A stretch of 64,000 nt of DNA from Paenibacillus aceti. GTDB lineage: Bacteria > Bacillota > Bacilli > Paenibacillales > Paenibacillaceae. Numbering within the stretch: the first letter of the stretch is position 1; every line of letters starts with the position of its first letter. Made by a program: the position numbers and the translations under genes. Below the pieces are notes generated by a model, which saw only the letters and a program-made list of their open reading frames with translations, was not told the origin of the DNA and did not search any database. Positions 1-64,000 of the stretch are shown here, in pieces. Location of the stretch: positions 3,513,066-3,577,065 of the forward strand of contig NZ_KZ987724.1 in the NCBI RefSeq assembly GCF_003614185.1. Direction: 5' to 3'.

Positions 1-8
1 AAATCATG

Positions 9-29
9 ACCACCCGTCCAACGGGTGGT
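9..29. repeat. IS200-type right-end hairpin
   Basis: A perfect 9-base stem, ACCACCCGT and ACGGGTGGT, with a 3-base loop. It lies beyond the 3' end of the minus-strand tnpA and resembles the hairpin at 696-714 on the other side. Subterminal hairpins flanking a lone TnpA are what the IS200 group uses for end recognition. The outer edge of the element is therefore close to base 1. Confidence 0.65.
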
Positions 30-143
30 TTGCACTTGGGGTATAACCCCCTGTTGCCAAACTGCGCCTAAAGACGCTAGCCTGACCACAAATCTGTTCA
101 GGCTCAGTGTAATTTGTCACTTTCACTAACCAGTTAAACTGGT

Positions 144-617
144 TTATTTCTTTTTGCTCCTGTTACTGCTAAACGGATCTTCGTACTCTTTTACACTCAA
201 CTTATCTATTGCTTGGTCATGTGCTTCTTGTTCACGAATGTATTTTGCTACGGTTGCTTCATTTAGGCCCACTGTACTTACATAATAGCCTTCTGCCCAA
301 AATTTTCGATTCCCATATTTATACTTTAGTTGCGCGTGCTTTTCAAAGATCATTAGCGAACTTTTCCCCTTCAGATATCCCATGAATGTGGACACGGCTA
401 TCTTTGGGGGGATCGCTACCAGCATGTGTACATGATCTGGCATCATATGACCTTCCAGGATGTCCACTCCCTTATACTTACATAAACGTTTGAAAATTTC
501 GATTAAGTCTTTCCTCACTTGATTATAGATCTCTTTCCGTCTATACTTCGGGGTGAACACAATGTGGTATTTGCACATCCACTTCGTGTGAGCTAGACTA
601 TAGCTCTTGTTTGCCAT
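144..617 (-). CDS. tnpA: IS200/IS605-family transposase TnpA
   Basis: 157-residue single-strand DNA transposase of the Y1 HUH class. The HUH pair is visible as HVH at residues 62-64 (in PDHVHMLV), and the likely catalytic tyrosine is Y126 in VAKYIREQ. The length is normal for IS200 TnpA and the frame is intact. No tnpB lies next to it, so this is an IS200-type element rather than IS605. Hairpins at 9-29 and 696-714 flank it, and a further inverted repeat (about 619-672, AAGACCAT against ATGGTCTT) sits just upstream of the start, where IS200 elements usually hide the ribosome binding site. The family call is secure. Exact ends of the element were not fixed. Confidence 0.93.
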   Translation of the reverse strand: MANKSYSLAHTKWMCKYHIVFTPKYRRKEIYNQVRKDLIEIFKRLCKYKGVDILEGHMMPDHVHMLVAIPPKIAVSTFMGYLKGKSSLMIFEKHAQLKYKYGNRKFWAEGYYVSTVGLNEATVAKYIREQEAHDQAIDKLSVKEYEDPFSSNRSKKK

Positions 618-618
618 C

Positions 619-672
619 TAAGACCATTCCTTTCAATTGAGCCTGAACATCTCAATTCTATCGGGATGGTCT
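619..672 (-). promoter_or_regulatory. inverted repeat over the tnpA start region
   Basis: AAGACCAT at the left pairs with ATGGTCTT at the right, and an inner CAATTGAG/CTCAATT pairing is also possible. The structure covers the translation start of the minus-strand transposase. In IS200 elements such a stem-loop lowers TnpA translation; that role is inferred here. Confidence 0.45.
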
Positions 673-695
673 TATTGGTCAAACCCTCGATCCCT

Positions 696-714
696 CCACC
701 CGCATAGCGGGTGG
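696..714. repeat. IS200-type left-end hairpin
   Basis: Stem CCACCCGC / GCGGGTGG with loop ATA, followed on the plus strand by a T run. It matches the hairpin at 9-29 in sequence and lies on the tnpA 5' side, so it marks the left end of the IS200-type element. The end lies about 40 bases from the terminator of the downstream T-box leader. Confidence 0.6.
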
Positions 715-756
715 TTTTTTGTTTCGCGCGTTTCACGCACTCAACTGGCTAAAGCC

Positions 757-1013
757 ATAATAAAAAAAGCGCCTCATCCGCAAGGGACGAGCACGCTCGT
801 GGTTCCACCCAAAATTCAATCCGCTATTCGCGAAATCCTTAGCTGTCCTGTAACGGGAACTCCCGGCAATCCTTACACTCATCACCTGCACTTTGCACAG
901 GCTTGATTTCAAAATTGCAGCTACAAGGTGGTAAATACTTAAGTCTCCCATAGGGGCTTTCAGCCGGGGCCCCATTCTCTGATATGGCATTCGTAAGCAT
1001 TCATGTCCTTGAT
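757..1013 (-). ncRNA. T-box riboswitch leader (second of a tandem pair)
   Basis: Read on the minus strand, it contains the T-box core GGGTGGAACCACGAG (complement at 782-810) followed by CTCGTCCC, then a GC-rich terminator and a T run (complement 762-768). The 5' part folds like stem I: AAGG pairs with CCTT at the base, AATGCTT with AAGTATT, CCATA with TATGG, with a CAGAGA (AG-bulge) motif and a GGGGC/GCCCC distal helix. T-box leaders sense uncharged tRNA and control a downstream synthetase or amino-acid gene. The specifier loop reads GAGACTTA; it could be ACT (Thr), GAC (Asp) or CTT (Leu). No target gene follows; the IS200-type element does. Confidence 0.85.
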
Positions 1014-1034
1014 CGTCGCTTGACCTATATAAAA

Positions 1035-1303
1035 ATCAAAAAAGCGCACTGTCCGCATAGGGACGAGCGCGCTCGTGGTTCCACCCAAGTTCAATCCGCT
1101 GTTACTACTTGCATTCAGCCGCAGCGAATTCTCAGTGTTCTGTAACGGGAATTCCCGGCAATCCTTACACTCATCACCTGCACTTCGCAGGCTTGATTTC
1201 AAAATTGCAGCTACAAGGCGGTAAATACTCAGGTCTCCCACAGGGGCTTTCAGCCGGGGCCCCATTCTCTGATATGGTGTCGGTAAGTATTCATGTCCTT
1301 GAT
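1035..1303 (-). ncRNA. T-box riboswitch leader (first of a tandem pair)
   Basis: A close copy of the leader at 757-1013 and upstream of it in transcription. The T-box core has its complement at 1059-1086, followed by a terminator (GCGC-TC-GTCC against GGAC-AGT-GCGC) and a T run (complement about 1031-1044). Stem I pairings AAGG/CCTT and AATACT/AGTATT, the AG-bulge motif and the distal helix are kept. Where the stem differs between copies (AATACT here, AATGCTT there) pairing is preserved. The specifier loop reads GAGACCTG, so ACC (Thr), GAC (Asp) or CTG (Leu) are possible. Thr and Asp are each consistent with both copies. Confidence 0.85.
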
Positions 1304-1324
1304 TCCAGCTTTTGCGATACAACA

Positions 1325-1353
1325 ATACTAAGCAACCGTGAATTAAATGTCAA
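1325..1353 (-). promoter_or_regulatory. promoter of the tandem T-box transcript
   Basis: On the minus strand a perfect -35 TTGACA (complement 1348-1353) is followed after 17 bases by TAGTAT (complement 1325-1330). Transcription would start just ahead of the first T-box stem I. It is a textbook vegetative sigma-A promoter shape. Confidence 0.65.
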
Positions 1354-1360
1354 CCGTTAT

Positions 1361-1690
1361 TTACCCCGCCCGCTCAAATCGGATCGTATACGCCGTGTCT
1401 TGAAGCGGGTTAAAGCGAATATACACAAACACGCCAAACTCATTGCCGTCCTTGGTCCTGATCCAGAGCTTGAATTTCTCCTCAGCCTGATCTGCCGCAA
1501 GATTGGTTCGGCCCACATGTAAATAATCAATAATATCCGCTTGATAGTGGCGCTGAGTTTCCTTGACAGCAATCGTGCCCCATTTGGCGTATTCCGGTGC
1601 AGCAACCAGTTTCGGAGCAATGACCACTAACAATAAGGCAACTGCCATGATTACACTCCCGATTAGACCTGTTATTTTCCTCATATTCAC
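1361..1690 (-). CDS. DUF3889 family exported protein
   Basis: 109 residues with an N-terminal hydrophobic segment (about residues 8-30, likely a signal peptide or anchor) and a small domain beginning YAKWGTIAVKET. The pattern of YAKWG, DYLHVGR, EKFKLWIR and FGVFVYIRF is that of DUF3889, a short secreted family of Bacillus and Paenibacillus with no known function. A strong site (AGGAGAGGGGTG) precedes the ATG. It lies just upstream of the T-box promoter and reads in the same direction, but nothing ties the two together. Confidence 0.75.
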   Translation of the reverse strand: MNMRKITGLIGSVIMAVALLLVVIAPKLVAAPEYAKWGTIAVKETQRHYQADIIDYLHVGRTNLAADQAEEKFKLWIRTKDGNEFGVFVYIRFNPLQDTAYTIRFERAG

Positions 1691-1819
1691 ACCCCTCTCC
1701 TAATATCCCCCCCCTACACCCAGCAATATTCTTCACTTACTTTAGTCTATGAGCTCTAGTACTTGATGACTGGTAGTTTATCCTTCTGATCTGCTACGTA
1801 TCCAAATGCTCCGCTCGGT

Positions 1820-2032
1820 TCACAACTGCTGAAAACCTGTACGTCCTGATCGCTGCAACTCTGCTGCCTGTTCACGAAATTCCCTTGTTTGCTCACAGTA
1901 CCCATGAATTTCATCTATAAGCTGTTCGTATGCTGCACGAGCCTGGGCAATAGACCTCACTTCTTTTTCTGCTTCCTGTGCTAGTTGCTGGTTCTTCAAC
2001 TCTTCTGCCCCTACTTGTACACGTTTTTCCAT
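1820..2032 (-). CDS. small coiled-coil protein, function unknown
   Basis: About 70 residues, charged and strongly helical (AQEAEKEVRSIAQARAAYEQ and onward), with no signal peptide. The chosen ATG has AAGGAT six to seven bases ahead; two ATGs further upstream are possible. It follows the toxin/immunity pair on the same strand, and its heptad-like pattern recalls the helical N-terminus of type VII secretion substrates. It could be a leftover of such a gene. No family was recognised, and it may not be a gene. Confidence 0.35.
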   Translation of the reverse strand: MEKRVQVGAEELKNQQLAQEAEKEVRSIAQARAAYEQLIDEIHGYCEQTREFREQAAELQRSGRTGFQQL

Positions 2033-2118
2033 TCGTTTCATCCTTGTTTCTGGCACACAAGAAAAGCTCAATCCTACTTATAAAACAAGTTGGAAAGAGC
2101 TTATGTAAAAATACTATA

Positions 2119-2556
2119 CTATTCTTGTTTTTTAGCCCAATATCCTTCAATTTCATTTATTGCGTTTATTGCATCTGCCCTAATACTCCCATTCTCATGA
2201 TCCAAATACTTGGTCAGATAGGATAAGTAATCCTTTTTAAAAGTGAACCCTAATATCGTCAATGCGGAGTGGAAACATTCTTCGGGCAGAGTATCAAGAT
2301 TGTACGCTAAAATATCAAAGTTAATCTCATCAATATTCTTATACGTTGCTGCGGTAAGTATTGCGTTGAATATTTCCTCCTTTATCTCTAAGTTGTCTTC
2401 TTTAAAACCGAAATCAAGTAATGCTATAATTATTTCCTTACAATTATCAATTGAATTGTTATATGATTCAAATACATCACAAAGGTGGCTTAAAACTTCT
2501 GTTTTTTCCTCAACATCTGAACCAGAGAGTATCGCCCTTAATTCTTCTACCTTCAT
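2119..2556 (-). CDS. putative immunity protein, HEAT-repeat-like
   Basis: 145 acidic residues in repeated helix pairs (for example EEIFNAILTAATY, CFHSALTILGF and SIRADAINAINEIEG), which suggests a small HEAT/ARM-type solenoid. It starts 18 bases after the stop of the Ntox30-like toxin gene, in the same direction, with GAGGTG six bases before the ATG. An upstream in-frame GTG at 2565 would overlap that site and is less likely. A small acidic cytoplasmic protein directly behind a polymorphic toxin gene is the usual place for its immunity gene. The immunity role is inferred from position. The composition is AT-rich compared with neighbours, as is common for acquired immunity genes. Confidence 0.6.
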   Translation of the reverse strand: MKVEELRAILSGSDVEEKTEVLSHLCDVFESYNNSIDNCKEIIIALLDFGFKEDNLEIKEEIFNAILTAATYKNIDEINFDILAYNLDTLPEECFHSALTILGFTFKKDYLSYLTKYLDHENGSIRADAINAINEIEGYWAKKQE

Positions 2557-2573
2557 TCTTTTCACCTCACTTT

Positions 2574-4274
2574 TTATGGAGCAAATGGGATATGGGTCTC
2601 ATTGGCAATTGACTCATTATAATATGGACTGTTCTCTTTAAGCACATTCTCTTTATGGAAGTTCCCGTTTGAATCCATTGTCCACTTCCATTTTGGGTTT
2701 ACTTGTTTGATCTCTACTCTATAAATCCAACCATTTGCAGCATTGCTTCCAGGTGGGGCGGAAGGATCGATACTATGCGCGCGAACATCCCATGTCTTCC
2801 CTGCTTCATCAACCCATCTGAATTTTATTCCTTCCTTTGCCCCTCCTGTCACTTCCCGCCAAGGAATTTGTTTAGCATCTGCGGGTATCCTAGATATAAG
2901 GTCATTTACATCTTTAACATTTTGAAAGTCGCCAACCGCTCCAGTCCCAATTCTATTAAGGTCTATATTAGGAGCTTTTGGCGTCCCCTTAGTCCCGGGC
3001 TCTATTACTTTTGATGGCTTACCCGTTAATACTTCTCCATTCGGAGACACAAGTCTCCCTTCACCGATGTCTGTCCTTCCTACATTCGGTACCCTTGTCC
3101 ATTTTCCTTCCGGGGTCTTCTTAAAATAAATTGGACCCATGTCCGGTGGTAATCTAACAATTTTTTTCGGGTATTCCAGCTTATTGGCTGCCCTCGCTAT
3201 TGCGCCTAACTTCGCAGCCTTCCCCAGCTTATTCACCTGCATTCCGGGTACAAAGAAGGAGGAAAACACTGTCAGCATTTCTGTCTTCTGCTCTGGGGTT
3301 CCATTTTCAAAATCTTTATACAGCTTCTTCGCGCCTTCCCAGATCACTTGCGGATTTTGTACCAGATAAATCGCTGAATTTAGAACCTCCTGCGTTGTAC
3401 TCACAGGATCGGTAGCGAATTGAAACACAAGCTGTACCGTGCCCATCGTACCCATGACAGTCTCTCTTGCTAGGGTTTGTCCAAATGTACGTAGGACTGA
3501 ATCGACGCTTTCCACTTTCTCGCGCCATTCTGTCTTGCCGTAAGTCTCCTCTAGCCAGATCAGATATTCCAGACCCGGATTCACCATTTGCTCATGTTGG
3601 ATATGCTCTTGAAAGTATGTAAGTGTCGTTTCGTTCTCTTTGTTATACGGATCAATAGGGGTTCCGTCTGGTAATTTCGAAGGCGGGCTGTTCGCTTCAA
3701 TTTGTGCCTGCATGTCCATAATTATCGTGACAATCTGGTCATCATCAACTAGCTCCCAATCTCGCTCTCCCTTTTCTTGCATCAGTGCGTGAAGACGGTT
3801 CATGATACCTTGGTGCTGGAAATCCTGAAGTAATTCAAACCTATTGGGGAACTTGATGGATCCGGAAGAAGAGGACTTATTGGAGTGAAACAGACTATGT
3901 TCTTTCAAATCCTGCGACTGTGCAGCAAGAAACGGGAAGGTATGATCGAAGTGGGGTGTAGACGATTGGGTTTGAAGCAACTTCTCGACTTGCCTGTCGG
4001 TATCTGCATATTGACCTGCGGCAGATCTGAGTCCGTCTACCTTCTCCCGCATCTGGTCATCTAGTCGCCTAGCCAACACTTCAATCTCGCGGAGTATGCT
4101 TTCAGCTTCTTGAGCAGCTTCACGTACGTAATACTCCGAGTAATTGGCTTCTGTATCCCGCAGCAGACGATTCACATCCTTGGACATTCCGGTAATCTCC
4201 TGCTCCATGGTCTGGCGTAAATGCTCTACTACCTTGGCCAAATTCTCGAGTCGATCAAGATCTATCTTTTGAAT
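2574..4274 (-). CDS. polymorphic toxin with C-terminal Ntox30-like domain
   Basis: About 566 residues. Residues 1-100 are helical and coiled-coil-like, as in WXG/LXG-type substrates of the type VII secretion system. A long middle part follows. The last 130 residues (from RIPADAKQIPWREVTGG to the end THIPFAP) match the pattern of polymorphic toxin type 30: WRE, GG, RAHSIDPSAPPGSNAANGW and the final SPYYNE...THIP. Such domains are predicted to be RNases or DNases; the activity is not proven here. The longest frame opens at an ATG at 4295, but the site AGGAGGTGT lies inside it. With normal spacing, that site points to the ATT codon at 4272-4274, so a rare ATT start is the best choice. The immunity candidate follows immediately. 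Confidence 0.75.
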   Translation of the reverse strand: MQKIDLDRLENLAKVVEHLRQTMEQEITGMSKDVNRLLRDTEANYSEYYVREAAQEAESILREIEVLARRLDDQMREKVDGLRSAAGQYADTDRQVEKLLQTQSSTPHFDHTFPFLAAQSQDLKEHSLFHSNKSSSSGSIKFPNRFELLQDFQHQGIMNRLHALMQEKGERDWELVDDDQIVTIIMDMQAQIEANSPPSKLPDGTPIDPYNKENETTLTYFQEHIQHEQMVNPGLEYLIWLEETYGKTEWREKVESVDSVLRTFGQTLARETVMGTMGTVQLVFQFATDPVSTTQEVLNSAIYLVQNPQVIWEGAKKLYKDFENGTPEQKTEMLTVFSSFFVPGMQVNKLGKAAKLGAIARAANKLEYPKKIVRLPPDMGPIYFKKTPEGKWTRVPNVGRTDIGEGRLVSPNGEVLTGKPSKVIEPGTKGTPKAPNIDLNRIGTGAVGDFQNVKDVNDLISRIPADAKQIPWREVTGGAKEGIKFRWVDEAGKTWDVRAHSIDPSAPPGSNAANGWIYRVEIKQVNPKWKWTMDSNGNFHKENVLKENSPYYNESIANETHIPFAP

Positions 4275-4290
4275 GGAAGGACACCTCCTA
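4272..4290 (-). promoter_or_regulatory. ribosome binding site implying an ATT start
   Basis: On the minus strand AGGAGGTGT is followed after 6 bases by ATT, in frame with the toxin. The ATG at 4295 lies upstream of this site and has no ribosome binding site of its own. The next in-frame alternative (TTG) is eleven codons further in. ATT starts are rare and usually lower expression. Confidence 0.5.
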
Positions 4291-4524
4291 CACATGATAT
4301 ACCGTCAGTTATTTCATACGTTTTGGAATCACATGGTGTAAGGTAAATGGTTCTGAGGTGGTTATACTAGGGCTAAGAGGGATTACATGACATATATTCT
4401 AGAAATCCATATAGGATAATACAATATATTCCTGGATAATACAAAAATACGACTGTTTTCTTGCTTTAGCCCCGATCAAAGGAGAATCCATCCAAACAGC
4501 GGATTCTTCTGCTAATGGGAGCAC

Positions 4525-4709
4525 TAATTGCATAAAGTACAACTAAAATCTCGCAAATCGACTATAGCCTTACTTTAATTGCAAAACGTACACTTAAAAT
4601 TAGAAATTCTCTTGACTCGCAAGATATGAGTGTTTTTAAATGTACAAAATACACTTGCAAGAGAGGACTTCCGAAAGAACCAGGAAAATAAGTGTAGGTT
4701 TTGCAATTA
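4525..4709. repeat. four-unit intergenic element, family II (copy 1)
   Basis: Four 21-base units: forward at 4525-4545 and 4576-4596, reverse at 4637-4657 and 4689-4709. The consensus is TAATTGCAAAA, one base, then GTACACTTA. Starts are 51, 61 and 52 bases apart. Unit 3 is the most diverged. The sequences between units are not repeated. It sits between the toxin start and the IS110-type element. The same layout recurs at 56368 and, with an unrelated unit, at 10355, 24765 and 45818. Confidence 0.7.
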
Positions 4710-4830
4710 GCTTAGGGGTGATACAGTAATTTCTTAATATTTGTACAAATAAACATTCATGATCTCCCGAGCGCAAACCAAGCATGAAAATAGCGAGCGT
4801 TTAGAGCTTCCGCCTCCATCCGATACTGCT

Positions 4831-4925
4831 AATACATGACGCGAACACGTTCTTTTTTATGGTGGTGTAACCCCGACAAATAAACTGTTGAGGATGAAGC
4901 TCGAATTCATCCACCGTCATGTATT
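4831..4925 (+). ncRNA. candidate IS110 bridge RNA region
   Basis: The non-coding stretch ahead of the IS110-type transposase has a perfect 11-base inverted repeat, AATACATGACG at 4831-4841 and CGTCATGTATT at 4915-4925. Inside it is a 7-base hairpin, GGATGAA/TTCATCC (4892-4912). In IS110 elements the left non-coding end is transcribed into a structured bridge RNA that pairs with donor and target DNA. Position and structure fit; target and donor loops were not resolved, and the true RNA may start further upstream. Confidence 0.45.
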
Positions 4926-4947
4926 TCAGCTACGGAGGGATTAAAGT

Positions 4948-6106
4948 ATGGAAGTATTACTTGAACGTTGCGCTGGTATGGACGTTCACCAAGAGACGAT
5001 TGTTGTTTGTGTAATAACGACGGATGCAGCTGGTGAGACTCACAGCGATGTCCGAACCTTTGGAACAATGACCAAGCATCTTTTCGAATTACTCAAGTTT
5101 CTAGAGACTCACGGCGTTACACACATCGCGATGGAGAGTACGGGAATCTACTGGAAACCTGTATACAACATTCTGGAGGGCTACTTCACTGTTGTACTCG
5201 CAAATGCGCAGCGCATCAAGAATGTCCCCGGTCGCAAGACGGACGTTTGTGACGCGGAATGGATTGCGAAGTTGCTTCGGGTCGGTCTTATTGAACCAAG
5301 CTTTGTGCCATCCGAGGACTTGAGAGAGCTCCGTGACCTTTGCCGACTTCGGAAAAAACGAATGGGTTCTCTAACGGCGGAGAAAAATCGTATCCAGAAG
5401 TATCTTGAAGCAGGGAACGTCAAGCTTGGCAGCGTTATCTCAGATATATTCGGTGTATCCGGACGAAACTTGTTGCAGCGCTTAATTGCGCAAGGTTACG
5501 TGGACGCTGAAGATGTCGAAGCGAGCGTCAAGGGCTCGATCAAGAACAAACAGGCTGAGGTTACCGACTCTCTTTTTGGCACAATGACCCCACATCAGAT
5601 TCGTTTGATCAAAGACTGCTGGGAGCACATTGAATACTTGGAGAAGTCCATCGCTCGATTGGAAGGCGAGATTCATGAGCACTTAGAACCTTACCGCACG
5701 GAGTACGAACTACTTCAGACCATACCAGGGGTCAGCGAACGAACAGCTTCGGCACTCCTCGCAGAAATCGGCGTCAATATGGAGCAGTTTCCGACCGCTG
5801 ATCACCTTGCTTCCTGGGCTGGTGTAGCGCCAGGCAACCATGAAAGTGCGGGCAAAAAAAAGTACAAAAAGCGTAAAAGGCAATCCTCATGCGAAAGTGA
5901 CATTATGCGAAGCGTCCTGGGCAATCGCTCGCTCACGAAACACGATATTGGCAACGAAGTTTTGGAAGATTGCTTCACGACGAGGGAAGAAAAAAGCTTG
6001 CATCGCCATCTCGCGCAAGATACTTGTCATTGCATACCACATGTTGAAAAGCAAACAAGCTTACATTGATGGTGGCCCATTAACGACGCTCACGCAAATT
6101 GGTTAA
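4948..6106 (+). pseudogene. IS110-family transposase, frameshifted
   Basis: A DEDD-type transposase/recombinase of the IS110 family. The N-terminal RuvC-like domain shows [15 protein letters not shown] and [11 protein letters not shown]; a coiled-coil linker follows; the C-terminal domain shows [13 protein letters not shown], then [15 protein letters not shown] with the expected serine. After a run of eight A at 5854-5861 the frame changes. The first frame ends in unrelated sequence at 6069, while the +1 frame carries the normal continuation (STKSVKGNP..., [28 protein letters not shown]) to 6106. Seven A would restore one reading frame, so this is either a one-base insertion or a slippage site. 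ATG with GGAGGG ahead. Confidence 0.85.
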
Positions 6107-6302
6107 CCTAACAGCATAGACAAAACCAATTGACTTTAAACCTAGTCCCTTCAAAGAAGTTGGACCGGGCATCTTATCGGCATTTTTCAGAAATCTATTA
6201 CTTTTCAAAAGACGATATTCAATCAAACGAGCGTTTGGATTTTCACAGAAAAATGAACTTTCTGCGCTCCTTGCGACTCTTACAGTTAAGAGAGGTGAAG
6301 GC

Positions 6303-6899
6303 ATGAATGTAGCTCGACTAGTGAAAAGAGCAAAAAAAGGCAATAAAGAAGCATTGCTTCAGCTTATAACTGCGGAGCAGGATGCTTATTATCGGCTTGC
6401 TCTTACTTATATGGGAAATGACCATGATGCGATGGATGCCATGGAAGATATGATCGTCACATTATACGAGAAAATCGATCAGCTGCAGAATGCACAGGCC
6501 TTCTATAGCTGGAGCAAGACTATTCTGGTTAACAGTTGCAGAGGGCTGCTCCGCAAGCGGAGCAAGCTGGTGCTAGTGGATGAATGGGAGATGGGAGCAA
6601 ATCGCCAGCGCCCTGGACAAGATACGGATCGTGGTAAGGTTATGGTCAGCCCATTTCCGATCCATCCCGCTGCGGTGGATGACTCCTACTTAAGAAGTGA
6701 ACAGCAGATCGATATCCAGAGCTTGTTTCAACATATCAATGAACAGCAGAGAGAAGCGATTCAGTTGAAATATTTTCATGACCTGGACTATCAGTCGATC
6801 GCCGATATAACCCAGGTCTCCATCGGGACGGTGAAATCCCGGATTCATCAAGGGCTGAAGAAGCTTAAAGAGCATTACGGAGGTGATAGGAATGAATGA
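6303..6899 (+). CDS. ECF sigma-70 factor
   Basis: 198-residue RNA polymerase sigma factor of the extracytoplasmic-function type. Region 2 lies at about residues 10-80 (AYYRLALTYMGNDHDAMDAMEDMIV), and region 4 at about 140-195 (FQHINEQQREAIQLKYFHDLDYQSIADITQ, then VSIGTVKSRIHQGLKKLK, a clear helix-turn-helix). GAGAGGTGA precedes the ATG. The stop overlaps the next ATG (ATGAATGA), so it is translationally coupled to a membrane protein of the usual anti-sigma kind. It would direct transcription of a stress or envelope regulon and often its own operon. Confidence 0.9.
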   Translation: MNVARLVKRAKKGNKEALLQLITAEQDAYYRLALTYMGNDHDAMDAMEDMIVTLYEKIDQLQNAQAFYSWSKTILVNSCRGLLRKRSKLVLVDEWEMGANRQRPGQDTDRGKVMVSPFPIHPAAVDDSYLRSEQQIDIQSLFQHINEQQREAIQLKYFHDLDYQSIADITQVSIGTVKSRIHQGLKKLKEHYGGDRNE

Positions 6900-8184
6900 G
6901 CTTGAGCCGCTATTCGACGCTGAGAAGAAACGCATCGATTCCATAAAGGCACCGGAAGAGCTTGAAGGCCGATTAAGAGCCGCGCTAAATACCGCCCCGC
7001 CCAAAAAGACAAAGAGGATCTCGCCGATCATAAAAGCCGCCGTCGTCGTCATGCTGGTCGCCGTGGTTTTTGGATCGAACTATAATGTGCTCGCCTATTA
7101 TGGCAAGCAGCTATTCGGTTTCGATGAGCTGATGGAAGATACTCTGAAACAGCTTAATGCTAAGGGGAAGGGGCAGAGTATTGAGGAGAAGACCCGATTG
7201 AAAGACGGCACGGAATTCACCATCAACGGGATTATCGCCGACGCGAATCAATTGGTGATGTATTACACGCTTTATAATCCGCACGGACTGAACCAGAACA
7301 ATCTACCGATCAGTCTCTTTTCGATCAGCGGATTCTGGACTAACTCTTCCGCCGTCGGCGGAAGCTCGCTCATCAATAAGGAGCAGACAGAAATCAAGGG
7401 TATGATGACCTTTGACAGTGTGAGCCCTTTTGCCAGGAAACTAACGCTGCATTATGGTCAGTCGCTCTCGGCAGATGGACAAATGACGGAAGGAATGCTC
7501 ACTTTTCCGTATAATCCGAATCAGGCGCTGCCGACACAGATCAAGCAATCGATTCACAAGACGCTCAAGGTTGATCGAGGCTCGCTTACCTTTCAATCGA
7601 TCACAGCTACATCCACTCAGACCGTTATCAAAGGCACGATGCGAGTGGACAATTACGACCGGGTCCCTAATGCCCTATTCGGCATCAAATTAATGGCTAA
7701 CGGCGTTGAAGTTCCATCTGTCGGCAGTAGCACCAACTCTTCTTATGGCAGCAAATTCGATTTTGATATTCGCTATGATGCCTTACCAGAGCAGCTTGAT
7801 TCGTTAGAACTCGTTATGGAGGAATTCGTAGGGTATCAGGAGCTTGATGCGCAGCTGTCGCTGGAAGCAATAGACACGAATCCGTTCAAGCTGGCTGACA
7901 AGAAGCTGTGGATCAGGGATGAGTCTGTTACGGCGGAGGGCATCGAAATCAAACTGGCTACAGAGGCGGATGTCATGCTGGATGGAGTTGCTATAGAGAC
8001 AGATTCAGGGATGGTCGAGTTACAAACGACAATACGACAGGATCTTATCGATCAGCAGGATGGAACTAGCTTGAAAGAACGAACCCTGCGCTTTAATACC
8101 ACCCAGACGCCGAAATCCCTGTTCATCAAAGGAATGCATTACATGAAGCCCTATAATCAGGCGATTGAGATTCCGGTAAAATAG
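6892..8184 (+). CDS. DUF4179 domain protein, probable anti-sigma partner
   Basis: About 430 residues: a short cytoplasmic N-terminus (residues 1-48), one membrane segment (about 49-70, AAVVVMLVAVVF), and a large extracellular part with the DUF4179 pattern (LKDGTEFTINGIIADANQLVMYYTL) followed by further beta-rich sequence. The start at 6892 is chosen because GGAGGTGAT lies at the right distance; an in-frame GTG at 6883 would fall inside that site. Coupling to the sigma factor gene implies that it holds the factor inactive at the membrane until a signal arrives. The signal is unknown. Confidence 0.82.
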   Translation: MNELEPLFDAEKKRIDSIKAPEELEGRLRAALNTAPPKKTKRISPIIKAAVVVMLVAVVFGSNYNVLAYYGKQLFGFDELMEDTLKQLNAKGKGQSIEEKTRLKDGTEFTINGIIADANQLVMYYTLYNPHGLNQNNLPISLFSISGFWTNSSAVGGSSLINKEQTEIKGMMTFDSVSPFARKLTLHYGQSLSADGQMTEGMLTFPYNPNQALPTQIKQSIHKTLKVDRGSLTFQSITATSTQTVIKGTMRVDNYDRVPNALFGIKLMANGVEVPSVGSSTNSSYGSKFDFDIRYDALPEQLDSLELVMEEFVGYQELDAQLSLEAIDTNPFKLADKKLWIRDESVTAEGIEIKLATEADVMLDGVAIETDSGMVELQTTIRQDLIDQQDGTSLKERTLRFNTTQTPKSLFIKGMHYMKPYNQAIEIPVK

Positions 8185-8193
8185 CTACGTCGA

Positions 8194-8228
8194 AGAGCGG
8201 GCCAGGAGTAATCCGGCCCGCTCTTTCA
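8194..8228. terminator. bidirectional terminator
   Basis: A 10-base stem, AGAGCGGGCC (8194-8203) and GGCCCGCTCT (8215-8224), with a short T stretch after it. It lies between two converging genes, the anti-sigma gene and the ABC exporter, and probably serves both. Confidence 0.75.
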
Positions 8229-9968
8229 TTATTCTGGCAATTCTCTCCGGCTCCCGCTTGGATTCTGCTCGCCCTTCTCTTCTTTAAGCCACAGCTCTTG
8301 GAAATACGGACTATGGCGGAGCAGATCCTCGAAAGTGCCTTCCCCCACGATCGCCCCGTCCTTCACCAACATAATTCTGTCCACATGCTTGATGAAATTA
8401 AGCCGATGGGCGATAATCAGCAGCGTTTTCTGCTTGAACAGATCCAGAATCGAGTCCATCACTCTCTGCTCGGTAATGTTATCGAGGGCCGAGACTGGTT
8501 CGTCGAGAATGACCAGATCCCGCTGCTGAGCCATGATTCTGGCAAAGGCCAGACGCTGCCGTTCTCCGCCGGATAGCTTGATTCCTTTTTCCCCGACCAA
8601 GGTGTCCAGCCCCTCTGGAAGACCCAGCACTTTATCCTTCAGCAGCACCATATCAAGCAGCTCATAAATTCGCTCGTCGGACATCTCCTGATCAAACACG
8701 ATATTGCTGCGGATCGTCGCATCGAAGATCGGGGCATCCTGTGGAATGTAGGAGACATGATCATAGAAGCTGTCCAGCTTGATCTGATCGATATCCAGCC
8801 CATCGATGAGGATATGGCCGGATTTCTTCTTCAGCAGTCCTAGCATCAGCTTGACGATCGTCGATTTGCCGCTACCGCTCAAGCCGACAATCGCCAGTGA
8901 TGTTCCTTGTGGAACTGTAAAAGAAACCCGATCTAACAGCTTACTGTTTCCATAATCGAAGGACACATCTCTGAATTCGATCTGGGCGGACAGTTGCTTC
9001 ACCTCCACACCAGAATGCAAATTGGCATCCTCGGGAGCATTGATGAACTGCTCCAGTCGGACATAGGCAACCCGATTCAGCTTGTAGTCTACATATATCA
9101 CATTAAAGATCGCTACCGGCGTATACACCTGATCGATGAACATGATTAGAGCCACAATAATTCCGATGGAGGTGCGACCCGCCAATATTTGCTGAACCCC
9201 ATACACCAATACTGCGATTTTCAACAGCACCACAATGACAGCGAATATCGTAAAAAACGCTTCATGGATCATTCTTATCCGGCAGTTCTTGGCGACGATG
9301 TCACCTGCCGTAGCTGTGAGCCTTTCGATCTCCTTGGTATAGCGTTTGTTCAACCGGAATACGACCAGCTCCATAAACCCGCGCACAGAGTATTTTGCCA
9401 GCTTCTCCTGACTTTCCAGCAGCGAGGACTTGATCCGGTACAGCATTCGCAGCAGTAAATTGGTAAGCAGGAAAACCACGATATATCCCACAGCAATGAC
9501 CAGCATAATGTTCGTGTTATACAGCCCGATGAACAGCAAGCTGAAGATCACGGTCGGCAGCAAATGATGAAGTATCTCCAGGTAAAAAGAATATATGATA
9601 TTGCTTCCGGCAGAAGCACCATTCTCGATCACCTTGATCATCTGACCGGTTCCGATATTCTGATAGGCGCTGTAATCCATTCGCGAAACCTTCTCAAGCG
9701 CCATAATCTTCAGCCTCTCAAATATACCGTTTGATAAATAGGTCTGAGGATATTCCGTAAGATAGTTCAAGATAGCCACTGCCAACAGAATACCGCCGTA
9801 TAAAATAATTAGCCCCAGCACATCGTTCAACTGACGAATTTGAGCCACTTGATCAATCAGCATTTGAAATATTCTGATGCCGTATGCATTCAGAAATTGA
9901 ATCATAAACCCCATGACAATATATAGCATTATCGTCCATTTAAACAGAACCCAGCATTTCTTCAGCAT
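8229..9968 (-). CDS. ABC transporter, fused membrane and ATPase domains
   Basis: 579 residues, half-exporter layout. About six membrane helices occupy residues 10-300. The nucleotide-binding domain follows with Walker A GLSGSGKSTIVK, signature LSGGERQRLAFARI, Walker B LVILDEPVSALD and the switch histidine in IIAHR. The order fits lipid, peptide or drug exporters that work as dimers. No peptidase or substrate gene is next to it, so the cargo is unknown. It stands alone on the minus strand, opposite the sigma/anti-sigma pair. Confidence 0.87.
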   Translation of the reverse strand: MLKKCWVLFKWTIMLYIVMGFMIQFLNAYGIRIFQMLIDQVAQIRQLNDVLGLIILYGGILLAVAILNYLTEYPQTYLSNGIFERLKIMALEKVSRMDYSAYQNIGTGQMIKVIENGASAGSNIIYSFYLEILHHLLPTVIFSLLFIGLYNTNIMLVIAVGYIVVFLLTNLLLRMLYRIKSSLLESQEKLAKYSVRGFMELVVFRLNKRYTKEIERLTATAGDIVAKNCRIRMIHEAFFTIFAVIVVLLKIAVLVYGVQQILAGRTSIGIIVALIMFIDQVYTPVAIFNVIYVDYKLNRVAYVRLEQFINAPEDANLHSGVEVKQLSAQIEFRDVSFDYGNSKLLDRVSFTVPQGTSLAIVGLSGSGKSTIVKLMLGLLKKKSGHILIDGLDIDQIKLDSFYDHVSYIPQDAPIFDATIRSNIVFDQEMSDERIYELLDMVLLKDKVLGLPEGLDTLVGEKGIKLSGGERQRLAFARIMAQQRDLVILDEPVSALDNITEQRVMDSILDLFKQKTLLIIAHRLNFIKHVDRIMLVKDGAIVGEGTFEDLLRHSPYFQELWLKEEKGEQNPSGSRRELPE

Positions 9969-10354
9969 TTTTCAAATCTACCTCCAATAAGATAAAAAGC
10001 CAAGGACAGCAGCTATAAGCAAACAGGAGCGGAAGGCTGATGTTAACACATCGATCCCACCGTTCCAGCCACATATCGCAGGGTGCCCTTGGCTCATTAA
10101 AGAAAGAAATAGCAATCGCCGACACCGTTCGAAATAATCAATTTTCTCGGCTCAAAAGGGCATAGAACCCCCTTGATAGCTGGTACGCGTCTTACCCAGC
10201 CCGAGAACTAGTTACTTCGAACGATCCGGTTTGCCATTCTCTCACCTCATTCCAGTAGATTCCATTCCATTATATCCGCTTCATTCCAGTGCCACAAGAC
10301 TTATTCATCTTTCCTTGCTGCCCTCCCTTCTCCCAACCTACCAGGTACAAACTG

Positions 10355-10537
10355 TAACGAAACTGGATATCGCTATTTGCCTCAAAAAAGGCGATTTCAA
10401 AATGTAACGAAACTGGATATCGCTATTGAGGCAATTAAAGGGCAAAAGGGCGGAAATCCGCCCGAATAACGATATAGTGTTTCGTTAGAATAGAGTAGGT
10501 GCTGATTTCGCGAAAATAACGATATGGAGTTTCGTTA
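10355..10537. repeat. four-unit intergenic element, family I (copy 1)
   Basis: Four units of about 23 bases: forward at 10355-10377 and 10405-10427, reverse at 10465-10487 and 10515-10537. The unit is TAACGAAAC, five variable bases, then ATCGCTATT (ATCGTTATT in the reverse pair). Starts are 50, 60 and 50 bases apart, total 183 bases. The centre also holds a hairpin, GGGCGGAAATCCGCCC. It fills the gap between the glucosidase operon terminator and the ABC exporter gene (9969-10593), where I see nothing else. Confidence 0.85.
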
Positions 10538-10593
10538 GAACTCCGGGAGCCTGCACAGTTGCAGTTTTCAAGCTTAGTGGGGAGTGGATCATA

Positions 10594-10620
10594 TAAAAAA
10601 GAACGGCCGCAGCCGTTCTC
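10594..10620 (-). terminator. terminator of the glucosidase operon
   Basis: On the minus strand AGAACGGCTGCGGCCGTTCT is followed by a run of T. It lies 23 bases after the glucosidase stop codon. Confidence 0.8.
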
Positions 10621-10642
10621 TAATCTTACTAATCCGTATTCA

Positions 10643-12316
10643 TTATCTCAATCTCAGTACTTGGGCCTCATAAGGGCGAAGCTCCAGCTGCTCAAGCCGC
10701 GTACCCTCCGGCAATTCATAGTTGCCGATCAGCCGCTCGTAAGAACGGTAACCGACGGATGCAGGCAGCTCGAACGTCACTGGGTCAGCGAAGAAGTTAA
10801 GGATCACCAGCAAGCGTTCATCACCCCTAGTGCGAGTATATGCATAGATATGCTCGTGATCTTCAAGTAACAGCTCGTATTTACCGTAGACTAGCACTTC
10901 ATGCTGCTTGCGCAGCTCGATCAGGCGGCGATAATAATGGAAGATCGAATCCGGGTCGGCCAAGGCCTCCTCGGCATTGATCTCCTTATAATTCGGATTG
11001 ACGACGAGCCAAGGCGTCCCCGTTGTGAAGCCGCCATGCTCTGTCGCATCCCACTGCATTGGCGTGCGGGCATTATCACGCCCTTTGCTGTAGATCGAAG
11101 CCATGATGTCCTCGACCGAGCGCCCTGCTTCGCGATGCTCCTTGAACATATTATGCGTCTCGATATCCTGATACTCTTCAATCGTCGCGAACTTCACATT
11201 GGTCATGCCCAGCTCTTCACCCTGGTAGATGAACGGAGTACCCTGCATCGTATGAAGCAGGGTGCCGAGCATTTTTGCCGATTCCTTGCGATATTGACCG
11301 TCATTGCCGAAGCGGGATACCATCCGTGGCTGGTCATGATTGTTCAGGAACAGGCTGTTCCAGCCCTTGCCGTCAAGCTCGGTCTGCCATTTACTCATGA
11401 TGCGCTTGAAATCAAGCAGCTTCCACGGTGTCACATACCATTTTCCTCCCGGGCCTGAGTCGATATCCATCGATTCGAACTGGAACACCATGCTCAGCTC
11501 GCCCCGGTCTTCACCCACATAGAGCGCCGCTTCCTCCGGTGATACTCCCGGCGTCTCGCCGACCGTCATCACATCATACTTCGACAGTACCTCCCGATTC
11601 ATCTCCTGCAGGAATTCATGGATACGCGGGCCATTCATGAAGTATTTACCGCCGTCCTTGTACTTGCTCTCTCCTTCACCATCCGGCAAGCCTTCCACCT
11701 TACTGATCATATTGATCACGTCCATCCGGAAGCCATCGATGCCTTTATCCAGCCACCAGGTCATAAGGTCGTACACCTCGCGGCGTACCTTCTCATTCTC
11801 CCAGTTCAAATCCGGCTGCTTCTGCGAGAAGAGGTGCAGATAATACTGCTCCGTCGTCTCGTCGTATTTCCAGGCCGAGCCGCTGAAGATAGAAGCCCAG
11901 TTGTTCGGTTCCTGACCGTCCTTGCCATCGCGCCAAATATAATAATCACGGTACGGATTATCCTTGGATTTGCGGGATTCAACGAACCAGGCATGCTCGT
12001 CCGAGGTATGGTTCACGACCAAGTCCATAATCAGCTTCATTCCGCGGCTATGCAGACCGTCGAGCAGACGCTCCCAATCTTCGATCGTACCGAATTCATC
12101 CATAATTCCTCGATAGTTGCTAATATCATAGCCATTATCGTCATTCGGCGATTCGTAGACCGGACATAGCCAGATCACATCCACTCCCAGCTTCTGCAAA
12201 TAATCCAGCCTGGAAATAATCCCCGGAATATCGCCGATCCCATCCCCGTTGCTGTCCTGAAAGCTGCGCGGGTATATCTGATATACTACGCTTTCCTTCC
12301 ACCATGTCTTCTTCAT
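10643..12316 (-). CDS. GH13 oligo-1,6-glucosidase / alpha-glucosidase
   Basis: 557-residue cytoplasmic enzyme that releases glucose from short alpha-glucans. It begins WWKESVVYQIYPRSFQDSNGD, typical of family GH13 subfamily 31. The catalytic residues are D199 (DGFRMDVIN), E254 (TVGETPG) and D328 (FLNNHDQPR). Valine follows D199, a mark of oligo-1,6-glucosidases of the MalL type rather than maltases. It is the last gene of an operon with two sugar permeases and a binding protein under a LacI regulator, so the transporter probably brings in isomalto- or malto-oligosaccharides. Confidence 0.92.
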   Translation of the reverse strand: MKKTWWKESVVYQIYPRSFQDSNGDGIGDIPGIISRLDYLQKLGVDVIWLCPVYESPNDDNGYDISNYRGIMDEFGTIEDWERLLDGLHSRGMKLIMDLVVNHTSDEHAWFVESRKSKDNPYRDYYIWRDGKDGQEPNNWASIFSGSAWKYDETTEQYYLHLFSQKQPDLNWENEKVRREVYDLMTWWLDKGIDGFRMDVINMISKVEGLPDGEGESKYKDGGKYFMNGPRIHEFLQEMNREVLSKYDVMTVGETPGVSPEEAALYVGEDRGELSMVFQFESMDIDSGPGGKWYVTPWKLLDFKRIMSKWQTELDGKGWNSLFLNNHDQPRMVSRFGNDGQYRKESAKMLGTLLHTMQGTPFIYQGEELGMTNVKFATIEEYQDIETHNMFKEHREAGRSVEDIMASIYSKGRDNARTPMQWDATEHGGFTTGTPWLVVNPNYKEINAEEALADPDSIFHYYRRLIELRKQHEVLVYGKYELLLEDHEHIYAYTRTRGDERLLVILNFFADPVTFELPASVGYRSYERLIGNYELPEGTRLEQLELRPYEAQVLRLR

Positions 12317-12371
12317 GAGTGAAAACTCCTATCCATTGAGTTATCTATTTATTTCTATATATTTATGATGC

Positions 12372-13199
12372 TTATGATTTAACGGCGCCTTGCGTGATTC
12401 CGTTAATAATCCATTTCTGAGCGAAGATATATACGATCACCATCGGTGCCAACGCCAGCAGGTAAGAGGCAAAGGCCAGGTTATAATCCGTGCTGAATTG
12501 CCCTTGGAATACATACTGTACCAATGGCAGAGTGTACGATTCCGGCTTGCTCAGAATAATGAGCGGCAGCATGAAGTCATTCCATGTGGACAGACAGCTC
12601 AGAATGGCGACAGTCGCATTAATCGGCGCAAGCAGCGGGAAAATAATCCGCCAGAAGGTACCATACGTTGACGCACCATCCACTGTAGCCGCTTCCTCCA
12701 GTTCTAACGGGATGGAGCGGATATAACCGACATAGACGAAAATGTTAAAGGCCAGACCATAAACGATATACAGAATAATCAAGCCAGGAACATTGTTCAT
12801 ATTCAGATCAGTCGTCAGCTTCACTACCGGCAGCATAATGATCTGGAATGGAATGAACATCGCGCTAATGAAGTAGAAATACAAGCCTTTGAAGAATTTA
12901 TGGTTCATATTACGCGCTACTGCGTACGACACAAGCGAGTTGGTCAAGAGCACGAAGCTCACCGAGCAGAACGTAATGATGAAGCTGTTCTTAAAGGCCG
13001 AGAAGAAATCCGTCGCTTCGATCGCCCGCGTAAAATTGTCGAAATGTAGTCCTGTCGGCAGAGCGAAGATGGATTGCGCCATTTCCTCCGGATTTTTCAG
13101 TGCGATCGACACCGTCATGTATAGCGGAAATAGTATAACGAGCGAACCGAGGGTAATCAGTGCTGTGATGAGCCAATTGGTAGAATTTCTGGTTTTCAT
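12372..13199 (-). CDS. sugar ABC transporter permease, MalG type
   Basis: 275 residues, six predicted membrane helices and the EAA loop that contacts the ATPase (ELEEAATVDGASTYGTFWRIIFPLL). The end WIINGITQGAVKS is typical of the CUT1 family MalG-type subunit. It overlaps the stop of the partner permease gene by one base. It forms the inner-membrane channel with that partner. No ATPase gene is in the operon, so a shared MsmX-type ATPase is likely. Confidence 0.92.
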   Translation of the reverse strand: MKTRNSTNWLITALITLGSLVILFPLYMTVSIALKNPEEMAQSIFALPTGLHFDNFTRAIEATDFFSAFKNSFIITFCSVSFVLLTNSLVSYAVARNMNHKFFKGLYFYFISAMFIPFQIIMLPVVKLTTDLNMNNVPGLIILYIVYGLAFNIFVYVGYIRSIPLELEEAATVDGASTYGTFWRIIFPLLAPINATVAILSCLSTWNDFMLPLIILSKPESYTLPLVQYVFQGQFSTDYNLAFASYLLALAPMVIVYIFAQKWIINGITQGAVKS

Positions 13200-14065
13200 T
13201 AGGCATCCAACTCCCTCTTCTGTAAAAAGTTAAGCTGCACTACGGAGATAATTACGATCACGATAAAGTAAATAACCGCGTTCGCCGATTGATAAGCGAA
13301 TTCCCCGCCCTGGAAGCCGCCTTGATAGATCAGCATAGCGATCGATTGCGTCGCACGTCCCGGACCGCCGCCGGTAAGGGCTACGATCTGGTCAAATACC
13401 ATGAGCGAGTTCTTCATCGCCAGCACCATGTTAATCGTAAAGAATGAAGCCAGCATCGGGAACGTCATCGACCAGAATCTGCTCCATGTACCCGCGCCAT
13501 CGATATCCGCCGCCTCGTAAATATCGCGCGGAATAGTCTGTAGACCGGCCAGGTACAGGATTGTATTGAAGGCAATCCCTTGCCATACGGCTACGATTAC
13601 GATACCGATCCAGGCCCATTTCTCACTGCCGAGAATATTGGTCGCCAGCATCTCGCTGCCGAGCTTCTCGCCGATCATCGGAACAGCATTCGCGAAGATA
13701 TAGTTGAAGATATAACCGACGATCAGTACGCCGAGGACGTTAGGCAGGAAGTAAATGCCCCGGAAGAAATTACGGAACTTGATGCGTGAGTTCAGCCCTA
13801 GAGCGATAAGCAAGCTAAGTACATTAATAAAAATAGTTACAACAATCGCGTATTTGAAAGTGAACATATAGGCGTTCAGTACATTGCCGTCCGTGAACAG
13901 AGAGGCAAAGTTCTTGAAGCCTACAAAGTCATAGCTGTCACTATATCCATCCCAATTCGTGAATGAATAGAATATCCCTTGCAGCGTTGGAAAGGTATGA
14001 AATAGGAAAAACAGGAGCAAGGCCGGTATGGTCATGGTATAAAACGCGGCTTTCTTTTTGGCCAT
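13199..14065 (-). CDS. sugar ABC transporter permease, MalF type
   Basis: 288 residues, six membrane helices, EAA loop at IYEAADIDGAGTWSRFWSMTFPML. The start MAKKKAAFYTMTIPALLLFFLF is usual for CUT1 MalF-type permeases. It follows the binding protein gene after a gap that holds a stem-loop (14088-14118) and precedes the MalG-type gene with a one-base overlap. Cytoplasmic membrane; imports sugar delivered by the lipoprotein. Confidence 0.92.
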   Translation of the reverse strand: MAKKKAAFYTMTIPALLLFFLFHTFPTLQGIFYSFTNWDGYSDSYDFVGFKNFASLFTDGNVLNAYMFTFKYAIVVTIFINVLSLLIALGLNSRIKFRNFFRGIYFLPNVLGVLIVGYIFNYIFANAVPMIGEKLGSEMLATNILGSEKWAWIGIVIVAVWQGIAFNTILYLAGLQTIPRDIYEAADIDGAGTWSRFWSMTFPMLASFFTINMVLAMKNSLMVFDQIVALTGGGPGRATQSIAMLIYQGGFQGGEFAYQSANAVIYFIVIVIISVVQLNFLQKRELDA

Positions 14066-14087
14066 CGTAATCCTCCTTCTTGAAATG

Positions 14088-14118
14088 GAGAAGAGCGCAC
14101 AAGTAGCGCACTCTTCTC
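14088..14118 (-). promoter_or_regulatory. intercistronic stem-loop
   Basis: GAGAAGAG and CTCTTCTC (plus-strand coordinates 14088-14095 and 14111-14118) can pair, with further GCGC pairing inside. It has no T run and lies between the binding protein and permease genes. Such loops protect the upstream message and raise the amount of binding protein over permease; that role is inferred. Confidence 0.6.
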
Positions 14119-14135
14119 ACAGGTATCAGGCTCTG

Positions 14136-15395
14136 TTATTTGCGGTTTGCAACCTTATCCCACTCTGTATCGAACTGCTTCACATAAGCGTCTACATCTT
14201 TCTTTTGCAGGAAGCCTTGGATGATCGTATCAGCCTTCACCGCACTTGGAATATAGTGGTCGGAGAAGTCCTCGATTGCACCGCTCTCGAATGCCGCATT
14301 GAAGCCTTCTACACTTGGATCGGATTGAGTTACACCTTTAACTGCTGAGAATGCTTTTTGTTGATCGATGAAGAATTGAATATTGTCAGGTTGCAGCATG
14401 AAGTCGATGAACTTCTTGGCTTCTTCTGAATGCTTCGTATTCTTGGAGATCGCCAGCAAGGTATCCACACCGGAGATCACTTTATTCTTCGCTTCATCAT
14501 TCGTTGCCGGGAATGGGAACACGCCCAGTTCAACATTCGGGTTCGCTTTCAGGATTTCAGGAATAGCCCATACGCCTTGGATATACATAGCTGCTTCACC
14601 TCTTGCGAATGCGGTATTCCCGTCATTGTAGCCTTTGCCGAACAGATCCTTCTGTCCGAACTCAATCAATTTCAGTTGCTTCTCAGCCACTTCACGGAAT
14701 TCAGGGCTATCGAATTTGATCTTTCCTTCAGCACGATTGGCATAGAAGTCGATTCCAACGATGTCACTCGACAGGGAGTTGAATGGCACCAATGTGGTCC
14801 AAGCATCCTTCAGCGTCTGATAAATAGCGACCTTGCCGCCATCCTTAGCCTTCTGAGCCGCTACGATAAATTCATCCCAAGTCTTAGGAACTTCAATGCC
14901 AAGCTCCGTGAAGATCGCTTTGTTATAGATCACACCGCTCGCATTAGCTGTGAACGGAATGGCATAAGCGCTGTCCGATCCGATCAGCTTATTCAGCATG
15001 TTCAGATAAGAAGGCTGAATGTTCTCGAGCAGAGCATCTCCGGTAAGATCGGCGAAGATTCCACTCTTAGCCAATTGAGCATAAGTATCCGTAGCACCGA
15101 GACCGATAATATCAGGAACATCTTTCTTCGCTACACGGGTTTTAAGTACAGTCTCAGCATCCGGCGGGTTCACCTGCTGAACATGAATATTCGGGTTGGC
15201 CTCATTAAACTTTTTAATAAGAGCATCGAATGAATCCTTGGCTTCTGTCTTGTTCTGGAAGAACTCCAGCTCCACCTTCTTGCCAGCTGCCTCGTTGCCG
15301 TTAGAAGTATTCGAATTTTTATTGCCGCCCCCACAGCCGGCTAGAGCCAACAAGAATAAGGCGCTCACAAGAACTAAGGATATTGTCTTTTTCAT
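14136..15395 (-). CDS. sugar ABC transporter binding lipoprotein
   Basis: About 419 residues. A lipoprotein signal ends in LALAGC (cysteine near residue 22), so it is anchored to the outer face of the membrane. The remainder is a two-lobed periplasmic-type binding fold of the CUT1 family (VELEFFQNKTEAKDSFDALI at the start; GEAAMYIQGVWAIPEILK later). The start at 15395 is chosen because GGAGGG lies ten bases ahead; an ATG at 15413 would include that site. First gene of the transporter operon, with LacI-type operators just upstream. Confidence 0.92.
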   Translation of the reverse strand: MKKTISLVLVSALFLLALAGCGGGNKNSNTSNGNEAAGKKVELEFFQNKTEAKDSFDALIKKFNEANPNIHVQQVNPPDAETVLKTRVAKKDVPDIIGLGATDTYAQLAKSGIFADLTGDALLENIQPSYLNMLNKLIGSDSAYAIPFTANASGVIYNKAIFTELGIEVPKTWDEFIVAAQKAKDGGKVAIYQTLKDAWTTLVPFNSLSSDIVGIDFYANRAEGKIKFDSPEFREVAEKQLKLIEFGQKDLFGKGYNDGNTAFARGEAAMYIQGVWAIPEILKANPNVELGVFPFPATNDEAKNKVISGVDTLLAISKNTKHSEEAKKFIDFMLQPDNIQFFIDQQKAFSAVKGVTQSDPSVEGFNAAFESGAIEDFSDHYIPSAVKADTIIQGFLQKKDVDAYVKQFDTEWDKVANRK

Positions 15396-15449
15396 AACGT
15401 ACTGACCCTCCATACTTTGTAATTTTGCTGTGTAGAATAACCAATAGCG

Positions 15450-15463
15450 AGTAAACGTATACT
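15450..15463. promoter_or_regulatory. LacI-type operator, imperfect
   Basis: AGTAAACGTATACT, one base away from the perfect palindrome at 15583. It lies about 55 bases upstream of the binding protein start and would overlap the promoter or early transcript. Confidence 0.6.
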
Positions 15464-15582
15464 TCTATACTAAGAAAGTTCCTGTCTTCTCCGTTCTCGG
15501 CAACCACCTCCTTTAAAGATGTCTATCCGAACCTTCTACTGAATCCTCTATGAATAATTATGGAAGAATAGATTCATATAGA

Positions 15583-15596
15583 AGTAAACGTTTACT
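15583..15596. promoter_or_regulatory. LacI-type operator, perfect palindrome
   Basis: AGTAAACGTTTACT, a perfect 14-base palindrome with the central CG of LacI-family sites. It lies between the regulator gene and the operon it would control. Two related sites (15450 and 16676) support a shared regulator. Confidence 0.75.
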
Positions 15597-15604
15597 CTAT
15601 TGTG

Positions 15605-15629
15605 AAAAAACTTGCCTTGGATCAAGGCA
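15605..15629 (-). terminator. terminator of the lacI-type gene
   Basis: On the minus strand TGCCTTG-ATC-CAAGGCA is followed by AG and six T. The regulator stop codon TGA lies inside the stem. Confidence 0.7.
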
Positions 15630-16629
15630 TTTGACGAACTGTCTGTCTCTCTATTAAATTATGGTTCACAATACTGCTGGACACTTGCTCTGCGCCTTCG
15701 ATCAAGTCGATCAGCATTTCAGATGCGGTACGCCCCATCATCGTCAATGGCTGATGAATCGTCGTCAACGGCGGATAGACCATTCTTGAGAAGATCAGGT
15801 CATCATAGCCGACGATGGATATATCTTCTGGAACCTTGAGTCCTCGCTCCAGCGCGACCCCCATCGCTCCGATCGCCATCTCGTCACTGGCGGCGAATAG
15901 AGCCGTGAACGGCGGCGCATCTTGAAGTAGCTTCTCCATCGCCTCGCGGCCCTTATCGAGACCAAAATTTCCGTAGGCGACCCTCGATTCCATAAATTCA
16001 AGGCCATTGTCTTCAAGCGCCTGACGATAGCCCTCCAGACGTGGAATCCCGGCCATCGTATCCCAGCTCGTACCGCTGATCATGGCGATATCACGATGTC
16101 CCTTGCGGATAAGATACTCTGTAGCGTGATAGGCTGCCTGACGATCATCCACCTTCACATAAGGGATCGAGTGCTTATGAGACTGCGTATTCACAAGGAC
16201 GACCGGCACCCTCATCTGCTTGAGAACTTTATAATACTCTTCCTCCAGAAATCCGCTGGTGAATATCACGCCATCCACCTGCTTCTCGCCGAGCACCTGA
16301 AGATATTTCATCGTCCGCTCCCCGTCCTTGGCGGTATTGCACACGATGACGCTAAATCCTTTGTCATTCGCCGTCTCTTCCACACCATGCAGAATCTCTG
16401 ATGAGAAGCTGCTCGATACGTCAGGAACCAATACACCGATCGTCTGCGTCCGTTTGTTAATCAAGCCTCTGGCAATGGCATTAGGCTGGTAACCGAGCTC
16501 TTCAACCGCTTTCAATACTTTCTGCTTAGTCTTGTCAGAATAGCCTGAAAGATTATGCAGCACTCTGGATACCGTAGCGACGGATACCCCGGATGCCTTT
16601 GCAACATCTTTTATCGTTGGAGGATTCAT
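15622..16629 (-). CDS. LacI-family transcription regulator
   Basis: 335 residues. The helix-turn-helix lies at residues 5-25 (TIKDVAKASGVSVATVSRVL) with the hinge helix near residue 50 (NAIARGLINKR). The sugar-binding core starts IGVLVPDVSSSFS and includes the typical ends VGYDDL and PPLTTIHQP. It most likely represses the downstream glucosidase/transporter operon and releases it when sugar is present. The three AGTAAACGTTTACT-type sites (15450, 15583, 16676) flank this gene on both sides, which also suggests self-control. Confidence 0.92.
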   Translation of the reverse strand: MNPPTIKDVAKASGVSVATVSRVLHNLSGYSDKTKQKVLKAVEELGYQPNAIARGLINKRTQTIGVLVPDVSSSFSSEILHGVEETANDKGFSVIVCNTAKDGERTMKYLQVLGEKQVDGVIFTSGFLEEEYYKVLKQMRVPVVLVNTQSHKHSIPYVKVDDRQAAYHATEYLIRKGHRDIAMISGTSWDTMAGIPRLEGYRQALEDNGLEFMESRVAYGNFGLDKGREAMEKLLQDAPPFTALFAASDEMAIGAMGVALERGLKVPEDISIVGYDDLIFSRMVYPPLTTIHQPLTMMGRTASEMLIDLIEGAEQVSSSIVNHNLIERQTVRQMP

Positions 16630-16675
16630 ATTCCCATCAACCGCAACCTTCTTCGCTTTTGTATTTGAGAATTTA

Positions 16676-16690
16676 AGTAAACGTTTAACT
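16676..16690. promoter_or_regulatory. LacI-type operator upstream of the regulator gene
   Basis: AGTAAACGTTTAACT, with the core TAAACGTTTA palindrome of the other two sites. It lies about 47 bases upstream of the lacI-type start codon, consistent with autoregulation. The further stretch to 16921 holds no gene that I can support; a TGAATCGCTTTCA dyad at 16735-16747 resembles a CcpA site only loosely. Confidence 0.6.
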
Positions 16691-16921
16691 TGTTTACAGT
16701 ATACTTATCCATTTCCGCTTTGTCAACGCTTTTATGAATCGCTTTCATCATTTTGTCAATCGGTCACATCCCTTATGTCCATTGGGCTAGCAGCGATACC
16801 CGCCCAAGATGCGGCTTGCATTCCCATTTCTTAGTATCAGGCTACGGCGATCATTATTATGCGTTTTCGGCGATCCATCCTCTTAAGGATGAAGAGTAAT
16901 GGACCGCCGATTGCGTAATCG

Positions 16922-18667
16922 TTACGGTAATGTTGATAAGAGCGCTTTCACTGTATTGGCAAAACTATAATTCTGCGTTTTATCCCAATTGATCGACCAG
17001 GTCATCGCACCGCGTAAATCCGGATACTGGGCTACTGGCTTATAGGTGCCGCAATCCGTGCCGCTTGTGAGACATTTCAGCGCATTGTTCACCACCGTGG
17101 CAGACACATATCCGCCTCCCGCCGCACTTGGAGTAGCAGGCACGCCGATCCCGAGTTGCGATGGCTCCACCCACTGCAGCGTCAAATCGGACAATGCCGT
17201 CAGGAAGTCGATTGTTCCCTGGGAGTAGCATTTCCCATCACGGCCGAGCATACACCCGGAATTATAATATTGCACATTCATCACAGTCGTCATGTCTTTG
17301 AGATTATTATACAGCTGCATATATGAGGTATTCGGATTCTGCATATCAATCGTCTGCGGAGCCATGGTCAGTATGAATCCCGCGCCGACCTTGGCCTGCA
17401 ATTGGCGTACCGCATTCGTCAGGTTCGTTACGTTCATGCCATTCTCTAGGTCAATATCGATCCCATCCAGTCCGAACTTCGTAATCAAACCGTACATACT
17501 ATCGACGAAATTGGTGACGTTCGGGGAAGGATTATTCAGATTCACATTGCCATGTTCACCGCCGATGGAGAGAATCACCTTCTTGCCTTGAGCACGCTTG
17601 GCCTGGATATCATTGATCAGATCATCATCAGAGTATCCGCCTAGCGCATTCGACAACGGTGTATCTACATGGAAGGTTACCCCGCCTGGCTTCGTCGGAT
17701 CCATTTCTGCGAAGGAAAGTGCAATAATATCATACTGGCTTGGAACATCACTGAGCTTGATATTAGAGGAACCGTTGATGAAGTTATGCCAATAGCCCGT
17801 CAGTGTATGCTTCGGCAATTGTCCTCCGCCTCCACTTCCCGCCGTGGTTGCACTTACCCCTGCACTCTGTGGCGAGACATTGCCGGCGCCATCTTTGGCC
17901 GCTATTTTGAAAGTATAAGTGGTACTGGCGGAAAGTCCGGTAACTGTAGCGCTCGTTCCTGTTACGGACAGAGCCAGGCTTGTCCCTCGATAGACATCGT
18001 AGCCAGTGACCCCGACATTATCCGCAGAAGCCGACCAGGACAGCGAGACTGAGGAGGAGGTTACACCTGTAACCGTTACGTTAGCGGGCGTTGTTGGGGC
18101 TTCGGTATCCGGGCCTGCAGCCGCATTCGTCTTCACCGTGATCGCGTTGCTGGAAGGAGAGACATTGCCTGCGGCATCCTTCGCCTTCACCGAATAAGAG
18201 TAAGTCGTATCCGGGGTTAGTCCGGTATGGGTAAATGTCAGCGTCGATCCTGAGACGCTGCCGACCGATGCTGTACCTTGAGAGATCACATATTCCGCAA
18301 CGCCTACATTATCTGTAGAGGCTGTCCACTGTAATGTAATACTGGTAGCAGTTACGCCAGAGGCATTCAAATTACCCGGAGCGGTCGGCGCCTGTGTATC
18401 AGTAGATCCGCCCTGCGTCTGCTGCCATAAGGCCGGCACATTAGGCGGCTCCCAGCCGACAAGCGAGGTATGCGGTTGCAGCGCTTGATACGTATTGCCT
18501 CCATAAGTTACGGTATCATTCGCTTGATAAGATACATTCGGTGCCCACGCGCCACGATCCGCCGCAGATACCAGCGAAGGCAGCAACGCTATGAATAGCG
18601 CGACGATCAGTAAGACAGGTATTCCCCGCCTTATCCCCTTCTTCGTCTGTTGCGACATTCTTCTCAT
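16922..18667 (-). CDS. secreted GH18 chitinase
   Basis: 581 residues. A signal peptide (to about residue 36, LPSLVSAA) is followed by a small chitin-binding module of the CBM5/12 type at 40-83 (WAPNVSYQANDTVTYGG, YQALQPHTSLVGWEPP). Two fibronectin type III repeats lie at about 95-180 and 190-275. The GH18 catalytic domain runs from about 287 to the end. The active-site motif DGIDIDLE is at 401-408, with E408 as the proton donor. It cuts chitin outside the cell. AAGGAGGAG lies just before the ATG. It stands alone; a regulator is not obvious. Confidence 0.95.
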   Translation of the reverse strand: MRRMSQQTKKGIRRGIPVLLIVALFIALLPSLVSAADRGAWAPNVSYQANDTVTYGGNTYQALQPHTSLVGWEPPNVPALWQQTQGGSTDTQAPTAPGNLNASGVTATSITLQWTASTDNVGVAEYVISQGTASVGSVSGSTLTFTHTGLTPDTTYSYSVKAKDAAGNVSPSSNAITVKTNAAAGPDTEAPTTPANVTVTGVTSSSVSLSWSASADNVGVTGYDVYRGTSLALSVTGTSATVTGLSASTTYTFKIAAKDGAGNVSPQSAGVSATTAGSGGGGQLPKHTLTGYWHNFINGSSNIKLSDVPSQYDIIALSFAEMDPTKPGGVTFHVDTPLSNALGGYSDDDLINDIQAKRAQGKKVILSIGGEHGNVNLNNPSPNVTNFVDSMYGLITKFGLDGIDIDLENGMNVTNLTNAVRQLQAKVGAGFILTMAPQTIDMQNPNTSYMQLYNNLKDMTTVMNVQYYNSGCMLGRDGKCYSQGTIDFLTALSDLTLQWVEPSQLGIGVPATPSAAGGGYVSATVVNNALKCLTSGTDCGTYKPVAQYPDLRGAMTWSINWDKTQNYSFANTVKALLSTLP

Positions 18668-19222
18668 CAGAACTCCTCCTTATCGTTTCAGCTAGCTACC
18701 TCCATCTCCCTTGAAACCCTGAAATTCCTCCTTTCTTCTTTCTCTATGAAATAAACTATGCGCCATGCCTTAATAGAGCAGAAAAGTGACGACATAGAAT
18801 ATTTAAGCAGGACATTCTAACGGAAATCAGAGTGACAAAATAAGCCCATAACAGGATGAACGAAAATTGGACCGTGGACGACCCCAAGCGAACACAGATT
18901 AGGGACCGCTAGATTGGATTAAATTGGATTGGAAAGCTTGAAACAGGAAAATCGATACTTTTTGAAGAGGGAAACTACCACCAATTGAACTCGTGATGAC
19001 TGAACCTACTCCGTAAAGAGGAATACTTACCGCAGAAAAAACGAGGGTTATCTATTAATCTTCCTTCATTGTAAATAAATGTAATGAGCTTGTCTACCTC
19101 TGATTCCAGAAAATACATCAAATTTTAAATTTGGTCAAAATAGTACACGCTTTTCATAGCATAATTAGCGGCACGACAGAGAGGCGCTCTGATGAACGCC
19201 CCTTTTTCTGATCAAATCCACC
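18668..19222. other. gene-free stretch between chitinase and FtsX-type permease
   Basis: About 555 bases. It should carry the chitinase promoter near its left end. A weak GGCG/CGCC hairpin followed by CCTTTTT lies at about 19184-19207. No coding frame, repeat or known RNA was recognised. Confidence 0.4.
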
Positions 19223-21652
19223 CTATTCTATTACAAGAATCCGCGGAGAGGTACTGGTTACGATTCTCGATGAGACCCATGAACCCAGCCCGGAAGCAAG
19301 AGTTGTCATCAGGGCAAGCGCCACAATCCCCCACCAATTCAAGATAAGAGGCAGCTCAGCGATGCCATAATCCTTAAGAATACGGCCCAGAATCATCGGC
19401 AAAATATAAACTCCCGCCCCAGCACCTATAATCGCCCCAAGCAACGAAAGCACCATAATCCCAAGCAGGATTGAGAATCTTATTTTCCACGAGGTCAGAC
19501 CTAATGTTTTATAAATTCCGTAGGTTTTGCCCTCTTTACGAATATTAATGCGGCTCAAGCTATAGACGATAATCACGGTTACCCCGGTAAATAGAAGCCC
19601 CATGATAGACATCGGCAAAATTAATGAAGCGACCGCTTGTTTATAGACCGCATCGAGCAGAGTTTGCTGCGTGGTTACCGACGCCGAATTACCGTACCCT
19701 GCGCTCAAGTCCTGAACTACCTGCTCTAGATCTGCATCATTCGCCAAATTGATGAACCCGGAATCGAGATTCTCATAATCGGGATGGTTCACTCTGACGG
19801 TATCCACCAGGATTCTTGCTGAATAGGACATATTTGCAATCGATTGATAGATTCCCGAGATCGTCAAATGATGTTCATATCCTTCGATATATATATCTAC
19901 TACATCCCCAACCTCTTTGTTCAGCTGTTTCGCTACTTTCATCCCTATCGAAATCTCGTTCTTGTTCTGTGGGTTCCTCCCGCTCAAATTACGGTACCCT
20001 ATCTCGTCATAACTACCATCGATCACTATAATTGAGAAGTTCATCGGCCCGGTATAACTCGCTTCAACCCCCACAGGCCGATCTGCTGTCACAACCCCAT
20101 TTACAGCCCCGATCCAATTCGTATTTTGAATCCGAGGATCGGATGCAGCCTGCTGGTCGAACTCAGACCGGGAGAAGACGGATTTATTCGTGACTTGCAC
20201 TACAACATCGGTTGAATCATAGCCCCATAATGACGAAGTCTCCTTAATGTGGCTGATACTATATAGAAGCACGAAGCCCAGCACCAGTACGGCCGACATC
20301 ATCATAGACAGAAGCAGCATCAGCACCGTGGCTTTTCTATTCTTCAGCAGATTTCTGAATCCGATGACAGCCAGCAGCGGTGCTCTTCCAAACAGGCCTG
20401 TCGGGCTCGAACCTTTTCCCCTTGTGAGTCGTCTTGTCTTCATACTGTGCTGCGTCTCCGACATCCCATAGCGGATCGCCTGCATCGGTTGTACGTGCCG
20501 CGCTTTATTAGCATAGTAGAATACACATAGTAGAATCAGAGCCAGTACCAGCAGCGTTGTTGCGAGGGCCGGCCATCCCCCTCCTGGAGTGACACCACCG
20601 GTCTTCGTCTTCAAAGACGAGAGCGCACTATCTACGATCACCCCGGCTAAGAAGCGACTGGCTATAAATCCGGGTATTACCGCTACCGCCGCGATTGTGA
20701 TGTACTGCATCATATACACGCTTGTCAGCTTCCTGGAGGTCAATCCCAATGCTTTTATCACACCGATCGTCTTATAATTGGACAATATATCATCAGATAT
20801 CGTAAATCCGATCGTAAATAGAGCCACGAACATCATCATTAAGCCGAGAAACACCATGATGAACCCAATCGCTTTATTCATAATCAAGTAAAAAGAGGAC
20901 ATTTCCTGGAAGGTGATCTTCGAACCTAAATAGGGCGTGCCCATATCCTGCTGCCATCGTTCCCAGTACCCCAGACCCTCGCTATAGTTCTCAAATCGAA
21001 GCCCCATCATATATTGGTCCTTGCCCGGTATATCTTGAAATTGTGTTATATAGTCCTGATGGTTCATCCAGATTCGTGCAGAGGTAGGAAATGGAGCGCC
21101 AAACGGCATATCTACGACAACTGCTGCTACTTCCATAGTAAGCTTGCTGTCTCCCGTAGAGAATTCCAGCGTATCACCTGGAGATATATCGTACAGATAA
21201 GCAATCGAGGAAGGAAGCCAGACGGTTCCCGGTTCAGGCACCAAGCTCTCTTCTCCCTGTGCGAACAGAAGCTCATCCACTTCATAAGGCCTGGCCGTAC
21301 TATCCATCATATACAAGTACAGGTTCGAGAGGCCGGCTGTGGGCTCGTTCCCTGGTCTCGATATACCTGATAAAGTTCGAAACGGGATCAATGGTGAGGT
21401 ATCCACCCCTTCTTGCTCTTTCCACCACCCGTATACAAGCTTGGGATCATGCACTTCTCCATCCAGGATTAGCAGCTCATGGGAACCATGAGTCTTGGCA
21501 TGCATACTCGTAAATAAATTGGTCGTATTAAGGATCACTGTTACTGAGGTTACAAGAAGAATCGTCGATAACAAAATAAGCAGCCCGATCAAGGCGTTAT
21601 GAACCTTCTTCTTCCTTAGATTCGCCCGGCAAAGAGAGTAGATCGCGTACAT
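19223..21652 (-). CDS. ABC transporter permease, FtsX/MacB type, two domains
   Basis: 809 residues. A signal-anchor helix near the N-terminus (residues 18-42) is followed by a large outer domain, three helices with the FtsX pattern (about 265-400), a central helix, a second outer domain and a final three-helix FtsX block (about 680-800). The internal repeat is typical of long permeases of the DUF/FtsX family that sense or expel peptides and lipids. It lies seven bases after its ATPase gene and at the end of a regulator-kinase-ATPase-permease run. Confidence 0.85.
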   Translation of the reverse strand: MYAIYSLCRANLRKKKVHNALIGLLILLSTILLVTSVTVILNTTNLFTSMHAKTHGSHELLILDGEVHDPKLVYGWWKEQEGVDTSPLIPFRTLSGISRPGNEPTAGLSNLYLYMMDSTARPYEVDELLFAQGEESLVPEPGTVWLPSSIAYLYDISPGDTLEFSTGDSKLTMEVAAVVVDMPFGAPFPTSARIWMNHQDYITQFQDIPGKDQYMMGLRFENYSEGLGYWERWQQDMGTPYLGSKITFQEMSSFYLIMNKAIGFIMVFLGLMMMFVALFTIGFTISDDILSNYKTIGVIKALGLTSRKLTSVYMMQYITIAAVAVIPGFIASRFLAGVIVDSALSSLKTKTGGVTPGGGWPALATTLLVLALILLCVFYYANKARHVQPMQAIRYGMSETQHSMKTRRLTRGKGSSPTGLFGRAPLLAVIGFRNLLKNRKATVLMLLLSMMMSAVLVLGFVLLYSISHIKETSSLWGYDSTDVVVQVTNKSVFSRSEFDQQAASDPRIQNTNWIGAVNGVVTADRPVGVEASYTGPMNFSIIVIDGSYDEIGYRNLSGRNPQNKNEISIGMKVAKQLNKEVGDVVDIYIEGYEHHLTISGIYQSIANMSYSARILVDTVRVNHPDYENLDSGFINLANDADLEQVVQDLSAGYGNSASVTTQQTLLDAVYKQAVASLILPMSIMGLLFTGVTVIIVYSLSRINIRKEGKTYGIYKTLGLTSWKIRFSILLGIMVLSLLGAIIGAGAGVYILPMILGRILKDYGIAELPLILNWWGIVALALMTTLASGLGSWVSSRIVTSTSPRILVIE

Positions 21653-21658
21653 AGGCGC

Positions 21659-22414
21659 TTACCCCCTTCCCGAAATGCAAGCAAAAATGATCTTCTCCCG
21701 ATTCTCCAGCTGATCAGGCACGAACTTGCCCAGCTCCAGCACATCGGCGATCTTGCCATCTCTGATCAGAATCAGGCGGTCCGCACGGCATGCCGCTTTA
21801 ATATCATGGGTTACCATGACGACGGATTGTCCCTTACGATTCATCTCGGTCAGAATATCCAGAACGGCAATCCCCTGCTCATAATTCAGGCTGCCTGTCG
21901 GTTCATCGGCAAAAATAATATCCGGGGCATTGATTAATGCCCGGGCGATGGCCGCCCGCTGCTGCTGTCCGCCGGAGGTCTGAGCCGGAAGACGCTGCTG
22001 CTGCCCCTCAATCCCCATCGTTTGCATCAGAGCTTGCACGGTCTTATCCAGTTGTTGCTTGGACTGACCGGCAATATATCCGGGTAAAGAGATATTCTCA
22101 TACAGTGTAAGATCGGGAACGAGATTCATGCTCTGATAGATATATCCGATCCGTCTCGTCCTGAATTCCGCGAGTTCCTTCTCCGTATAGTTATCGATCC
22201 GTTCTCCCCGGTAATAGACCTCCCCGACTGTAATCGAATCAAGCCCGCTAAGGAGATACAGTAGAGTGGATTTCCCGGAACCTGAATTGCCCACAATCAC
22301 CGTAAAATCCCCTTCATAAATATCCAGATCCAAATTGCGGATCGCATGGAATTGCTCGCTGCCGGTGGAATAGGTCTTGCACAGATTTTTCGCTTTAAGG
22401 ATTACCTTTTTCAC
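21659..22414 (-). CDS. ABC transporter ATP-binding protein, LolD/MacB type
   Basis: 251 residues. Walker [17 protein letters not shown], signature [16 protein letters not shown] (with T in place of the usual L), Walker [13 protein letters not shown] and the switch histidine in VMVTHD. The FADEPTG wording is that of the MacB/LolD/BceA group that works with FtsX-type permeases. It energises the permease encoded next. Confidence 0.92.
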
Positions 22415-22510
22415 TAAATATGCCTCCTCAAGAACAACATATCCTCATTGTAAGAGGCGCTTATGTATAGACCCTTATCAAAATATGAATGAAATATTAC
22501 AGGCTGCAAC

Positions 22511-23938
22511 TCATAAAGGTATCGAGCAATAGAAGGTCGTTCCCTGTCCCTGCACACTGTTGAAGGATATGGTGCCACGATGGGCTTCGATAATATATTT
22601 GCAGATCGATAATCCAAGACCGCTGCCCTCTGCTTCGGAGTCCGTATCCGCTTTGCCCTTAAAATAACGGTCGAACACGAACGGCATATCCTGAGGCAGA
22701 ATACCTCTGCCCGTGTCCGCAATCGTGATTGTCAGCTGCCCTCGCGCAAGCTCCGTGTTCACACGGATCGTATCCCCCGGGGATGTGTGCTTAAGTGCAT
22801 TCGCAATCAGATTGGCGATCACCTGCTCCAGCCTGTGCCCATCCACATGGATCAAAACATCCGGGATCTCTTCCGGCCCGATAAATTGCACTCCGGTTGT
22901 GCTTACATAATGAGCGATTGGCTGTAGAATGGACTGCAGCAATTTCTTGCTGTATCTCTCCTTCAGCGTCACCGAGATCTGACCCAGCTCCCGCAGGGCG
23001 TGCAGCAGCAGATCCTCCGTCAATCTGGACATCTTCTCCGTATTGTTATGCATCACCTCGGCATACTCCATCACGCTATCCATATCCGGGCATACCCCCT
23101 CCCGAATCGCCTCGATATAGGCTTTCAGGGTAGCGAGCGGTGTCTTGAGCTCATGAGAAATATTCGAGATGAGTTCCTTCTGAGCCTGATCCTGCTCATC
23201 TCTACGCCGGCTTAAATGCTGGATTTCCAGTCGCATCTGTTCGAACATGATATGGACCTCGCCCATTTCGTCCATTCGGTGGTATGCAGTCCCTTGTTCG
23301 TAGTTTCCTTTTAGAATCGCTTCGGAATAGTCCTTCAATTGACAGGCGGGTTGGATAATATCCCGGCGGAGCTTCTTTCTCAGCAGAAATAGTAATAAGC
23401 AGAGTACCATTAGAATGAAAGCCATAACGGCTAACAACGAATAGAGAATAACGTTCGTCCTTGGCCCGAGGACATCCCTCGCCTGTAGTGTAAAGACCGC
23501 ATGGCCGACCTGTACCTGTGTCGCTTCATCAACTACGGGAAAAGCGATCCGATAGTAGTTCTGATCCCTTTTAGCGTGGTACAGATCATAGTGAAGATCT
23601 GTTCTTAAATCGAGCTGCTGGATACCGTCACCTGGAGCGGTATTAAACATTACACGTCCATCCAATCCTGTATATAGGAGGTTCAGACCTTGCTCTTTAG
23701 CCATGGACTTGATCGCTTCCTGAACCTCTGCGGTATTTGCAACCTTTTGTCCATACCGCTCCAGATACCTCATAATCCCGCTGACCTGCAGACGTACCCG
23801 ATTTATGACATGCCGGGACTCCTCCTCTTGCACTCGATGTTCATCATTCCAGAGGAAGCCTGCTCCACATCCAGCAATAATCAATAGACCTGTCAGCGCA
23901 GCTATCAACCATCTTTGTATCCAATCCTGCAAATACAT
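22511..23938 (-). CDS. two-component sensor histidine kinase
   Basis: 475 residues. Two membrane helices (about 12-30 and 165-185) enclose an outer sensing domain, followed by a HAMP linker. The H box is ISNISHELKTPLATLKAYIE. The ATP-binding domain shows N (VIANLIANALKH), DTGRGI, FDRYFKG and GSGLGLSI. It would phosphorylate the regulator encoded just upstream. The outer domain is far larger than in BceS-type kinases, so the signal is probably sensed directly. Confidence 0.92.
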   Translation of the reverse strand: MYLQDWIQRWLIAALTGLLIIAGCGAGFLWNDEHRVQEEESRHVINRVRLQVSGIMRYLERYGQKVANTAEVQEAIKSMAKEQGLNLLYTGLDGRVMFNTAPGDGIQQLDLRTDLHYDLYHAKRDQNYYRIAFPVVDEATQVQVGHAVFTLQARDVLGPRTNVILYSLLAVMAFILMVLCLLLFLLRKKLRRDIIQPACQLKDYSEAILKGNYEQGTAYHRMDEMGEVHIMFEQMRLEIQHLSRRRDEQDQAQKELISNISHELKTPLATLKAYIEAIREGVCPDMDSVMEYAEVMHNNTEKMSRLTEDLLLHALRELGQISVTLKERYSKKLLQSILQPIAHYVSTTGVQFIGPEEIPDVLIHVDGHRLEQVIANLIANALKHTSPGDTIRVNTELARGQLTITIADTGRGILPQDMPFVFDRYFKGKADTDSEAEGSGLGLSICKYIIEAHRGTISFNSVQGQGTTFYCSIPL

Positions 23939-23958
23939 AGAACTCTCCTAACCGTCCG

Positions 23959-24681
23959 TCATGCTTCATTGAAGCTGAATTTGTAACCGACTCCCCACAC
24001 TGTCTTAATATAGACGGGATTCGATGGATCGGACTCCAGCTTCTCCCGCAATCTGCGGATATACACGGTAATCGTATTCTCATACCCATAGGAGCTGTAC
24101 CCCCAGACCTCATCAAGCAGCTGGATCTTGGAGAACACCTGATTAGGATGCTGGCACAGATAGAATAGCAGCTCCAGCTCCTTGGCGGAGAGTGGGATCT
24201 CCTCGTCCTCTCTCGTAACCCGATAGGCCTTCTTATCGACCATAATCGGCCCGAACCGAAGGACATCCTGCTCCTTAGCCTGTCGGGATGTATGTACTGT
24301 ATTCATCATGCTCTCGACCCGTCTTAAATTCGACTTGATCCGCGCTAATAACTCGATCAGAGAGAAAGGCTTCGTCATATAATCATCGGCCCCGAAGCCA
24401 AGCCCGAGCACCTTATCCGTATCGCTTCCTCTCGCGCTTAATATGAGGATCGGGACATTGCTCTGCTGCCTGATTTGCCGGCATAGCTCAATCCCGTCCA
24501 TATCAGGCAGCATAATATCGAGGATGACAAAATCCGGCTGCCATGAATCAAGGGTATCCAGCGTACCCTGTCCCTGATTAATAATCGCTGCCTCATAGCC
24601 TTGCTTGCTGATATAATCCTTTATAATTCTGGCGAGATCCTGCTCATCTTCAACAATGAGAATTCTCTTATATGAAGTCAT
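23959..24681 (-). CDS. OmpR-family response regulator
   Basis: 240 residues. The receiver domain at 5-120 has the acidic pocket (VEDEQD), phospho-accepting aspartate in FVILDIMLPD, threonine/serine in ILSARG and lysine in MTKPF. The C-terminal winged helix at 135-235 ends ITVYIRRLREKLE...VWGVGYKF. First gene of the run with the kinase, ATPase and permease; likely controls that transporter. Confidence 0.94.
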   Translation of the reverse strand: MTSYKRILIVEDEQDLARIIKDYISKQGYEAAIINQGQGTLDTLDSWQPDFVILDIMLPDMDGIELCRQIRQQSNVPILILSARGSDTDKVLGLGFGADDYMTKPFSLIELLARIKSNLRRVESMMNTVHTSRQAKEQDVLRFGPIMVDKKAYRVTREDEEIPLSAKELELLFYLCQHPNQVFSKIQLLDEVWGYSSYGYENTITVYIRRLREKLESDPSNPVYIKTVWGVGYKFSFNEA

Positions 24682-24764
24682 CGGCTGCTCCTAAATTGAA
24701 TTTGATTATATTGCTTTACATTAGATTTCGGATCGATATAGCAAATTCCTGCCTCACGGAACTC

Positions 24765-24947
24765 TAAGGAAACTCCATATCGCTATTACCACGAAATTCG
24801 CGCCCACTCAGTTCTAATGAAACTCCATATCGTTATTTGGGTAAAAATCCGCCTTTTTACCCTTGATCTGCCCCAATAGCGATACTTAGTTTCGTTAGGT
24901 TTTTAAATGGTCCCTTTCGACGCAAATAGCGATACCCAGTTTCGTTA
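24765..24947. repeat. four-unit intergenic element, family I (copy 2)
   Basis: Units forward at 24765-24787 and 24815-24837, reverse at 24875-24897 and 24925-24947. Start-to-start distances are 50, 60 and 50, total 183 bases, exactly as at 10355. The unit is again TAACGAAAC (here also TAAGGAAAC and TAATGAAAC), five variable bases, ATCGCTATT. It sits between the beta-galactosidase terminator and the response regulator start. Confidence 0.85.
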
Positions 24948-24959
24948 CAATACACAATA

Positions 24960-24993
24960 AATAAGCCTGCCGAGCATACATTGCTCAGCAGGC
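24960..24993 (-). terminator. terminator of the beta-galactosidase operon
   Basis: A 12-base stem, GCCTGCTGAGCA against TGCTCGGCAGGC on the minus strand, followed by a T-rich tail. It lies 15 bases after the galactosidase stop codon. Confidence 0.8.
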
Positions 24994-25007
24994 CGATAAT
25001 ACATCGC

Positions 25008-26756
25008 TTATCCCAAATCTGGCTCGGCAACGAACTGAACCTTCGGTGCAGCGAAGCCGTGTAATTCAAAGATAATGATCTCGTTATTCCCCTCACGCAG
25101 CAGTGATCCAGGTACGTACAGCGTGCGCTGCGGACCCACATTCCAGTAGCGTCCCAGATTGAAGCCGTTGATGAATACGACGCCCTTGATCCAGCCCTCC
25201 AGGCTCAAAAAGGTATCGGCTGCTTCGTTAACCGTAAATTCACCACGGAAGAAGGCTGGCTCCGTATGACTGGACAACGGCTCGAACACTAGACCGGACA
25301 GATCGCTCAGCGGCAGCGGATGGATCGTCCAGTCCGACAGGAACTGCAGTCCATGCCTTACACCCTCTGTGATGCCTTTGCAATCCTTGATATATGGCCC
25401 GTAATTCACCCGTCCCATGTTCTCCACGAGCACGCTAAGCCGTGCGCCGCCCGTCGGTACCTCAAGCTCAATACTTGCTCCCGGCTGGCTACGGTCGAGA
25501 ACACCGACTAACTCATCATCCAGGAACACCAATGCCCGGTCATGTAAATCCTGAATATAGAGCGGCTGCTTCGATCTAGGGCCTGAAATGATAGTGCTAT
25601 AGTGAATAAAACCGTAATCCTGGCCCAGCTTCTCCATCGGTTCCGGATACGGGGAGTGTACAGGCTGGGAAATCCGTGGCAAGCTCGCTGATAGCGATGT
25701 CTGCCCAGTCAAAGTAACTTCACCGTAAGCCTTCTTCTGAGCAGGCGGCGGCAGCTCAATCGCTTCAAACGGCTGATGCTTCGCAATCACATCGCGAACG
25801 GCATAATACTTATCCGTCGGCTCGCCGCTCTCATCTAATAGAACATCATAGTCATAGCTCGTAATCGTTGGCTCATAGCGATCTGCGGTATGCCCGTTCG
25901 CGCCATTATAGAAGCCGAAATTCGTACCGCCATAGAACATATAGAAATTAACCGATGCGCCCATGCCGAGCATCTCATCGAGAACCTCGGCCACATCTGC
26001 CGCAGGCCGGGTATGATGGCCTTCCCGCCAGTGGTCGAACCAGCCGTTCCAGAATTCCATGCACATGATCGGCGCATCCGGCTGATACTCTCTCAGCTTG
26101 GCGAAGGCCTGAGCAGGCCGGGAACCGAAATTCACCGTGGCCAGCACACCATCGACCATACCGCCCTGCAGCATATCATCTGTCGGGCCATCGGAGGTGA
26201 ACAGAAGCACATCAATCCCCCGCTTAATAAGGGCCTCTTTCATATAATTCAAATAGAGCTTATCATTTCCGTAGCTTCCATACTCATTCTCGATCTGCAT
26301 CGCGATAATCGGCCCGCCCTGGGTGCATAGCAACGGCTGCAGCTTAGGCAACAGCTCGTCATAATAAGCATCGACATGCTCCAGGTATGGCTTATAGTAA
26401 CAGCGCAGACGCATATCCGGCTCCGCCAGCAGCCAGGCGGGCAATCCTCCGAATTCCCATTCAGCACATATGTAAGGCGAAGGTCTAACGATAACATGCA
26501 AGCCCAGCCCTCCGGCGATCTCGACAAACCGGACCAGATCGGCGATCCCCTCGAAATTGAAGCGCCCCTTCTCTGGCTCATGCATATTCCAGGCTACATA
26601 TGTCTCTACGGTATTAAAGCCGCAGGCCTTCAGCTTAAGCAGCCGATCCTCCCAATATTCCGGAAGGACACGGAAATAGTGAATCGCCCCAGATATAATC
26701 TGAATCGGCTCATTATTGTAATAGAACGAAGAACCCGAATAAGAAAAAGTAGACAT
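25008..26756 (-). CDS. GH35 beta-galactosidase
   Basis: About 582 residues. The front half is the GH35 TIM barrel: NEPIQIISGAIHYFRVLPEYWEDRL, the acid/base glutamate in IIAMQIENEYGSYG and the nucleophile in PIMCMEFWNGWFDHW. Two beta-sandwich domains follow. There is no signal peptide, so it acts inside the cell, removing terminal beta-galactose from imported oligosaccharides. The start at 26756 has GGAGGG just ahead; an in-frame GTG at 26768 would overlap it. Last gene of the kinase-regulator-transporter operon. Confidence 0.93.
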   Translation of the reverse strand: MSTFSYSGSSFYYNNEPIQIISGAIHYFRVLPEYWEDRLLKLKACGFNTVETYVAWNMHEPEKGRFNFEGIADLVRFVEIAGGLGLHVIVRPSPYICAEWEFGGLPAWLLAEPDMRLRCYYKPYLEHVDAYYDELLPKLQPLLCTQGGPIIAMQIENEYGSYGNDKLYLNYMKEALIKRGIDVLLFTSDGPTDDMLQGGMVDGVLATVNFGSRPAQAFAKLREYQPDAPIMCMEFWNGWFDHWREGHHTRPAADVAEVLDEMLGMGASVNFYMFYGGTNFGFYNGANGHTADRYEPTITSYDYDVLLDESGEPTDKYYAVRDVIAKHQPFEAIELPPPAQKKAYGEVTLTGQTSLSASLPRISQPVHSPYPEPMEKLGQDYGFIHYSTIISGPRSKQPLYIQDLHDRALVFLDDELVGVLDRSQPGASIELEVPTGGARLSVLVENMGRVNYGPYIKDCKGITEGVRHGLQFLSDWTIHPLPLSDLSGLVFEPLSSHTEPAFFRGEFTVNEAADTFLSLEGWIKGVVFINGFNLGRYWNVGPQRTLYVPGSLLREGNNEIIIFELHGFAAPKVQFVAEPDLG

Positions 26757-26833
26757 AATTCCCTCCACAGGATTATTTTTTCATGCCGGTAGATCTGTAA
26801 TTTCAGATTCAATCATTAATTCTTCTAATTCTC

Positions 26834-28102
26834 TTAATTCTCCTTACTGAAGCTTCCGACGAATTCCTGCATCCGGATGTTGCGGCCGTCAACCCGGGAC
26901 TGTTCTGCCGCGAAGGCCATCAGATGGCTCTGCACGGAACGGTCAGCCGAAGTAAGCCCCTGACTCTTGCCATCGGAACGCACCAGGTTCAGGAAATCCT
27001 TCACCAGTCCCATATCACCGCCACCATGACCGACATGGCCGCCCATATCCTCAAAGGTAATCCGCTCGACCTTACCGCTGCCGAAATGGATTACTTCGAT
27101 CTCATTCTTCTCCATCGCTCCACGAATCTCCCCGCGCGTTCCCATCAGCTTAATCGTCCGGCTGATATCCCGCGTGAAGGCACTCATCGTAAAGGCAGCG
27201 GTTACATGATTCGCGAATTCAAGATTGACGACCTGATGATCGACGACGTCATTATCACAATGATATACACAGCGGCCGTAAGGCCCCTCTTGCAGCGCCT
27301 TATAGCGGGCTTCATAGCTCATATCATTGCTGATCGCCGAGGTGGGCCAATCTGTATTCTCCGTTAAATACAGCCGCGGCGCATAATAGACGCATTGATC
27401 GGATACCGGGCATCCGTCCAGACAACGCAGCGGCGCTCCTTCCGGTGCCTCGGAAGCCTTGAAATGGCTTAGCGAGCCGAAGGAAGCGACCTGAGTACAG
27501 TCTGCATCCGCCAGCCAGAGCAGAATATCGAGATCATGGCAGGACTTGGCCAGAATCATCGGACTGGATTCATCCTTACGCCGCCAATTGCCGCGCACGA
27601 AGCTATGAGCCTGATGCCAATACCCTACATTCTCGTTATGCTGGATCGACATCAACTGCCCGATCTCTCCGCGATTCAATAGTTCCTTCAGCGTTGAGAA
27701 GAATGGCGTATACCTCAGTACATGACAGATCGAGAACACCCGTCCTGATTTGGAAGCCATCTCCCCCATTGTAATGCATTCCTGCGGATCCGGCGACATC
27801 GGTTTTTCCAACAGGACATGGTAGCCCAGCTCCAGCGCCTTCATCGTCGGTTCGAAATGCTGCTGATCCTGGGTGCAGATCAATACTGCGTCAGCAAGCT
27901 TCGGCTTCGCAAAGAGCTCATTCCAATGCTCAAAGCACATCTCATCAGGAATTCCATGCCGCGCCTGGAAGCTCTCTCTGCGCGCACGAACAGGCTCGGC
28001 AACAGCGACTACCTCAAGCTCATGCGGCTGCTGTATGGCGTATTCTAAATAGTTGATTCCTCGCAGTCCAGCACCAACTAATGCAACCGTAACCTTCTTC
28101 AT
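26834..28102 (-). CDS. Gfo/Idh/MocA-family oxidoreductase
   Basis: 422 residues. The N-terminal Rossmann fold begins VTVALVGAGLRGINYLEYA, followed by LLEKPMSPD with the catalytic lysine expected in this family. The C-terminal part carries a cysteine-rich stretch (CLDGCPVSDQCVYYAP), seen in a subset of the family. It would oxidise or epimerise a sugar or sugar derivative with NAD(P). It lies between the permeases and the beta-galactosidase, so it acts on the imported sugar. Confidence 0.9.
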   Translation of the reverse strand: MKKVTVALVGAGLRGINYLEYAIQQPHELEVVAVAEPVRARRESFQARHGIPDEMCFEHWNELFAKPKLADAVLICTQDQQHFEPTMKALELGYHVLLEKPMSPDPQECITMGEMASKSGRVFSICHVLRYTPFFSTLKELLNRGEIGQLMSIQHNENVGYWHQAHSFVRGNWRRKDESSPMILAKSCHDLDILLWLADADCTQVASFGSLSHFKASEAPEGAPLRCLDGCPVSDQCVYYAPRLYLTENTDWPTSAISNDMSYEARYKALQEGPYGRCVYHCDNDVVDHQVVNLEFANHVTAAFTMSAFTRDISRTIKLMGTRGEIRGAMEKNEIEVIHFGSGKVERITFEDMGGHVGHGGGDMGLVKDFLNLVRSDGKSQGLTSADRSVQSHLMAFAAEQSRVDGRNIRMQEFVGSFSKEN

Positions 28103-28131
28103 ACCCCATCGTCTCCTTTTCTGCCATGCAT

Positions 28132-29019
28132 CTATTCTTTGACACTCCCTACTGTAATCCCCTTCACAAAATATTTCTGTAAGAAAGGATATACGAGCAT
28201 AATCGGCAGCGCCCCCATGAAAATCTGCGCCGTCCGCAGCGTCTTCTCACTCAGATTCTCCATCGCCTTGATCTGCTCGATAGAAATCGAGGTCATCTGT
28301 GAATTAATCGCCATAATCAAGGTGGATAGATAGGTCTGCAGCGGATACTTCTCCGGTGAATTCAAATACAAAATCCCGTCAAACCAGGCGTTCCAGTGAC
28401 CTACAATCGTGAATAGTCCAATCGTAGCGATGGACGGCAGCGACACCGGTAAATAAATCCGCCATAGCACCTTCCATTGTCCGGCGCCGTCAATCGTCGC
28501 CGCTTCGTCCAGCTCCCGTGGAATTCCGCGGAAGAAATTCAGCATCAGCACCATATTCCATACATTAAGTGCACCAGGCAGAATCAAGGCCCAGATGGAA
28601 TCGATCAGACCTGTATCCTTCACAATAATATAGGTCGGAATCAGACCGCCGCCGAAGAACATCGTAATAGCGAAGAACCACACATACACAGTTCTGAATT
28701 TGAATTGATCATTTGATTTGGATAATGGAAAGGCGGTTATGAATACAAGCACCATATTGATCGCCGTTCCCAGAATGACCCGTTGTACAGAGACACCAAA
28801 TGATCTGAAGAACTCCACCTTCTCGCCCAAATACCGATAAGCATCGAGGTTAAATCCGACTGGCCACAGCTTCACTTCACCGGCCATGGCTGCGGTATTC
28901 GAACTAAGTGAAATGGAGAGCAAATGGATAAAGGGAATAATGCCAAGCACGGTAATTGCGCTGAGTATCAGGGTGTTACAGAGCAAGAATATTCGTCTAC
29001 TGATGGTTGGTTTATGCAT
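28132..29019 (-). CDS. sugar ABC transporter permease, LplC type
   Basis: 295 residues with six membrane helices and the EAA loop GIPRELDEAATIDGAGQWKVLW. The end FVKGITVGSVKE is typical. It pairs with the LplB-type permease encoded 17 bases upstream. CUT1 family; the ATPase is not encoded here. Confidence 0.92.
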   Translation of the reverse strand: MHKPTISRRIFLLCNTLILSAITVLGIIPFIHLLSISLSSNTAAMAGEVKLWPVGFNLDAYRYLGEKVEFFRSFGVSVQRVILGTAINMVLVFITAFPLSKSNDQFKFRTVYVWFFAITMFFGGGLIPTYIIVKDTGLIDSIWALILPGALNVWNMVLMLNFFRGIPRELDEAATIDGAGQWKVLWRIYLPVSLPSIATIGLFTIVGHWNAWFDGILYLNSPEKYPLQTYLSTLIMAINSQMTSISIEQIKAMENLSEKTLRTAQIFMGALPIMLVYPFLQKYFVKGITVGSVKE

Positions 29020-29036
29020 TCCTCCTACCTCCTGGG

Positions 29037-29927
29037 CTAAAAGATGCGATAATCGCTATATTTGTAGGCCGCATAATAGGTGATGGACACCATAGCTAGA
29101 GATACTACCGATTTGAACAATCCAACGGCAGCGGCAGGCCCAAATTGCTGACTGAACATACCGAGTCGGTATACGAAGGTATCGATGATGTCACCGCCCT
29201 CATATACGGTCGGGTTATACATAATTAGGATTTGCTCGAAGCCTGCGTTCAAAATACCACCCAAGCTCAGTACGCCCAGCAAAATCAGAATAGGCGCCAT
29301 CCCCGGAAGGGTAATATTCAGCATCTGCTTCCATCTTCCGGCCCCGTCCACCTCGGCCGCTTCATACAGCGTGGCATTGATGCCTGTAATCGCAGCCAGC
29401 ATGACGATCATGTTGTAGCCCATCCCTTTCCAGACGTCAGAGCCGATGACGATCCCGCGGAACCAGCCATTATTGAGCATGAACATGATCGGCTCTAAGC
29501 CTATCGCTTCCAGCAGCCCATTCACCGGGCCGTTCAGTGAGAATAATTCAATAATGACTCCGCCAAGCACGGTCCATGACAAGAAGAATGGCAGGAAGAT
29601 GGCGGATTGGATAATGCGTGAGAACCAGCTTTTGGTGACCTCATTCAGAAGCAGCGCCAGAATCAACGGAACGAGCAGGAACAGAACCATCTTAAATACG
29701 GCGATAAAAATAGTGTTCCAGAGCACCTGCATGAAATCTGGAAGCTCAAATACATATTTGAAGTTATCCCAGCCGACGAATTCCGATTTAAAAAAGCCGG
29801 ATAAAGGCTCGAACTGCTGAAAAGCCATCACCAGGCCAGCCATGGGGCCGTAGGCATATATTAATGTAATAATGACGCCGGGCAGCAACATGAAATGAAG
29901 TAGATATTCCTTCTTGAGCGTTTTCAC
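29037..29927 (-). CDS. sugar ABC transporter permease, LplB type
   Basis: 296 residues, six helices, EAA loop LYEAAEVDGAGRWKQMLNITLP. Beginning HFMLLPGVIITLIYAYGPMAG is the LplB pattern. The gene follows the binding protein after a gap with a stem-loop (29954-29992). Confidence 0.92.
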   Translation of the reverse strand: MKTLKKEYLLHFMLLPGVIITLIYAYGPMAGLVMAFQQFEPLSGFFKSEFVGWDNFKYVFELPDFMQVLWNTIFIAVFKMVLFLLVPLILALLLNEVTKSWFSRIIQSAIFLPFFLSWTVLGGVIIELFSLNGPVNGLLEAIGLEPIMFMLNNGWFRGIVIGSDVWKGMGYNMIVMLAAITGINATLYEAAEVDGAGRWKQMLNITLPGMAPILILLGVLSLGGILNAGFEQILIMYNPTVYEGGDIIDTFVYRLGMFSQQFGPAAAVGLFKSVVSLAMVSITYYAAYKYSDYRIF

Positions 29928-29953
29928 AGCATGACCTCCATATTTAATGTAAA

Positions 29954-29992
29954 ACGGGAGAATTGCCGACTACTTCAGGCGGATCCTCCCGT
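29954..29992 (-). promoter_or_regulatory. intercistronic stem-loop
   Basis: ACGGGAG and CTCCCGT pair across a long loop that holds a second GCC/GGC pairing. On the minus strand it ends in TTTTAC, too weak for a full terminator. It sits between the binding protein stop and the first permease, as does the loop in the LacI-controlled operon, and probably sets their ratio. Confidence 0.6.
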
Positions 29993-30008
29993 TCCAGCAT
30001 CTCATGAT

Positions 30009-31745
30009 TTATTTCACAGCTTCCTTGCTGTACCAATCATTCACCTCTTGAGTGATCTGATCACCACCAAGGGATTTCCAGCTGTCAACAAATTTATCGA
30101 ATTCGTCAAGCGGAGCGCCCATAATGATCTTGGTGAAGGATTCCTGCATCAGCTTGTCGAGCTGCGAGCCTTTTTCTACCTGGGTCGATGTTGGCAGAGT
30201 GTAAAACTCGTTACTCACAAAAGCCTGATTCTCCTTGATTGTACGGGTCATTCCCCAACCACCATCCTTGGCTGCACGGCTGAAATATTGCCCCCAGTTG
30301 ACGCCTTTACTGGCGGTCATTGTATCTCCTGCGAGATAATCCTTCGTCGCCTTGAATACGTCCGCTACATTCTTGTAGTTCTCATCATCCAGCGTAATTT
30401 CCTCCTGGTTAGCATCGAGCGCTTTATTCACTTCAGTGTAGATCGTCTCGATCTGAGCAGGGTTATAGACCCGCGGATCGAACCAGTTATAGACATATCC
30501 CTGCTCCGCCTTGTTATTCTCCATATATTTCTTGTTGCCCATCTCAATATAGTAATTGATCATTTTGATGGCCGCTTCGGGATTCTTCATTTTCTTGTTC
30601 ACCACATACATTCTGTTGCTCCTAAGCTTCGGCACTAAAGATTTGCCCGGTCCATCCAAGCCCGGAATTTGCAGGGCGATCCACTCTGCCTTTGGATCTT
30701 TATCGACATTCAGATTCAGCGGCCAGTTCGGATACCACCATTCCCCATAAGAAATGCCGACCTTGCCTGCTGTAATATCTTCAACCGCCTTGTTCTCGTC
30801 CTTCAGGGCGAATTCCTTATCCAGCACGCCATTGTTGTACCATTCCTGCAGCTTGCCCAGCGCCGTCTTCATCTCAGGCTGGATCAGGCCTGGGATCAGC
30901 TTGCCATCATCCCCCTTGATCCATGCTGTCTGGTTATCCCCGATTGATGGATAAGCATTGAAGCCATTGAAGAAGCCGCGAAGATCAAATCCCCAGAAGA
31001 ATATGTTCTTCTGCATGGCGACACCATACGTATCGTTTTTGCCATTCTGATCCGGGTCCTCATTAACGAAGGCCAGGGCGACCTTATCCAGCTCTTCCAT
31101 CGTCTTCGGCACCTGCAGGTTCAGGTTGTCGAGCCAATCCTTGCGAATCCACAGCAATTGAGTCGACAGGAATGGGTCTTCGAACGCCGGGATCGCCATC
31201 AGCTTACCGTCGGAAGTGAAGGTGCTCATCGCGAAGCCGCCGTCGGACTCCATATATTTCTTCAGCGTTGGAGAAGCGTAATTATTATAGGCATCCGTCA
31301 GGTCCGCCAGCATATCCTGCTTCTTCAGCTTCTCGAAGTTCTTCTGGTCCAGTTCCATAATGTCTGGCAGATCACCCGAGGCCATAGCAAGTGAGAATTT
31401 CTGCTCGAACTGGCTGGATGGCACCGTCCATTTATACTTAATTTCGATGTTCAACATGTCTTTTAAATCCTTGAGATAGGCATTCTGCTCTGGTGTGATT
31501 CCTTTAGGACTTCTCGGGTCCTCCGGAGGGTTATAGCCGAGCACTTCCGATACCGTAATCGTCTCAGGATACTTGCCTAATGGATCAGGAGGTGTGTTAC
31601 TATTCGCACTGGCATTGGCTTCATTACCTGAATTCTGTGGCTTGGGCTCTGCCCCATCATTACTTGCTTGATTCCCGCATGCTGTAAATATCAACAGCAT
31701 TGACATAACCAACATAAGCATTTCCCACGGTTTGAACCTTTTCAT
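30009..31745 (-). CDS. sugar ABC transporter binding lipoprotein, LplA type
   Basis: 578 residues. Lipoprotein signal ending LLIFTAC (cysteine near residue 24), then a low-complexity Asn/Ala/Ser linker to about 55, then the large type of binding protein found with Lpl-like permeases (WEMLMLV at the start; GKVGISYGEWWYPNWPLN in the middle). It delivers an oligosaccharide to the two permeases encoded next. It follows the response regulator gene and a possible CcpA site. Confidence 0.9.
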   Translation of the reverse strand: MKRFKPWEMLMLVMSMLLIFTACGNQASNDGAEPKPQNSGNEANASANSNTPPDPLGKYPETITVSEVLGYNPPEDPRSPKGITPEQNAYLKDLKDMLNIEIKYKWTVPSSQFEQKFSLAMASGDLPDIMELDQKNFEKLKKQDMLADLTDAYNNYASPTLKKYMESDGGFAMSTFTSDGKLMAIPAFEDPFLSTQLLWIRKDWLDNLNLQVPKTMEELDKVALAFVNEDPDQNGKNDTYGVAMQKNIFFWGFDLRGFFNGFNAYPSIGDNQTAWIKGDDGKLIPGLIQPEMKTALGKLQEWYNNGVLDKEFALKDENKAVEDITAGKVGISYGEWWYPNWPLNLNVDKDPKAEWIALQIPGLDGPGKSLVPKLRSNRMYVVNKKMKNPEAAIKMINYYIEMGNKKYMENNKAEQGYVYNWFDPRVYNPAQIETIYTEVNKALDANQEEITLDDENYKNVADVFKATKDYLAGDTMTASKGVNWGQYFSRAAKDGGWGMTRTIKENQAFVSNEFYTLPTSTQVEKGSQLDKLMQESFTKIIMGAPLDEFDKFVDSWKSLGGDQITQEVNDWYSKEAVK

Positions 31746-31776
31746 TGAACTGCCTTCCCCCTTTTGTATGCTGTGA

Positions 31777-31790
31777 TGAAAGCGATTGCT
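31777..31790. promoter_or_regulatory. possible catabolite-response (cre) site
   Basis: TGAAAGCGATTGCT matches the left half and centre of the CcpA site consensus; the last two bases do not. It lies about 32 bases upstream of the binding protein start, where repression by glucose would be sensible. Confidence 0.35.
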
Positions 31791-31873
31791 TATATCTCCA
31801 TTATGGGATCACTGGAAAGCGCTATCAATTTTGAGTTCTTTACTTTACTGTCACTTTATTTACCTGTTTCAAT

Positions 31874-33226
31874 TTAAGACGATTCAGCTAGAGAATTCCG
31901 GTATTCCTGAGGAGTAACCCCCATCTTTTTCTTGAAAAAGGTCGTAAAATACGAGTGCGAATCAAATCCAACCCGGGCGGCGATTTCATTCAATTTCAGA
32001 TTTGTGTCCTGCATCAGATGAATGGCGCCCTCCAATCTTTTGGTCTGGATATATTCCAGCAAATTATGCCCGGTCGCCTGCTTGTAATATCGCGACAGAT
32101 AAGAGGGATTGAAATGAACCTCCTCGGCGATCGCTGTCAAGGAGACATCGCCGGATAAATTCTCGATCACATATCTCTGAATCTGGTCGATGACGAATAT
32201 CCTCGCCTCGTCTTGCTCCATCCGGCCGTGCTCATACAGCTTCTCTTCATCAGGGTCAGCCTTCTCCAGATCCGCGATAATCATCGTCTGCCCCAGCGCG
32301 GCGCGAGCCTTAAGCATATTCTGTAATTGCTCATACTGCTGTCCAGCCCTGTCCCAGCTACCTTGCAGATTGGCCGATATACCGAAGGACACATGAACCC
32401 CCAGTAATTCCTCGCCCTCATTCTGCACCAGCTCCAGAATGCCCTTCATATACTGCGTAATCCCGTTCCAGTGCAGCTCGGTGGAAGCATTGGCTTGGAA
32501 GCGCCCCAGCAGTTCCACCTCCGGCTGCAGCAGCCATAGCAAAGTGTCGTCATTAATGACACTGCACTCACATTTAATCGAGGAAGGCAAGTAATTCAGG
32601 AAGGTCCGCTGCACCGCCTGTCTTAGCTCATGCCCTCGGTCCGCTTCATTCAAGGTCATTCTTCCGATCATAAAAAATGCTGACTGCTCCAGCGAAATCT
32701 GGAGACAGACCTCTTCATAGCGTGGCTGTAGCAACAGGTGGCTCAGATCCTCTCCATCCGTCATTCTCCGCAGCAGCTCCGTCTTCAATAGAGGCGCTGC
32801 GATCTCGAAATGTCGCCGCGCCCGCTCATCCAGAATTCTCCGCTGATTCTCCTCATCCAGCTTGGCTATAGCCTGCTTGACCGCCTCGAAGATCAGCTCG
32901 ATCCCCTCGGTCTTCAGAATATAGTTATCCACGTTCTTGCGCAGCGCTTCATGCACATATTCGAACTCGCTGTACCCGGTCAGAAATATACTGCGGCAAT
33001 GCGGCCAATAATAGGTAATCTCATCCACGAGCTGCAGACCGCTAATCTGCGGCATACGGATATCGCTAACGAGAATATCAAGCTTCATTTTCTGAGCCAT
33101 TTCCAGCGCTTCCTTGGCTGAATAGGCCTTGCATACTTCAAGCTCAAGCTCGCTATTATCCTGAAACAGAAGCACCAGTCCGTTCACAATTACAGGTTCG
33201 TCGTCTACAATTAACAGTCTATACAT
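31874..33226 (-). CDS. AraC-type response regulator (YesN-like)
   Basis: About 450 residues. Receiver domain at 1-120 (LLIVDDEPVIVNG; phospho-accepting aspartate in DILVSDIRMPQ), a long middle region, and a double helix-turn-helix at the C-terminus (LTAIAEEVHFNPSYLSRYYKQ, LNEIAARVGFDSHSYFTTFFK). The start at 33226 follows GAGGAGGAG by seven bases; the in-frame ATG at 33250 lies inside the kinase gene. Works with the kinase encoded upstream to switch on the beta-galactoside locus. Confidence 0.92.
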   Translation of the reverse strand: MYRLLIVDDEPVIVNGLVLLFQDNSELELEVCKAYSAKEALEMAQKMKLDILVSDIRMPQISGLQLVDEITYYWPHCRSIFLTGYSEFEYVHEALRKNVDNYILKTEGIELIFEAVKQAIAKLDEENQRRILDERARRHFEIAAPLLKTELLRRMTDGEDLSHLLLQPRYEEVCLQISLEQSAFFMIGRMTLNEADRGHELRQAVQRTFLNYLPSSIKCECSVINDDTLLWLLQPEVELLGRFQANASTELHWNGITQYMKGILELVQNEGEELLGVHVSFGISANLQGSWDRAGQQYEQLQNMLKARAALGQTMIIADLEKADPDEEKLYEHGRMEQDEARIFVIDQIQRYVIENLSGDVSLTAIAEEVHFNPSYLSRYYKQATGHNLLEYIQTKRLEGAIHLMQDTNLKLNEIAARVGFDSHSYFTTFFKKKMGVTPQEYRNSLAESS

Positions 33227-33230
33227 GAAG

Positions 33231-34970
33231 CTACTCCTCCTCATTGGCATTAATAATCAAGTCCACTCGTAAGCCGCCATAGGAGCTGCGGGAGACGAAT
33301 AACCCGCTTCCCTCACCATATTTGAGCTGCAGGCGGATATTCACATTGATCAAGCCGGTCTTCTCTATATATTTCGATGGTGTAGCCAGCTTATCGCGCA
33401 GCTGCTCGATCATCTCCTCGGTCATCAGCTGCCCGTTATCCTCCACCGTAACTCGCAATTTTCCGTCCCTATACTCTGTGCTCATATAGATGACCCCCTC
33501 CATCGTCCCATCCTCGAAGGCATGCTCGAACACATTCTCGACAATGGGCTGGATAATTAGGCGCGGTACAGTAAGGGAAGCCGGCACGTCCTTTACCTCT
33601 CCGTATTCAAATGAAATCCGGTTCGAGAAACGGATGCATTGAATCTCGCAATAATCCAGTGCATGCTGATATTCCTTACTAAAAGGCACCTCATCCGCCC
33701 CGCTCCTCGTAATATATTGATAGTATCTGCCTAGTCTCTGGGAGAGCTCAGCAGCGCTGTCCGCATCCCCAACCTTGCACATCATATAGATATTAAAGAA
33801 GCTATTGTAAAGGAAATGCGGGTTGATCTGGGATTGCAGCTGCTTCAGTTGGGAGTGCTGCAGCGCGATTTTCTGCTCGTAGTTCTCCCGGATCGAATTT
33901 TTCAGCTTGAGGGCCATATTGTTGAAGCTGTTGAACACGTAGTGGAACTCATCCTTCGTTCTCGATTGGATCATGATGTTCAGATTATCGGCCTCCAGCA
34001 TGCGGAAGGCCTTGACCAGGCGCGATAACGGCCGGTGAATCATCAAATTCACAGAGAAGGAATAGAGGACCATAATCACAATCGCTATAATGAAGAGCAG
34101 ATAGGACCAGGTTGTAAATTGATTAAGCGGACGGGTAATTTCATTCTGATTCACATACATAATCAAAGACAGATGCAGCGAGCTCACATCATTATGAATG
34201 ATAAAATAGTTAATCCCATGAATCTTCTTTATTTCTGAGGCACCCTGTTTCCCGATGCTTTGCTCGGAAATCTGTGCCAGGATCGTGCTCGCTTCCTGCG
34301 GCTGCTCCGCGGTCGTCAGCACTGTGCCTAATTCCTTGCTGCCGAGCAGAACCTCAGACTCCTGATACAAGTCGGCAATCTGATTCAGCGCCTCCAGCAG
34401 CTTCGCTCTCGATAGCTCGATATAGGACCACACGCCGTCATTGTTCTCGCTCTCGATCAGGAAGATTCTCTCCCCGTATTGATAGTATGAAGGCTTCGGT
34501 GTTGTGGAGATCAGGGAAGCGACCAGCTCCATCTCCGGATTCGGTGTATTGGTGACCCCCGACATCGTAGAGATCGTCTTGCCCACGGCCTCGACGTAAA
34601 CGCCCGCATTCACGATATAATCGCTGAAGGCGGTGAGCGTAGACTGCCTGTCCCTGACCTGTTCGATCAGCTCCACCTCCTCATAATTCTCCAGCATGCC
34701 GCCGCGGAAGCTAAGCTTCTGCAAATCCTTGTCATTCAAAAATTGAAGCTGCAAATTGCGGATGAAATACATCTCCCTGTCGAGTTGTCTGGAATAGAAA
34801 GAGGCGCCTGCCATGGAGGAATTCAAGATAGCATCCTTAGTGATAGACATGCCCTTGTAATTAAACCAGACGTTCATAGAGATGAGAGGAAGTAAGAGTA
34901 GAATGAATACGATAATCACCTTCTGGTATACGAACCATTTCGATTTCTTCCCAGCGCTCCGAAGCTTCAA
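33231..34970 (-). CDS. YesM-type sensor histidine kinase
   Basis: About 579 residues. A membrane helix near the N-terminus, an outer sensing domain, a second helix at about 280-300, HAMP, then the His_kinase domain with QINPHFLYNSFFNIY and the ATP-binding part with PIVENVFEHAF and VEDNGQ. A TTG start at 34970 is chosen because GGAGGG lies six bases ahead; the ATG at 35009 has no such site and falls next to a terminator. Its stop lies four bases ahead of the regulator start. Confidence 0.88.
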   Translation of the reverse strand: MKLRSAGKKSKWFVYQKVIIVFILLLLPLISMNVWFNYKGMSITKDAILNSSMAGASFYSRQLDREMYFIRNLQLQFLNDKDLQKLSFRGGMLENYEEVELIEQVRDRQSTLTAFSDYIVNAGVYVEAVGKTISTMSGVTNTPNPEMELVASLISTTPKPSYYQYGERIFLIESENNDGVWSYIELSRAKLLEALNQIADLYQESEVLLGSKELGTVLTTAEQPQEASTILAQISEQSIGKQGASEIKKIHGINYFIIHNDVSSLHLSLIMYVNQNEITRPLNQFTTWSYLLFIIAIVIMVLYSFSVNLMIHRPLSRLVKAFRMLEADNLNIMIQSRTKDEFHYVFNSFNNMALKLKNSIRENYEQKIALQHSQLKQLQSQINPHFLYNSFFNIYMMCKVGDADSAAELSQRLGRYYQYITRSGADEVPFSKEYQHALDYCEIQCIRFSNRISFEYGEVKDVPASLTVPRLIIQPIVENVFEHAFEDGTMEGVIYMSTEYRDGKLRVTVEDNGQLMTEEMIEQLRDKLATPSKYIEKTGLINVNIRLQLKYGEGSGLFVSRSSYGGLRVDLIINANEEE

Positions 34971-35017
34971 AGCATTCCCTCCATTCTTGGATGATGAATA
35001 TATATTCATAATAAAAA

Positions 35018-35047
35018 AAGAACCTTCCCTGCGGGAGATTCTTTTTT
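35018..35047. terminator. bidirectional terminator
   Basis: The stem AGAACCTTCCC / GGGAGATTCT has A and T runs on both sides. On the minus strand it ends the broken beta-helix gene and separates it from the kinase gene of the next operon. Confidence 0.75.
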
Positions 35048-35081
35048 TGTTCTAAACTTATGGAAACAGCCATCGAGACAC

Positions 35082-36267
35082 TCAATGCTTAGGCATCGGC
35101 GTCACCTGCACTGGCGGATGGACGACCTCCGTCTTGCCTGTCGCCGGCGGCACTAGTCCCTGATATTCAAAGGCACCGATATCAGGGTCACCATTGTAGA
35201 GCGGGTTGCCGAAGTAGTCCCGACAACCATGATCGGCCATCGGCACACCGGCTCCGATCAACGGGGAATCGCTCTGAAGCTGATAGCCGTCCTCCGTGTC
35301 CATCCCTGTTCCGCCGCTGCCCGGAGCTATGAGCCTAGGATCAGCAGTCACTTTATGTGCATCAGCTTTGACCAAGGTCTTCCCGCCATAGTAAGCGTTG
35401 CTGTCGAAGGTCTGCCCCCTCAAATCCCACCCCTTGTCTTTGACGCTATAGTATAAATTGTTATAGTTGTAGATATTCTTGGGTCTGCCAGAAGGCTTGG
35501 TGAAATAATCGCTCATAACCGGATTGCCCGAAGCGGCTCCAACATAGACCGTATTGTTATAGTTTATTACCATGTCTATCGAGCCGCTGTAACGAAATAT
35601 ACGCGCCTTGTCATTCTGGCTGATATTATATCTAACGATCGTATTGATCGTACTGTAGGTATCATTCACATAGAGCATGAAGCCGCCGGCATTATCATGG
35701 CTGTAATTGTACTGAACGACGCTATTATCGGCGTAAGCCCACCAGATCGCAGCGTTCGCCGCCAGGTAGGTAGCCTCTTGTACGATATTGTGCTCTACTA
35801 TCGCACCACCCGTTACATTCCAGGCGATGCCCCCGGTGGCCGCCCGCACGACCGTATTGTTGGATATTCTTACTTCCGTAGATGGCGTCCATGGTCCGTA
35901 GGGCTTCGGGACCCATTCCCATAAGTCCCCCATGCCATAGCGGAGGATACAGTTGGAGCTGATATAGATGCCATAGGCATCGACATCGGTCAATGTATTG
36001 CCATCGATCAGAATATCGTGGAAGGCACTCGGCTTCCGGGAACCTACCGAATCGAAAGGAACTCCCTGCCCGCAATAAAATACGGTCGCCCGGCATGAAT
36101 GTCGTTCCGTTCACTTTCGCGAGCGACTTCCAGGCCTCGGCTGGGCTCCTACCCGAATTATCGTCGTTACCGTTCAGATTGTCCACATAATAGATCACTC
36201 CGGATCTCGTCCCGGCCTGATCCGTTGACGCGGCTGCTGTACTCTCTGGCAATGGAAAATTCTCCAC
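35082..36267 (-). pseudogene. right-handed beta-helix enzyme, broken by deletion and frameshift
   Basis: Two frames carry one protein. The first (from 36267) has the start of a polysaccharide lyase-like or glycosidase-like beta-helix protein: IYYVDNLNGNDDNSGRSPAE, then AWKSLAKVNG and GDRILLRAGSSF. The second continues to 35082 with beta-helix coils (EVRISNNTVVRAATGGIAWN, VVQYNYSHDN) and the usual end NPLYNGDPDIGAFEY. At about 36060 the frame changes, and a stretch expected between the two parts (roughly 100 residues, by family habit) is missing. No signal peptide is seen. It would have cut a plant polysaccharide. It is now probably inactive. Confidence 0.75.
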
Positions 36268-36305
36268 CTTATGCTCATCACCTTTCGTACTATTTTTAAC
36301 AACGC

Positions 36306-37292
36306 TTAAGTCTCACTCACTAGAATTGTAGCCTCCGCCCATCTCGCCTGGATTAGCTGCTCATACTTGCTCGCAATATAATCATTCAGCACTCGGTCAC
36401 GAATCTGCTCATAAGGCAGATACTCGGTATAGGGCTCTGTCTTCTCAATACAGCATAGAAGATAGAGGCTTCCGTTCTCTTCCACGATCTCGGAAATTTC
36501 CCCCACCCGCAATCCCGCTGCTGTCCTGGCTACAGGGCTCCGCAGGTTATGACGATCATTCTCCAGATAGAACGTAAGCTCCTGGATCTTCCTCTGGTCT
36601 GCGTAATCCTGGGTGATCTCTATGAAGGGCATCCCCCATTCGAGCCTGGCCTTCGCTTGCTCCAGCCTCTTCCGAGTGTGTTCCTGCGCCACCGGATCAA
36701 TCTGTCGATCAGCATTCAGATAAGATACCGTTATGCTGTACACTTTGACCTAGCCCGGATCCAGGTAGAGCTCCGTTCGCCAGGAACAATAGTAATTCCA
36801 TAGTGTCTGTTCACAAGTTGCCCGCCGCCGTTCCTCTTGCTCCAGCTTCTGCTTCACCGCTGCGGCCAGACGGGTCATATAATACTCAAAATAAGCATCC
36901 TCACTATATCGTACAGGCCCATAAACAACTTGCTGCCCAGCTATCGCCTTAGCCCTTCGCTCGTTCTCTGCAGCAAGCTGCTCTAGAAAGGCCTTGTGGC
37001 TAATATCCTGCACTACATCGTAATCCTTGGCGATCATCTGTCTGATCTTGACCATCACGCTCTCATCCAGAGCCGTCTGCTTCAGCAGCTCTAATGGAAT
37101 CTCCCCGGCGAAGGATGTCGTCCAGAACTCCGGCGTCTCACAGGTCTTGAATTGTTGGAAGAAATGATTCAGCACCCGCGGCCTGTTCCTCCGCACCGCC
37201 CGTTCATATTCCGCAAGTGTGACAGGAACCCCATCTATAGTCGCGATCACAGCCTCTCGTTCAGGGCACCGGCCTTCCTCTCGTTCCGTCAC
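36306..37292 (-). pseudogene. PpiC-type peptidyl-prolyl isomerase with an in-frame TAG
   Basis: One frame runs through from 37292 to 36306, except for a TAG at 36750-36752. Before it are 180 residues of a SurA-like helical N-terminal part (VIATIDGVPVTLAEYERAVR). After it are about 145 residues with the parvulin-like part (QAKARLEWGMPFIEITQDY, GLRVGEISEIVEENGSLYLL). The sequence on both sides reads as one domain (LYLDPG-stop-VKVYSITVSY). The second half could restart at a GTG at 36743. It overlaps the regulator gene by four bases (ATGA). The enzyme would help fold secreted proteins of this locus. It is either inactivated or read through. Confidence 0.75.
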
Positions 37293-38899
37293 AGGACCTT
37301 CCTCTCTCCCTCCGAGGATTGCTGGCGAAATTGCTGCGGGGAAGCATTATATACCTTTCTGAATATTTTGGAGAAATAAGAGAAGTTATGATAGCCCAAG
37401 GTTCTGGCGATATCAGAAATCGGCATGGTCGAGGTCATGATCAGATCTTTGGCCAAAGACATCCGCTGCTTCATGATATAATCTGTAATCGATTCGCCCA
37501 ACTCCCGCTTGAACAGTCTCGATAAATAAGCCGGATTCAGGTGAACATAACTGGCCAGTTGCTCCCTCGTAATCGGTTCGCTTAAATGCTCCGTGATATA
37601 ATATTGAACCCGTTGAATAATCGAATCATTCTGATGCAGCTGATCATGGATAATCCGGACGACCTGTTGCGAAGCTTCCTCCAGCTCCCTCAAATCACGC
37701 GGCTGATCATTCAGCAGCAATCCATCCCGATTCTGTAGCAGTTCGACTGCATGCAGTCCATTCTTGTGCAGAACATAGTGCACCATCTGCATAAATTCAT
37801 TACGGAAGCCTTCCAGTTCAAAGAGAGATAGATTCCGCTGCTGCCCCATCTCCGATATGCGGTCGCGAATCTCCTGCTGCAGCTCCTCCAGCTTGCCCTG
37901 CTCCAGTAGGATCGTCCAGGTTGAAATCCGCGGGATCATCGCCTTGATCGACGGTGTGCCCAGTGAAGCCAGTGTGTATACCTGATTGGATTTATTCAAG
38001 TTGTTATACTCGATCTCCATCAGCTGCTGGTAAGTATCGGCGATCTCATAGATACTGGAGCTCCTGCCGACATAGCAGGAAATATTACAATCAAAATATT
38101 CATGACAGTTGCGGATGTACTTCTCACAGCGCGTATGCAGATCCCTAGCCTCGATCTTTATCTCTGGATCGCCCATAATAATCACGATGTTGACGCCCTG
38201 CTTCGTCTGGATGACCTCCCCCTTGCCCGTAGGAATCAGCATCTCCGCCGCACCCTTGCGAATCGCGTACTCAATAATCTCCTCATCCCTCGTGCTGAAC
38301 TCCCGCAGCCAGGATTCCACGCTGACAAGAACGGGAAGGAAGCTGGCGTTCTGAAGACCCGACAGCCCATGCTTCTCCAGAATCCCTGTGATATTGTCCG
38401 GGCAGCACACCGTTCTGCCTGAGAACAGATCATTCCAGAACTTATCGGTAACCAGGGGCTTCTGTCTGCGCCACAGGTCATAGTAGGGCTTATATTGCTC
38501 GCGTAATTTATGTAGCTCTCGCTCTTGTCGAACCGCTTCCAAAGCTCTATAGATCGTATCCTCCAGTACATCGAATTCAATCGGCTTCAGTAGATAATCG
38601 AATCCGTCCAATTGAATCGCCCTTTGCATGAAGCTGAAGGCAGAGTGGGCGGTCAGGAAGATCGTCTCTGTCTCGGGTGATATCTTATTCACCTTCTCCA
38701 GCAGCTCGATCCCTGTCCCCTTCGGCATTTCAATATCGCAGATCATGACATCGATCGAGGTACGTTCAAATATACGCAGGGCTTCCCGCATATTATAAGC
38801 CTCATACACCTCGGATACCTGCAACCGCTCCCAATTCACACCACTGCGAATCCCCATCACCGCATAGATCTCGTCGTCTACAATCAGAGCCTTGAACAT
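37289..38899 (-). CDS. AraC-type response regulator (YesN-like)
   Basis: 536 residues. Receiver domain at 1-120 (ALIVDDEIYAVMGIRSGV; phospho-accepting aspartate in DVMICDIEMPKG), a long linker, and the AraC double helix-turn-helix at the end (ITREQLASYVHLNPAYLSRLF, ISDIARTLGYHNFSYFSKIFR). It pairs with the kinase encoded just upstream and probably controls the transporter genes at 40862-44369. Confidence 0.93.
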   Translation of the reverse strand: MFKALIVDDEIYAVMGIRSGVNWERLQVSEVYEAYNMREALRIFERTSIDVMICDIEMPKGTGIELLEKVNKISPETETIFLTAHSAFSFMQRAIQLDGFDYLLKPIEFDVLEDTIYRALEAVRQERELHKLREQYKPYYDLWRRQKPLVTDKFWNDLFSGRTVCCPDNITGILEKHGLSGLQNASFLPVLVSVESWLREFSTRDEEIIEYAIRKGAAEMLIPTGKGEVIQTKQGVNIVIIMGDPEIKIEARDLHTRCEKYIRNCHEYFDCNISCYVGRSSSIYEIADTYQQLMEIEYNNLNKSNQVYTLASLGTPSIKAMIPRISTWTILLEQGKLEELQQEIRDRISEMGQQRNLSLFELEGFRNEFMQMVHYVLHKNGLHAVELLQNRDGLLLNDQPRDLRELEEASQQVVRIIHDQLHQNDSIIQRVQYYITEHLSEPITREQLASYVHLNPAYLSRLFKRELGESITDYIMKQRMSLAKDLIMTSTMPISDIARTLGYHNFSYFSKIFRKVYNASPQQFRQQSSEGERKVL

Positions 38900-38920
38900 G
38901 CTTATCCCCCATTCTCATGA

Positions 38921-40672
38921 TCAATATGAAGTAAATTGTTCTACTGTTCGAAATGGAAGTTCAATGCGAATTAACGCCCCTGCCTGAGGAACATTGTCAA
39001 ATTCAAGCCGGGCATCCTGTCCGAACAAATGCTTGATCCTGTACTGCACATTGGTAATGCCGAGATGCTCTCCATTCTGATGCTCCATATAGCTGCCGGA
39101 CTGCAGCTTCTCCAGCATCTCCGGTGAGAATCCATTGCCGTTATCCCAGACGGTGATCTCCAGCTGATCCTGCCCCACTAACCTGATCCTTATAGATATA
39201 TGAAAGGGATGATCCATAAAATCAAAACCATGCTTAATCGCATTCTCAATAAACGGCTGAATTAAAAGCGGCGGTATAGCACCCTCTCCGGCACCCTCTT
39301 CAATCTGAATTTCATATGTAATCCGCTCCGGGAATCGGACTTGTTGAATTTTAATATAGCTCTCCATATGCTCCATCTCTTCATTCACGGTCACAAAAGC
39401 CTGATTGGTCCTGGTAGTGAAGCGGAAATATTTTACCAGATTCATGCACATCAGCTGAATGACATTATAATTCTTGATCTCAGCCAGGTTGTAGATAATG
39501 TTAATCGAATTCAGGAGAAAATGAGGGTTGATCTGCAGCTGCAAATGCTTCAGCTCGGCCTTATGCGCCTTGATCTGCTCTTCATACACGTTGATCTTCA
39601 GTTCATGGATTTCAGCAGCCATGCCATTGAAGGTCTCTTCTATAATCGCGAACTCTCTGGACTTGGAAGGCTTGAGCCGTGTATCCCAATCCCCGTGCTT
39701 GATGCGCCGCATCCCGAAGACGAGATTGTTCATGGGCTTAAGTATAATATCATTCAGATAGATCAGATAAATGACCAGAATGAATAGTGCACCGATCGAA
39801 ATAAGAATAATACCTCGGCGGAATTTCTCCAGATCCTCCAGCATTTGATCCTCCGGGACGAATACACTTAGAATGACGTCCGTGCCGATAACCGGATTCG
39901 TAACGGCAATATATCTATGATCATCCTGCTTCACGATCGTATAATCACCGCTACGCTTCGCTCCCACGGATAGGGAACGGTTCGGGGTGATGGCACCCGC
40001 ATTCGTAATCAATTGTCCCTGTTGATTCAGGAAGCCGGCGAAACCCTCCTTCGAGTGAATAATATCCAACGGAATCACCAGATTCTCTAGCTCAATAAAA
40101 GCTCCCACATAGAAATCATCTCCCGTACTCACCATGCGAATCAAGGCATATTTTCCTTCGTTATACTCTATCGCCTTCCACTTCTGGAAATATTCGCTAT
40201 CTAGCTTGACCTCCTTGACCAAGTTCTCAATCGATGTCTTGATCGCATTCATCCGCTCGTAGGACGGCTCCTTGATCTGTGTCGTGAAAAAATCCTTATT
40301 GCGCAGCGAATAAATAAACTGCAGATCGACACTGTTATCGTAGCGATGATAACGGGAAATGGTGCTTATTAGCGTGGCTTTGGCTAGAAAATACTCATTC
40401 GGATCATCCATCAGCTGCGGCAGGGCAGCGAGATTCGGATCTTCAACGGCAATGTTGTAGAGAAAATTCGTCTCTTTGTTCAGAGCCGCCTCAATCTGAT
40501 GTGAATACAAGATCATCGAATTTTTATTGGATTCGGCGACCTGCTCGCGGATCATATTGGAGGCGTAATAATTGTTATAGAGCATCAGTCCGAACAATGG
40601 AACCGTAATTACTACAAAACCGATAATCAGCTTGAAACGAAGTGACTGCTTGATATTCGATACTTTGAACAT
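38921..40672 (-). CDS. YesM-type sensor histidine kinase
   Basis: About 583 residues. Two membrane helices enclose a large outer domain, followed by HAMP and the His_kinase core with LQLQINPHFLLNSINIIYNL; the ATP site shows PFIENAIKHGF and WDNGNGFS. The start at 40672 is chosen because the protein then opens with its membrane anchor (FKLIIGFVVITVPLFGLML); the ribosome site there (GGGG) is weak, and an ATG-like start at 40762 is possible. Works with the regulator encoded 21 bases downstream. Confidence 0.87.
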   Translation of the reverse strand: MFKVSNIKQSLRFKLIIGFVVITVPLFGLMLYNNYYASNMIREQVAESNKNSMILYSHQIEAALNKETNFLYNIAVEDPNLAALPQLMDDPNEYFLAKATLISTISRYHRYDNSVDLQFIYSLRNKDFFTTQIKEPSYERMNAIKTSIENLVKEVKLDSEYFQKWKAIEYNEGKYALIRMVSTGDDFYVGAFIELENLVIPLDIIHSKEGFAGFLNQQGQLITNAGAITPNRSLSVGAKRSGDYTIVKQDDHRYIAVTNPVIGTDVILSVFVPEDQMLEDLEKFRRGIILISIGALFILVIYLIYLNDIILKPMNNLVFGMRRIKHGDWDTRLKPSKSREFAIIEETFNGMAAEIHELKINVYEEQIKAHKAELKHLQLQINPHFLLNSINIIYNLAEIKNYNVIQLMCMNLVKYFRFTTRTNQAFVTVNEEMEHMESYIKIQQVRFPERITYEIQIEEGAGEGAIPPLLIQPFIENAIKHGFDFMDHPFHISIRIRLVGQDQLEITVWDNGNGFSPEMLEKLQSGSYMEHQNGEHLGITNVQYRIKHLFGQDARLEFDNVPQAGALIRIELPFRTVEQFTSY

Positions 40673-40790
40673 ACTTATCGACCCCGGATCTATGCAAGAT
40701 TTAGTATGAACCCTTATTCTAAGTAGTCCTGTACGTAATCCCTCCGATGTCCACAGGCTCATCTACCTCGAGTATAGTTTCCGGTAGAGC

Positions 40791-40844
40791 AAAAAGGAAT
40801 CCCTAGATAGGATCCCTGCATCGCCCTAGTTCAGAATTCCTTTT
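40791..40844 (-). terminator. terminator of the second sugar transporter operon
   Basis: AAAAGGAAT pairs with ATTCCTTTT at the outer ends, and CTAG pairs inside. On the minus strand it ends in T5. It follows the binding protein gene and precedes the kinase gene. Confidence 0.6.
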
Positions 40845-40861
40845 CGCTTCACCTCTGTTTA

Positions 40862-42391
40862 TTACTTCTGTGATTCCGCCCATGCCGCCAACTGCTTATC
40901 CACTTCGGCCTTGACTTTGTCAAAACCGGCCGATTTGCGTTTTGCTTTCCACTTCTCAAGCAATGGCTCAGGCTCTACTGCCCCAGAACGTAAAGTAGCT
41001 TCAAACTCTTTCATCACGTTGGTTAGGGATGCCATTTCTGATTTAACCGGCTCTTGGTTAAAGGAGAAGCCCAGAGCGATGGAACGCTCGGAGCGATCAT
41101 TGAACTTCTGGAATTCCTCCCATTTGTTCGGATCCTCGTTCGCCCATAGATAGGAATTGAACTGATTACCGAACATCCAGCCACCTGGATTCGGATAGGT
41201 CTGTGTATCTGAATTTACACCCTCAGGAAAATCGATCACATTATCGCTTACCTTCACATAGTGCTTGCCTTCAATGCCCCAATCGAGCATATTTAACAGT
41301 ACCGGATCTGTATAGAGCATGTTCAGGAACATCATCGCCCTTGCCGGGTCCTTGGAGGTCCGGGAAATACCGAGCATAGCCCCTTGGGCGTCACCTGTAG
41401 TTGTAAATGGCTCAAAGGTCTCCACCTGAATCATTTCAACCCCGGCGCTCAGACTCATTTCCTTGTCCTTACCAGGCTTCAGAGATTGGCCGACCGCAAA
41501 GGCCTTGCCCGCCTTGATCATATTAACGCCCTGTTCTTCAGTCGAAGTCAGGATGTCTTTATCGAACCAGCCATTCTGATTCCATTGATGCATCCGTTTA
41601 TAGAAATCGATGAAGTTAGGGTCCTCCAGCATATCAACTGCTTTAAGCTCCTTGCTGTCGCGAGGAATTCCGATATCAGTTGCTAAATAGTCATAATTAG
41701 CTGCATTCCAAATGTTCGTGAATTTGGATGAGGCCACAGGGGCAACATCAGGCTCGTTCTCTTTAATTGTTTTGAACATCTGTTCCATATCCTCAATGGA
41801 CTTGATGCCATTCGTATCAAAGCCATATTTATCAACCAGCTTCTTATCGAGCAAGAAGCCGAAGCCTTGGCCGAATTCTTTCTTGGTAGGAAGAGCGTAC
41901 AGCTTGCCGTCAATTCTCGACCCCTTAATAAAGTCATCGCCGAGAACCCCAGGAATATCCTTGCCGTACTCGTTCATCAGATCGTCAAGCTCCAGATATT
42001 GCCCTTTGGCAGCATCCTTCGCGTATGAGAACCAGCTAGCCGTGAACATCAAGTCAAAGGGCTCATTCGAGACCTTCATCAGGTTCGTCTTGTCCTCCCA
42101 GGAAGCCCATTCAATCGGTTTCAGCTCGATCGTCGCATTGATCTTCTCCGTCAAGTATTTGCTCATTTCGTCTTGAACCAGCTGAAGATCCTTTGCGGCT
42201 GAAGCCGGGTATACCATCGTAATTTTATACGGGCTAAGCTTGCTATTTCCTTCTTGATTCCCGCTTTCCGCTGTATTGCCAGATGTGTTCCCCGAATCGG
42301 ATGGCTTATTGGAATTCCCCTTGCCACACGCCGTCAGTACAAGCATTCCACATAGCATCACAATGAACAGTAAATGAACCTTCTTCTTCAT
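40862..42391 (-). CDS. sugar ABC transporter binding lipoprotein
   Basis: About 509 residues. The lipoprotein signal ends LVLTAC (cysteine near residue 22), then a Ser/Asn/Gly linker, then the large Lpl-type binding fold (SPYKITMVYPASAAKDLQLV; EPFDLMFTASWFSYAKDAA). Start at 42391 with GAGAGGAG ahead. Last gene of the permease-permease-binding protein run, an order opposite to the other two sugar loci in the window. The sugar is unknown; the neighbouring beta-helix gene hints at a plant cell-wall oligosaccharide. Confidence 0.88.
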   Translation of the reverse strand: MKKKVHLLFIVMLCGMLVLTACGKGNSNKPSDSGNTSGNTAESGNQEGNSKLSPYKITMVYPASAAKDLQLVQDEMSKYLTEKINATIELKPIEWASWEDKTNLMKVSNEPFDLMFTASWFSYAKDAAKGQYLELDDLMNEYGKDIPGVLGDDFIKGSRIDGKLYALPTKKEFGQGFGFLLDKKLVDKYGFDTNGIKSIEDMEQMFKTIKENEPDVAPVASSKFTNIWNAANYDYLATDIGIPRDSKELKAVDMLEDPNFIDFYKRMHQWNQNGWFDKDILTSTEEQGVNMIKAGKAFAVGQSLKPGKDKEMSLSAGVEMIQVETFEPFTTTGDAQGAMLGISRTSKDPARAMMFLNMLYTDPVLLNMLDWGIEGKHYVKVSDNVIDFPEGVNSDTQTYPNPGGWMFGNQFNSYLWANEDPNKWEEFQKFNDRSERSIALGFSFNQEPVKSEMASLTNVMKEFEATLRSGAVEPEPLLEKWKAKRKSAGFDKVKAEVDKQLAAWAESQK

Positions 42392-42522
42392 ATTCTGCCG
42401 TTCTCCTCTCAATTCGTACTATTAACACTATATCCCCCGGAGTTGCAGTCCATCCAATCTGTGTCAGCCCCACCTCCTTTACGGTGAACTCTCTGTATAA
42501 ACCCTATGTTTCAGCCTTATAC

Positions 42523-43422
42523 TTAGCCTTTTACTGCGCCAGATGTAATTCCGCTAATATAGTATTTTTGGAAAAACGGATAGGCAAACAATAAAGGAGC
42601 TACACCGATCATGGCAAGGGCCATTCGCACTGATTCACGCGGCATCTTGGCCAGCAGCTCGCCAACCTGCGCTGTACTGTTGGATTTCGCCAACAGGAAT
42701 TGAATATTAGTCAATGTCTTAGTCATCAAATACTGAATGTTATACAAATCTGGATTATCGATAAACAGCATGCAGTTATACCAATCATTCCAGTAAGCAA
42801 GAGTATTAAAGAGACCTATCGTCGCCATAATCGGCAGGGACAATGGTACGACAATTTTGAAGAAGATCTTCAGTTCCCCCGCTCCATCAATCGTCGCCGA
42901 CTCAATGACCGATTCAGGTATCGTCGAGGCGAAGAAGCTTCTCATCAAGAACACGTTAAAAGCGCCCATCAACAAGTTCGGAATAATCATGGAGAAGATT
43001 GTATTCTTCATACCTAGCATGTTGACATAAGTGATATACCATGGTGCCAATCCTCCACCAAACAGCATCGTAAAGAAGAGGTAGAAGGAAATTGTCCGCC
43101 TGAACGGCAGTTGAGCTCGCGATATAGGATAGGCAAAGAGTGCCGTAATCAGCAAGCTTACTGCCGTACCAACAAGCGTAGCAACGATGGTCACTCCGTA
43201 GGCCTTAGCAATTTCAGTAAAGTCATTGAACAGGAATTGATAAGCTCCAAAGCTGATTTCGTTAGGAAATAAGGAAAATCCTTTCTGCGCAATGGAATCC
43301 TCGCTTGAAATGGATACCATAAATATGAGTATGAACGGAACCAGTGATACGATGGTGAAGCACCAGAAGAATAGATGGATCATCGCAGGGCCGATTCGCT
43401 TGGACAAATTTAATTCTCTCAC
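42523..43422 (-). CDS. sugar ABC transporter permease, LplC type
   Basis: 299 residues, six helices, EAA-like loop TIPESVIESATIDGAGELKIFF and the end YYISGITSGAVKG. In the loop the first glutamate-alanine pair reads ESA, a mild departure. Starts 20 bases after its partner permease. Confidence 0.91.
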   Translation of the reverse strand: MRELNLSKRIGPAMIHLFFWCFTIVSLVPFILIFMVSISSEDSIAQKGFSLFPNEISFGAYQFLFNDFTEIAKAYGVTIVATLVGTAVSLLITALFAYPISRAQLPFRRTISFYLFFTMLFGGGLAPWYITYVNMLGMKNTIFSMIIPNLLMGAFNVFLMRSFFASTIPESVIESATIDGAGELKIFFKIVVPLSLPIMATIGLFNTLAYWNDWYNCMLFIDNPDLYNIQYLMTKTLTNIQFLLAKSNSTAQVGELLAKMPRESVRMALAMIGVAPLLFAYPFFQKYYISGITSGAVKG

Positions 43423-43442
43423 GTTGTTCTCTCCCTCCCCGG

Positions 43443-44369
43443 TTAAAACAATGCGCTCTGTTTATTGATTCGTCTGACTGCGGTATTGGCTACCAGGATC
43501 AGTACGAAGCAACAAACCGATTGATAGAGGCCCGCTGCCGTAGACATCCCAACGTCACCGGATTGCAGCATAGCACGGTATACGAAGGTGTCGATCGTCT
43601 GTGTCGTCGGTATGAGTGCCCCGGTATTCATAGGTACCTGGTAGAACAAGCCAAAGTCCGAGCGAAGAATCGTACTAACTGCCAGCAAGGTCAACGTGAT
43701 GATGACCGGCATAATTAATGGAATCGTAATGCGCGTCATCTGCTTCCATTTGCTTGCCCCATCGATGGTAGCTGCTTCGTAATACTCCTTGTCTATACCG
43801 ATGATGGAAGCGAAGTAAATAATGGACCAATAGCCGACGCTCTTCCATGCGTTAACAATGACCAGGATGAAAGGCCAATATTTCGGCTCTCCGTACCAGG
43901 AGATTCCATCCATAGAGAACCACTTCAGCAGCAATCTGTTCACCAGACCATTCTCGGCGTTCAGGAAGCTAAATACGAGATAAGCAACGACGACCATCGA
44001 AATGATATGAGGAAGCAGGAAGGTACTCTGATAGAATCGGCTGATAACTTTATCCTTAATCTCATTGATCAAAAGTGCGATGGTGACGGATAGAATTAGA
44101 TTTAAAGTGATGAAGACCAGATTGTACAGCAACGTATTCCTTGTAATGATGTAAGCATCCTCCGTGTTGAACAGGAACCTAAAGTTATCCCATCCTGCCC
44201 AAGGGCTTCCCCAGATTCCGTCGACGTAATTGTAATTTTTGAAGGCCAGAATTACGCCATACATCGGAATATAGTTATTAATGAATAGGTAGATAATCCC
44301 CGGCACGGTCATAAGCAGCAGCCACTTATACTTTTTCACATCTCTCTTTAATTTAACTAGTTTCGTCAT
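43443..44369 (-). CDS. sugar ABC transporter permease, LplB type
   Basis: 308 residues, six helices, EAA loop EYYEAATIDGASKWKQMTRITIP, and an N-terminal cytoplasmic basic stretch (LVKLKRDVKKYKW). First gene of the transporter operon. The 236 bases between it and the divergent phosphodiesterase gene must hold both promoters. Confidence 0.91.
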   Translation of the reverse strand: MTKLVKLKRDVKKYKWLLLMTVPGIIYLFINNYIPMYGVILAFKNYNYVDGIWGSPWAGWDNFRFLFNTEDAYIITRNTLLYNLVFITLNLILSVTIALLINEIKDKVISRFYQSTFLLPHIISMVVVAYLVFSFLNAENGLVNRLLLKWFSMDGISWYGEPKYWPFILVIVNAWKSVGYWSIIYFASIIGIDKEYYEAATIDGASKWKQMTRITIPLIMPVIITLTLLAVSTILRSDFGLFYQVPMNTGALIPTTQTIDTFVYRAMLQSGDVGMSTAAGLYQSVCCFVLILVANTAVRRINKQSALF

Positions 44370-44605
44370 GTTCCAACCCCTTCACCCCATGATGTGTAAA
44401 CCCTTACACTTCCATTCTATAATTCAGTTTCTGACGTAACCACTACCCTGGTGACTTTCTAATAGCACGTTCGTGACTTCTTCTAAACAGGTCAAAAATA
44501 AACCATTGACAGGTCAATAATAGTCATTGACACTTCTAACCGGGATCATTATGCTAGGGTCGTGATATCGCTGTCATACATCTCTAGAGGAGGGGATTAT
44601 TAATC

Positions 44606-45433
44606 ATGCAGAAGGATAAGCAAATTAAACGGGTCTTTATTCTAGGAATGGATGGGGCCGGTAACTTTATTCAAAATACGGATACGCCGAATATCGACGC
44701 TTTCTTAAGCAAGGGAGCGGTTACTTATATGGCGCAAGCCCAATCACCAACGATCAGTGCGGAATGCTGGGGTTCTATACTCCACGGTGTCGTTCCTGAG
44801 AGACACGGACTGAATAATGAAATCGCATCCACTCAGACCTACCCAGTGGACTCCCCATATCCATCGATATTCCGACTGGCACGGGAAGCCTGGCCTGAAG
44901 CCAAGCTGGCTGCCTTCTCAAGCTGGGCGCCTATCGTTAACGGAATCGTTGAAGAAGGACTCGGGATTCATAAGGAAGCCTTGCCAGACGACGAGCTTGT
45001 AAGCGCGATCGAAACCTATATTGAGCAAAATAATGACGTCAAGCTGCTCTATATGCAGCTGGATGACCCCGATGCTTCCGGTCATAAATACGGATACGGC
45101 GCGGATTCGCCAGGTTATCTGAAGGCTATTACCCGAATGGATGAACTGTTCGGGCGCATATTGCGTGTGATTGAGCAGCAAGGTCTGCTTGAGGACAGCC
45201 TCGTGATCCTCGTTACCGACCATGGCGGCGGCGGAGCGAACAAGCATGACCACGGCAGCGACCATCCGATGGACAAGAATGTATTCTGGGGCTGCGTGGG
45301 CCCGGGCGTATCAGCTGGCACAGCCTTGCCAGATATGTTCATTGTCGATACCGCAGCGGTCGCGTTGCATGCTCTTGGCCTGGAGCGGCCAGCGGATTGG
45401 GATGGCAAGGTGCCTGCTAATTTGTTCGGCTAA
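44606..45433 (+). CDS. alkaline phosphatase superfamily phosphodiesterase
   Basis: 275 residues of the nucleotide pyrophosphatase/phosphodiesterase fold. Metal-binding parts are VFILGMDGAG at the start, SPTISAECWGSI with a threonine nucleophile, LLYMQLDDPDASGHKYG, VTDHGGGGANKHDHG and SDHPMD. No signal peptide, so it is cytoplasmic. AGAGGAGG precedes the ATG. It is divergent from the sugar transporter genes and may act on a phosphorylated sugar or nucleotide sugar; the substrate is not known. Confidence 0.87.
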   Translation: MQKDKQIKRVFILGMDGAGNFIQNTDTPNIDAFLSKGAVTYMAQAQSPTISAECWGSILHGVVPERHGLNNEIASTQTYPVDSPYPSIFRLAREAWPEAKLAAFSSWAPIVNGIVEEGLGIHKEALPDDELVSAIETYIEQNNDVKLLYMQLDDPDASGHKYGYGADSPGYLKAITRMDELFGRILRVIEQQGLLEDSLVILVTDHGGGGANKHDHGSDHPMDKNVFWGCVGPGVSAGTALPDMFIVDTAAVALHALGLERPADWDGKVPANLFG

Positions 45434-45482
45434 TAGCGCGGGCGTTGGGGGCTGGGCGCTTTGGCGCGAGGTGCGCGGGCGT

Positions 45483-45695
45483 GGGCGTTGAGGGCTTTGT
45501 GTGGCGCAGGGCGTTACGCGCTTTGACGCAGGATGCGGACGCATGTGTGTGGTGATGGGCGTGGGGTGCTGAAAGGCTTTGTGTGAGCGCGGGGTGCAGA
45601 CGCTAGGCGTTGAAGTCCTTATGTAGGCGCGTAGAGTTATGGGCCTTTTGTGGCACTGGCCGCGGGCGGTGGGTGTTGAAGGCTTTGTGTGACGC
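45483..45695. repeat. degenerate G-rich repeats
   Basis: Four related stretches of about 26 bases start near 45483, 45563, 45605 and 45671. The common pattern is GGCGTTGA, then GGCTTTGTGTG, then GCGC. Spacing is irregular (80, 42 and 66 bases). A weaker copy lies near 45443. The block from 45434 to 45720 is much richer in G than the rest and on the plus strand has few C. No coding sense was found. Confidence 0.55.
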
Positions 45696-45817
45696 TGAGT
45701 GCGTTGCGTTCTTTGGCACAGGGGCGAGTATTTGGAGCATTACCAAGGTTCGGGATGTCGCATCTTTTGTACAGTGCTTAGTGCAGTACGCCGGGTGCTC
45801 GCTGTTCGTTTTTCGTC

Positions 45818-46000
45818 TAACGAAACTACAGATCGCTATTTGCCCAAAAACAACGATTAAAAAAATTTAACGAAACACCATATCGCTATTCCGAGTAAAT
45901 CCCGGCTTTTGACCCTAAATTTACCCAAATAGCGTTACCCAGTTTCGTTAAAATTGGACACCGCCCTTTTGGGCGCGAATAGCGATACCACGTTTCGTTA
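45818..46000. repeat. four-unit intergenic element, family I (copy 3)
   Basis: Units forward at 45818-45840 and 45868-45890, reverse at 45928-45950 and 45978-46000. Distances are 50, 60 and 50, total 183 bases, identical to the copies at 10355 and 24765. The unit keeps TAACGAAAC and ATCGCTATT; unit 3 reads AATAGCGTTACC. It lies in the gap between the phosphodiesterase and the metallophosphoesterase. Confidence 0.85.
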
Positions 46001-46011
46001 GCGGCCGCCCT

Positions 46012-46143
46012 GAAGCTAGGGGGCGAGGAGCGCAGCGTACATGTGGGTACGTGAGCACTGAAGGCCCCGGCTGAATTCAAGATTCGATGTCGAATCTGCT
46101 TCCTGCTTCACTTCGAGATCAAAGGTAGACTTTTTGAACTACC
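46012..46143 (+). repeat. 132-base direct repeat with RNA-like fold (copy 1)
   Basis: 132 bases, repeated with three changes at 46198. Pairings visible: AGC/GCT, GGGGC (46020-46024) with GCCCC (46064-46068), GCGTAC with GTACGT around ATGTGG, and a perfect AGATTCGA/TCGAATCT hairpin at 46080-46097. The stretch GAGGAGCGCAGCGTAC...GTACGTGAGCAC looks like a conserved structured motif rather than filler. Orientation is set by the gene downstream. No Rfam family could be named. Confidence 0.65.
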
Positions 46144-46197
46144 GGATTCAAATAAGAGTTCAAACAAGGCCGGTTTTCAGCTCCGAGAAGGTTGGAT

Positions 46198-46329
46198 GAA
46201 GCTAGGGGGCGAGGAGCGCAGCGTACATGTGGGTACGTGAGCACTGAAGACCCCGGCTGAATTCAAGATTCGATGTCGGATCTGCTTCCTGCTTCACTTC
46301 GAGATCAAAGGTGGACTTTTTGAACTACC
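46198..46329 (+). repeat. 132-base direct repeat with RNA-like fold (copy 2)
   Basis: Second copy, 186 bases after the first, same length. It ends about six bases before the ribosome binding site of the metallophosphoesterase gene. One change turns TCGAATCT into TCGGATCT, which keeps the hairpin by a G-U pair; another alters the closing base of the GCCCC strand. Confidence 0.65.
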
Positions 46330-46351
46330 TCTAAGGGAGGAATCGTGTGGG

Positions 46352-47308
46352 ATGAGAAAACAGTTGCACTTCAGAGAAAACGGAACATTCAAGATTGTCC
46401 AATTCACGGACACTGAATTCTGTGAGCCGTGTGAGGAAGAAACACGAATGAGTACCATGATGCGGGAGATTCTTGAGGCGGAGCGCCCGGATCTGGTCGT
46501 CTATACCGGAGACGTCATTGCCAGCAACAAGAGCCCGGACCCGGTGCGGGCTTTTCGCGAAGCGTTAGCGGTGCCGGAAGAGCTGCAGATTCCTTGGGCA
46601 GCTGTGTTCGGCAACCATGATTCGGAAGCGCCGGACTTCACGCGCGAGCAACTGCACAAGCTACAGTTGACGCATCAATACTGTTATGCGAAGCCTGATC
46701 CACCCCATGTCCATGGCTCCGGCAACTATGTGCTTGAGATTCTGGATGAGCAGCAGTTGCCTGCTGCGGCGCTTTATTTTCTCGATACAGGCAGCTACTC
46801 CTCATTGGTACATCGAGGGATAGGCTATTATGATTGGATCAGAAGATCTCAGATCGACTGGTATACGAATACCTCCTATCAGCTGACGGTCAATAATGGC
46901 GGATCACCTCTGCCTTCACTCGGTTTCTTCCATATCCCGCTGCCGGAATACAGCGATATTTGGGATTTCACGATATGTTACGGGCAGAAGCTGGATCGAT
47001 TAATCTGCGCACCGCCGCTGAATACGGGCTTCTTCGCAGCTATGGTCGAAATGGGCGACATTATGGGGACTTTCGTCGGTCATGACCACGGCAATGACTT
47101 CTGGGGAACACTGCAGGGCATTCGCCTCTGCTACGGGCGTACTACCCGGAATGCCTACTTGAATCAGCCGTTCACCACGGGAGCCAGAGTCATCCAGTTA
47201 ACAGAAGGGCAGCGCAGCTTCGACACCTGGCTGCATCTTGAGGATGGAACAATCGTTCGCGATCAGCCTAAGCATATGCCAGAGGGTCGGCCCTTGCAGG
47301 TTGAATAG
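46352..47308 (+). CDS. calcineurin-like metallophosphoesterase
   Basis: 318 residues. Metal-binding blocks: FTDTEFCEP (block I), VVYTGDVI (block II), AVFGNHDSEAP (block III), FFHIPLPE and VGHDHGND (last block). In block I the usual D-x-H reads D-T-E, so one histidine ligand is replaced by glutamate. The overall layout recalls the Dcr2-like group of phosphoesterases. GGGAGG lies 11 bases ahead of the ATG. Cytoplasmic. The two 132-base repeats are directly upstream. Confidence 0.85.
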   Translation: MRKQLHFRENGTFKIVQFTDTEFCEPCEEETRMSTMMREILEAERPDLVVYTGDVIASNKSPDPVRAFREALAVPEELQIPWAAVFGNHDSEAPDFTREQLHKLQLTHQYCYAKPDPPHVHGSGNYVLEILDEQQLPAAALYFLDTGSYSSLVHRGIGYYDWIRRSQIDWYTNTSYQLTVNNGGSPLPSLGFFHIPLPEYSDIWDFTICYGQKLDRLICAPPLNTGFFAAMVEMGDIMGTFVGHDHGNDFWGTLQGIRLCYGRTTRNAYLNQPFTTGARVIQLTEGQRSFDTWLHLEDGTIVRDQPKHMPEGRPLQVE

Positions 47309-47318
47309 ATTCCACAAA

Positions 47319-47362
47319 GGGGTTATCTCTGTAGTAGACCATTCTACTTACGAGATAACCCC
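47319..47362 (+). terminator. terminator after the metallophosphoesterase
   Basis: A perfect 11-base stem, GGGGTTATCTC and GAGATAACCCC, followed by TCTTT. It may also serve the converging HAAS-domain gene. Confidence 0.75.
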
Positions 47363-47405
47363 TCTTTAATATACGCTGACCAGGCGACCAGACGATCGAT
47401 CCCTT

Positions 47406-48413
47406 CTACTGGATTTTGGCCTTACGGAAGCCTTCAATCATACTGAGGACCACTGAGATCATGAAAATGGCAATACTTCCTGCAATAACTCCACTCTTAA
47501 ATTTCTCAACCGTTACTGCGAACAGATCTGCCATAAAGGCGAGAAAATCTGGATTAAATAGATCTGGACTCAGCAAGATGAAGATCACGATAAGAGCAAC
47601 CATCAGTTGCACAACTGTATTGAATATCGCCAGGCGTGGCGTCCATTGCCCGATGAAATATTTATACAGCGCCAGAGCGATCTCAAGTCCAGCCATAATG
47701 AGCACAAGCGGCCAATAACGGAGCAGTACCTCCTGGTTGAACACCGAATACAGGATTTCAAGTCCGCTATCCCTTTTCAAATGGACAACGACTATATGAT
47801 CCGCATAGAAGTACAGGCTGACCCAGATCGTCGTCCACAGCAGGCTGCCGAATACACTGATCTTGGAGATGACTCGCTTCTCAGGAATATAGGCAAGCTT
47901 CTTCAAATCATCCGGTGTCCATGCTTTAAATCTTGAAGCATTCGATTCAGAATCCCGGTTCGCATCCGCCCGCTCTATAATGACAAATATCACGGTAATC
48001 CAGAAGAAAAACTGAATGATGACTCCGAATGAACCGACGATCCCTTGAACAATCAGATTCACAAAAGCATTGATCATGGTATCAGGATTTTCGCCACCGC
48101 TATAACCGATCAGATTCTCGGCTACGATTGAAATCACGGAGATCACGATGGCGATCGGTAATAGCATTTTCAGTAATGAAACATAAGACTCATAATAGCG
48201 CGGACCGATCAAATGCATAGGGCGATCCGAGTATCCGCTGGCGAGTACCGCCGGATTGCCTAATTTCGCAAGAGCCTCCTTGGCCTCATCCTCGCTGTAA
48301 TCGTCAGGCAGCATATCCACGATGGTGGAACGAAGCTCCATCGACACATCTTCCCGATCCTTCTCCGGTAATCTTCTCGTAACCTCTTGAATGTAAATAT
48401 CAATCAGGTTCAT
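47406..48413 (-). CDS. HAAS-domain membrane protein
   Basis: About 335 residues. The N-terminal 75 residues have the HAAS/DUF1700 pattern (LIDIYIQEVTRRLPEKDREDV, DDYSEDEAKEALAKLGNPAVLASGY), a helical module that interacts with PadR-type regulators' targets. About six membrane helices follow. The start at 48413 has GAGGAGG six bases ahead and overlaps the PadR gene end, so they are coupled. Its role is probably membrane signalling or stress response; the ligand is unknown. Confidence 0.8.
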   Translation of the reverse strand: MNLIDIYIQEVTRRLPEKDREDVSMELRSTIVDMLPDDYSEDEAKEALAKLGNPAVLASGYSDRPMHLIGPRYYESYVSLLKMLLPIAIVISVISIVAENLIGYSGGENPDTMINAFVNLIVQGIVGSFGVIIQFFFWITVIFVIIERADANRDSESNASRFKAWTPDDLKKLAYIPEKRVISKISVFGSLLWTTIWVSLYFYADHIVVVHLKRDSGLEILYSVFNQEVLLRYWPLVLIMAGLEIALALYKYFIGQWTPRLAIFNTVVQLMVALIVIFILLSPDLFNPDFLAFMADLFAVTVEKFKSGVIAGSIAIFMISVVLSMIEGFRKAKIQ

Positions 48414-48747
48414 CGCCATCCTCCTCTTGTAATAAGCAGTAGAGTTCCTTCGAATTATGCAGCCATTCCTGCTTCAACTGTTCATAGATCTGCAGGCCAT
48501 ATTCACTGAGTACATAATATTTGCGCGGTCTGCTCTCCGTTGTATCCCAGCTGCTGGATACGAGCTCCTGCTTCTCCAGTCGACGAAGCAATGGATATAA
48601 GGTGCTCTGATCGATATCAATGCCCGATGCCTCCAGTAGCTGTACCAGCGAATACCCATACTGGGGTGTGCGTAATTGACTTAACACAGCCAAGGTCAAG
48701 GTACCTCTTCGAAGCTCCGTAATCAATGAATTCAATAGCGTGCTCAC
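48400..48747 (-). CDS. PadR-family transcription regulator
   Basis: About 115 residues. The winged helix of PadR: LRRGTLTLAVLSQLRTPQYGYSLVQLLEA, then DQSTLYPLLRRLEKQELV and PRKYYVLSEYG, with a short C-terminal helix for dimerisation. A GTG start at 48747 is chosen because GAGGTG lies six bases ahead; an in-frame GTG at 48756 would overlap that site. It probably represses its own operon through the dyads at 48770-48816. Confidence 0.88.
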   Translation of the reverse strand: MSTLLNSLITELRRGTLTLAVLSQLRTPQYGYSLVQLLEASGIDIDQSTLYPLLRRLEKQELVSSSWDTTESRPRKYYVLSEYGLQIYEQLKQEWLHNSKELYCLLQEEDGDEPD

Positions 48748-48769
48748 TCGGTACACCTCATTTTCAACT

Positions 48770-48816
48770 TACTGTGTATCATACAGTATATAATTTATAC
48801 TATGCATCATACAGTA
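48770..48816. promoter_or_regulatory. twin dyads, probable PadR operator
   Basis: Two related 19-base dyads, TACTGTGTATCATACAGTA (48770-48788) and TACTATGCATCATACAGTA (48798-48816), are 28 bases apart, with TATAATTTATAC between them. They lie 23 bases upstream of the PadR start and cover its promoter, as expected for self-repression. Confidence 0.65.
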
Positions 48817-48861
48817 TTGTGTTTACGAAAGCAATCCTTTTTCAACTCCTTATAAAAAATC

Positions 48862-48892
48862 AAAAAACCCGCACTTGAAGCTCAAGTGCAGG
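48862..48892 (-). terminator. terminator of the MBL hydrolase gene
   Basis: On the minus strand GCACTTGAGCTTCAAGTGC is followed by GGG and six T. It lies 17 bases after the stop codon. Confidence 0.75.
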
Positions 48893-48909
48893 CTAAATCG
48901 TAGATCTGT

Positions 48910-49647
48910 TTACTTTCGATATCGTTGGACGAGTTCACGTAGTGCTGTAGGGACATCGCCATCATAAAGGCCTCCATGATAGCAAATAATCCGCTCAATA
49001 TCATAATCGAGCAAGCGCTGGACAGAGCGCACGGCTTCTTGCAAATCCAGGGTAAACTGCGGATTGGCAATATTCAACTGACCCTGTTCGATTACAACAG
49101 CATCTGCTGCGATCAGTGTCCGGCTGGCTGGCAGATACAATGATATATGCCCTGGCATATGACCGGGTGTATGGATAATCTCGATCCCCCCACACCAGGG
49201 CAGCAGCTCATCGCTGCGAACCGTCTGATTAACGGGGGCCGGTGCGATCGATTGCAGTAAACGTATAAATTGCTCAGCTTGCGGCTTAGCCTCATCCGGT
49301 AATGACTCAAAGGTTGTTTGTGCCTGCTCAAGCCGCTGTGACTTCCTCGTGCCGTCGATATACGGCGCCTCCAGTTCATGCGCTATGATCTGAATATGAG
49401 GGTATGTCCGCTTGATTTCTGCTAATGAACCGATATGATCGATATCATGATGCGATACGATGAGCTTCGTAATCAAATCGAAGTTGATCCCATGCTTGCT
49501 GGCCTCTACCGCTAGCAAAGGCATAAAGCCAGGATAACCACAGTCAACAAGAACTGTCTCATGCTCATCCTGCAAAATAACCGGAGTTATCACCTGTTTG
49601 TACCCGTTATGTTCAAACTCAATATCAAGCAAACGATATTTGTTCAT
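48910..49647 (-). CDS. MBL-fold metallo-hydrolase
   Basis: 245 residues of the metallo-beta-lactamase fold. The first metal motif reads SHHDIDHIGS, then EIIHTPGHMPGHISLYL, LIAADAV and the last histidine in CYHGGLYDGD. The middle histidine of the classic HxHxDH is Asp, a variant seen in several MBL groups. General hydrolase; the substrate cannot be told. Cytoplasmic, single gene with its own terminator. Confidence 0.85.
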   Translation of the reverse strand: MNKYRLLDIEFEHNGYKQVITPVILQDEHETVLVDCGYPGFMPLLAVEASKHGINFDLITKLIVSHHDIDHIGSLAEIKRTYPHIQIIAHELEAPYIDGTRKSQRLEQAQTTFESLPDEAKPQAEQFIRLLQSIAPAPVNQTVRSDELLPWCGGIEIIHTPGHMPGHISLYLPASRTLIAADAVVIEQGQLNIANPQFTLDLQEAVRSVQRLLDYDIERIICYHGGLYDGDVPTALRELVQRYRK

Positions 49648-49741
49648 AACACCCTCCTGTGTTCATGTTGTTCAAGGGTAAGTTTAGTACATGAAACAGA
49701 CCGCGGAAAGGACATACATGATGCTGCAATAAAGTCGTCCA

Positions 49742-50014
49742 CTATACGGTTGACGAATCATGAATAATTCTCCTTATACTACGCTCGCTTAAATAATAAT
49801 GCTGAGCAAGCGATTTGACCGTGATCCCTGATTGGAAACTTCGTACGATCTCATCGTTACGCTGCTTGAGCATCTGTCTATAGCCCGAGCGCTCCCCCCA
49901 CGGTTTCTTATGTCCTCGACGCATCGGAATATATAAATAATTTCCCTGGGTATATTGTTGAATACTGTTAAGCAGCTCTTGCGGTAATATTGTTTCTGCA
50001 TTCTGGTATTTCAT
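49742..50014 (-). CDS. CD3324-like small DNA-binding protein
   Basis: 90 residues. The pattern KYQNAETILPQELLNSIQQY, GNYLYIPMR, then GERSGYRQMLKQRNDEIVRSF and a helix-turn-helix VKSLAQHYYLSERSIRRII is that of the CD3324 family, related to Mor-type regulators. The C-terminal helix-turn-helix suggests DNA binding. Target and signal are unknown. Confidence 0.8.
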   Translation of the reverse strand: MKYQNAETILPQELLNSIQQYTQGNYLYIPMRRGHKKPWGERSGYRQMLKQRNDEIVRSFQSGITVKSLAQHYYLSERSIRRIIHDSSTV

Positions 50015-50222
50015 TCATTCTGCTCCTATCTATATAACATGATTCAATATATAGAGGAGCAAAGAGTTCTCTCTTCAGTATGAGGAAGGCTCTAAGCAAA
50101 AATCAGTCAGAACTCTTTGCTCAGAGCCATATCCATAGATACGTACAATTACATCTACCATGCTTTCCACTCCTGTCTTGATTAAAATGCAAATTTATCC
50201 CACCAGGCATTAGTCTTTGTCC

Positions 50223-50594
50223 TTACTGGACTCTCAGATTCTTCGTAATGGATTCACGCTCATTCTTCGTAAGGCTGCGGAACACCAGGTCATAGGAATG
50301 ATCGATCATCGCCTGCAAATCTGCAAGCGGAAGACTGCCGTTAATGACGACGGTATTCCAGTGCTTTTTGTTCAAATGATACCCCGGCAATACGCATTTA
50401 TGCTGCTCTCTCAGGTTCTCAGCGATCACAGGATCACATTTCAATGAGATATTCGCTTCATCCTGCTGCCCTTGCTCGTTCAACAAGGCGAACATCTTCC
50501 CTCCTACCTTCATAACGAGCGGCTCCGGCCCGAACGGATAGTCTTGCACAGCGCCCTTCTTGGAAGAGCAATAGGCAATCAGCTTACTGTACAT
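50223..50594 (-). CDS. MmcQ/YjbR-family protein
   Basis: About 123 residues. Typical features are AYCSSKKGAVQDYPFGPEPLV, VGGKMFALL and HLNKKHWNTVVINGSLPLADL. These proteins have a CyaY-like fold and may bind DNA; the cellular role is unsettled. The start at 50594 has AAGGAG eight bases ahead. Confidence 0.85.
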   Translation of the reverse strand: MYSKLIAYCSSKKGAVQDYPFGPEPLVMKVGGKMFALLNEQGQQDEANISLKCDPVIAENLREQHKCVLPGYHLNKKHWNTVVINGSLPLADLQAMIDHSYDLVFRSLTKNERESITKNLRVQ

Positions 50595-50826
50595 AAGGAA
50601 CTCTCCTTCAAAAAAATAAATTACTATACTGGTGCTAATATACCATTTTGTTGGAGCAATCGCATCTTCCCCACCCATATCAGATCAGGCCAACTTCGTT
50701 CCCCAGTACCTTATATCTTTACATCCTGTTATGTAAATATTATACTTACTTTTATAAAGTAACTTATATTAAATCCAGAATATCTTTGAACAAAATAACA
50801 ATAATACACAAACAAGAGGTGACCCC

Positions 50827-51438
50827 ATGCCAACCATTTATCCAGAAAACCAATCTGAAAGAGACAATTACAAGCTGTTAATCGGCAGCATCATCCCGCG
50901 TCCGACGGCATTCATTACATCGCAATCCAAAGATGGCGTACTGAATGCGGCTCCGTTCAGCTACTTCAATGTGGTAACCTCCGAACCACCGATGATCTCG
51001 ATATCGATTCAGAGGAAGAAAGGCGAATACAAGGATACTTCAAGGAATATAATCGAGACGGGCGAGTTTGTCGTTCATATATCGGATGAGGATTATATCG
51101 AAGCGATCAATCAGACCGCAGCTAATCTTCCCCCCGAGGAGAGCGAACTGGAACTGACCCAGCTTACCACCCTTGCAAGCGAAAAAATCAAGGTTCCTGG
51201 CGTAGCCGAGGCCAAAATCCGTATGGAATGCGTTCTGGAGCGAGCGATTGAGCTGGGCGGCACCCCTTCGTCTCCGACCTGTGACCTGATTATCGGTAAG
51301 GTCGTATGCTTCCACATCACCGATGAGCTGTACGAGAGCGGCCGGATCGATGCCGAGAAGCTGAAGCCCGTCAGCCGCCTTGCCGGCAACAACTACTCGA
51401 AGCTGGGCGAAATCTTCGCGATTGCCCGGCCTGAATAA
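50827..51438 (+). CDS. flavin reductase-like domain protein
   Basis: 203 residues. The FMN-binding flavin reductase fold starts YKLLIGSIIPRPTAFITSQSKDG and continues NAAPFSYFNVVTSEPPMISISI, both typical of the family. It would bind FMN and reduce flavin, or act as a flavoenzyme of unknown substrate. AGAGGTG lies six bases ahead of the ATG. Single gene, with a terminator behind it. Confidence 0.9.
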   Translation: MPTIYPENQSERDNYKLLIGSIIPRPTAFITSQSKDGVLNAAPFSYFNVVTSEPPMISISIQRKKGEYKDTSRNIIETGEFVVHISDEDYIEAINQTAANLPPEESELELTQLTTLASEKIKVPGVAEAKIRMECVLERAIELGGTPSSPTCDLIIGKVVCFHITDELYESGRIDAEKLKPVSRLAGNNYSKLGEIFAIARPE

Positions 51439-51450
51439 CTCAAGACAACG

Positions 51451-51487
51451 GCAGCCTCCATGGATTCACCAGGAGGCTGCTATTTTT
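51451..51487. terminator. bidirectional terminator
   Basis: GCAGCCTCC (51451-51459) pairs with GGAGGCTGC (51472-51480), followed by TATTTTTT. It ends the flavin reductase gene and may serve the converging gene at 51510. Confidence 0.75.
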
Positions 51488-51509
51488 TAGAGATATAAAG
51501 TTATAAGGC

Positions 51510-52205
51510 TCAAGCGATTTCAGGTGATGCCACTACGTGCCGTTCCTTCTCACCCATATCTTGTATTTCGCTGTCCCGGGCATCGGCCAGCAGTCTCACA
51601 TAGTCTAGCGAGGCCTGCAAATCCAACGATTCTCCGGCAATATCATGCTTCCGCTCGTCCAGCAAAGTATAGACTTCAATGATACCTGGTGGACGGCCAA
51701 AAGCGCCATGCCAAAACACATTCGTCAAATGCGTAAAGGCCTTGACCAGCTCTTCATTATCCTCCAGGAGAAACTTCTGCACGGTTACCCGCGTCGGATC
51801 GCCCCGGTCCTGCCATAAAGCCTGAAAGATAATAGAAATTTGCATACCCAACGCGTCCGATTTCATCGTCCAGTTTTCATATAAGGCCACGGGATAATCA
51901 TAAATCATCATCCCCGTAATCAAAGCCAATTGATCTACGACCCGATTATATACCTGCCAATAAAAAACAGGATCGGGAAAGTCGTTCTGATTACGCGGCC
52001 AACGCCGATTAAGCAGTACCTGGATCGGCGTACGCAGCCGCACGGCAGGAATTAGCGTGTAATAATCGTTAATGGCATGCCCCACTGCGTATTGCACCCG
52101 CTGCTGCCAGGTTACCTTCGGTTCCCCTCTCCTCGGGCTTCCCATCGCCGTCGAGTACGAGCTGATCCACCCTTCCAGCTCATAATCCACAATCCGTCTC
52201 ATCAT
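51510..52205 (-). CDS. unknown protein coupled to flavodoxin
   Basis: 231 residues, soluble, no signal peptide and no membrane helix. Mostly helical, with several tryptophans and aromatic patches (PVFYWQVYNRVVDQLALITG, LTNVFWHGAFGRPPG). No family was recognised. Its ATG overlaps the flavodoxin stop (ATGA), so it is made from the same message and falls under the Fur box at 52707. A role in low-iron metabolism is therefore likely, but no reaction can be proposed. Confidence 0.75.
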   Translation of the reverse strand: MMRRIVDYELEGWISSYSTAMGSPRRGEPKVTWQQRVQYAVGHAINDYYTLIPAVRLRTPIQVLLNRRWPRNQNDFPDPVFYWQVYNRVVDQLALITGMMIYDYPVALYENWTMKSDALGMQISIIFQALWQDRGDPTRVTVQKFLLEDNEELVKAFTHLTNVFWHGAFGRPPGIIEVYTLLDERKHDIAGESLDLQASLDYVRLLADARDSEIQDMGEKERHVVASPEIA

Positions 52206-52669
52206 GCTTGATGGAGTCCTTCCAGGCTTTTGGCGAAATTCGCCCCGAATTCCCGACAGGACACCTTCTCTTCTGCGCTTGGCCCAAACTCTACCTTCAA
52301 GCCCTCTTGTACGACCAATGCGCCGAATTCCTTAAGTTGCTCCTCCAATTCATCGACGGCTCCACAATACAAGTGATAAGCCGTATCTCCACTTCCGAAG
52401 ACTGCGCTACGGGTTCCTTGCAAATCCAGCTCCTTCATTTCGTCCAGAAAGTCCTCAAATTCATCAGGAATCTCCCCGTCTCCCCAAGTATAGGCTCCTA
52501 ACAGGTAAGCATCATATTCTTGCAGGAGGACAGCATTACTGTCCTCCACCATTTTTAAATCCGCGGTCGCTCCGGTACTGCGAATACCTTCAGCGATCAA
52601 TTCGGCCATTTCCTCTGTATTACCAGTCAAGCTGGCATAGACAATGACAATTTTACTCAATCCCCTCAT
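52202..52669 (-). CDS. flavodoxin
   Basis: 155 residues. The FMN-phosphate loop is YASLTGNTEEMAE near the N-terminus; the other FMN loops are GAYTWGDGEIPDEFEDF and FGSGDTAYHLYCGA. Length and acidic character fit short-chain flavodoxins that replace ferredoxin when iron is scarce. A Fur box 38 bases upstream supports that. The start is uncertain: the ATG at 52669 lies very close to GGAGG, and a TTG at 52660 would give the usual MSKIVIVYAS start. Confidence 0.92.
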   Translation of the reverse strand: MRGLSKIVIVYASLTGNTEEMAELIAEGIRSTGATADLKMVEDSNAVLLQEYDAYLLGAYTWGDGEIPDEFEDFLDEMKELDLQGTRSAVFGSGDTAYHLYCGAVDELEEQLKEFGALVVQEGLKVEFGPSAEEKVSCREFGANFAKSLEGLHQA

Positions 52670-52706
52670 CTCCTCCGTCAGAGTGACTCAATATATCGAA
52701 GTATAA

Positions 52707-52729
52707 TTGATAATGATTATCATTGTCAA
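52707..52729. promoter_or_regulatory. Fur box upstream of flavodoxin
   Basis: GATAATGATTATCATT with flanking TT and GTCAA, a near-perfect Fur site. It lies between the OppD-like stop codon and the flavodoxin start. Fur with iron bound would repress the flavodoxin operon. Confidence 0.88.
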
Positions 52730-53788
52730 TTAACTTTCGACCAAAACGGGATGATCATAGACCTCTTCCAAATGGCGCCGTTTCCGTGCCACCGCTTCAG
52801 GCGGTATAGCCGCTGGAGCATGAGGGTGCATCAACCATGATTTCACAAAATGGGTGTCCGATACCCGGTATAAAGGCGGCTCTTCCTTGTAATCGATCTT
52901 CATCGCGTAGGCACTGCGCAGAGCGAAGGCATCCCCCTTCGGCAGGCGAATCAGATCCGGCGGCGTACCGGGGATGGATGCCAGCTTCCCGCCCTGTCCG
53001 TCGAGGCTCGGCATCGAGGCCAGAAGTCCCCATGTATACGGATGCCGGGGATCGTAGAAGATTTCCTCCGCTGTCCCCGTCTCAACGATCTGCCCGGCGT
53101 ACATCACCGCGACCCGATCGGCCATTTTGGCCACAACACCCAGATCATGCGTGATGAAAATAATCGCCGTGCCGATCTTCTGCTGCAAATCCTTCATCAG
53201 CTCTAGAATTTGCGCCTGAATCGTAACGTCCAGCGCTGTGGTCGGCTCATCGGCAATCAATAGCTTTGGATTGGCCGCCAGCGCGATAGCGATCACTACC
53301 CGCTGCCGCATTCCGCCGCTAAATTCATGCGGAAACTGATGGAAGCGCTGCTCCGGCGCCGGAATCCCGACCAGATCCAATAGCTCAACCGCCCTCCGGT
53401 ACGCCGCTTGTCGGGACATTTTCTCATGGGCATGAAGCACCTCCGTGATCTGTTTGCCCACCTTCATCGTCGGATTCAGCGAGGTCATCGGGTCCTGAAA
53501 GATCATTCCGATCTCTTTGCCCCTAATCCGCTGCATCTGCTTCTCCGTCTTCCCGAGCAATTGCTGACCGTCGAACCAGATCTCCCCCCGTTTATAGATT
53601 CCATGCGGCTGAGGTATAAGCTGCATCACGGCTTGAGAAGTCACACTTTTGCCTGAGCCTGACTCACCGACGATAGCCAGCGTCTCCCCCTTATCCACGT
53701 GAAAGCTGACACCGCGGATGGCCTGCACCTCCCCTTCCCTGGTTTTGAATGAAATCGCCAGGTCCTTTACTTCCAGTAACTTGTCCAT
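52730..53788 (-). CDS. OppD-like peptide ABC transporter ATPase, orphan
   Basis: 352 residues. Walker A GESGSGKSVTSQAVM, Q loop MIFQDPMTSLNP, signature EFSGGMRQRVVIAIAL, Walker B LLIADEPTTALD, switch IFITHDLG, then the OppD-type C-terminal extension (GTPPDLIRLPKGDAFALRSAY). The four cysteines found there in many proteobacterial OppD proteins are absent, as is normal for Bacillus-type OppD. No permease, binding protein or OppF partner is nearby, and a Fur box lies 98 bases upstream. It may power an importer encoded elsewhere. GAGGAG lies eight bases before the ATG. Confidence 0.85.
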   Translation of the reverse strand: MDKLLEVKDLAISFKTREGEVQAIRGVSFHVDKGETLAIVGESGSGKSVTSQAVMQLIPQPHGIYKRGEIWFDGQQLLGKTEKQMQRIRGKEIGMIFQDPMTSLNPTMKVGKQITEVLHAHEKMSRQAAYRRAVELLDLVGIPAPEQRFHQFPHEFSGGMRQRVVIAIALAANPKLLIADEPTTALDVTIQAQILELMKDLQQKIGTAIIFITHDLGVVAKMADRVAVMYAGQIVETGTAEEIFYDPRHPYTWGLLASMPSLDGQGGKLASIPGTPPDLIRLPKGDAFALRSAYAMKIDYKEEPPLYRVSDTHFVKSWLMHPHAPAAIPPEAVARKRRHLEEVYDHPVLVES

Positions 53789-53885
53789 CCTATCTGCTCC
53801 TCACCTTACTAAAATAAAAAGCCGCCGTCCGCAAAACCTCGCGAACCGCAGCGGGTAATTCGAAATGCTGTCAATGTAATTATAA

Positions 53886-53908
53886 TTGATAATGATTATC
53901 ATTATTGA
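53886..53908. promoter_or_regulatory. Fur box upstream of the OppD-like gene
   Basis: The same GATAATGATTATCATT core as at 52707, extended by ATTGA on the right. It lies about 100 bases upstream of the OppD-like start and downstream of the ABC-F terminator, so it belongs to the OppD-like gene. Confidence 0.85.
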
Positions 53909-53967
53909 TTATATCATGAGCTTTCCCCTGTCTCAATCGGGAATCTACTTCCAAACTTCAGGATTTT

Positions 53968-54002
53968 AAAAAAACAGGATAAAGCCGCGTGGCTCTACCC
54001 TG
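53968..54002 (-). terminator. terminator of the ABC-F gene
   Basis: On the minus strand CAGGGTAGAGCC pairs with GGCTTTATCCTG around ACGC and is followed by seven T. Confidence 0.8.
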
Positions 54003-54009
54003 CTGATTT

Positions 54010-55578
54010 TTATCGCTTCATATTTCTCTTTTGTTCGAGTAATCGTTGAAATTCCATCTCCAGTTCTTGAGAAGGCTCGAGACTTAGCCGGCTTAACACC
54101 TCTGTAATTTTCGTCTCCAGTAAGAGGGATTGGTCTTTCTCGTCGTCACGTTCGCTCTGCGGTGGAGCTTGCTTCAGCTGCTGATAGGTCCCTTCGAACA
54201 GTTCAATCCTCTGATCGCGAATCGTCAGAACCCGCGTTGCAACATTATCGATGAAGCGGCGATCGTGGGAGACGAAGATGACGTTGCCTTCATACTCCCT
54301 CAGAAGTGACTCCAGCGCTTCCACGGCTTCCATATCCAGAAAATTGGTCGGTTCATCCAGGATCAACGTGTTGATGTCGCTCAGGAACAGCTTGGTTAGC
54401 GCCACCTTCACCCGTTCTCCACCACTTAGCACAGAGACAGGCTTATATACATCCTCTCTAAAAAAGTGCATTCTCGCCAGAACCGTCCGGATCACGGTCT
54501 CGGTCTGCTTGGAAGAGGCTTGGACATTGTCCAGAATCGATTTCTCCAGATCGAGAATATTTAGATTTTGGCTGAAGTAGCCCACCTTTACCGAGGGGGA
54601 AAGGGTTACGCCCGTCTCTTGGCCGATGATCTTCTTCACCAGCGTCGTCTTCCCGCTGCCATTCGGACCTGTGATCGCCAATTTGTCACCGCCCCGAATT
54701 TGAAAGCTAGCCCGGCTCCACAAATGACGATCGCCGATTCTGCCGGCTACATCCTCTAGACGAATAATGATCCGATTCATAAACGTATCGATATTCGGCA
54801 AATTCATCTTTAGAGGTGGCAGCTCCCGTACTTTTTCAACCTTTTCAAGCTTCTCCAATCTGGTCTCAATCGCCGAGGCTGTCTGCTGTAGCTTCTTTTG
54901 TTTTTTGGCAAAATAGGGCTTCGCTCCTGTAATCCGCGCTTCCGAATTGCTGACCTTCTTGGGCATCTTGGTTGCTCTTGCCGCCTTCCTCTCCTTCAGC
55001 CTCAAGGCTTCCTCCAGCTGTGCCTTCTTCCTCTCATACTGCTCATAAGCCGCCTGCTGCTGATCATGCTCCAGTTCCTTCTGCTTAAGATAATCACTGT
55101 AGTTCCCGACATATTCCTTCAGCTTTCCTTCATGGATCTCCCAGATTGTCGTGCAGAGCGCATCCAGGAATGCCCGGTCATGGGAGACCACGATAAATGC
55201 TCCTTGCCACTCCCTTAGCTTCTTCTCGATCCACTCGATATGCGGTGTATCTAGGTTCGTCGTCGGCTCATCCGCGAATAACAGCATCGGGTCTCTGACC
55301 AGCGCCTGTTGAATATATTCCTGCGTGACTTCTCCGCCGCTCTTGGTCGTATCGGTCCGCTTGAGCTGCGGCAGCAGCTCACATTGAACATGCCTAACCA
55401 CACGCCCTTCCTCGGGAACAAGCTTATTCGCTAAAATCTGCAGCAGGGTTGTCTTCCCGCAGCCGTTGCGGCCCACCAGGCCAATTCGAGCATCTTTATA
55501 AACTTGCAGCTGGTCGATATCCAGCAATAAACGATCCTGCACATAATACTTGATATGTTGTGCTTCCAATAAGAACAT
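54010..55578 (-). CDS. ABC-F ribosomal protection protein, Vga/Lsa-like
   Basis: About 522 residues: two ABC domains in one chain with no membrane part. First domain: Walker A LVGRNGCGKTTLLQ, signature SGGEVTQEYI, Walker B LLFADEPTTNLD. A charged linker at about 185-270 follows. Second domain: GPNGSGKTTLVKK, SVLSGGERVKVALTKLF and LILDEPTNFLD. Proteins of this kind bind the ribosome and dislodge antibiotics such as lincosamides, streptogramin A and pleuromutilins; the spectrum cannot be told from sequence. The start at 55578 has GGGGG eight bases ahead. An upstream frame from 55632 includes an attenuator and is not used. Confidence 0.87.
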   Translation of the reverse strand: MFLLEAQHIKYYVQDRLLLDIDQLQVYKDARIGLVGRNGCGKTTLLQILANKLVPEEGRVVRHVQCELLPQLKRTDTTKSGGEVTQEYIQQALVRDPMLLFADEPTTNLDTPHIEWIEKKLREWQGAFIVVSHDRAFLDALCTTIWEIHEGKLKEYVGNYSDYLKQKELEHDQQQAAYEQYERKKAQLEEALRLKERKAARATKMPKKVSNSEARITGAKPYFAKKQKKLQQTASAIETRLEKLEKVEKVRELPPLKMNLPNIDTFMNRIIIRLEDVAGRIGDRHLWSRASFQIRGGDKLAITGPNGSGKTTLVKKIIGQETGVTLSPSVKVGYFSQNLNILDLEKSILDNVQASSKQTETVIRTVLARMHFFREDVYKPVSVLSGGERVKVALTKLFLSDINTLILDEPTNFLDMEAVEALESLLREYEGNVIFVSHDRRFIDNVATRVLTIRDQRIELFEGTYQQLKQAPPQSERDDEKDQSLLLETKITEVLSRLSLEPSQELEMEFQRLLEQKRNMKR

Positions 55579-55609
55579 ACGAACATCCCCCTTCATGCTT
55601 TGCAGGAGA

Positions 55610-55650
55610 CAAAAAATGCCCCCTATGTCCATTCAGAATAGGAGGCATTC
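55610..55650 (-). promoter_or_regulatory. attenuator-like terminator in the ABC-F leader
   Basis: On the minus strand ATGCCTCCTAT (55638-55648) pairs with ATAGGGGGCAT (55616-55626) and is followed by six T, 32 bases before the ABC-F start. A terminator ahead of a Vga-type gene is the usual mark of induction by ribosome stalling. No clear leader peptide was found upstream. The rest of 55650-56059 shows nothing else I can support. Confidence 0.65.
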
Positions 55651-56059
55651 GTATATATAGGTGTGCACCGAAAGAGAGTTCTAGTGTAGTGAGACTTCTC
55701 CTTCAGATCCAACTATTGAAACCCAATCCTATTCTGAGAATTAACAATCGATGGCATGACGAAATCAAGCAGCATAAAACCGCTATTCAATCACAATCAC
55801 CGTCAATTGTTCTCTTCAACAAATAGGATTAGTACTTCATTTCAGCTGGTTCACCCTTTCGTTCTTTTTATCAAGATTATAGTAAAAGATGGCAGGTGTC
55901 AATATAGGTACTCTTGGCTTTGGTCACTAACCGTTCTTCCTCAGATTTCTTTCCTTAATATATCGGCTAAATCCAATTTTTATGTAATGTCTGACTTACA
56001 CAGCTTCTTATTTCCACTCACAAAATACTGAATAAGCGTCTGCTGCACCTCGGAGGGTT

Positions 56060-56345
56060 TCATTTTTCTTTTCTCATAAAATAAATCATACGCCCTATAT
56101 TCGGGCTTAGACAGTCACTAAGAAATAATACTTTTTCATGAGGTATGTAAATAATGGTTGAATCTACTGTATGGTCACTCTCCACATGATGGAGTTCCAC
56201 TACTCTCGCATGCCCAGGCGAGTTGCCTGCATCGATCAATAGCGCTGCATCCTGACCCGCCACACAGCCTAAATTCGGGCGATCTGTAGCATGATTAAAA
56301 GGGAAGTAAAATACATTTGGGGTTAGTTGTTTTAGTATTTCAACA
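56060..56345 (-). pseudogene. remnant of an MBL-fold hydrolase
   Basis: The frame opens near 56345 with KQLTPNVFYFPFNHATDRPNLGCV... and continues AALLIDAGNSPGHA, the start of an MBL-fold protein. It then jumps straight to VELHHVESDHTVDSTIIYIP and VLFLSDCLSPN, which belong later in the fold, and ends at 56060. The metal-binding HxHxDH part is missing. A large internal deletion and loss of the C-terminus are clear. Not functional. Confidence 0.7.
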
Positions 56346-56367
56346 CGTCCTCAGATTCACACTCGTG

Positions 56368-56551
56368 TAATTGCAAATTATACACTTATTTTGGGGAAGG
56401 CTTGGGGAGATCCTCTTTTAGTTGCATTTTGTACGCTTAAACTCCCCCTTTTCTCGTGAATCAAGGAGGCCGCTCTTTTTAAAAGTACTTTTTGCGATTA
56501 AAGGGAGACCCGAGTCGATTGGCGATGTTTTAGTTGTGCTTTATGCAATTA
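56368..56551. repeat. four-unit intergenic element, family II (copy 2)
   Basis: Units forward at 56368-56388 and 56419-56439, reverse at 56480-56500 and 56531-56551, 21 bases each; starts are 51, 61 and 51 apart, 184 bases in total. Consensus TAATTGCA, then variable A/T bases, then GTACACTTA. Same arrangement as at 4525. Confidence 0.8.
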
Positions 56552-56594
56552 AATTAGACACTTCGTTACCTGAAGCCCTCCCCTAGACAGCTAA

Positions 56595-56778
56595 TAGTTG
56601 CAAAAATACACTTATCCTGGGGTAGTCAGCTTGGAATATGAAAAATAACTGCGGATGTGCAACTATTTCTTTCCTGAAGTCACTTTCAGCAGATAATCCG
56701 ACCAAATAGGTGTATAAGAGCAGCTATTTCCTATAATGTAAGCCTAATCCACCAGAATAGTTGCATATGAGCACTTAT
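56595..56778. repeat. four-unit intergenic element, family II variant
   Basis: Units at 56595-56615 (forward), 56645-56665 (reverse), 56706-56726 (reverse) and 56758-56778 (forward). The unit is TAGTTGCA, six or so variable bases, CACTTAT. Starts are 50, 61 and 52 apart, total 184 bases. Here the orientation is forward, reverse, reverse, forward, not two and two. It lies 44 bases after the element at 56368. Confidence 0.7.
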
Positions 56779-56847
56779 GCGCCGCCTACCCACCTACCCA
56801 CCAACCGCCTAACCAAGCCAGATTCACAAAGTGCCCATATGCAGCGA

Positions 56848-57504
56848 TCAACCATCCCCTAAGCGATGCGCCAACAACCAGGCATACAATTCCGGATTAC
56901 TGTAGGTAATCTCCATCACCTTATGCCCCAAGCCCGGGTAGCGGGTGAATTTCACCTGGCCGCCGACCTCCAATAATGCCGTGACGATTTCCTCGGATTT
57001 CTGGATCGGAATGATGTCATCCTCTTCACCATGGAAATTCCAGATGGGAATGTCCTTGAGCCATTCGACCTTGTCCGTTCGGTACCAGCCGGAAATCGGC
57101 ACGACAGCAGCGAACAGCTCGGGATAGCGGGTTGCCAGGTTCCAGGCCCCGTTCCCCCCCATGCTATAGCCCGTTAGATATACTCTGTTCCGATCCACTC
57201 TATAGCTCGCCAGGATATGGCGATAAATCGCCATAATCTGCTCCTGCTCGATAATCCAGGAGGAATGATTAGGACATTGCGGGGTCACTACAATAAATCC
57301 AAAGTCATCCAAGCTTTGCATAGCCTGCGCGAAGCCATAATTATCGAAGACGTGAATATCATTCCCTCGTCGGTTAGAGCCGTGCAGATATACGATCAGC
57401 GGCCACTGCTTCTCTGGCTCTTCCGCATACTTCTCCGGAAGGATGAGTTGGTAATCAAGCTCGTCCTCCTCTTGCTTATAATAATATTCTATAGGCAACC
57501 TCAT
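56848..57504 (-). CDS. alpha/beta hydrolase, esterase type
   Basis: 218 residues. Nucleophile serine in LTGYSMGGNGAWNL, acid in GEEDDIIPIQKS, histidine in PGLGHKVME; oxyanion region VYLHGSNRRG. The fold is that of prolyl-oligopeptidase-like and feruloyl-esterase-like short hydrolases. No signal peptide. It lies 16 bases after the next hydrolase gene in the same direction, so the two form an operon. Confidence 0.87.
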   Translation of the reverse strand: MRLPIEYYYKQEEDELDYQLILPEKYAEEPEKQWPLIVYLHGSNRRGNDIHVFDNYGFAQAMQSLDDFGFIVVTPQCPNHSSWIIEQEQIMAIYRHILASYRVDRNRVYLTGYSMGGNGAWNLATRYPELFAAVVPISGWYRTDKVEWLKDIPIWNFHGEEDDIIPIQKSEEIVTALLEVGGQVKFTRYPGLGHKVMEITYSNPELYAWLLAHRLGDG

Positions 57505-57520
57505 TCACCTCCGCTTGTGT

Positions 57521-58384
57521 TCACAAATAATGCTGCAAGAACAGGTTTACTTCCTCGAAGGCCTGCCCAACCTCCGGGCTATGAAAGTTCTGATCGAATA
57601 CATGATCCCCGCCCTCGATCGTAATAAGTTTGCAATCCACCCCAGCTTGCCGCAGCTTGGCGTACATATGAAGCGATTGCTCATAAGGCACATCAGTGTC
57701 CCGGTCGCCATGCAGCAGCAGGGTCGGCGGATAATCGTGGGTCACGCCAAGGATCGGACAATAGGCTTGCAAAGCATCTAAATCCTCGGCACGATCATAT
57801 CCCGTCACTTCCTCAACCCAATTGCCATTTTGACGACAGTACATGTAATAGTCATATCGAGCCCAGGAGCCTTCCGATGCGACAACGTTCCCGATCGATG
57901 CTTTTGCCCTCTCCAGCGTCACCTTCGGCCGCCGATTATAGAACGAGCTCGGCTTCATAATCCAATCTCCGATAATATCGCCATATCCATAGAAGGATAC
58001 GATCGCCTTCGGTCTAATCTCTTCAATGGTGCCAGCCAGTAAGCTCAAATAGGCCCCTGCCGAGCTGCCGATCAACGCGATTCGCTCGGGGTCAAATCGA
58101 TAGTGGGGTACGGCCTGCTCCCGAACCCAACGGACAGCATCCTTAAGATCCTCTACAATATCCGCCAGCTTCGCTCCTGGCGCAAGGCGGTAATCCACAC
58201 TGACAATAGAGTATCCGGCATTCTTGTACCATTGAATTTGCTGCAATGGCAGCCAGCTTCTGGAGCCAAAGATAAACCCGCCACCGTGCAGGTACACCAG
58301 TACCGGAGAGCCTGCTCCATGAGCATAGACATCCGCTCTGATCTGACAATTATCCAACTGTTTATAGATTTTAGTCTCTTTCAT
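57521..58384 (-). CDS. alpha/beta hydrolase, hormone-sensitive lipase type
   Basis: About 287 residues. Oxyanion motif YLHGGGFIFGSRSW, nucleophile serine in LIGSSAGAYLSL, aspartate in LHGDRDTDVPYEQS and histidine in EGGDHVFDQ. It removes acyl groups from unknown esters. The start at 58384 has GAGGTG ahead; the longer frame to 58447 lacks one. Part of a run of esterases and acyl-handling genes that reads leftward from 64000. Confidence 0.9.
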   Translation of the reverse strand: MKETKIYKQLDNCQIRADVYAHGAGSPVLVYLHGGGFIFGSRSWLPLQQIQWYKNAGYSIVSVDYRLAPGAKLADIVEDLKDAVRWVREQAVPHYRFDPERIALIGSSAGAYLSLLAGTIEEIRPKAIVSFYGYGDIIGDWIMKPSSFYNRRPKVTLERAKASIGNVVASEGSWARYDYYMYCRQNGNWVEEVTGYDRAEDLDALQAYCPILGVTHDYPPTLLLHGDRDTDVPYEQSLHMYAKLRQAGVDCKLITIEGGDHVFDQNFHSPEVGQAFEEVNLFLQHYL

Positions 58385-58483
58385 AAGACACCTCATCTTT
58401 AGACATGGGAATGAGCGGAGCCAGGTAAATCCCATTACTCCGCTCACCCTATAATACTTCTTACATCACCGATATCTGCTTAA

Positions 58484-59485
58484 TTAGAGGCCGGTCTGGA
58501 CACTCAGGCCCCAGCCGAAGAACTCGCTCTGGGACACCTCAGCCGTCACTGTATTCTCACCTGGCTGCCATTGCACCGGAATCCGGGCAAAGCTTGAGCG
58601 GACCCGGCCATCACTCGCTGGAGGATTCCAATTCCAATCCCCTTGATATACTTCCTTATCATTGACCCATAGCCGGATATGATCGCTGAATCCGAGGCTT
58701 AGGATCGACTCCCGCCCTTCCGGAACCGTAACGGTTCCCTTCACCAGCACAGTTGAGTCCGGCCCTGCCTTGTGAATTCTATTAATATTCAACGTCCCGT
58801 TCTCTTCCACGACAGAGGTTGTCCATTCCTGTTGGTCAGCTAAGCTACTCCCACGAGAGTACGGCTGAGAAATCTGCCATTCGGTAATGAAGGAGTCCGA
58901 CTGTAATTGCCGCTGATCCGCCAGTCTCTGCTCAATCGGAGCCGCAGGAGTAATCTCCTCAATCGTAAAATTACGAATATAACTCGAGAGGAAATTCCAA
59001 ATACCTACTTTTCCCGGAGCCCCCCCATGCTGCAAATTCTTAATCACAAGCTGCGGCTCTGGATCATCACCTAAATATACCGTTGCCCCGTTCGGCTCTA
59101 CGTCAACCGTGAACTTCCTCCATTCACCGGTTGTATTCGGCAGGGGCTTCTGATAGGAAGGGCCATTATAGACCTGCCAGGTCATAGATCCATTCATCAC
59201 CGGATCATATTGAATCTCCTCAGGGGCCAAATAGATCAGCTCGAAGTTCTCCGCATCCCGGGCGCCAAAGGCAAAGCCGATGAAGCCTACATGCTCAGGA
59301 ATCACTACATCCGCCTGCAATCGATAAGAAGCGAAGGGTACCTCTTCCTGTAAAAAGATCGCGGAATTCACCTTATGAAGATGCAATGCTTCGCATCCCT
59401 GCCAGTGGCCAGGACATGCGCCAGAGTCTCCTAAATCGAACTTGCTCAAATCATCGTGCAGGTTGAACATTAACTTCGTCTTCAT
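58484..59485 (-). CDS. LamG-like / galactose-binding-like protein
   Basis: 333 residues, no signal peptide. The first 180 residues look like a concanavalin-type jelly roll of the DUF1080 group (HVGFIGFAFGARDAENFELIYL, TTGEWRKFTVDVEPNGATVYL). Residues about 200-333 form a second beta-sandwich (LSLGFSDHIRLWVNDKEVYQGDW, GENTVTAEVS) like carbohydrate-binding modules. It may bind a glycan or glycolipid. It lies nine bases after the large fusion gene and is likely part of the same message. Confidence 0.7.
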   Translation of the reverse strand: MKTKLMFNLHDDLSKFDLGDSGACPGHWQGCEALHLHKVNSAIFLQEEVPFASYRLQADVVIPEHVGFIGFAFGARDAENFELIYLAPEEIQYDPVMNGSMTWQVYNGPSYQKPLPNTTGEWRKFTVDVEPNGATVYLGDDPEPQLVIKNLQHGGAPGKVGIWNFLSSYIRNFTIEEITPAAPIEQRLADQRQLQSDSFITEWQISQPYSRGSSLADQQEWTTSVVEENGTLNINRIHKAGPDSTVLVKGTVTVPEGRESILSLGFSDHIRLWVNDKEVYQGDWNWNPPASDGRVRSSFARIPVQWQPGENTVTAEVSQSEFFGWGLSVQTGL

Positions 59486-59494
59486 CAGAACACC

Positions 59495-62494
59495 TCATTC
59501 ATTTATATTTAAATTGAAGAATTGCCAGCGGAATATATCGCCATATGCAGGTCTGGCGCGTTTGATGAATAATTCATAGCCTGAGTACGACTGATTATAA
59601 GCAGCATGGATCGTCTCCGTGATCGAATCAATATCCGGCCAGAGGATTTGAAGCTCATTCACCCCATCCTCAGACAGATCCTCCTGGTCGATATCCACCG
59701 AATAATTGCTCCATGTTGCAAATAAAGGAAGCCGGGCTATCCTCTTCTTGTTCATAAGCAGCTCAGCATAGACCGGTTCGTCCTCGTCATGACCATGACC
59801 TATCGGTCCACGAAGGGTTAATTGTCCACGCAACTTGCTCTTAGGATCAGCGATAAGATAAAAGGTAGAGATGCTGCTGCGCGCGCTATAGTAGCATTGA
59901 TCCTTACTGTTATAGTCCACGGACTTCGAGCCGGAGAACACGGTAAAATAACTATTTTCCCGATAATACGTCTCCAACAGGTTCACCGACCGATGAGGCA
60001 AAGGCTGATGCTGCTCGATCCGCAGCACGTTCATCTCCGCACGGATATCCATCCCTTCCTCTACGAGACATTGAGTCATAGCTCTGGCCAGCCCCAGATC
60101 GAGTACCATACAATCCGTGAATTGGCGCAGAATCACATATTGCTTCGTGCACACCGTCTCATATTGGCGATTCAGCACCCAGGGTACCTTTCTTGAGGTC
60201 AGGTCGATAAAGGAGCGGAACCAGTCGGTCATCCCCGGCCATAATGTGATAGCTTGCTTGCAGTGATAATACAGAATCTCATACGGTTGATCCCCGATAT
60301 GTGCACTATGAACCGCAGCATAGAAATGCGACTTGCTCACGGTCTCCGAAGCAGGCCTGTGGAAGGAAGGAGCGACTTCTCCTGATCGTCTTCCAAGCGA
60401 CTGCAATATTTGCTCCGCTGTGTAGCTCATCGCCAGCTCAATTCCTCGGGGATTCAGATGACAATAATCCAGGAATATATTGAATGAAGGCAGTTCCCCC
60501 TCTAAATCCTCAGCGAATCGATCCGGCAAATCCACCGTCCTGATGCCAAAATACTCAGCATGCTTAAGAATCTGCTCGCGGATGAAACTAGTACAGGCTG
60601 GGGGCGGCCCAATACGATACATATTCGTATCCCTGGCCTTCTCCAGAGAACGACGTGCCTCATCCAGCATTCCGGCATTATCATAGACTTCGGCCAACAG
60701 TTGGTATCCAAGCGGGTTCGCACTGTTCAATTGAACCATTCGTGCAGCAAGCGGGGACAATTCCTCGAACCTTCCAGCTTGAAGCAGCTCCTCCGCCTGT
60801 AGTCTCAGCGCATGCCATTCCTCGCTCTCTTCCCCTGGCCAGGACAATGTTTTCTCAGACTCATTGCTCTTCCAAGCCTGCAAATTAAATTCCGGAATGA
60901 TGAAAATGACCGGGATACCCCTGAGGATAAATGGCTCGTACAGCTTCTCAAAAAAAGCTCTGATCAGCGCATCGCTCTTCTGCTCAAACACCGCTCTAAT
61001 TACTTCATAACGATGGGGTTCATGAAGCGATTGAAGGATGGTGCTTACCTCCCCCTCATTAAGAGCCCAGAGCGATTTTCGCCAATTATCCCCGGCATAG
61101 ATGACCAGGACATCGGGCTCCAGCAGACTGCTCTGTAGACATACGCTCTGCAGATCACGCAGTCGAATGCTCACCCGAGCGATATCAACGACCTCCATCT
61201 CCTCTGCGCCCAGCGTTCCATTGAGCAACTCCTCCAGACAGGTCGCTGGGTTATGAAAGGGATCGAGCAAGAACCCTCTCGCCCCGGATTCCCCGGCGAA
61301 TCCAATTCTGGTTCGCGCCCCTTTTGGGGGAATACGCTCCACCTGAGCCCAATGACAGAACTCATGCCGATTTCGCGCATCGCGTACAAACTCCCCTTGG
61401 CTGCCCGGTGCTTGCCGTCGCCAAATCCCCACTTTCTCCTCAACGCTCTCTGTCAACAGGGTTCTGGGTGGCAGAGGAGTCTGTAGATCGGCCAGCACCT
61501 CCCGGATAAACCGGGCTTCATTGCGCTCACACTCCAAAATAAAAGAGCCTATGACCAACACATCCAAATCTGTGGACAAAAAGGCACATACCGCATCCGC
61601 CGGACTTTCCACCCGAGGTTCACCATGTACCTGAAAGGGCAAATGCATAAGGCTGAAATTTCGCCCCTGCCCAGTAATTTGTTTCAATACGCGATCAAGC
61701 AGAGGATTATGATCAGGCAGGCCTACAATCTCATGAACTGCAGCAGCCCTATCCAAGCCTTCCTCATATGTCATGGCTTGTAACCGTTCAACGATCGACC
61801 CTTGATCCACTCCTGCATCAGCCAGATACAGGATAGAGCGATTGCCTTGAGATCGTGGGCCGAATTCCATTCTTCCTTGGAACCAGCCGACCAGGCGACC
61901 TTCCTCTAATAGTTGAGCCGTCCGCGAGATCAGTCCAGCCGAATCCCCCCTGAAATCAGCAAAATCCAGTGCAGCCGCTTCAAGAATGCGAACAATATCC
62001 TCGTCAGGATGCTCCGACCCTAAGTAGACATGTTCTAACGGAGTAATGACCTCTCCAGTAAGCCGAGCGTACGAAGCTGCCGCAGCCAATACAGCCGTTC
62101 CTCCTCCAATACTCATGCTCTCCTGCTGTATTTCTCCTTCCGCTAATGAGCGGGTACTGGCCGTATACAGCACATCTTGATTTATAAATTCAACAGGCCC
62201 CTCAAAAGCCAGTAATTGTCTAACCAGCAGCTCGGTCTGCTTCAGCCGTTGGTCGACCTCATCGCCAGCCCCCGCTTCCAAAGCGTCCATATAAATAGCA
62301 ATGAGACTAATATCCGTAATCGATAGACCCGCGCTGTCCAGACAAAATCGGAAGGACTTGCTAGGCATCCTGGCAGCATCCTGGCTGCGTGAGAATACTT
62401 CCTCCTGGGCCGCATAACGTATCACCCCATCTTGAACCAGACAGCACGCGGCTTCGTCAGGTGCCAGCGAGATTCCGACAAGATTAAGACTCAT
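59495..62494 (-). CDS. carbamoyltransferase-like / SGNH hydrolase / TPR fusion protein
   Basis: About 999 residues. Residues 1-400: a NodU/CmcH-type carbamoyltransferase fold, clear from LVGWFQGRMEFGPRSQGNRS and VYLGSEHPDED. The front domain is short, and the usual paired-histidine region is not seen. Residues about 415-740: an SGNH-type esterase core with GESGARG (nucleophile serine), VIYAGDNW and DYCHLNPRG (catalytic Asp/His). Within it, near 600-650, is a TPR-like helical stretch. The last 150 residues are beta-rich. The ATG at 62494 has GGGGGA ahead and overlaps the acyl carrier protein stop, so they are co-translated. Function unknown; an acyl- or carbamoyl-group transfer or removal is suggested. 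Confidence 0.75.
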   Translation of the reverse strand: MSLNLVGISLAPDEAACCLVQDGVIRYAAQEEVFSRSQDAARMPSKSFRFCLDSAGLSITDISLIAIYMDALEAGAGDEVDQRLKQTELLVRQLLAFEGPVEFINQDVLYTASTRSLAEGEIQQESMSIGGGTAVLAAAASYARLTGEVITPLEHVYLGSEHPDEDIVRILEAAALDFADFRGDSAGLISRTAQLLEEGRLVGWFQGRMEFGPRSQGNRSILYLADAGVDQGSIVERLQAMTYEEGLDRAAAVHEIVGLPDHNPLLDRVLKQITGQGRNFSLMHLPFQVHGEPRVESPADAVCAFLSTDLDVLVIGSFILECERNEARFIREVLADLQTPLPPRTLLTESVEEKVGIWRRQAPGSQGEFVRDARNRHEFCHWAQVERIPPKGARTRIGFAGESGARGFLLDPFHNPATCLEELLNGTLGAEEMEVVDIARVSIRLRDLQSVCLQSSLLEPDVLVIYAGDNWRKSLWALNEGEVSTILQSLHEPHRYEVIRAVFEQKSDALIRAFFEKLYEPFILRGIPVIFIIPEFNLQAWKSNESEKTLSWPGEESEEWHALRLQAEELLQAGRFEELSPLAARMVQLNSANPLGYQLLAEVYDNAGMLDEARRSLEKARDTNMYRIGPPPACTSFIREQILKHAEYFGIRTVDLPDRFAEDLEGELPSFNIFLDYCHLNPRGIELAMSYTAEQILQSLGRRSGEVAPSFHRPASETVSKSHFYAAVHSAHIGDQPYEILYYHCKQAITLWPGMTDWFRSFIDLTSRKVPWVLNRQYETVCTKQYVILRQFTDCMVLDLGLARAMTQCLVEEGMDIRAEMNVLRIEQHQPLPHRSVNLLETYYRENSYFTVFSGSKSVDYNSKDQCYYSARSSISTFYLIADPKSKLRGQLTLRGPIGHGHDEDEPVYAELLMNKKRIARLPLFATWSNYSVDIDQEDLSEDGVNELQILWPDIDSITETIHAAYNQSYSGYELFIKRARPAYGDIFRWQFFNLNINE

Positions 62495-62759
62495 CGGCGT
62501 CCCCCAGCTTCTGATAGATATACTGTGATATTTTCTCAACCGTTGAGAAATTCTCAAATACGAGCGAACTCTGATCCACACAGATACCGAACTCTTCCTC
62601 CAGGTCGAACAGCAAATTTACAATCTTTAACGAGTCGATGCCGTGATCATTCTTCAGGTTGGACTGCTCATGAACTCTATCCGGATTGTGAAGGGCGTTA
62701 CGGCCGACGACCTCAATTACTTTATTCTTAATTTCATTCATATCCATTAGCGTTGGCAT
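62484..62759 (-). CDS. acyl carrier protein
   Basis: About 91 residues. The phosphopantetheine attachment motif is DHGIDSLKIVNLLFDLEEEFG, with the serine in DSL. The helical four-helix pattern fits. The start at 62759 has AAAGGGTG seven bases ahead, giving a short extra N-terminus; ATGs at 62747 and 62741 are also possible. It overlaps genes on both sides, so it is tightly coupled with the hydrolase and the fusion protein. It would carry an acyl group for that cluster rather than for general lipid synthesis. Confidence 0.85.
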   Translation of the reverse strand: MPTLMDMNEIKNKVIEVVGRNALHNPDRVHEQSNLKNDHGIDSLKIVNLLFDLEEEFGICVDQSSLVFENFSTVEKISQYIYQKLGDADES

Positions 62760-64000
62760 GAGCGTGCACCCTTTCATGATTGAAATAGTGGAATTGGCCT
62801 TCATTCCATAGGATTGCGCTGCAGTAGAACATAGGGTTGGAATCATAGCTATTAAAAAGATCTAACAGCTGCTGTTCCGCAACCGAGCCGTTTACAATAA
62901 CTAGCAGTAAGTAACGCCTCGGGTTCAAATAACTAGTCGTTCGAATCAGCGCCACATATTCCCCCTGATAGCTTCTGCCCTGGAATACCAGCTTATTGGG
63001 CGACAGCTTCAGCTGCAGAGATCCGGTATCAAACGGCAGTGCTTCGCAGCTATCGAATTCGGCATCATGATAATAGACGATATGGCTATTCTCCAGAGCA
63101 CCCACCTGCTCATCGAGGCGATGCTGAAGCATATACTTATAATTTCTTGCCCGCTCTCGCAGCGGCTGCTGCAGCAAATGAGTCATGGTGCGGATATACC
63201 GCTTCTTGTTCGGATCCGGCTCAGGCACGATGACGGTGCATTTATCGGCATATACGGCTTTGATTCCCATAGCGCTCTGATCCGGCTCCAGCTTCTCCCT
63301 CATCAGCTCGTAGGGCACTTGGCTCAGCTGCTCAACCGTAAAGCTCATCTTCCCGCCGCCAGCTGCCAATTGAATTCGAATCAAGCTGTAATCATGCAGC
63401 TGCAATGACGCTTCCTCCCCATTCACTCTCAGAACCGTATTAATGCCTAAATCCATCGCATTCCGGTCTATTAAGAGTCGAATGCTCCGGGCCTGATCCG
63501 TGTCTACGACAATTTCGCCAGGCTGAACCGCGGCGCGAACTATCGTCCGCTGGCACACATCGGCGACCGCCTCGATTCTCAACCAATAGGATGTATTGTA
63601 GATCGGCTCATGCATATGAAACACAATTTCCCGAGGATTCCGGTCCCTTATATGCTGCTGCATTAAGCGGAGCACCTCTCTCGACTGAAAGACCTCAACC
63701 GCTTCCTTATGCGAGAAATAATTATAGAGGACATTCCGCACCCGGGGCATATAAGCACTGGATTGCAGAATCCGGGTCGTGTTGAAAATATCATCTTCGA
63801 TATTCAATAGCTGATATACAGGGGTTGTGCCCAGATTTTCGAGTATCGAATAATCAGGATTATTGATATCCGCCCGGAACGTGCCGACGATATTCATGAC
63901 AGCGGCGAACTTGCCGGGAAAGCGGGTGGCCAACCCGAAAATTCTCAAAGCACCGGAGCAGACTCCCATCAGATAGACCCGATCCCGATCTACTCCATAA
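62734..64000 (-). CDS. alpha/beta hydrolase-like protein, 5' part beyond window
   Basis: At least 421 residues; the frame is open at the right edge. Near the edge is RDRVYLMGVCSGALRIFG, which matches the nucleophile elbow of prolyl-oligopeptidase-like hydrolases (often RDRVYLTGFSMGG) but with cysteine at the serine position. The later part (from about 130) is not recognised. It contains beta-rich stretches and ends HERVHAHANANGYE. It overlaps the acyl carrier protein gene by 26 bases. It could be a thiol-type hydrolase or acyltransferase, or an inactive relative. Confidence 0.7.
   Translation of the reverse strand, partial: YGVDRDRVYLMGVCSGALRIFGLATRFPGKFAAVMNIVGTFRADINNPDYSILENLGTTPVYQLLNIEDDIFNTTRILQSSAYMPRVRNVLYNYFSHKEAVEVFQSREVLRLMQQHIRDRNPREIVFHMHEPIYNTSYWLRIEAVADVCQRTIVRAAVQPGEIVVDTDQARSIRLLIDRNAMDLGINTVLRVNGEEASLQLHDYSLIRIQLAAGGGKMSFTVEQLSQVPYELMREKLEPDQSAMGIKAVYADKCTVIVPEPDPNKKRYIRTMTHLLQQPLRERARNYKYMLQHRLDEQVGALENSHIVYYHDAEFDSCEALPFDTGSLQLKLSPNKLVFQGRSYQGEYVALIRTTSYLNPRRYLLLVIVNGSVAEQQLLDLFNSYDSNPMFYCSAILWNEGQFHYFNHERVHAHANANGYE

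Follow-up and report, generated by a model that had tools for sequence, protein, structure and literature searches.

The stretch of DNA analysed here (the window; 64,000 nt of Paenibacillus aceti GCF_003614185.1, NZ_KZ987724.1, forward strand, 3,513,066–3,577,065) contains three copies of an element built of four boxes, which lie in the order forward, forward, reverse, reverse (F1, F2, R3, R4) with starts 50, 60 and 50 bases apart. This layout, the length of 183 bases and the coordinates had been given in a preliminary description and were recovered exactly for every copy (Table 1). Twelve boxes were found in the window at ≤3 mismatches, each with 0–2, compared with a chance expectation of 0.04, and 12 was reached in 0 of 100 shuffles. 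The element has an orientation, defined by its central bases and spacers, and the copy at 10355 is inverted relative to the other two. The ORF map agrees with the earlier placement of the elements between co-directional genes (3/3). As had also been proposed for two of the three, terminator-like hairpins adjoin elements 1 and 2, where they separate the element from the end of an amylase gene and of a GH35 gene, respectively, although scans of this type are expected to give 0.4–1.3 finds by chance. No such hairpin was detected close to element 3 in the window scan.

Table 1 Four-box elements, their boxes and neighbouring hairpins in the window
Feature	Position	Strand	Remarks
Element 1	10355..10537	- (oriented reading)	183 bp; G000:C1:3523416-3523606; 152.1 bits
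Element 1 box	10355..10377	+ (own strand)	0 mismatches
Element 1 box	10405..10427	+ (own strand)	0 mismatches
Element 1 box	10465..10487	- (own strand)	1 mismatch
Element 1 box	10515..10537	- (own strand)	1 mismatch
Terminator-like hairpin	10598..10621	-	neighbour, outside element 1
Element 2	24765..24947	+	183 bp; 142.6 bits
Element 2 box F1	24765..24787	+	1 mismatch
Element 2 box F2	24815..24837	+	2 mismatches
Element 2 box R3	24875..24897	-	0 mismatches
Element 2 box R4	24925..24947	-	0 mismatches
Terminator-like hairpin	24964..24994	-	neighbour, outside element 2
Element 3	45818..46000	+	183 bp; 144.6 bits
Element 3 box F1	45818..45840	+	0 mismatches
Element 3 box F2	45868..45890	+	0 mismatches
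Element 3 box R3	45928..45950	-	1 mismatch
Element 3 box R4	45978..46000	-	0 mismatches

Each box is ~23 bp long and imperfectly dyad-symmetric, running from TAACG through four class-specific letters and a free middle to approximately SYTATT, and its sequence is species-specific. The whole element measures ~195 bp, the conserved span stopping no more than 5–6 bases beyond the outer boxes. An A-tract ~30 bases past the start of F1, together with its mirror image, is common to the spacers; at this distance from an F box start it is strong in the AAAC class and weaker across classes. The earlier statement that the spacers differ thus needs qualification: they do drift at orthologous loci, but they are not unrelated, because subfamily sequence such as the A-tract is common to them. 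Within an element, letters 6–9 of the boxes agreed at 0.77–0.87 for all six box pairs, compared with 0.42 between elements (39 loci, including four stretches from viral contigs). Several box classes coexist in one genome, and in a genome with two of them (G013), GAC and GTT boxes were mixed in 0 of the 50 elements read (of 75). The agreement is imperfect, with exceptions such as L318, L321, L323, L324 and L301, and part of it may be due to the descent of whole elements from common ancestors.

The report of a repeated element was real and understated, as a scored search of the window's own genome (G000) gave at least 150 elements compared with three in the window. The spacing was exactly 50/60/50 in 86 of the 104 distinct full-length copies and off by 1–2 bases in one interval in the remaining 18, so the random spacing that would have reduced the geometry to chance was not what we found in this genome. 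These copies were collected with a full-length model, 13 partial matches being excluded, and badly altered copies are therefore under-counted. Over all AAAC-class sources the exact spacing was seen in 182/208 distinct full-length elements, with 68/72 in Paenibacillus sp. GM2 and 28/32 in sources other than G000 and GM2; a first-pass count had given 126/145.

When only TAACG/CGTTA were fixed at the 50/60/50 distances and the inner letters left free, the pattern was present in 136 of 395 genomes of the family, in 15 of 19 genera, with 0 control matches, and the other 259 genomes gave no match to this exact pattern. Opening two of the gaps to a 20-base range gave 898 forward matches vs 92 control matches in eight genomes, one of which (G300) had a high control (42 vs 82). 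In G012 the length was 132–134 in 90 and exactly 133 in 70 of 100 transcribed rows, many of which are one element viewed from both ends. Four stretches of viral contigs matched, and a plasmid search with one window element gave no match. The element is abundant across the Paenibacillaceae, findable by geometry alone and, in the searches made, undescribed: no such Paenibacillus element is named among the matches listed in the open-access PMC literature, and PMC3733652 and PMC10969869 contain 0 occurrences of the word Paenibacillus.

Comparison of orthologous loci in three species showed that box sequence and geometry are conserved at fixed positions while the spacers change. In the 10 of 11 comparisons with equal spacing, 846/920 box positions (92%) and 630/910 spacer positions (69%) were identical (Fisher p 3e-36); the spacing differed by one base in the remaining pair. 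Gap openings occurred at 5/2010 positions in the 11 elements vs 33/840 in alignable flanks (p 2e-13), the flanks being the 9 of 22 at ≥75% identity. These comparisons are few and partly dependent, as one trio was counted as three and one pair lies in a 96.7% identical stretch, and both members had to be recognisable to enter the set. The spacers of orthologs were more alike than those of random pairs (69% vs 51%), suggesting that the elements have not been overwritten by other copies. Because the spacing is kept while the intervening DNA changes, the element resembles a platform on which a protein could land.

The elements have no obvious tie to the genes around them. In G000, 38/40 elements are clear of every chosen ORF of ≥90 codons, while in other genomes 15/36 loci overlap some ORF, mostly a short one (60–238 codons). 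Between tandem genes, the element points with the genes in 15 cases and against them in 11 in G000, and in 50 vs 31 over all four sources with array copies counted separately, leaving room for a weak orientation bias relative to genes. Chromosomal positions were compatible with randomness, and orientation relative to the replichores was not strongly biased. No obvious common gene was seen among the six neighbours in the window, among 14 ORFs beside seven G000 elements (judged by eye, with some doubtful short ORFs) or among 10 neighbours in other genomes (three without a Pfam family), and a cognate protein was not found among the neighbour genes examined. The sequence TAACGG resembles the Myb site. 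A Myb-domain (RsfA-like) regulator was rejected as the partner, as PF13921 was matched in 22/26 genomes of the genus with the pattern and 12/15 without it (no association), and all four AAAC-class hosts (G000, G011, G031, G032) were without a match. At two sites where G000 carries the element, it is missing from the GM2 or MAG region, which had originally been drawn for another element, so that it is dispensable at single loci. Between G036 and G037, which are ~96–97% identical in most blocks, no insertion polymorphism was seen across ~200 kb each. The intergenic region of GM2 that matches element 3 is a tandem array of the element with a period of 201 (seen in loci L138 and L096, assumed to be adjacent pieces).

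The preliminary description had offered three explanations: phased protein binding, a fold of DNA or RNA, or a mobile element with structural rules. The last of these is half right, and one form of it is a MITE-like relic in which two transposon ends, each with two transposase boxes of like orientation 50 bp apart, were joined with next to nothing separating them and the length was set by the synaptic complex. The element is short, intergenic and without a long ORF, it has inverted terminal boxes and sharp borders just beyond them, and flanks are unrelated between copies. Some sites are empty in relatives, several classes occur per genome, and the element stands in opposite orientations at one intergenic spot across species (L044 vs L094/L139; L254 vs L084); two G000 copies 10.8 kb apart are 92% alike and have 19/20 left-flank bases in common. 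Tn7-like, Mu and Tn552 ends carry several transposase sites per end, as direct repeats of a site of ~22–23 bp with the two ends inverted, but the present element is 183 bp in total with no genes between the ends. Moreover, no consistent target site duplication was found in 116 unique flank pairs, although old insertions could have lost it, no pair among the 104 G000 copies exceeds 92% (mean 71%), and neither a transposase with such ends nor an autonomous partner was seen in the stretches read. Dead copies would not show the constraint that has acted on spacing at orthologous loci since divergence, and we consider such a relic rather unlikely. The MITEs named in PMC3733652 are RUP, NEMIS, Bcr1, ERIC, YPAL, Nezha and EFAR. 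MITEs are likewise short and intergenic, with inverted ends, sharp borders and no long ORF; the element departs from them in the points on target duplication, spacing and transposase given above.

A structured RNA or an extruded DNA hairpin, with F1 pairing with R4 and F2 with R3, would explain why the boxes are mirror images, why RNAalifold gives one long interrupted hairpin of 32 pairs (18 elements) and why pairable boxes tend to match in their class letters across sources (0.82, 0.81). However, same-direction boxes that cannot pair agree about equally (0.80, 0.795), double-sided change was seen in only 1/32 RNAalifold pairs, and pairing of mirrored positions in 150 elements equalled the independence expectation (boxes 0.803 vs 0.807, spacers 0.488 vs 0.495). 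With 0 Rfam matches in the window at the gathering threshold, this part of the earlier proposal was not upheld; a fold is improbable, and base pairing is not the conserved property. A hairpin within each box was likewise rejected, since position 3 is an invariant A against C or T at position 19, and positions 6 and 16 frequently mismatch without compensation; an asymmetry between the strands, only one of which had G.U pairs, at first looked suggestive, but position 19 showed no covariation. A REPIN-type population maintained by a RAYT (Y1 HUH) transposase is alike in its high-copy, intergenic, inverted imperfect palindromes, species-specific unit and several families per genome. It is nevertheless highly improbable, because a REPIN has two inverted REP units and the element four boxes, Y1_Tnp had no match in 5/6 genomes searched (the AAAC-class hosts G011, G031 and G032, and G001 and G012), and the 14 equal-scoring Y1_Tnp copies of G000 resemble ordinary IS200. 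The 9-bp flanks of AAAC-class arms, which pair on either side of a 5-bp centre that is mostly mismatched, recall an integron attC-like recombination site with paired arms and an unpaired centre, but an integron integrase above the TIGR02249 cut-off was found in 0/41 genomes, where tyrosine-recombinase matches were all sub-threshold; this origin is extremely unlikely. The BIMEs of Escherichia coli are intergenic mosaics of short imperfect palindromes with conserved linkers, in tandem at some loci and bound by gyrase, IHF or Pol I. The element is like them in its intergenic position, its imperfect palindromes in both orientations and its tandem amplification at some loci, and unlike them in having four 23-bp boxes at a fixed 50/60/50 spacing, with TAACG/CGTTA ends and class letters.

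Phased protein binding is thus favoured over the fold and the mobile-element ideas, as spacing is kept between orthologs while spacers drift, and letters 6–9 are common to boxes whether or not they can pair. The "close to five helical turns" mentioned earlier is approximate only, since 50 bp corresponds to 4.8 turns of 10.5 bp each. On balance, we think it probable, by a small measure, that this DNA element is old and dispersed, is under purifying selection in place, and through its four boxes in their fixed arrangement binds a single multimeric protein. One such protein, or a family of paralogues with one per class, would occupy all four boxes; the fixed spacing would position its subunits to form a single complex in which the 183 bp may be bent, wrapped or bridged. 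The element probably spread formerly as a discrete non-coding unit and appears to have undergone tandem amplification in certain genomes, and it may now be retained through a useful local action of the complex, for example in chromosome organisation or insulation between genes. A bolder version, which we offer tentatively and as somewhat doubtful, is that thousands of such platforms across the family carry an evolving recognition code, each class being read by its own multimeric paralogue that folds the 183 bp into a fixed complex and divides the chromosome between genes, with box class and protein class changing together.

Tandem arrays of the element may disturb genome assembly. Fixed spacing combined with drifting orthologous spacers gives a clean and testable signature of a protein complex that contacts DNA at several sites. 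Through the class letters, the co-evolution between a DNA-binding protein and many of its sites can be studied as a natural experiment.

All 12 boxes of the three elements in the window were located with at most three mismatches, exactly where the preliminary description had placed them. Each element keeps the order forward, forward, reverse, reverse (boxes F1, F2, R3, R4), starts 50, 60 and 50 bases apart and a length of 183 bases, for which 0.04 matches are expected by chance. The co-directional ORFs described around the elements were found for all three, and the terminators claimed for two of them correspond to terminator-like hairpins, in scans where 0.4–1.3 are expected by chance.

Coordinates of the elements, arrays and neighbouring features (L numbers, loci drawn from genomes; G numbers and GM2, genomes)
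Feature	Location	Details
Element 1	window 10355..10537 (-)	ORFs match ABC transporter, alpha-amylase; terminator-like hairpin beside it
Element 2	window 24765..24947 (+)	ORFs match response regulator, GH35 galactosidase; terminator-like hairpin beside it
Element 3	window 45818..46000 (+)	ORFs match two phosphoesterase-type families; no terminator-like hairpin nearby
133-nt repeat	window 46011-46143, 46197-46329	a short way downstream of element 3; copies 98% identical
Y1 (IS200-type) transposase match	window ~228-584 (-)	14 equal-scoring copies in G000
Tandem arrays, element and some flank	L078, L088, L117, L096/L138 (GM2)	period ~200-244 bp, locus-specific
Tandem array, element and some flank	L206 (G007)	period longer than GM2's; GC-rich repeats
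Three-box (F2-R3-R4) element, model-matched	L190-L204 (G008)	follows up to ~250 bp shared by fifteen contig ends
GGAC-class element amid minisatellites	L178 ~5260-5570 (G036), L188 ~8950-9510 (G037)	minisatellites, e.g. CCAAACCAACC
Short hairpins AAAGCCTGCA-N-TGCAGGCTTT	L044 ~1285-1450, L018 ~10470-10660, L253 ~2380-2520	often several per intergenic region
Lone exact box	L016 17994	just upstream of an ORF start at 18042; the ORF resembles a nitric oxide synthase

Relatives of the 133-nt repeat (~150–390 bp) occur next to, or not far from, elements in G000 (the genome of the window), GM2 (Paenibacillus sp. GM2), D2_2, MAG and montaniterrae loci, and together they form another interspersed repeat family; the repeat had no Rfam match in the window search. 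Because of its equal-scoring copies, the Y1 match may be a recently active insertion sequence.

The geometry extends beyond the window. When boxes are classed by letters 6–9, the window elements belong to the AAAC class, and among its 208 distinct full-length elements 182 had exactly 50/60/50 (86/104 in G000, 68/72 in GM2 and 28/32 elsewhere). This count leaves out 13 partial G000 matches and under-counts grossly altered copies, because a full-length model was used to find all 208, and GM2, D2_2 and the other named loci were drawn by a pattern allowing 25–30 bases between boxes 1 and 2. The remaining 26 are 1–2 bases off. An earlier pass with fewer copies gave 126/145, and three 42-base intervals of the first pass were absent under the later box placement.

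A box pattern with 8 + 9 fixed letters has 190 exact matches in G000 (control, 0), and a sequence-only model trained on 18 elements found at least 150 elements there, at chromosomal positions that look random and with equal strand use (77 vs 73). Among 40 of them, 38 were clear of any chosen ORF of at least 90 codons, and the surrounding gene pairs were tandem in 26 cases (15 elements pointing with the genes, 11 against), convergent in 8 and divergent in 6. With GM2, D2_2 and MAG included, and copies of one array counted separately, 50 elements pointed with their tandem neighbours and 31 against, so there may be a weak bias toward gene direction. In other genomes, 21/36 loci were clear of ORFs of at least 60 codons; the ORFs overlapped at the other 15 were mostly short, the longest having 238 codons (L281).

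Of 41 genomes from the genus, 27 contained diverged relatives that the model could reach. We placed 24 of these relatives by script, of which four G012 rows were misplaced because the matches were cut at their ends; the 20 outside G012 showed 50/59–60/50 in 19 cases and 51/60/50 in one. The length was 133 in 70 and 132–134 in 90 of 100 transcribed G012 rows, many of which are a single element seen from both ends. A geometry-only pattern, with TAACG, TAACG, CGTTA and CGTTA fixed at the right distances, matched 136 of 395 family genomes in 15 of 19 genera, at up to 137 sites per genome, and its backward control matched none; in a class-wide draw it matched 14 of 398 genomes (12/37 in the family, 2/361 outside). 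When two gaps were opened to a 20-base range in eight genomes, 898 forward and 92 control matches were obtained, the control being high in G300 alone (82 forward, 42 control). The four-box layout is thus a family-wide property that outlasts change of the box sequence. At 39 loci, of which 35 come from genomes and 4 from viral contigs, each element was scored from either end to give 78 arms; beyond what the search fixed, the letters common to classes were T20 (78/78), A21 (71/78), C/T at 19 (77/78) and G/C at 18 (74/78), and more weakly A30–32, T42–43, A47, T49 and C50, whereas letters 6–9 vary by class (AAAC, AATC, GAC-, GAAC-, GTTG- and CTTG-types among others).

Orthologous elements were identified in G000, GM2 and D2_2 by flank comparison. 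Ten equal-spacing comparisons had identical bases at 846/920 box and 630/910 spacer positions, and in the eleventh (L263-L108) the last interval differs by one base; a twelfth, the second copy of one array, was excluded. Gaps opened 5 times in 2010 aligned positions of the eleven elements, against 115 in 1984 for all 22 flanks and 33 in 840 when the count is restricted to the nine that are ≥75% identical. In this set one trio supplies three pairs, one pair comes from sequence that is 96.7% identical, some flanks contain coding sequence, and a pair could be included only if the element was recognisable in both members. Random element pairs share 0.51 of spacer positions, so copies from elsewhere have not overwritten the orthologs. 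The described drift of the spacers thus holds at orthologous loci, but not without qualification, as spacers retain traits of their subfamily, for instance an A-tract near 30–33, mirrored at 150–153. Unless the spacing is constrained, a fixed length is difficult to reconcile with drifting spacer sequence.

A fold of DNA or RNA had been proposed as one reason for such spacing. RNAalifold drew a long hairpin, with double-sided change in 1 of 32 pairs. In 150 elements with mutual similarity below 90%, pairing of mirrored positions equalled the expectation under column independence (observed/expected 0.803/0.807 in boxes, 0.488/0.495 in spacers, 0.509/0.501 in the centre), and changes at position 19 (C/T) were not compensated, either at the mirrored partner or within the box. 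Agreement at letters 6–9 over the 39 loci was 0.80 (F1:F2) and 0.795 (R3:R4) for boxes that cannot pair, 0.82 (F1:R4) and 0.81 (F2:R3) for those that can, and 0.865 for F1:R3 and 0.77 for F2:R4, compared with 0.42 between different elements. These data give no sign that pairing is conserved. Two classes coexist in G013, where GAC and GTT boxes were mixed in none of 50 elements examined out of 75. Over 15 loci from G013, G014 and G022, class agreement was 0.74 within elements vs 0.38 between; it is imperfect, several CTT-type elements carrying a deviant box. Such agreement would be expected if one factor reads the four boxes, and shared ancestry of entire elements contributes to it as well.

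How the element disperses was approached through its flanks. Conserved sequence runs ~5 bases past the outer boxes on the left and ~6 on the right, giving a unit of ~195 bp, and among 116 unique flank pairs no target duplication stood out. The 104 G000 copies are old, since their similarity averages 71% and reaches 92% in the best pair, whose members are 10.8 kb from each other and have 19/20 left-flank bases in common. At L261, 28 bp separate the conserved flanks in GM2 and ~520 bp in G000, and the MAG likewise has no element at its L253 site; these differences are larger than one element, so exact insertion is not readable there. Opposite orientations occur at the same intergenic site in different species (L044 vs L094/L139; L254 vs L084). 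GM2 also carries tandem arrays, which repeat every 200, 201, 220 or 244 bp; one of them lies at the place matching window element 3 provided that L138 and L096 adjoin, and their matches suggest that these are neighbouring GM2 pieces.

The G008 three-box element lies beside some multi-copy locus, possibly an rRNA operon. The minisatellites differ in length between the close genomes G036 and G037. The recurrent short hairpins resemble terminators and seem to make up a second repeat family.

As candidate partners, neither RAYT, nor the integron integrase, nor a Myb-domain regulator follows the element; the last was matched in 22/26 genus genomes with the pattern and 12/15 without it. No paper among those listed by the open-access literature searches names the element. 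Broadly, it is one of the interspersed palindromic intergenic repeats, but it lacks a tested feature of each of REPINs, MITEs and attC sites. With its conserved geometry, class-coherent boxes and constraint in place, the four-box element is real and family-wide in Paenibacillaceae, and its four boxes would be bound by one multimeric protein.
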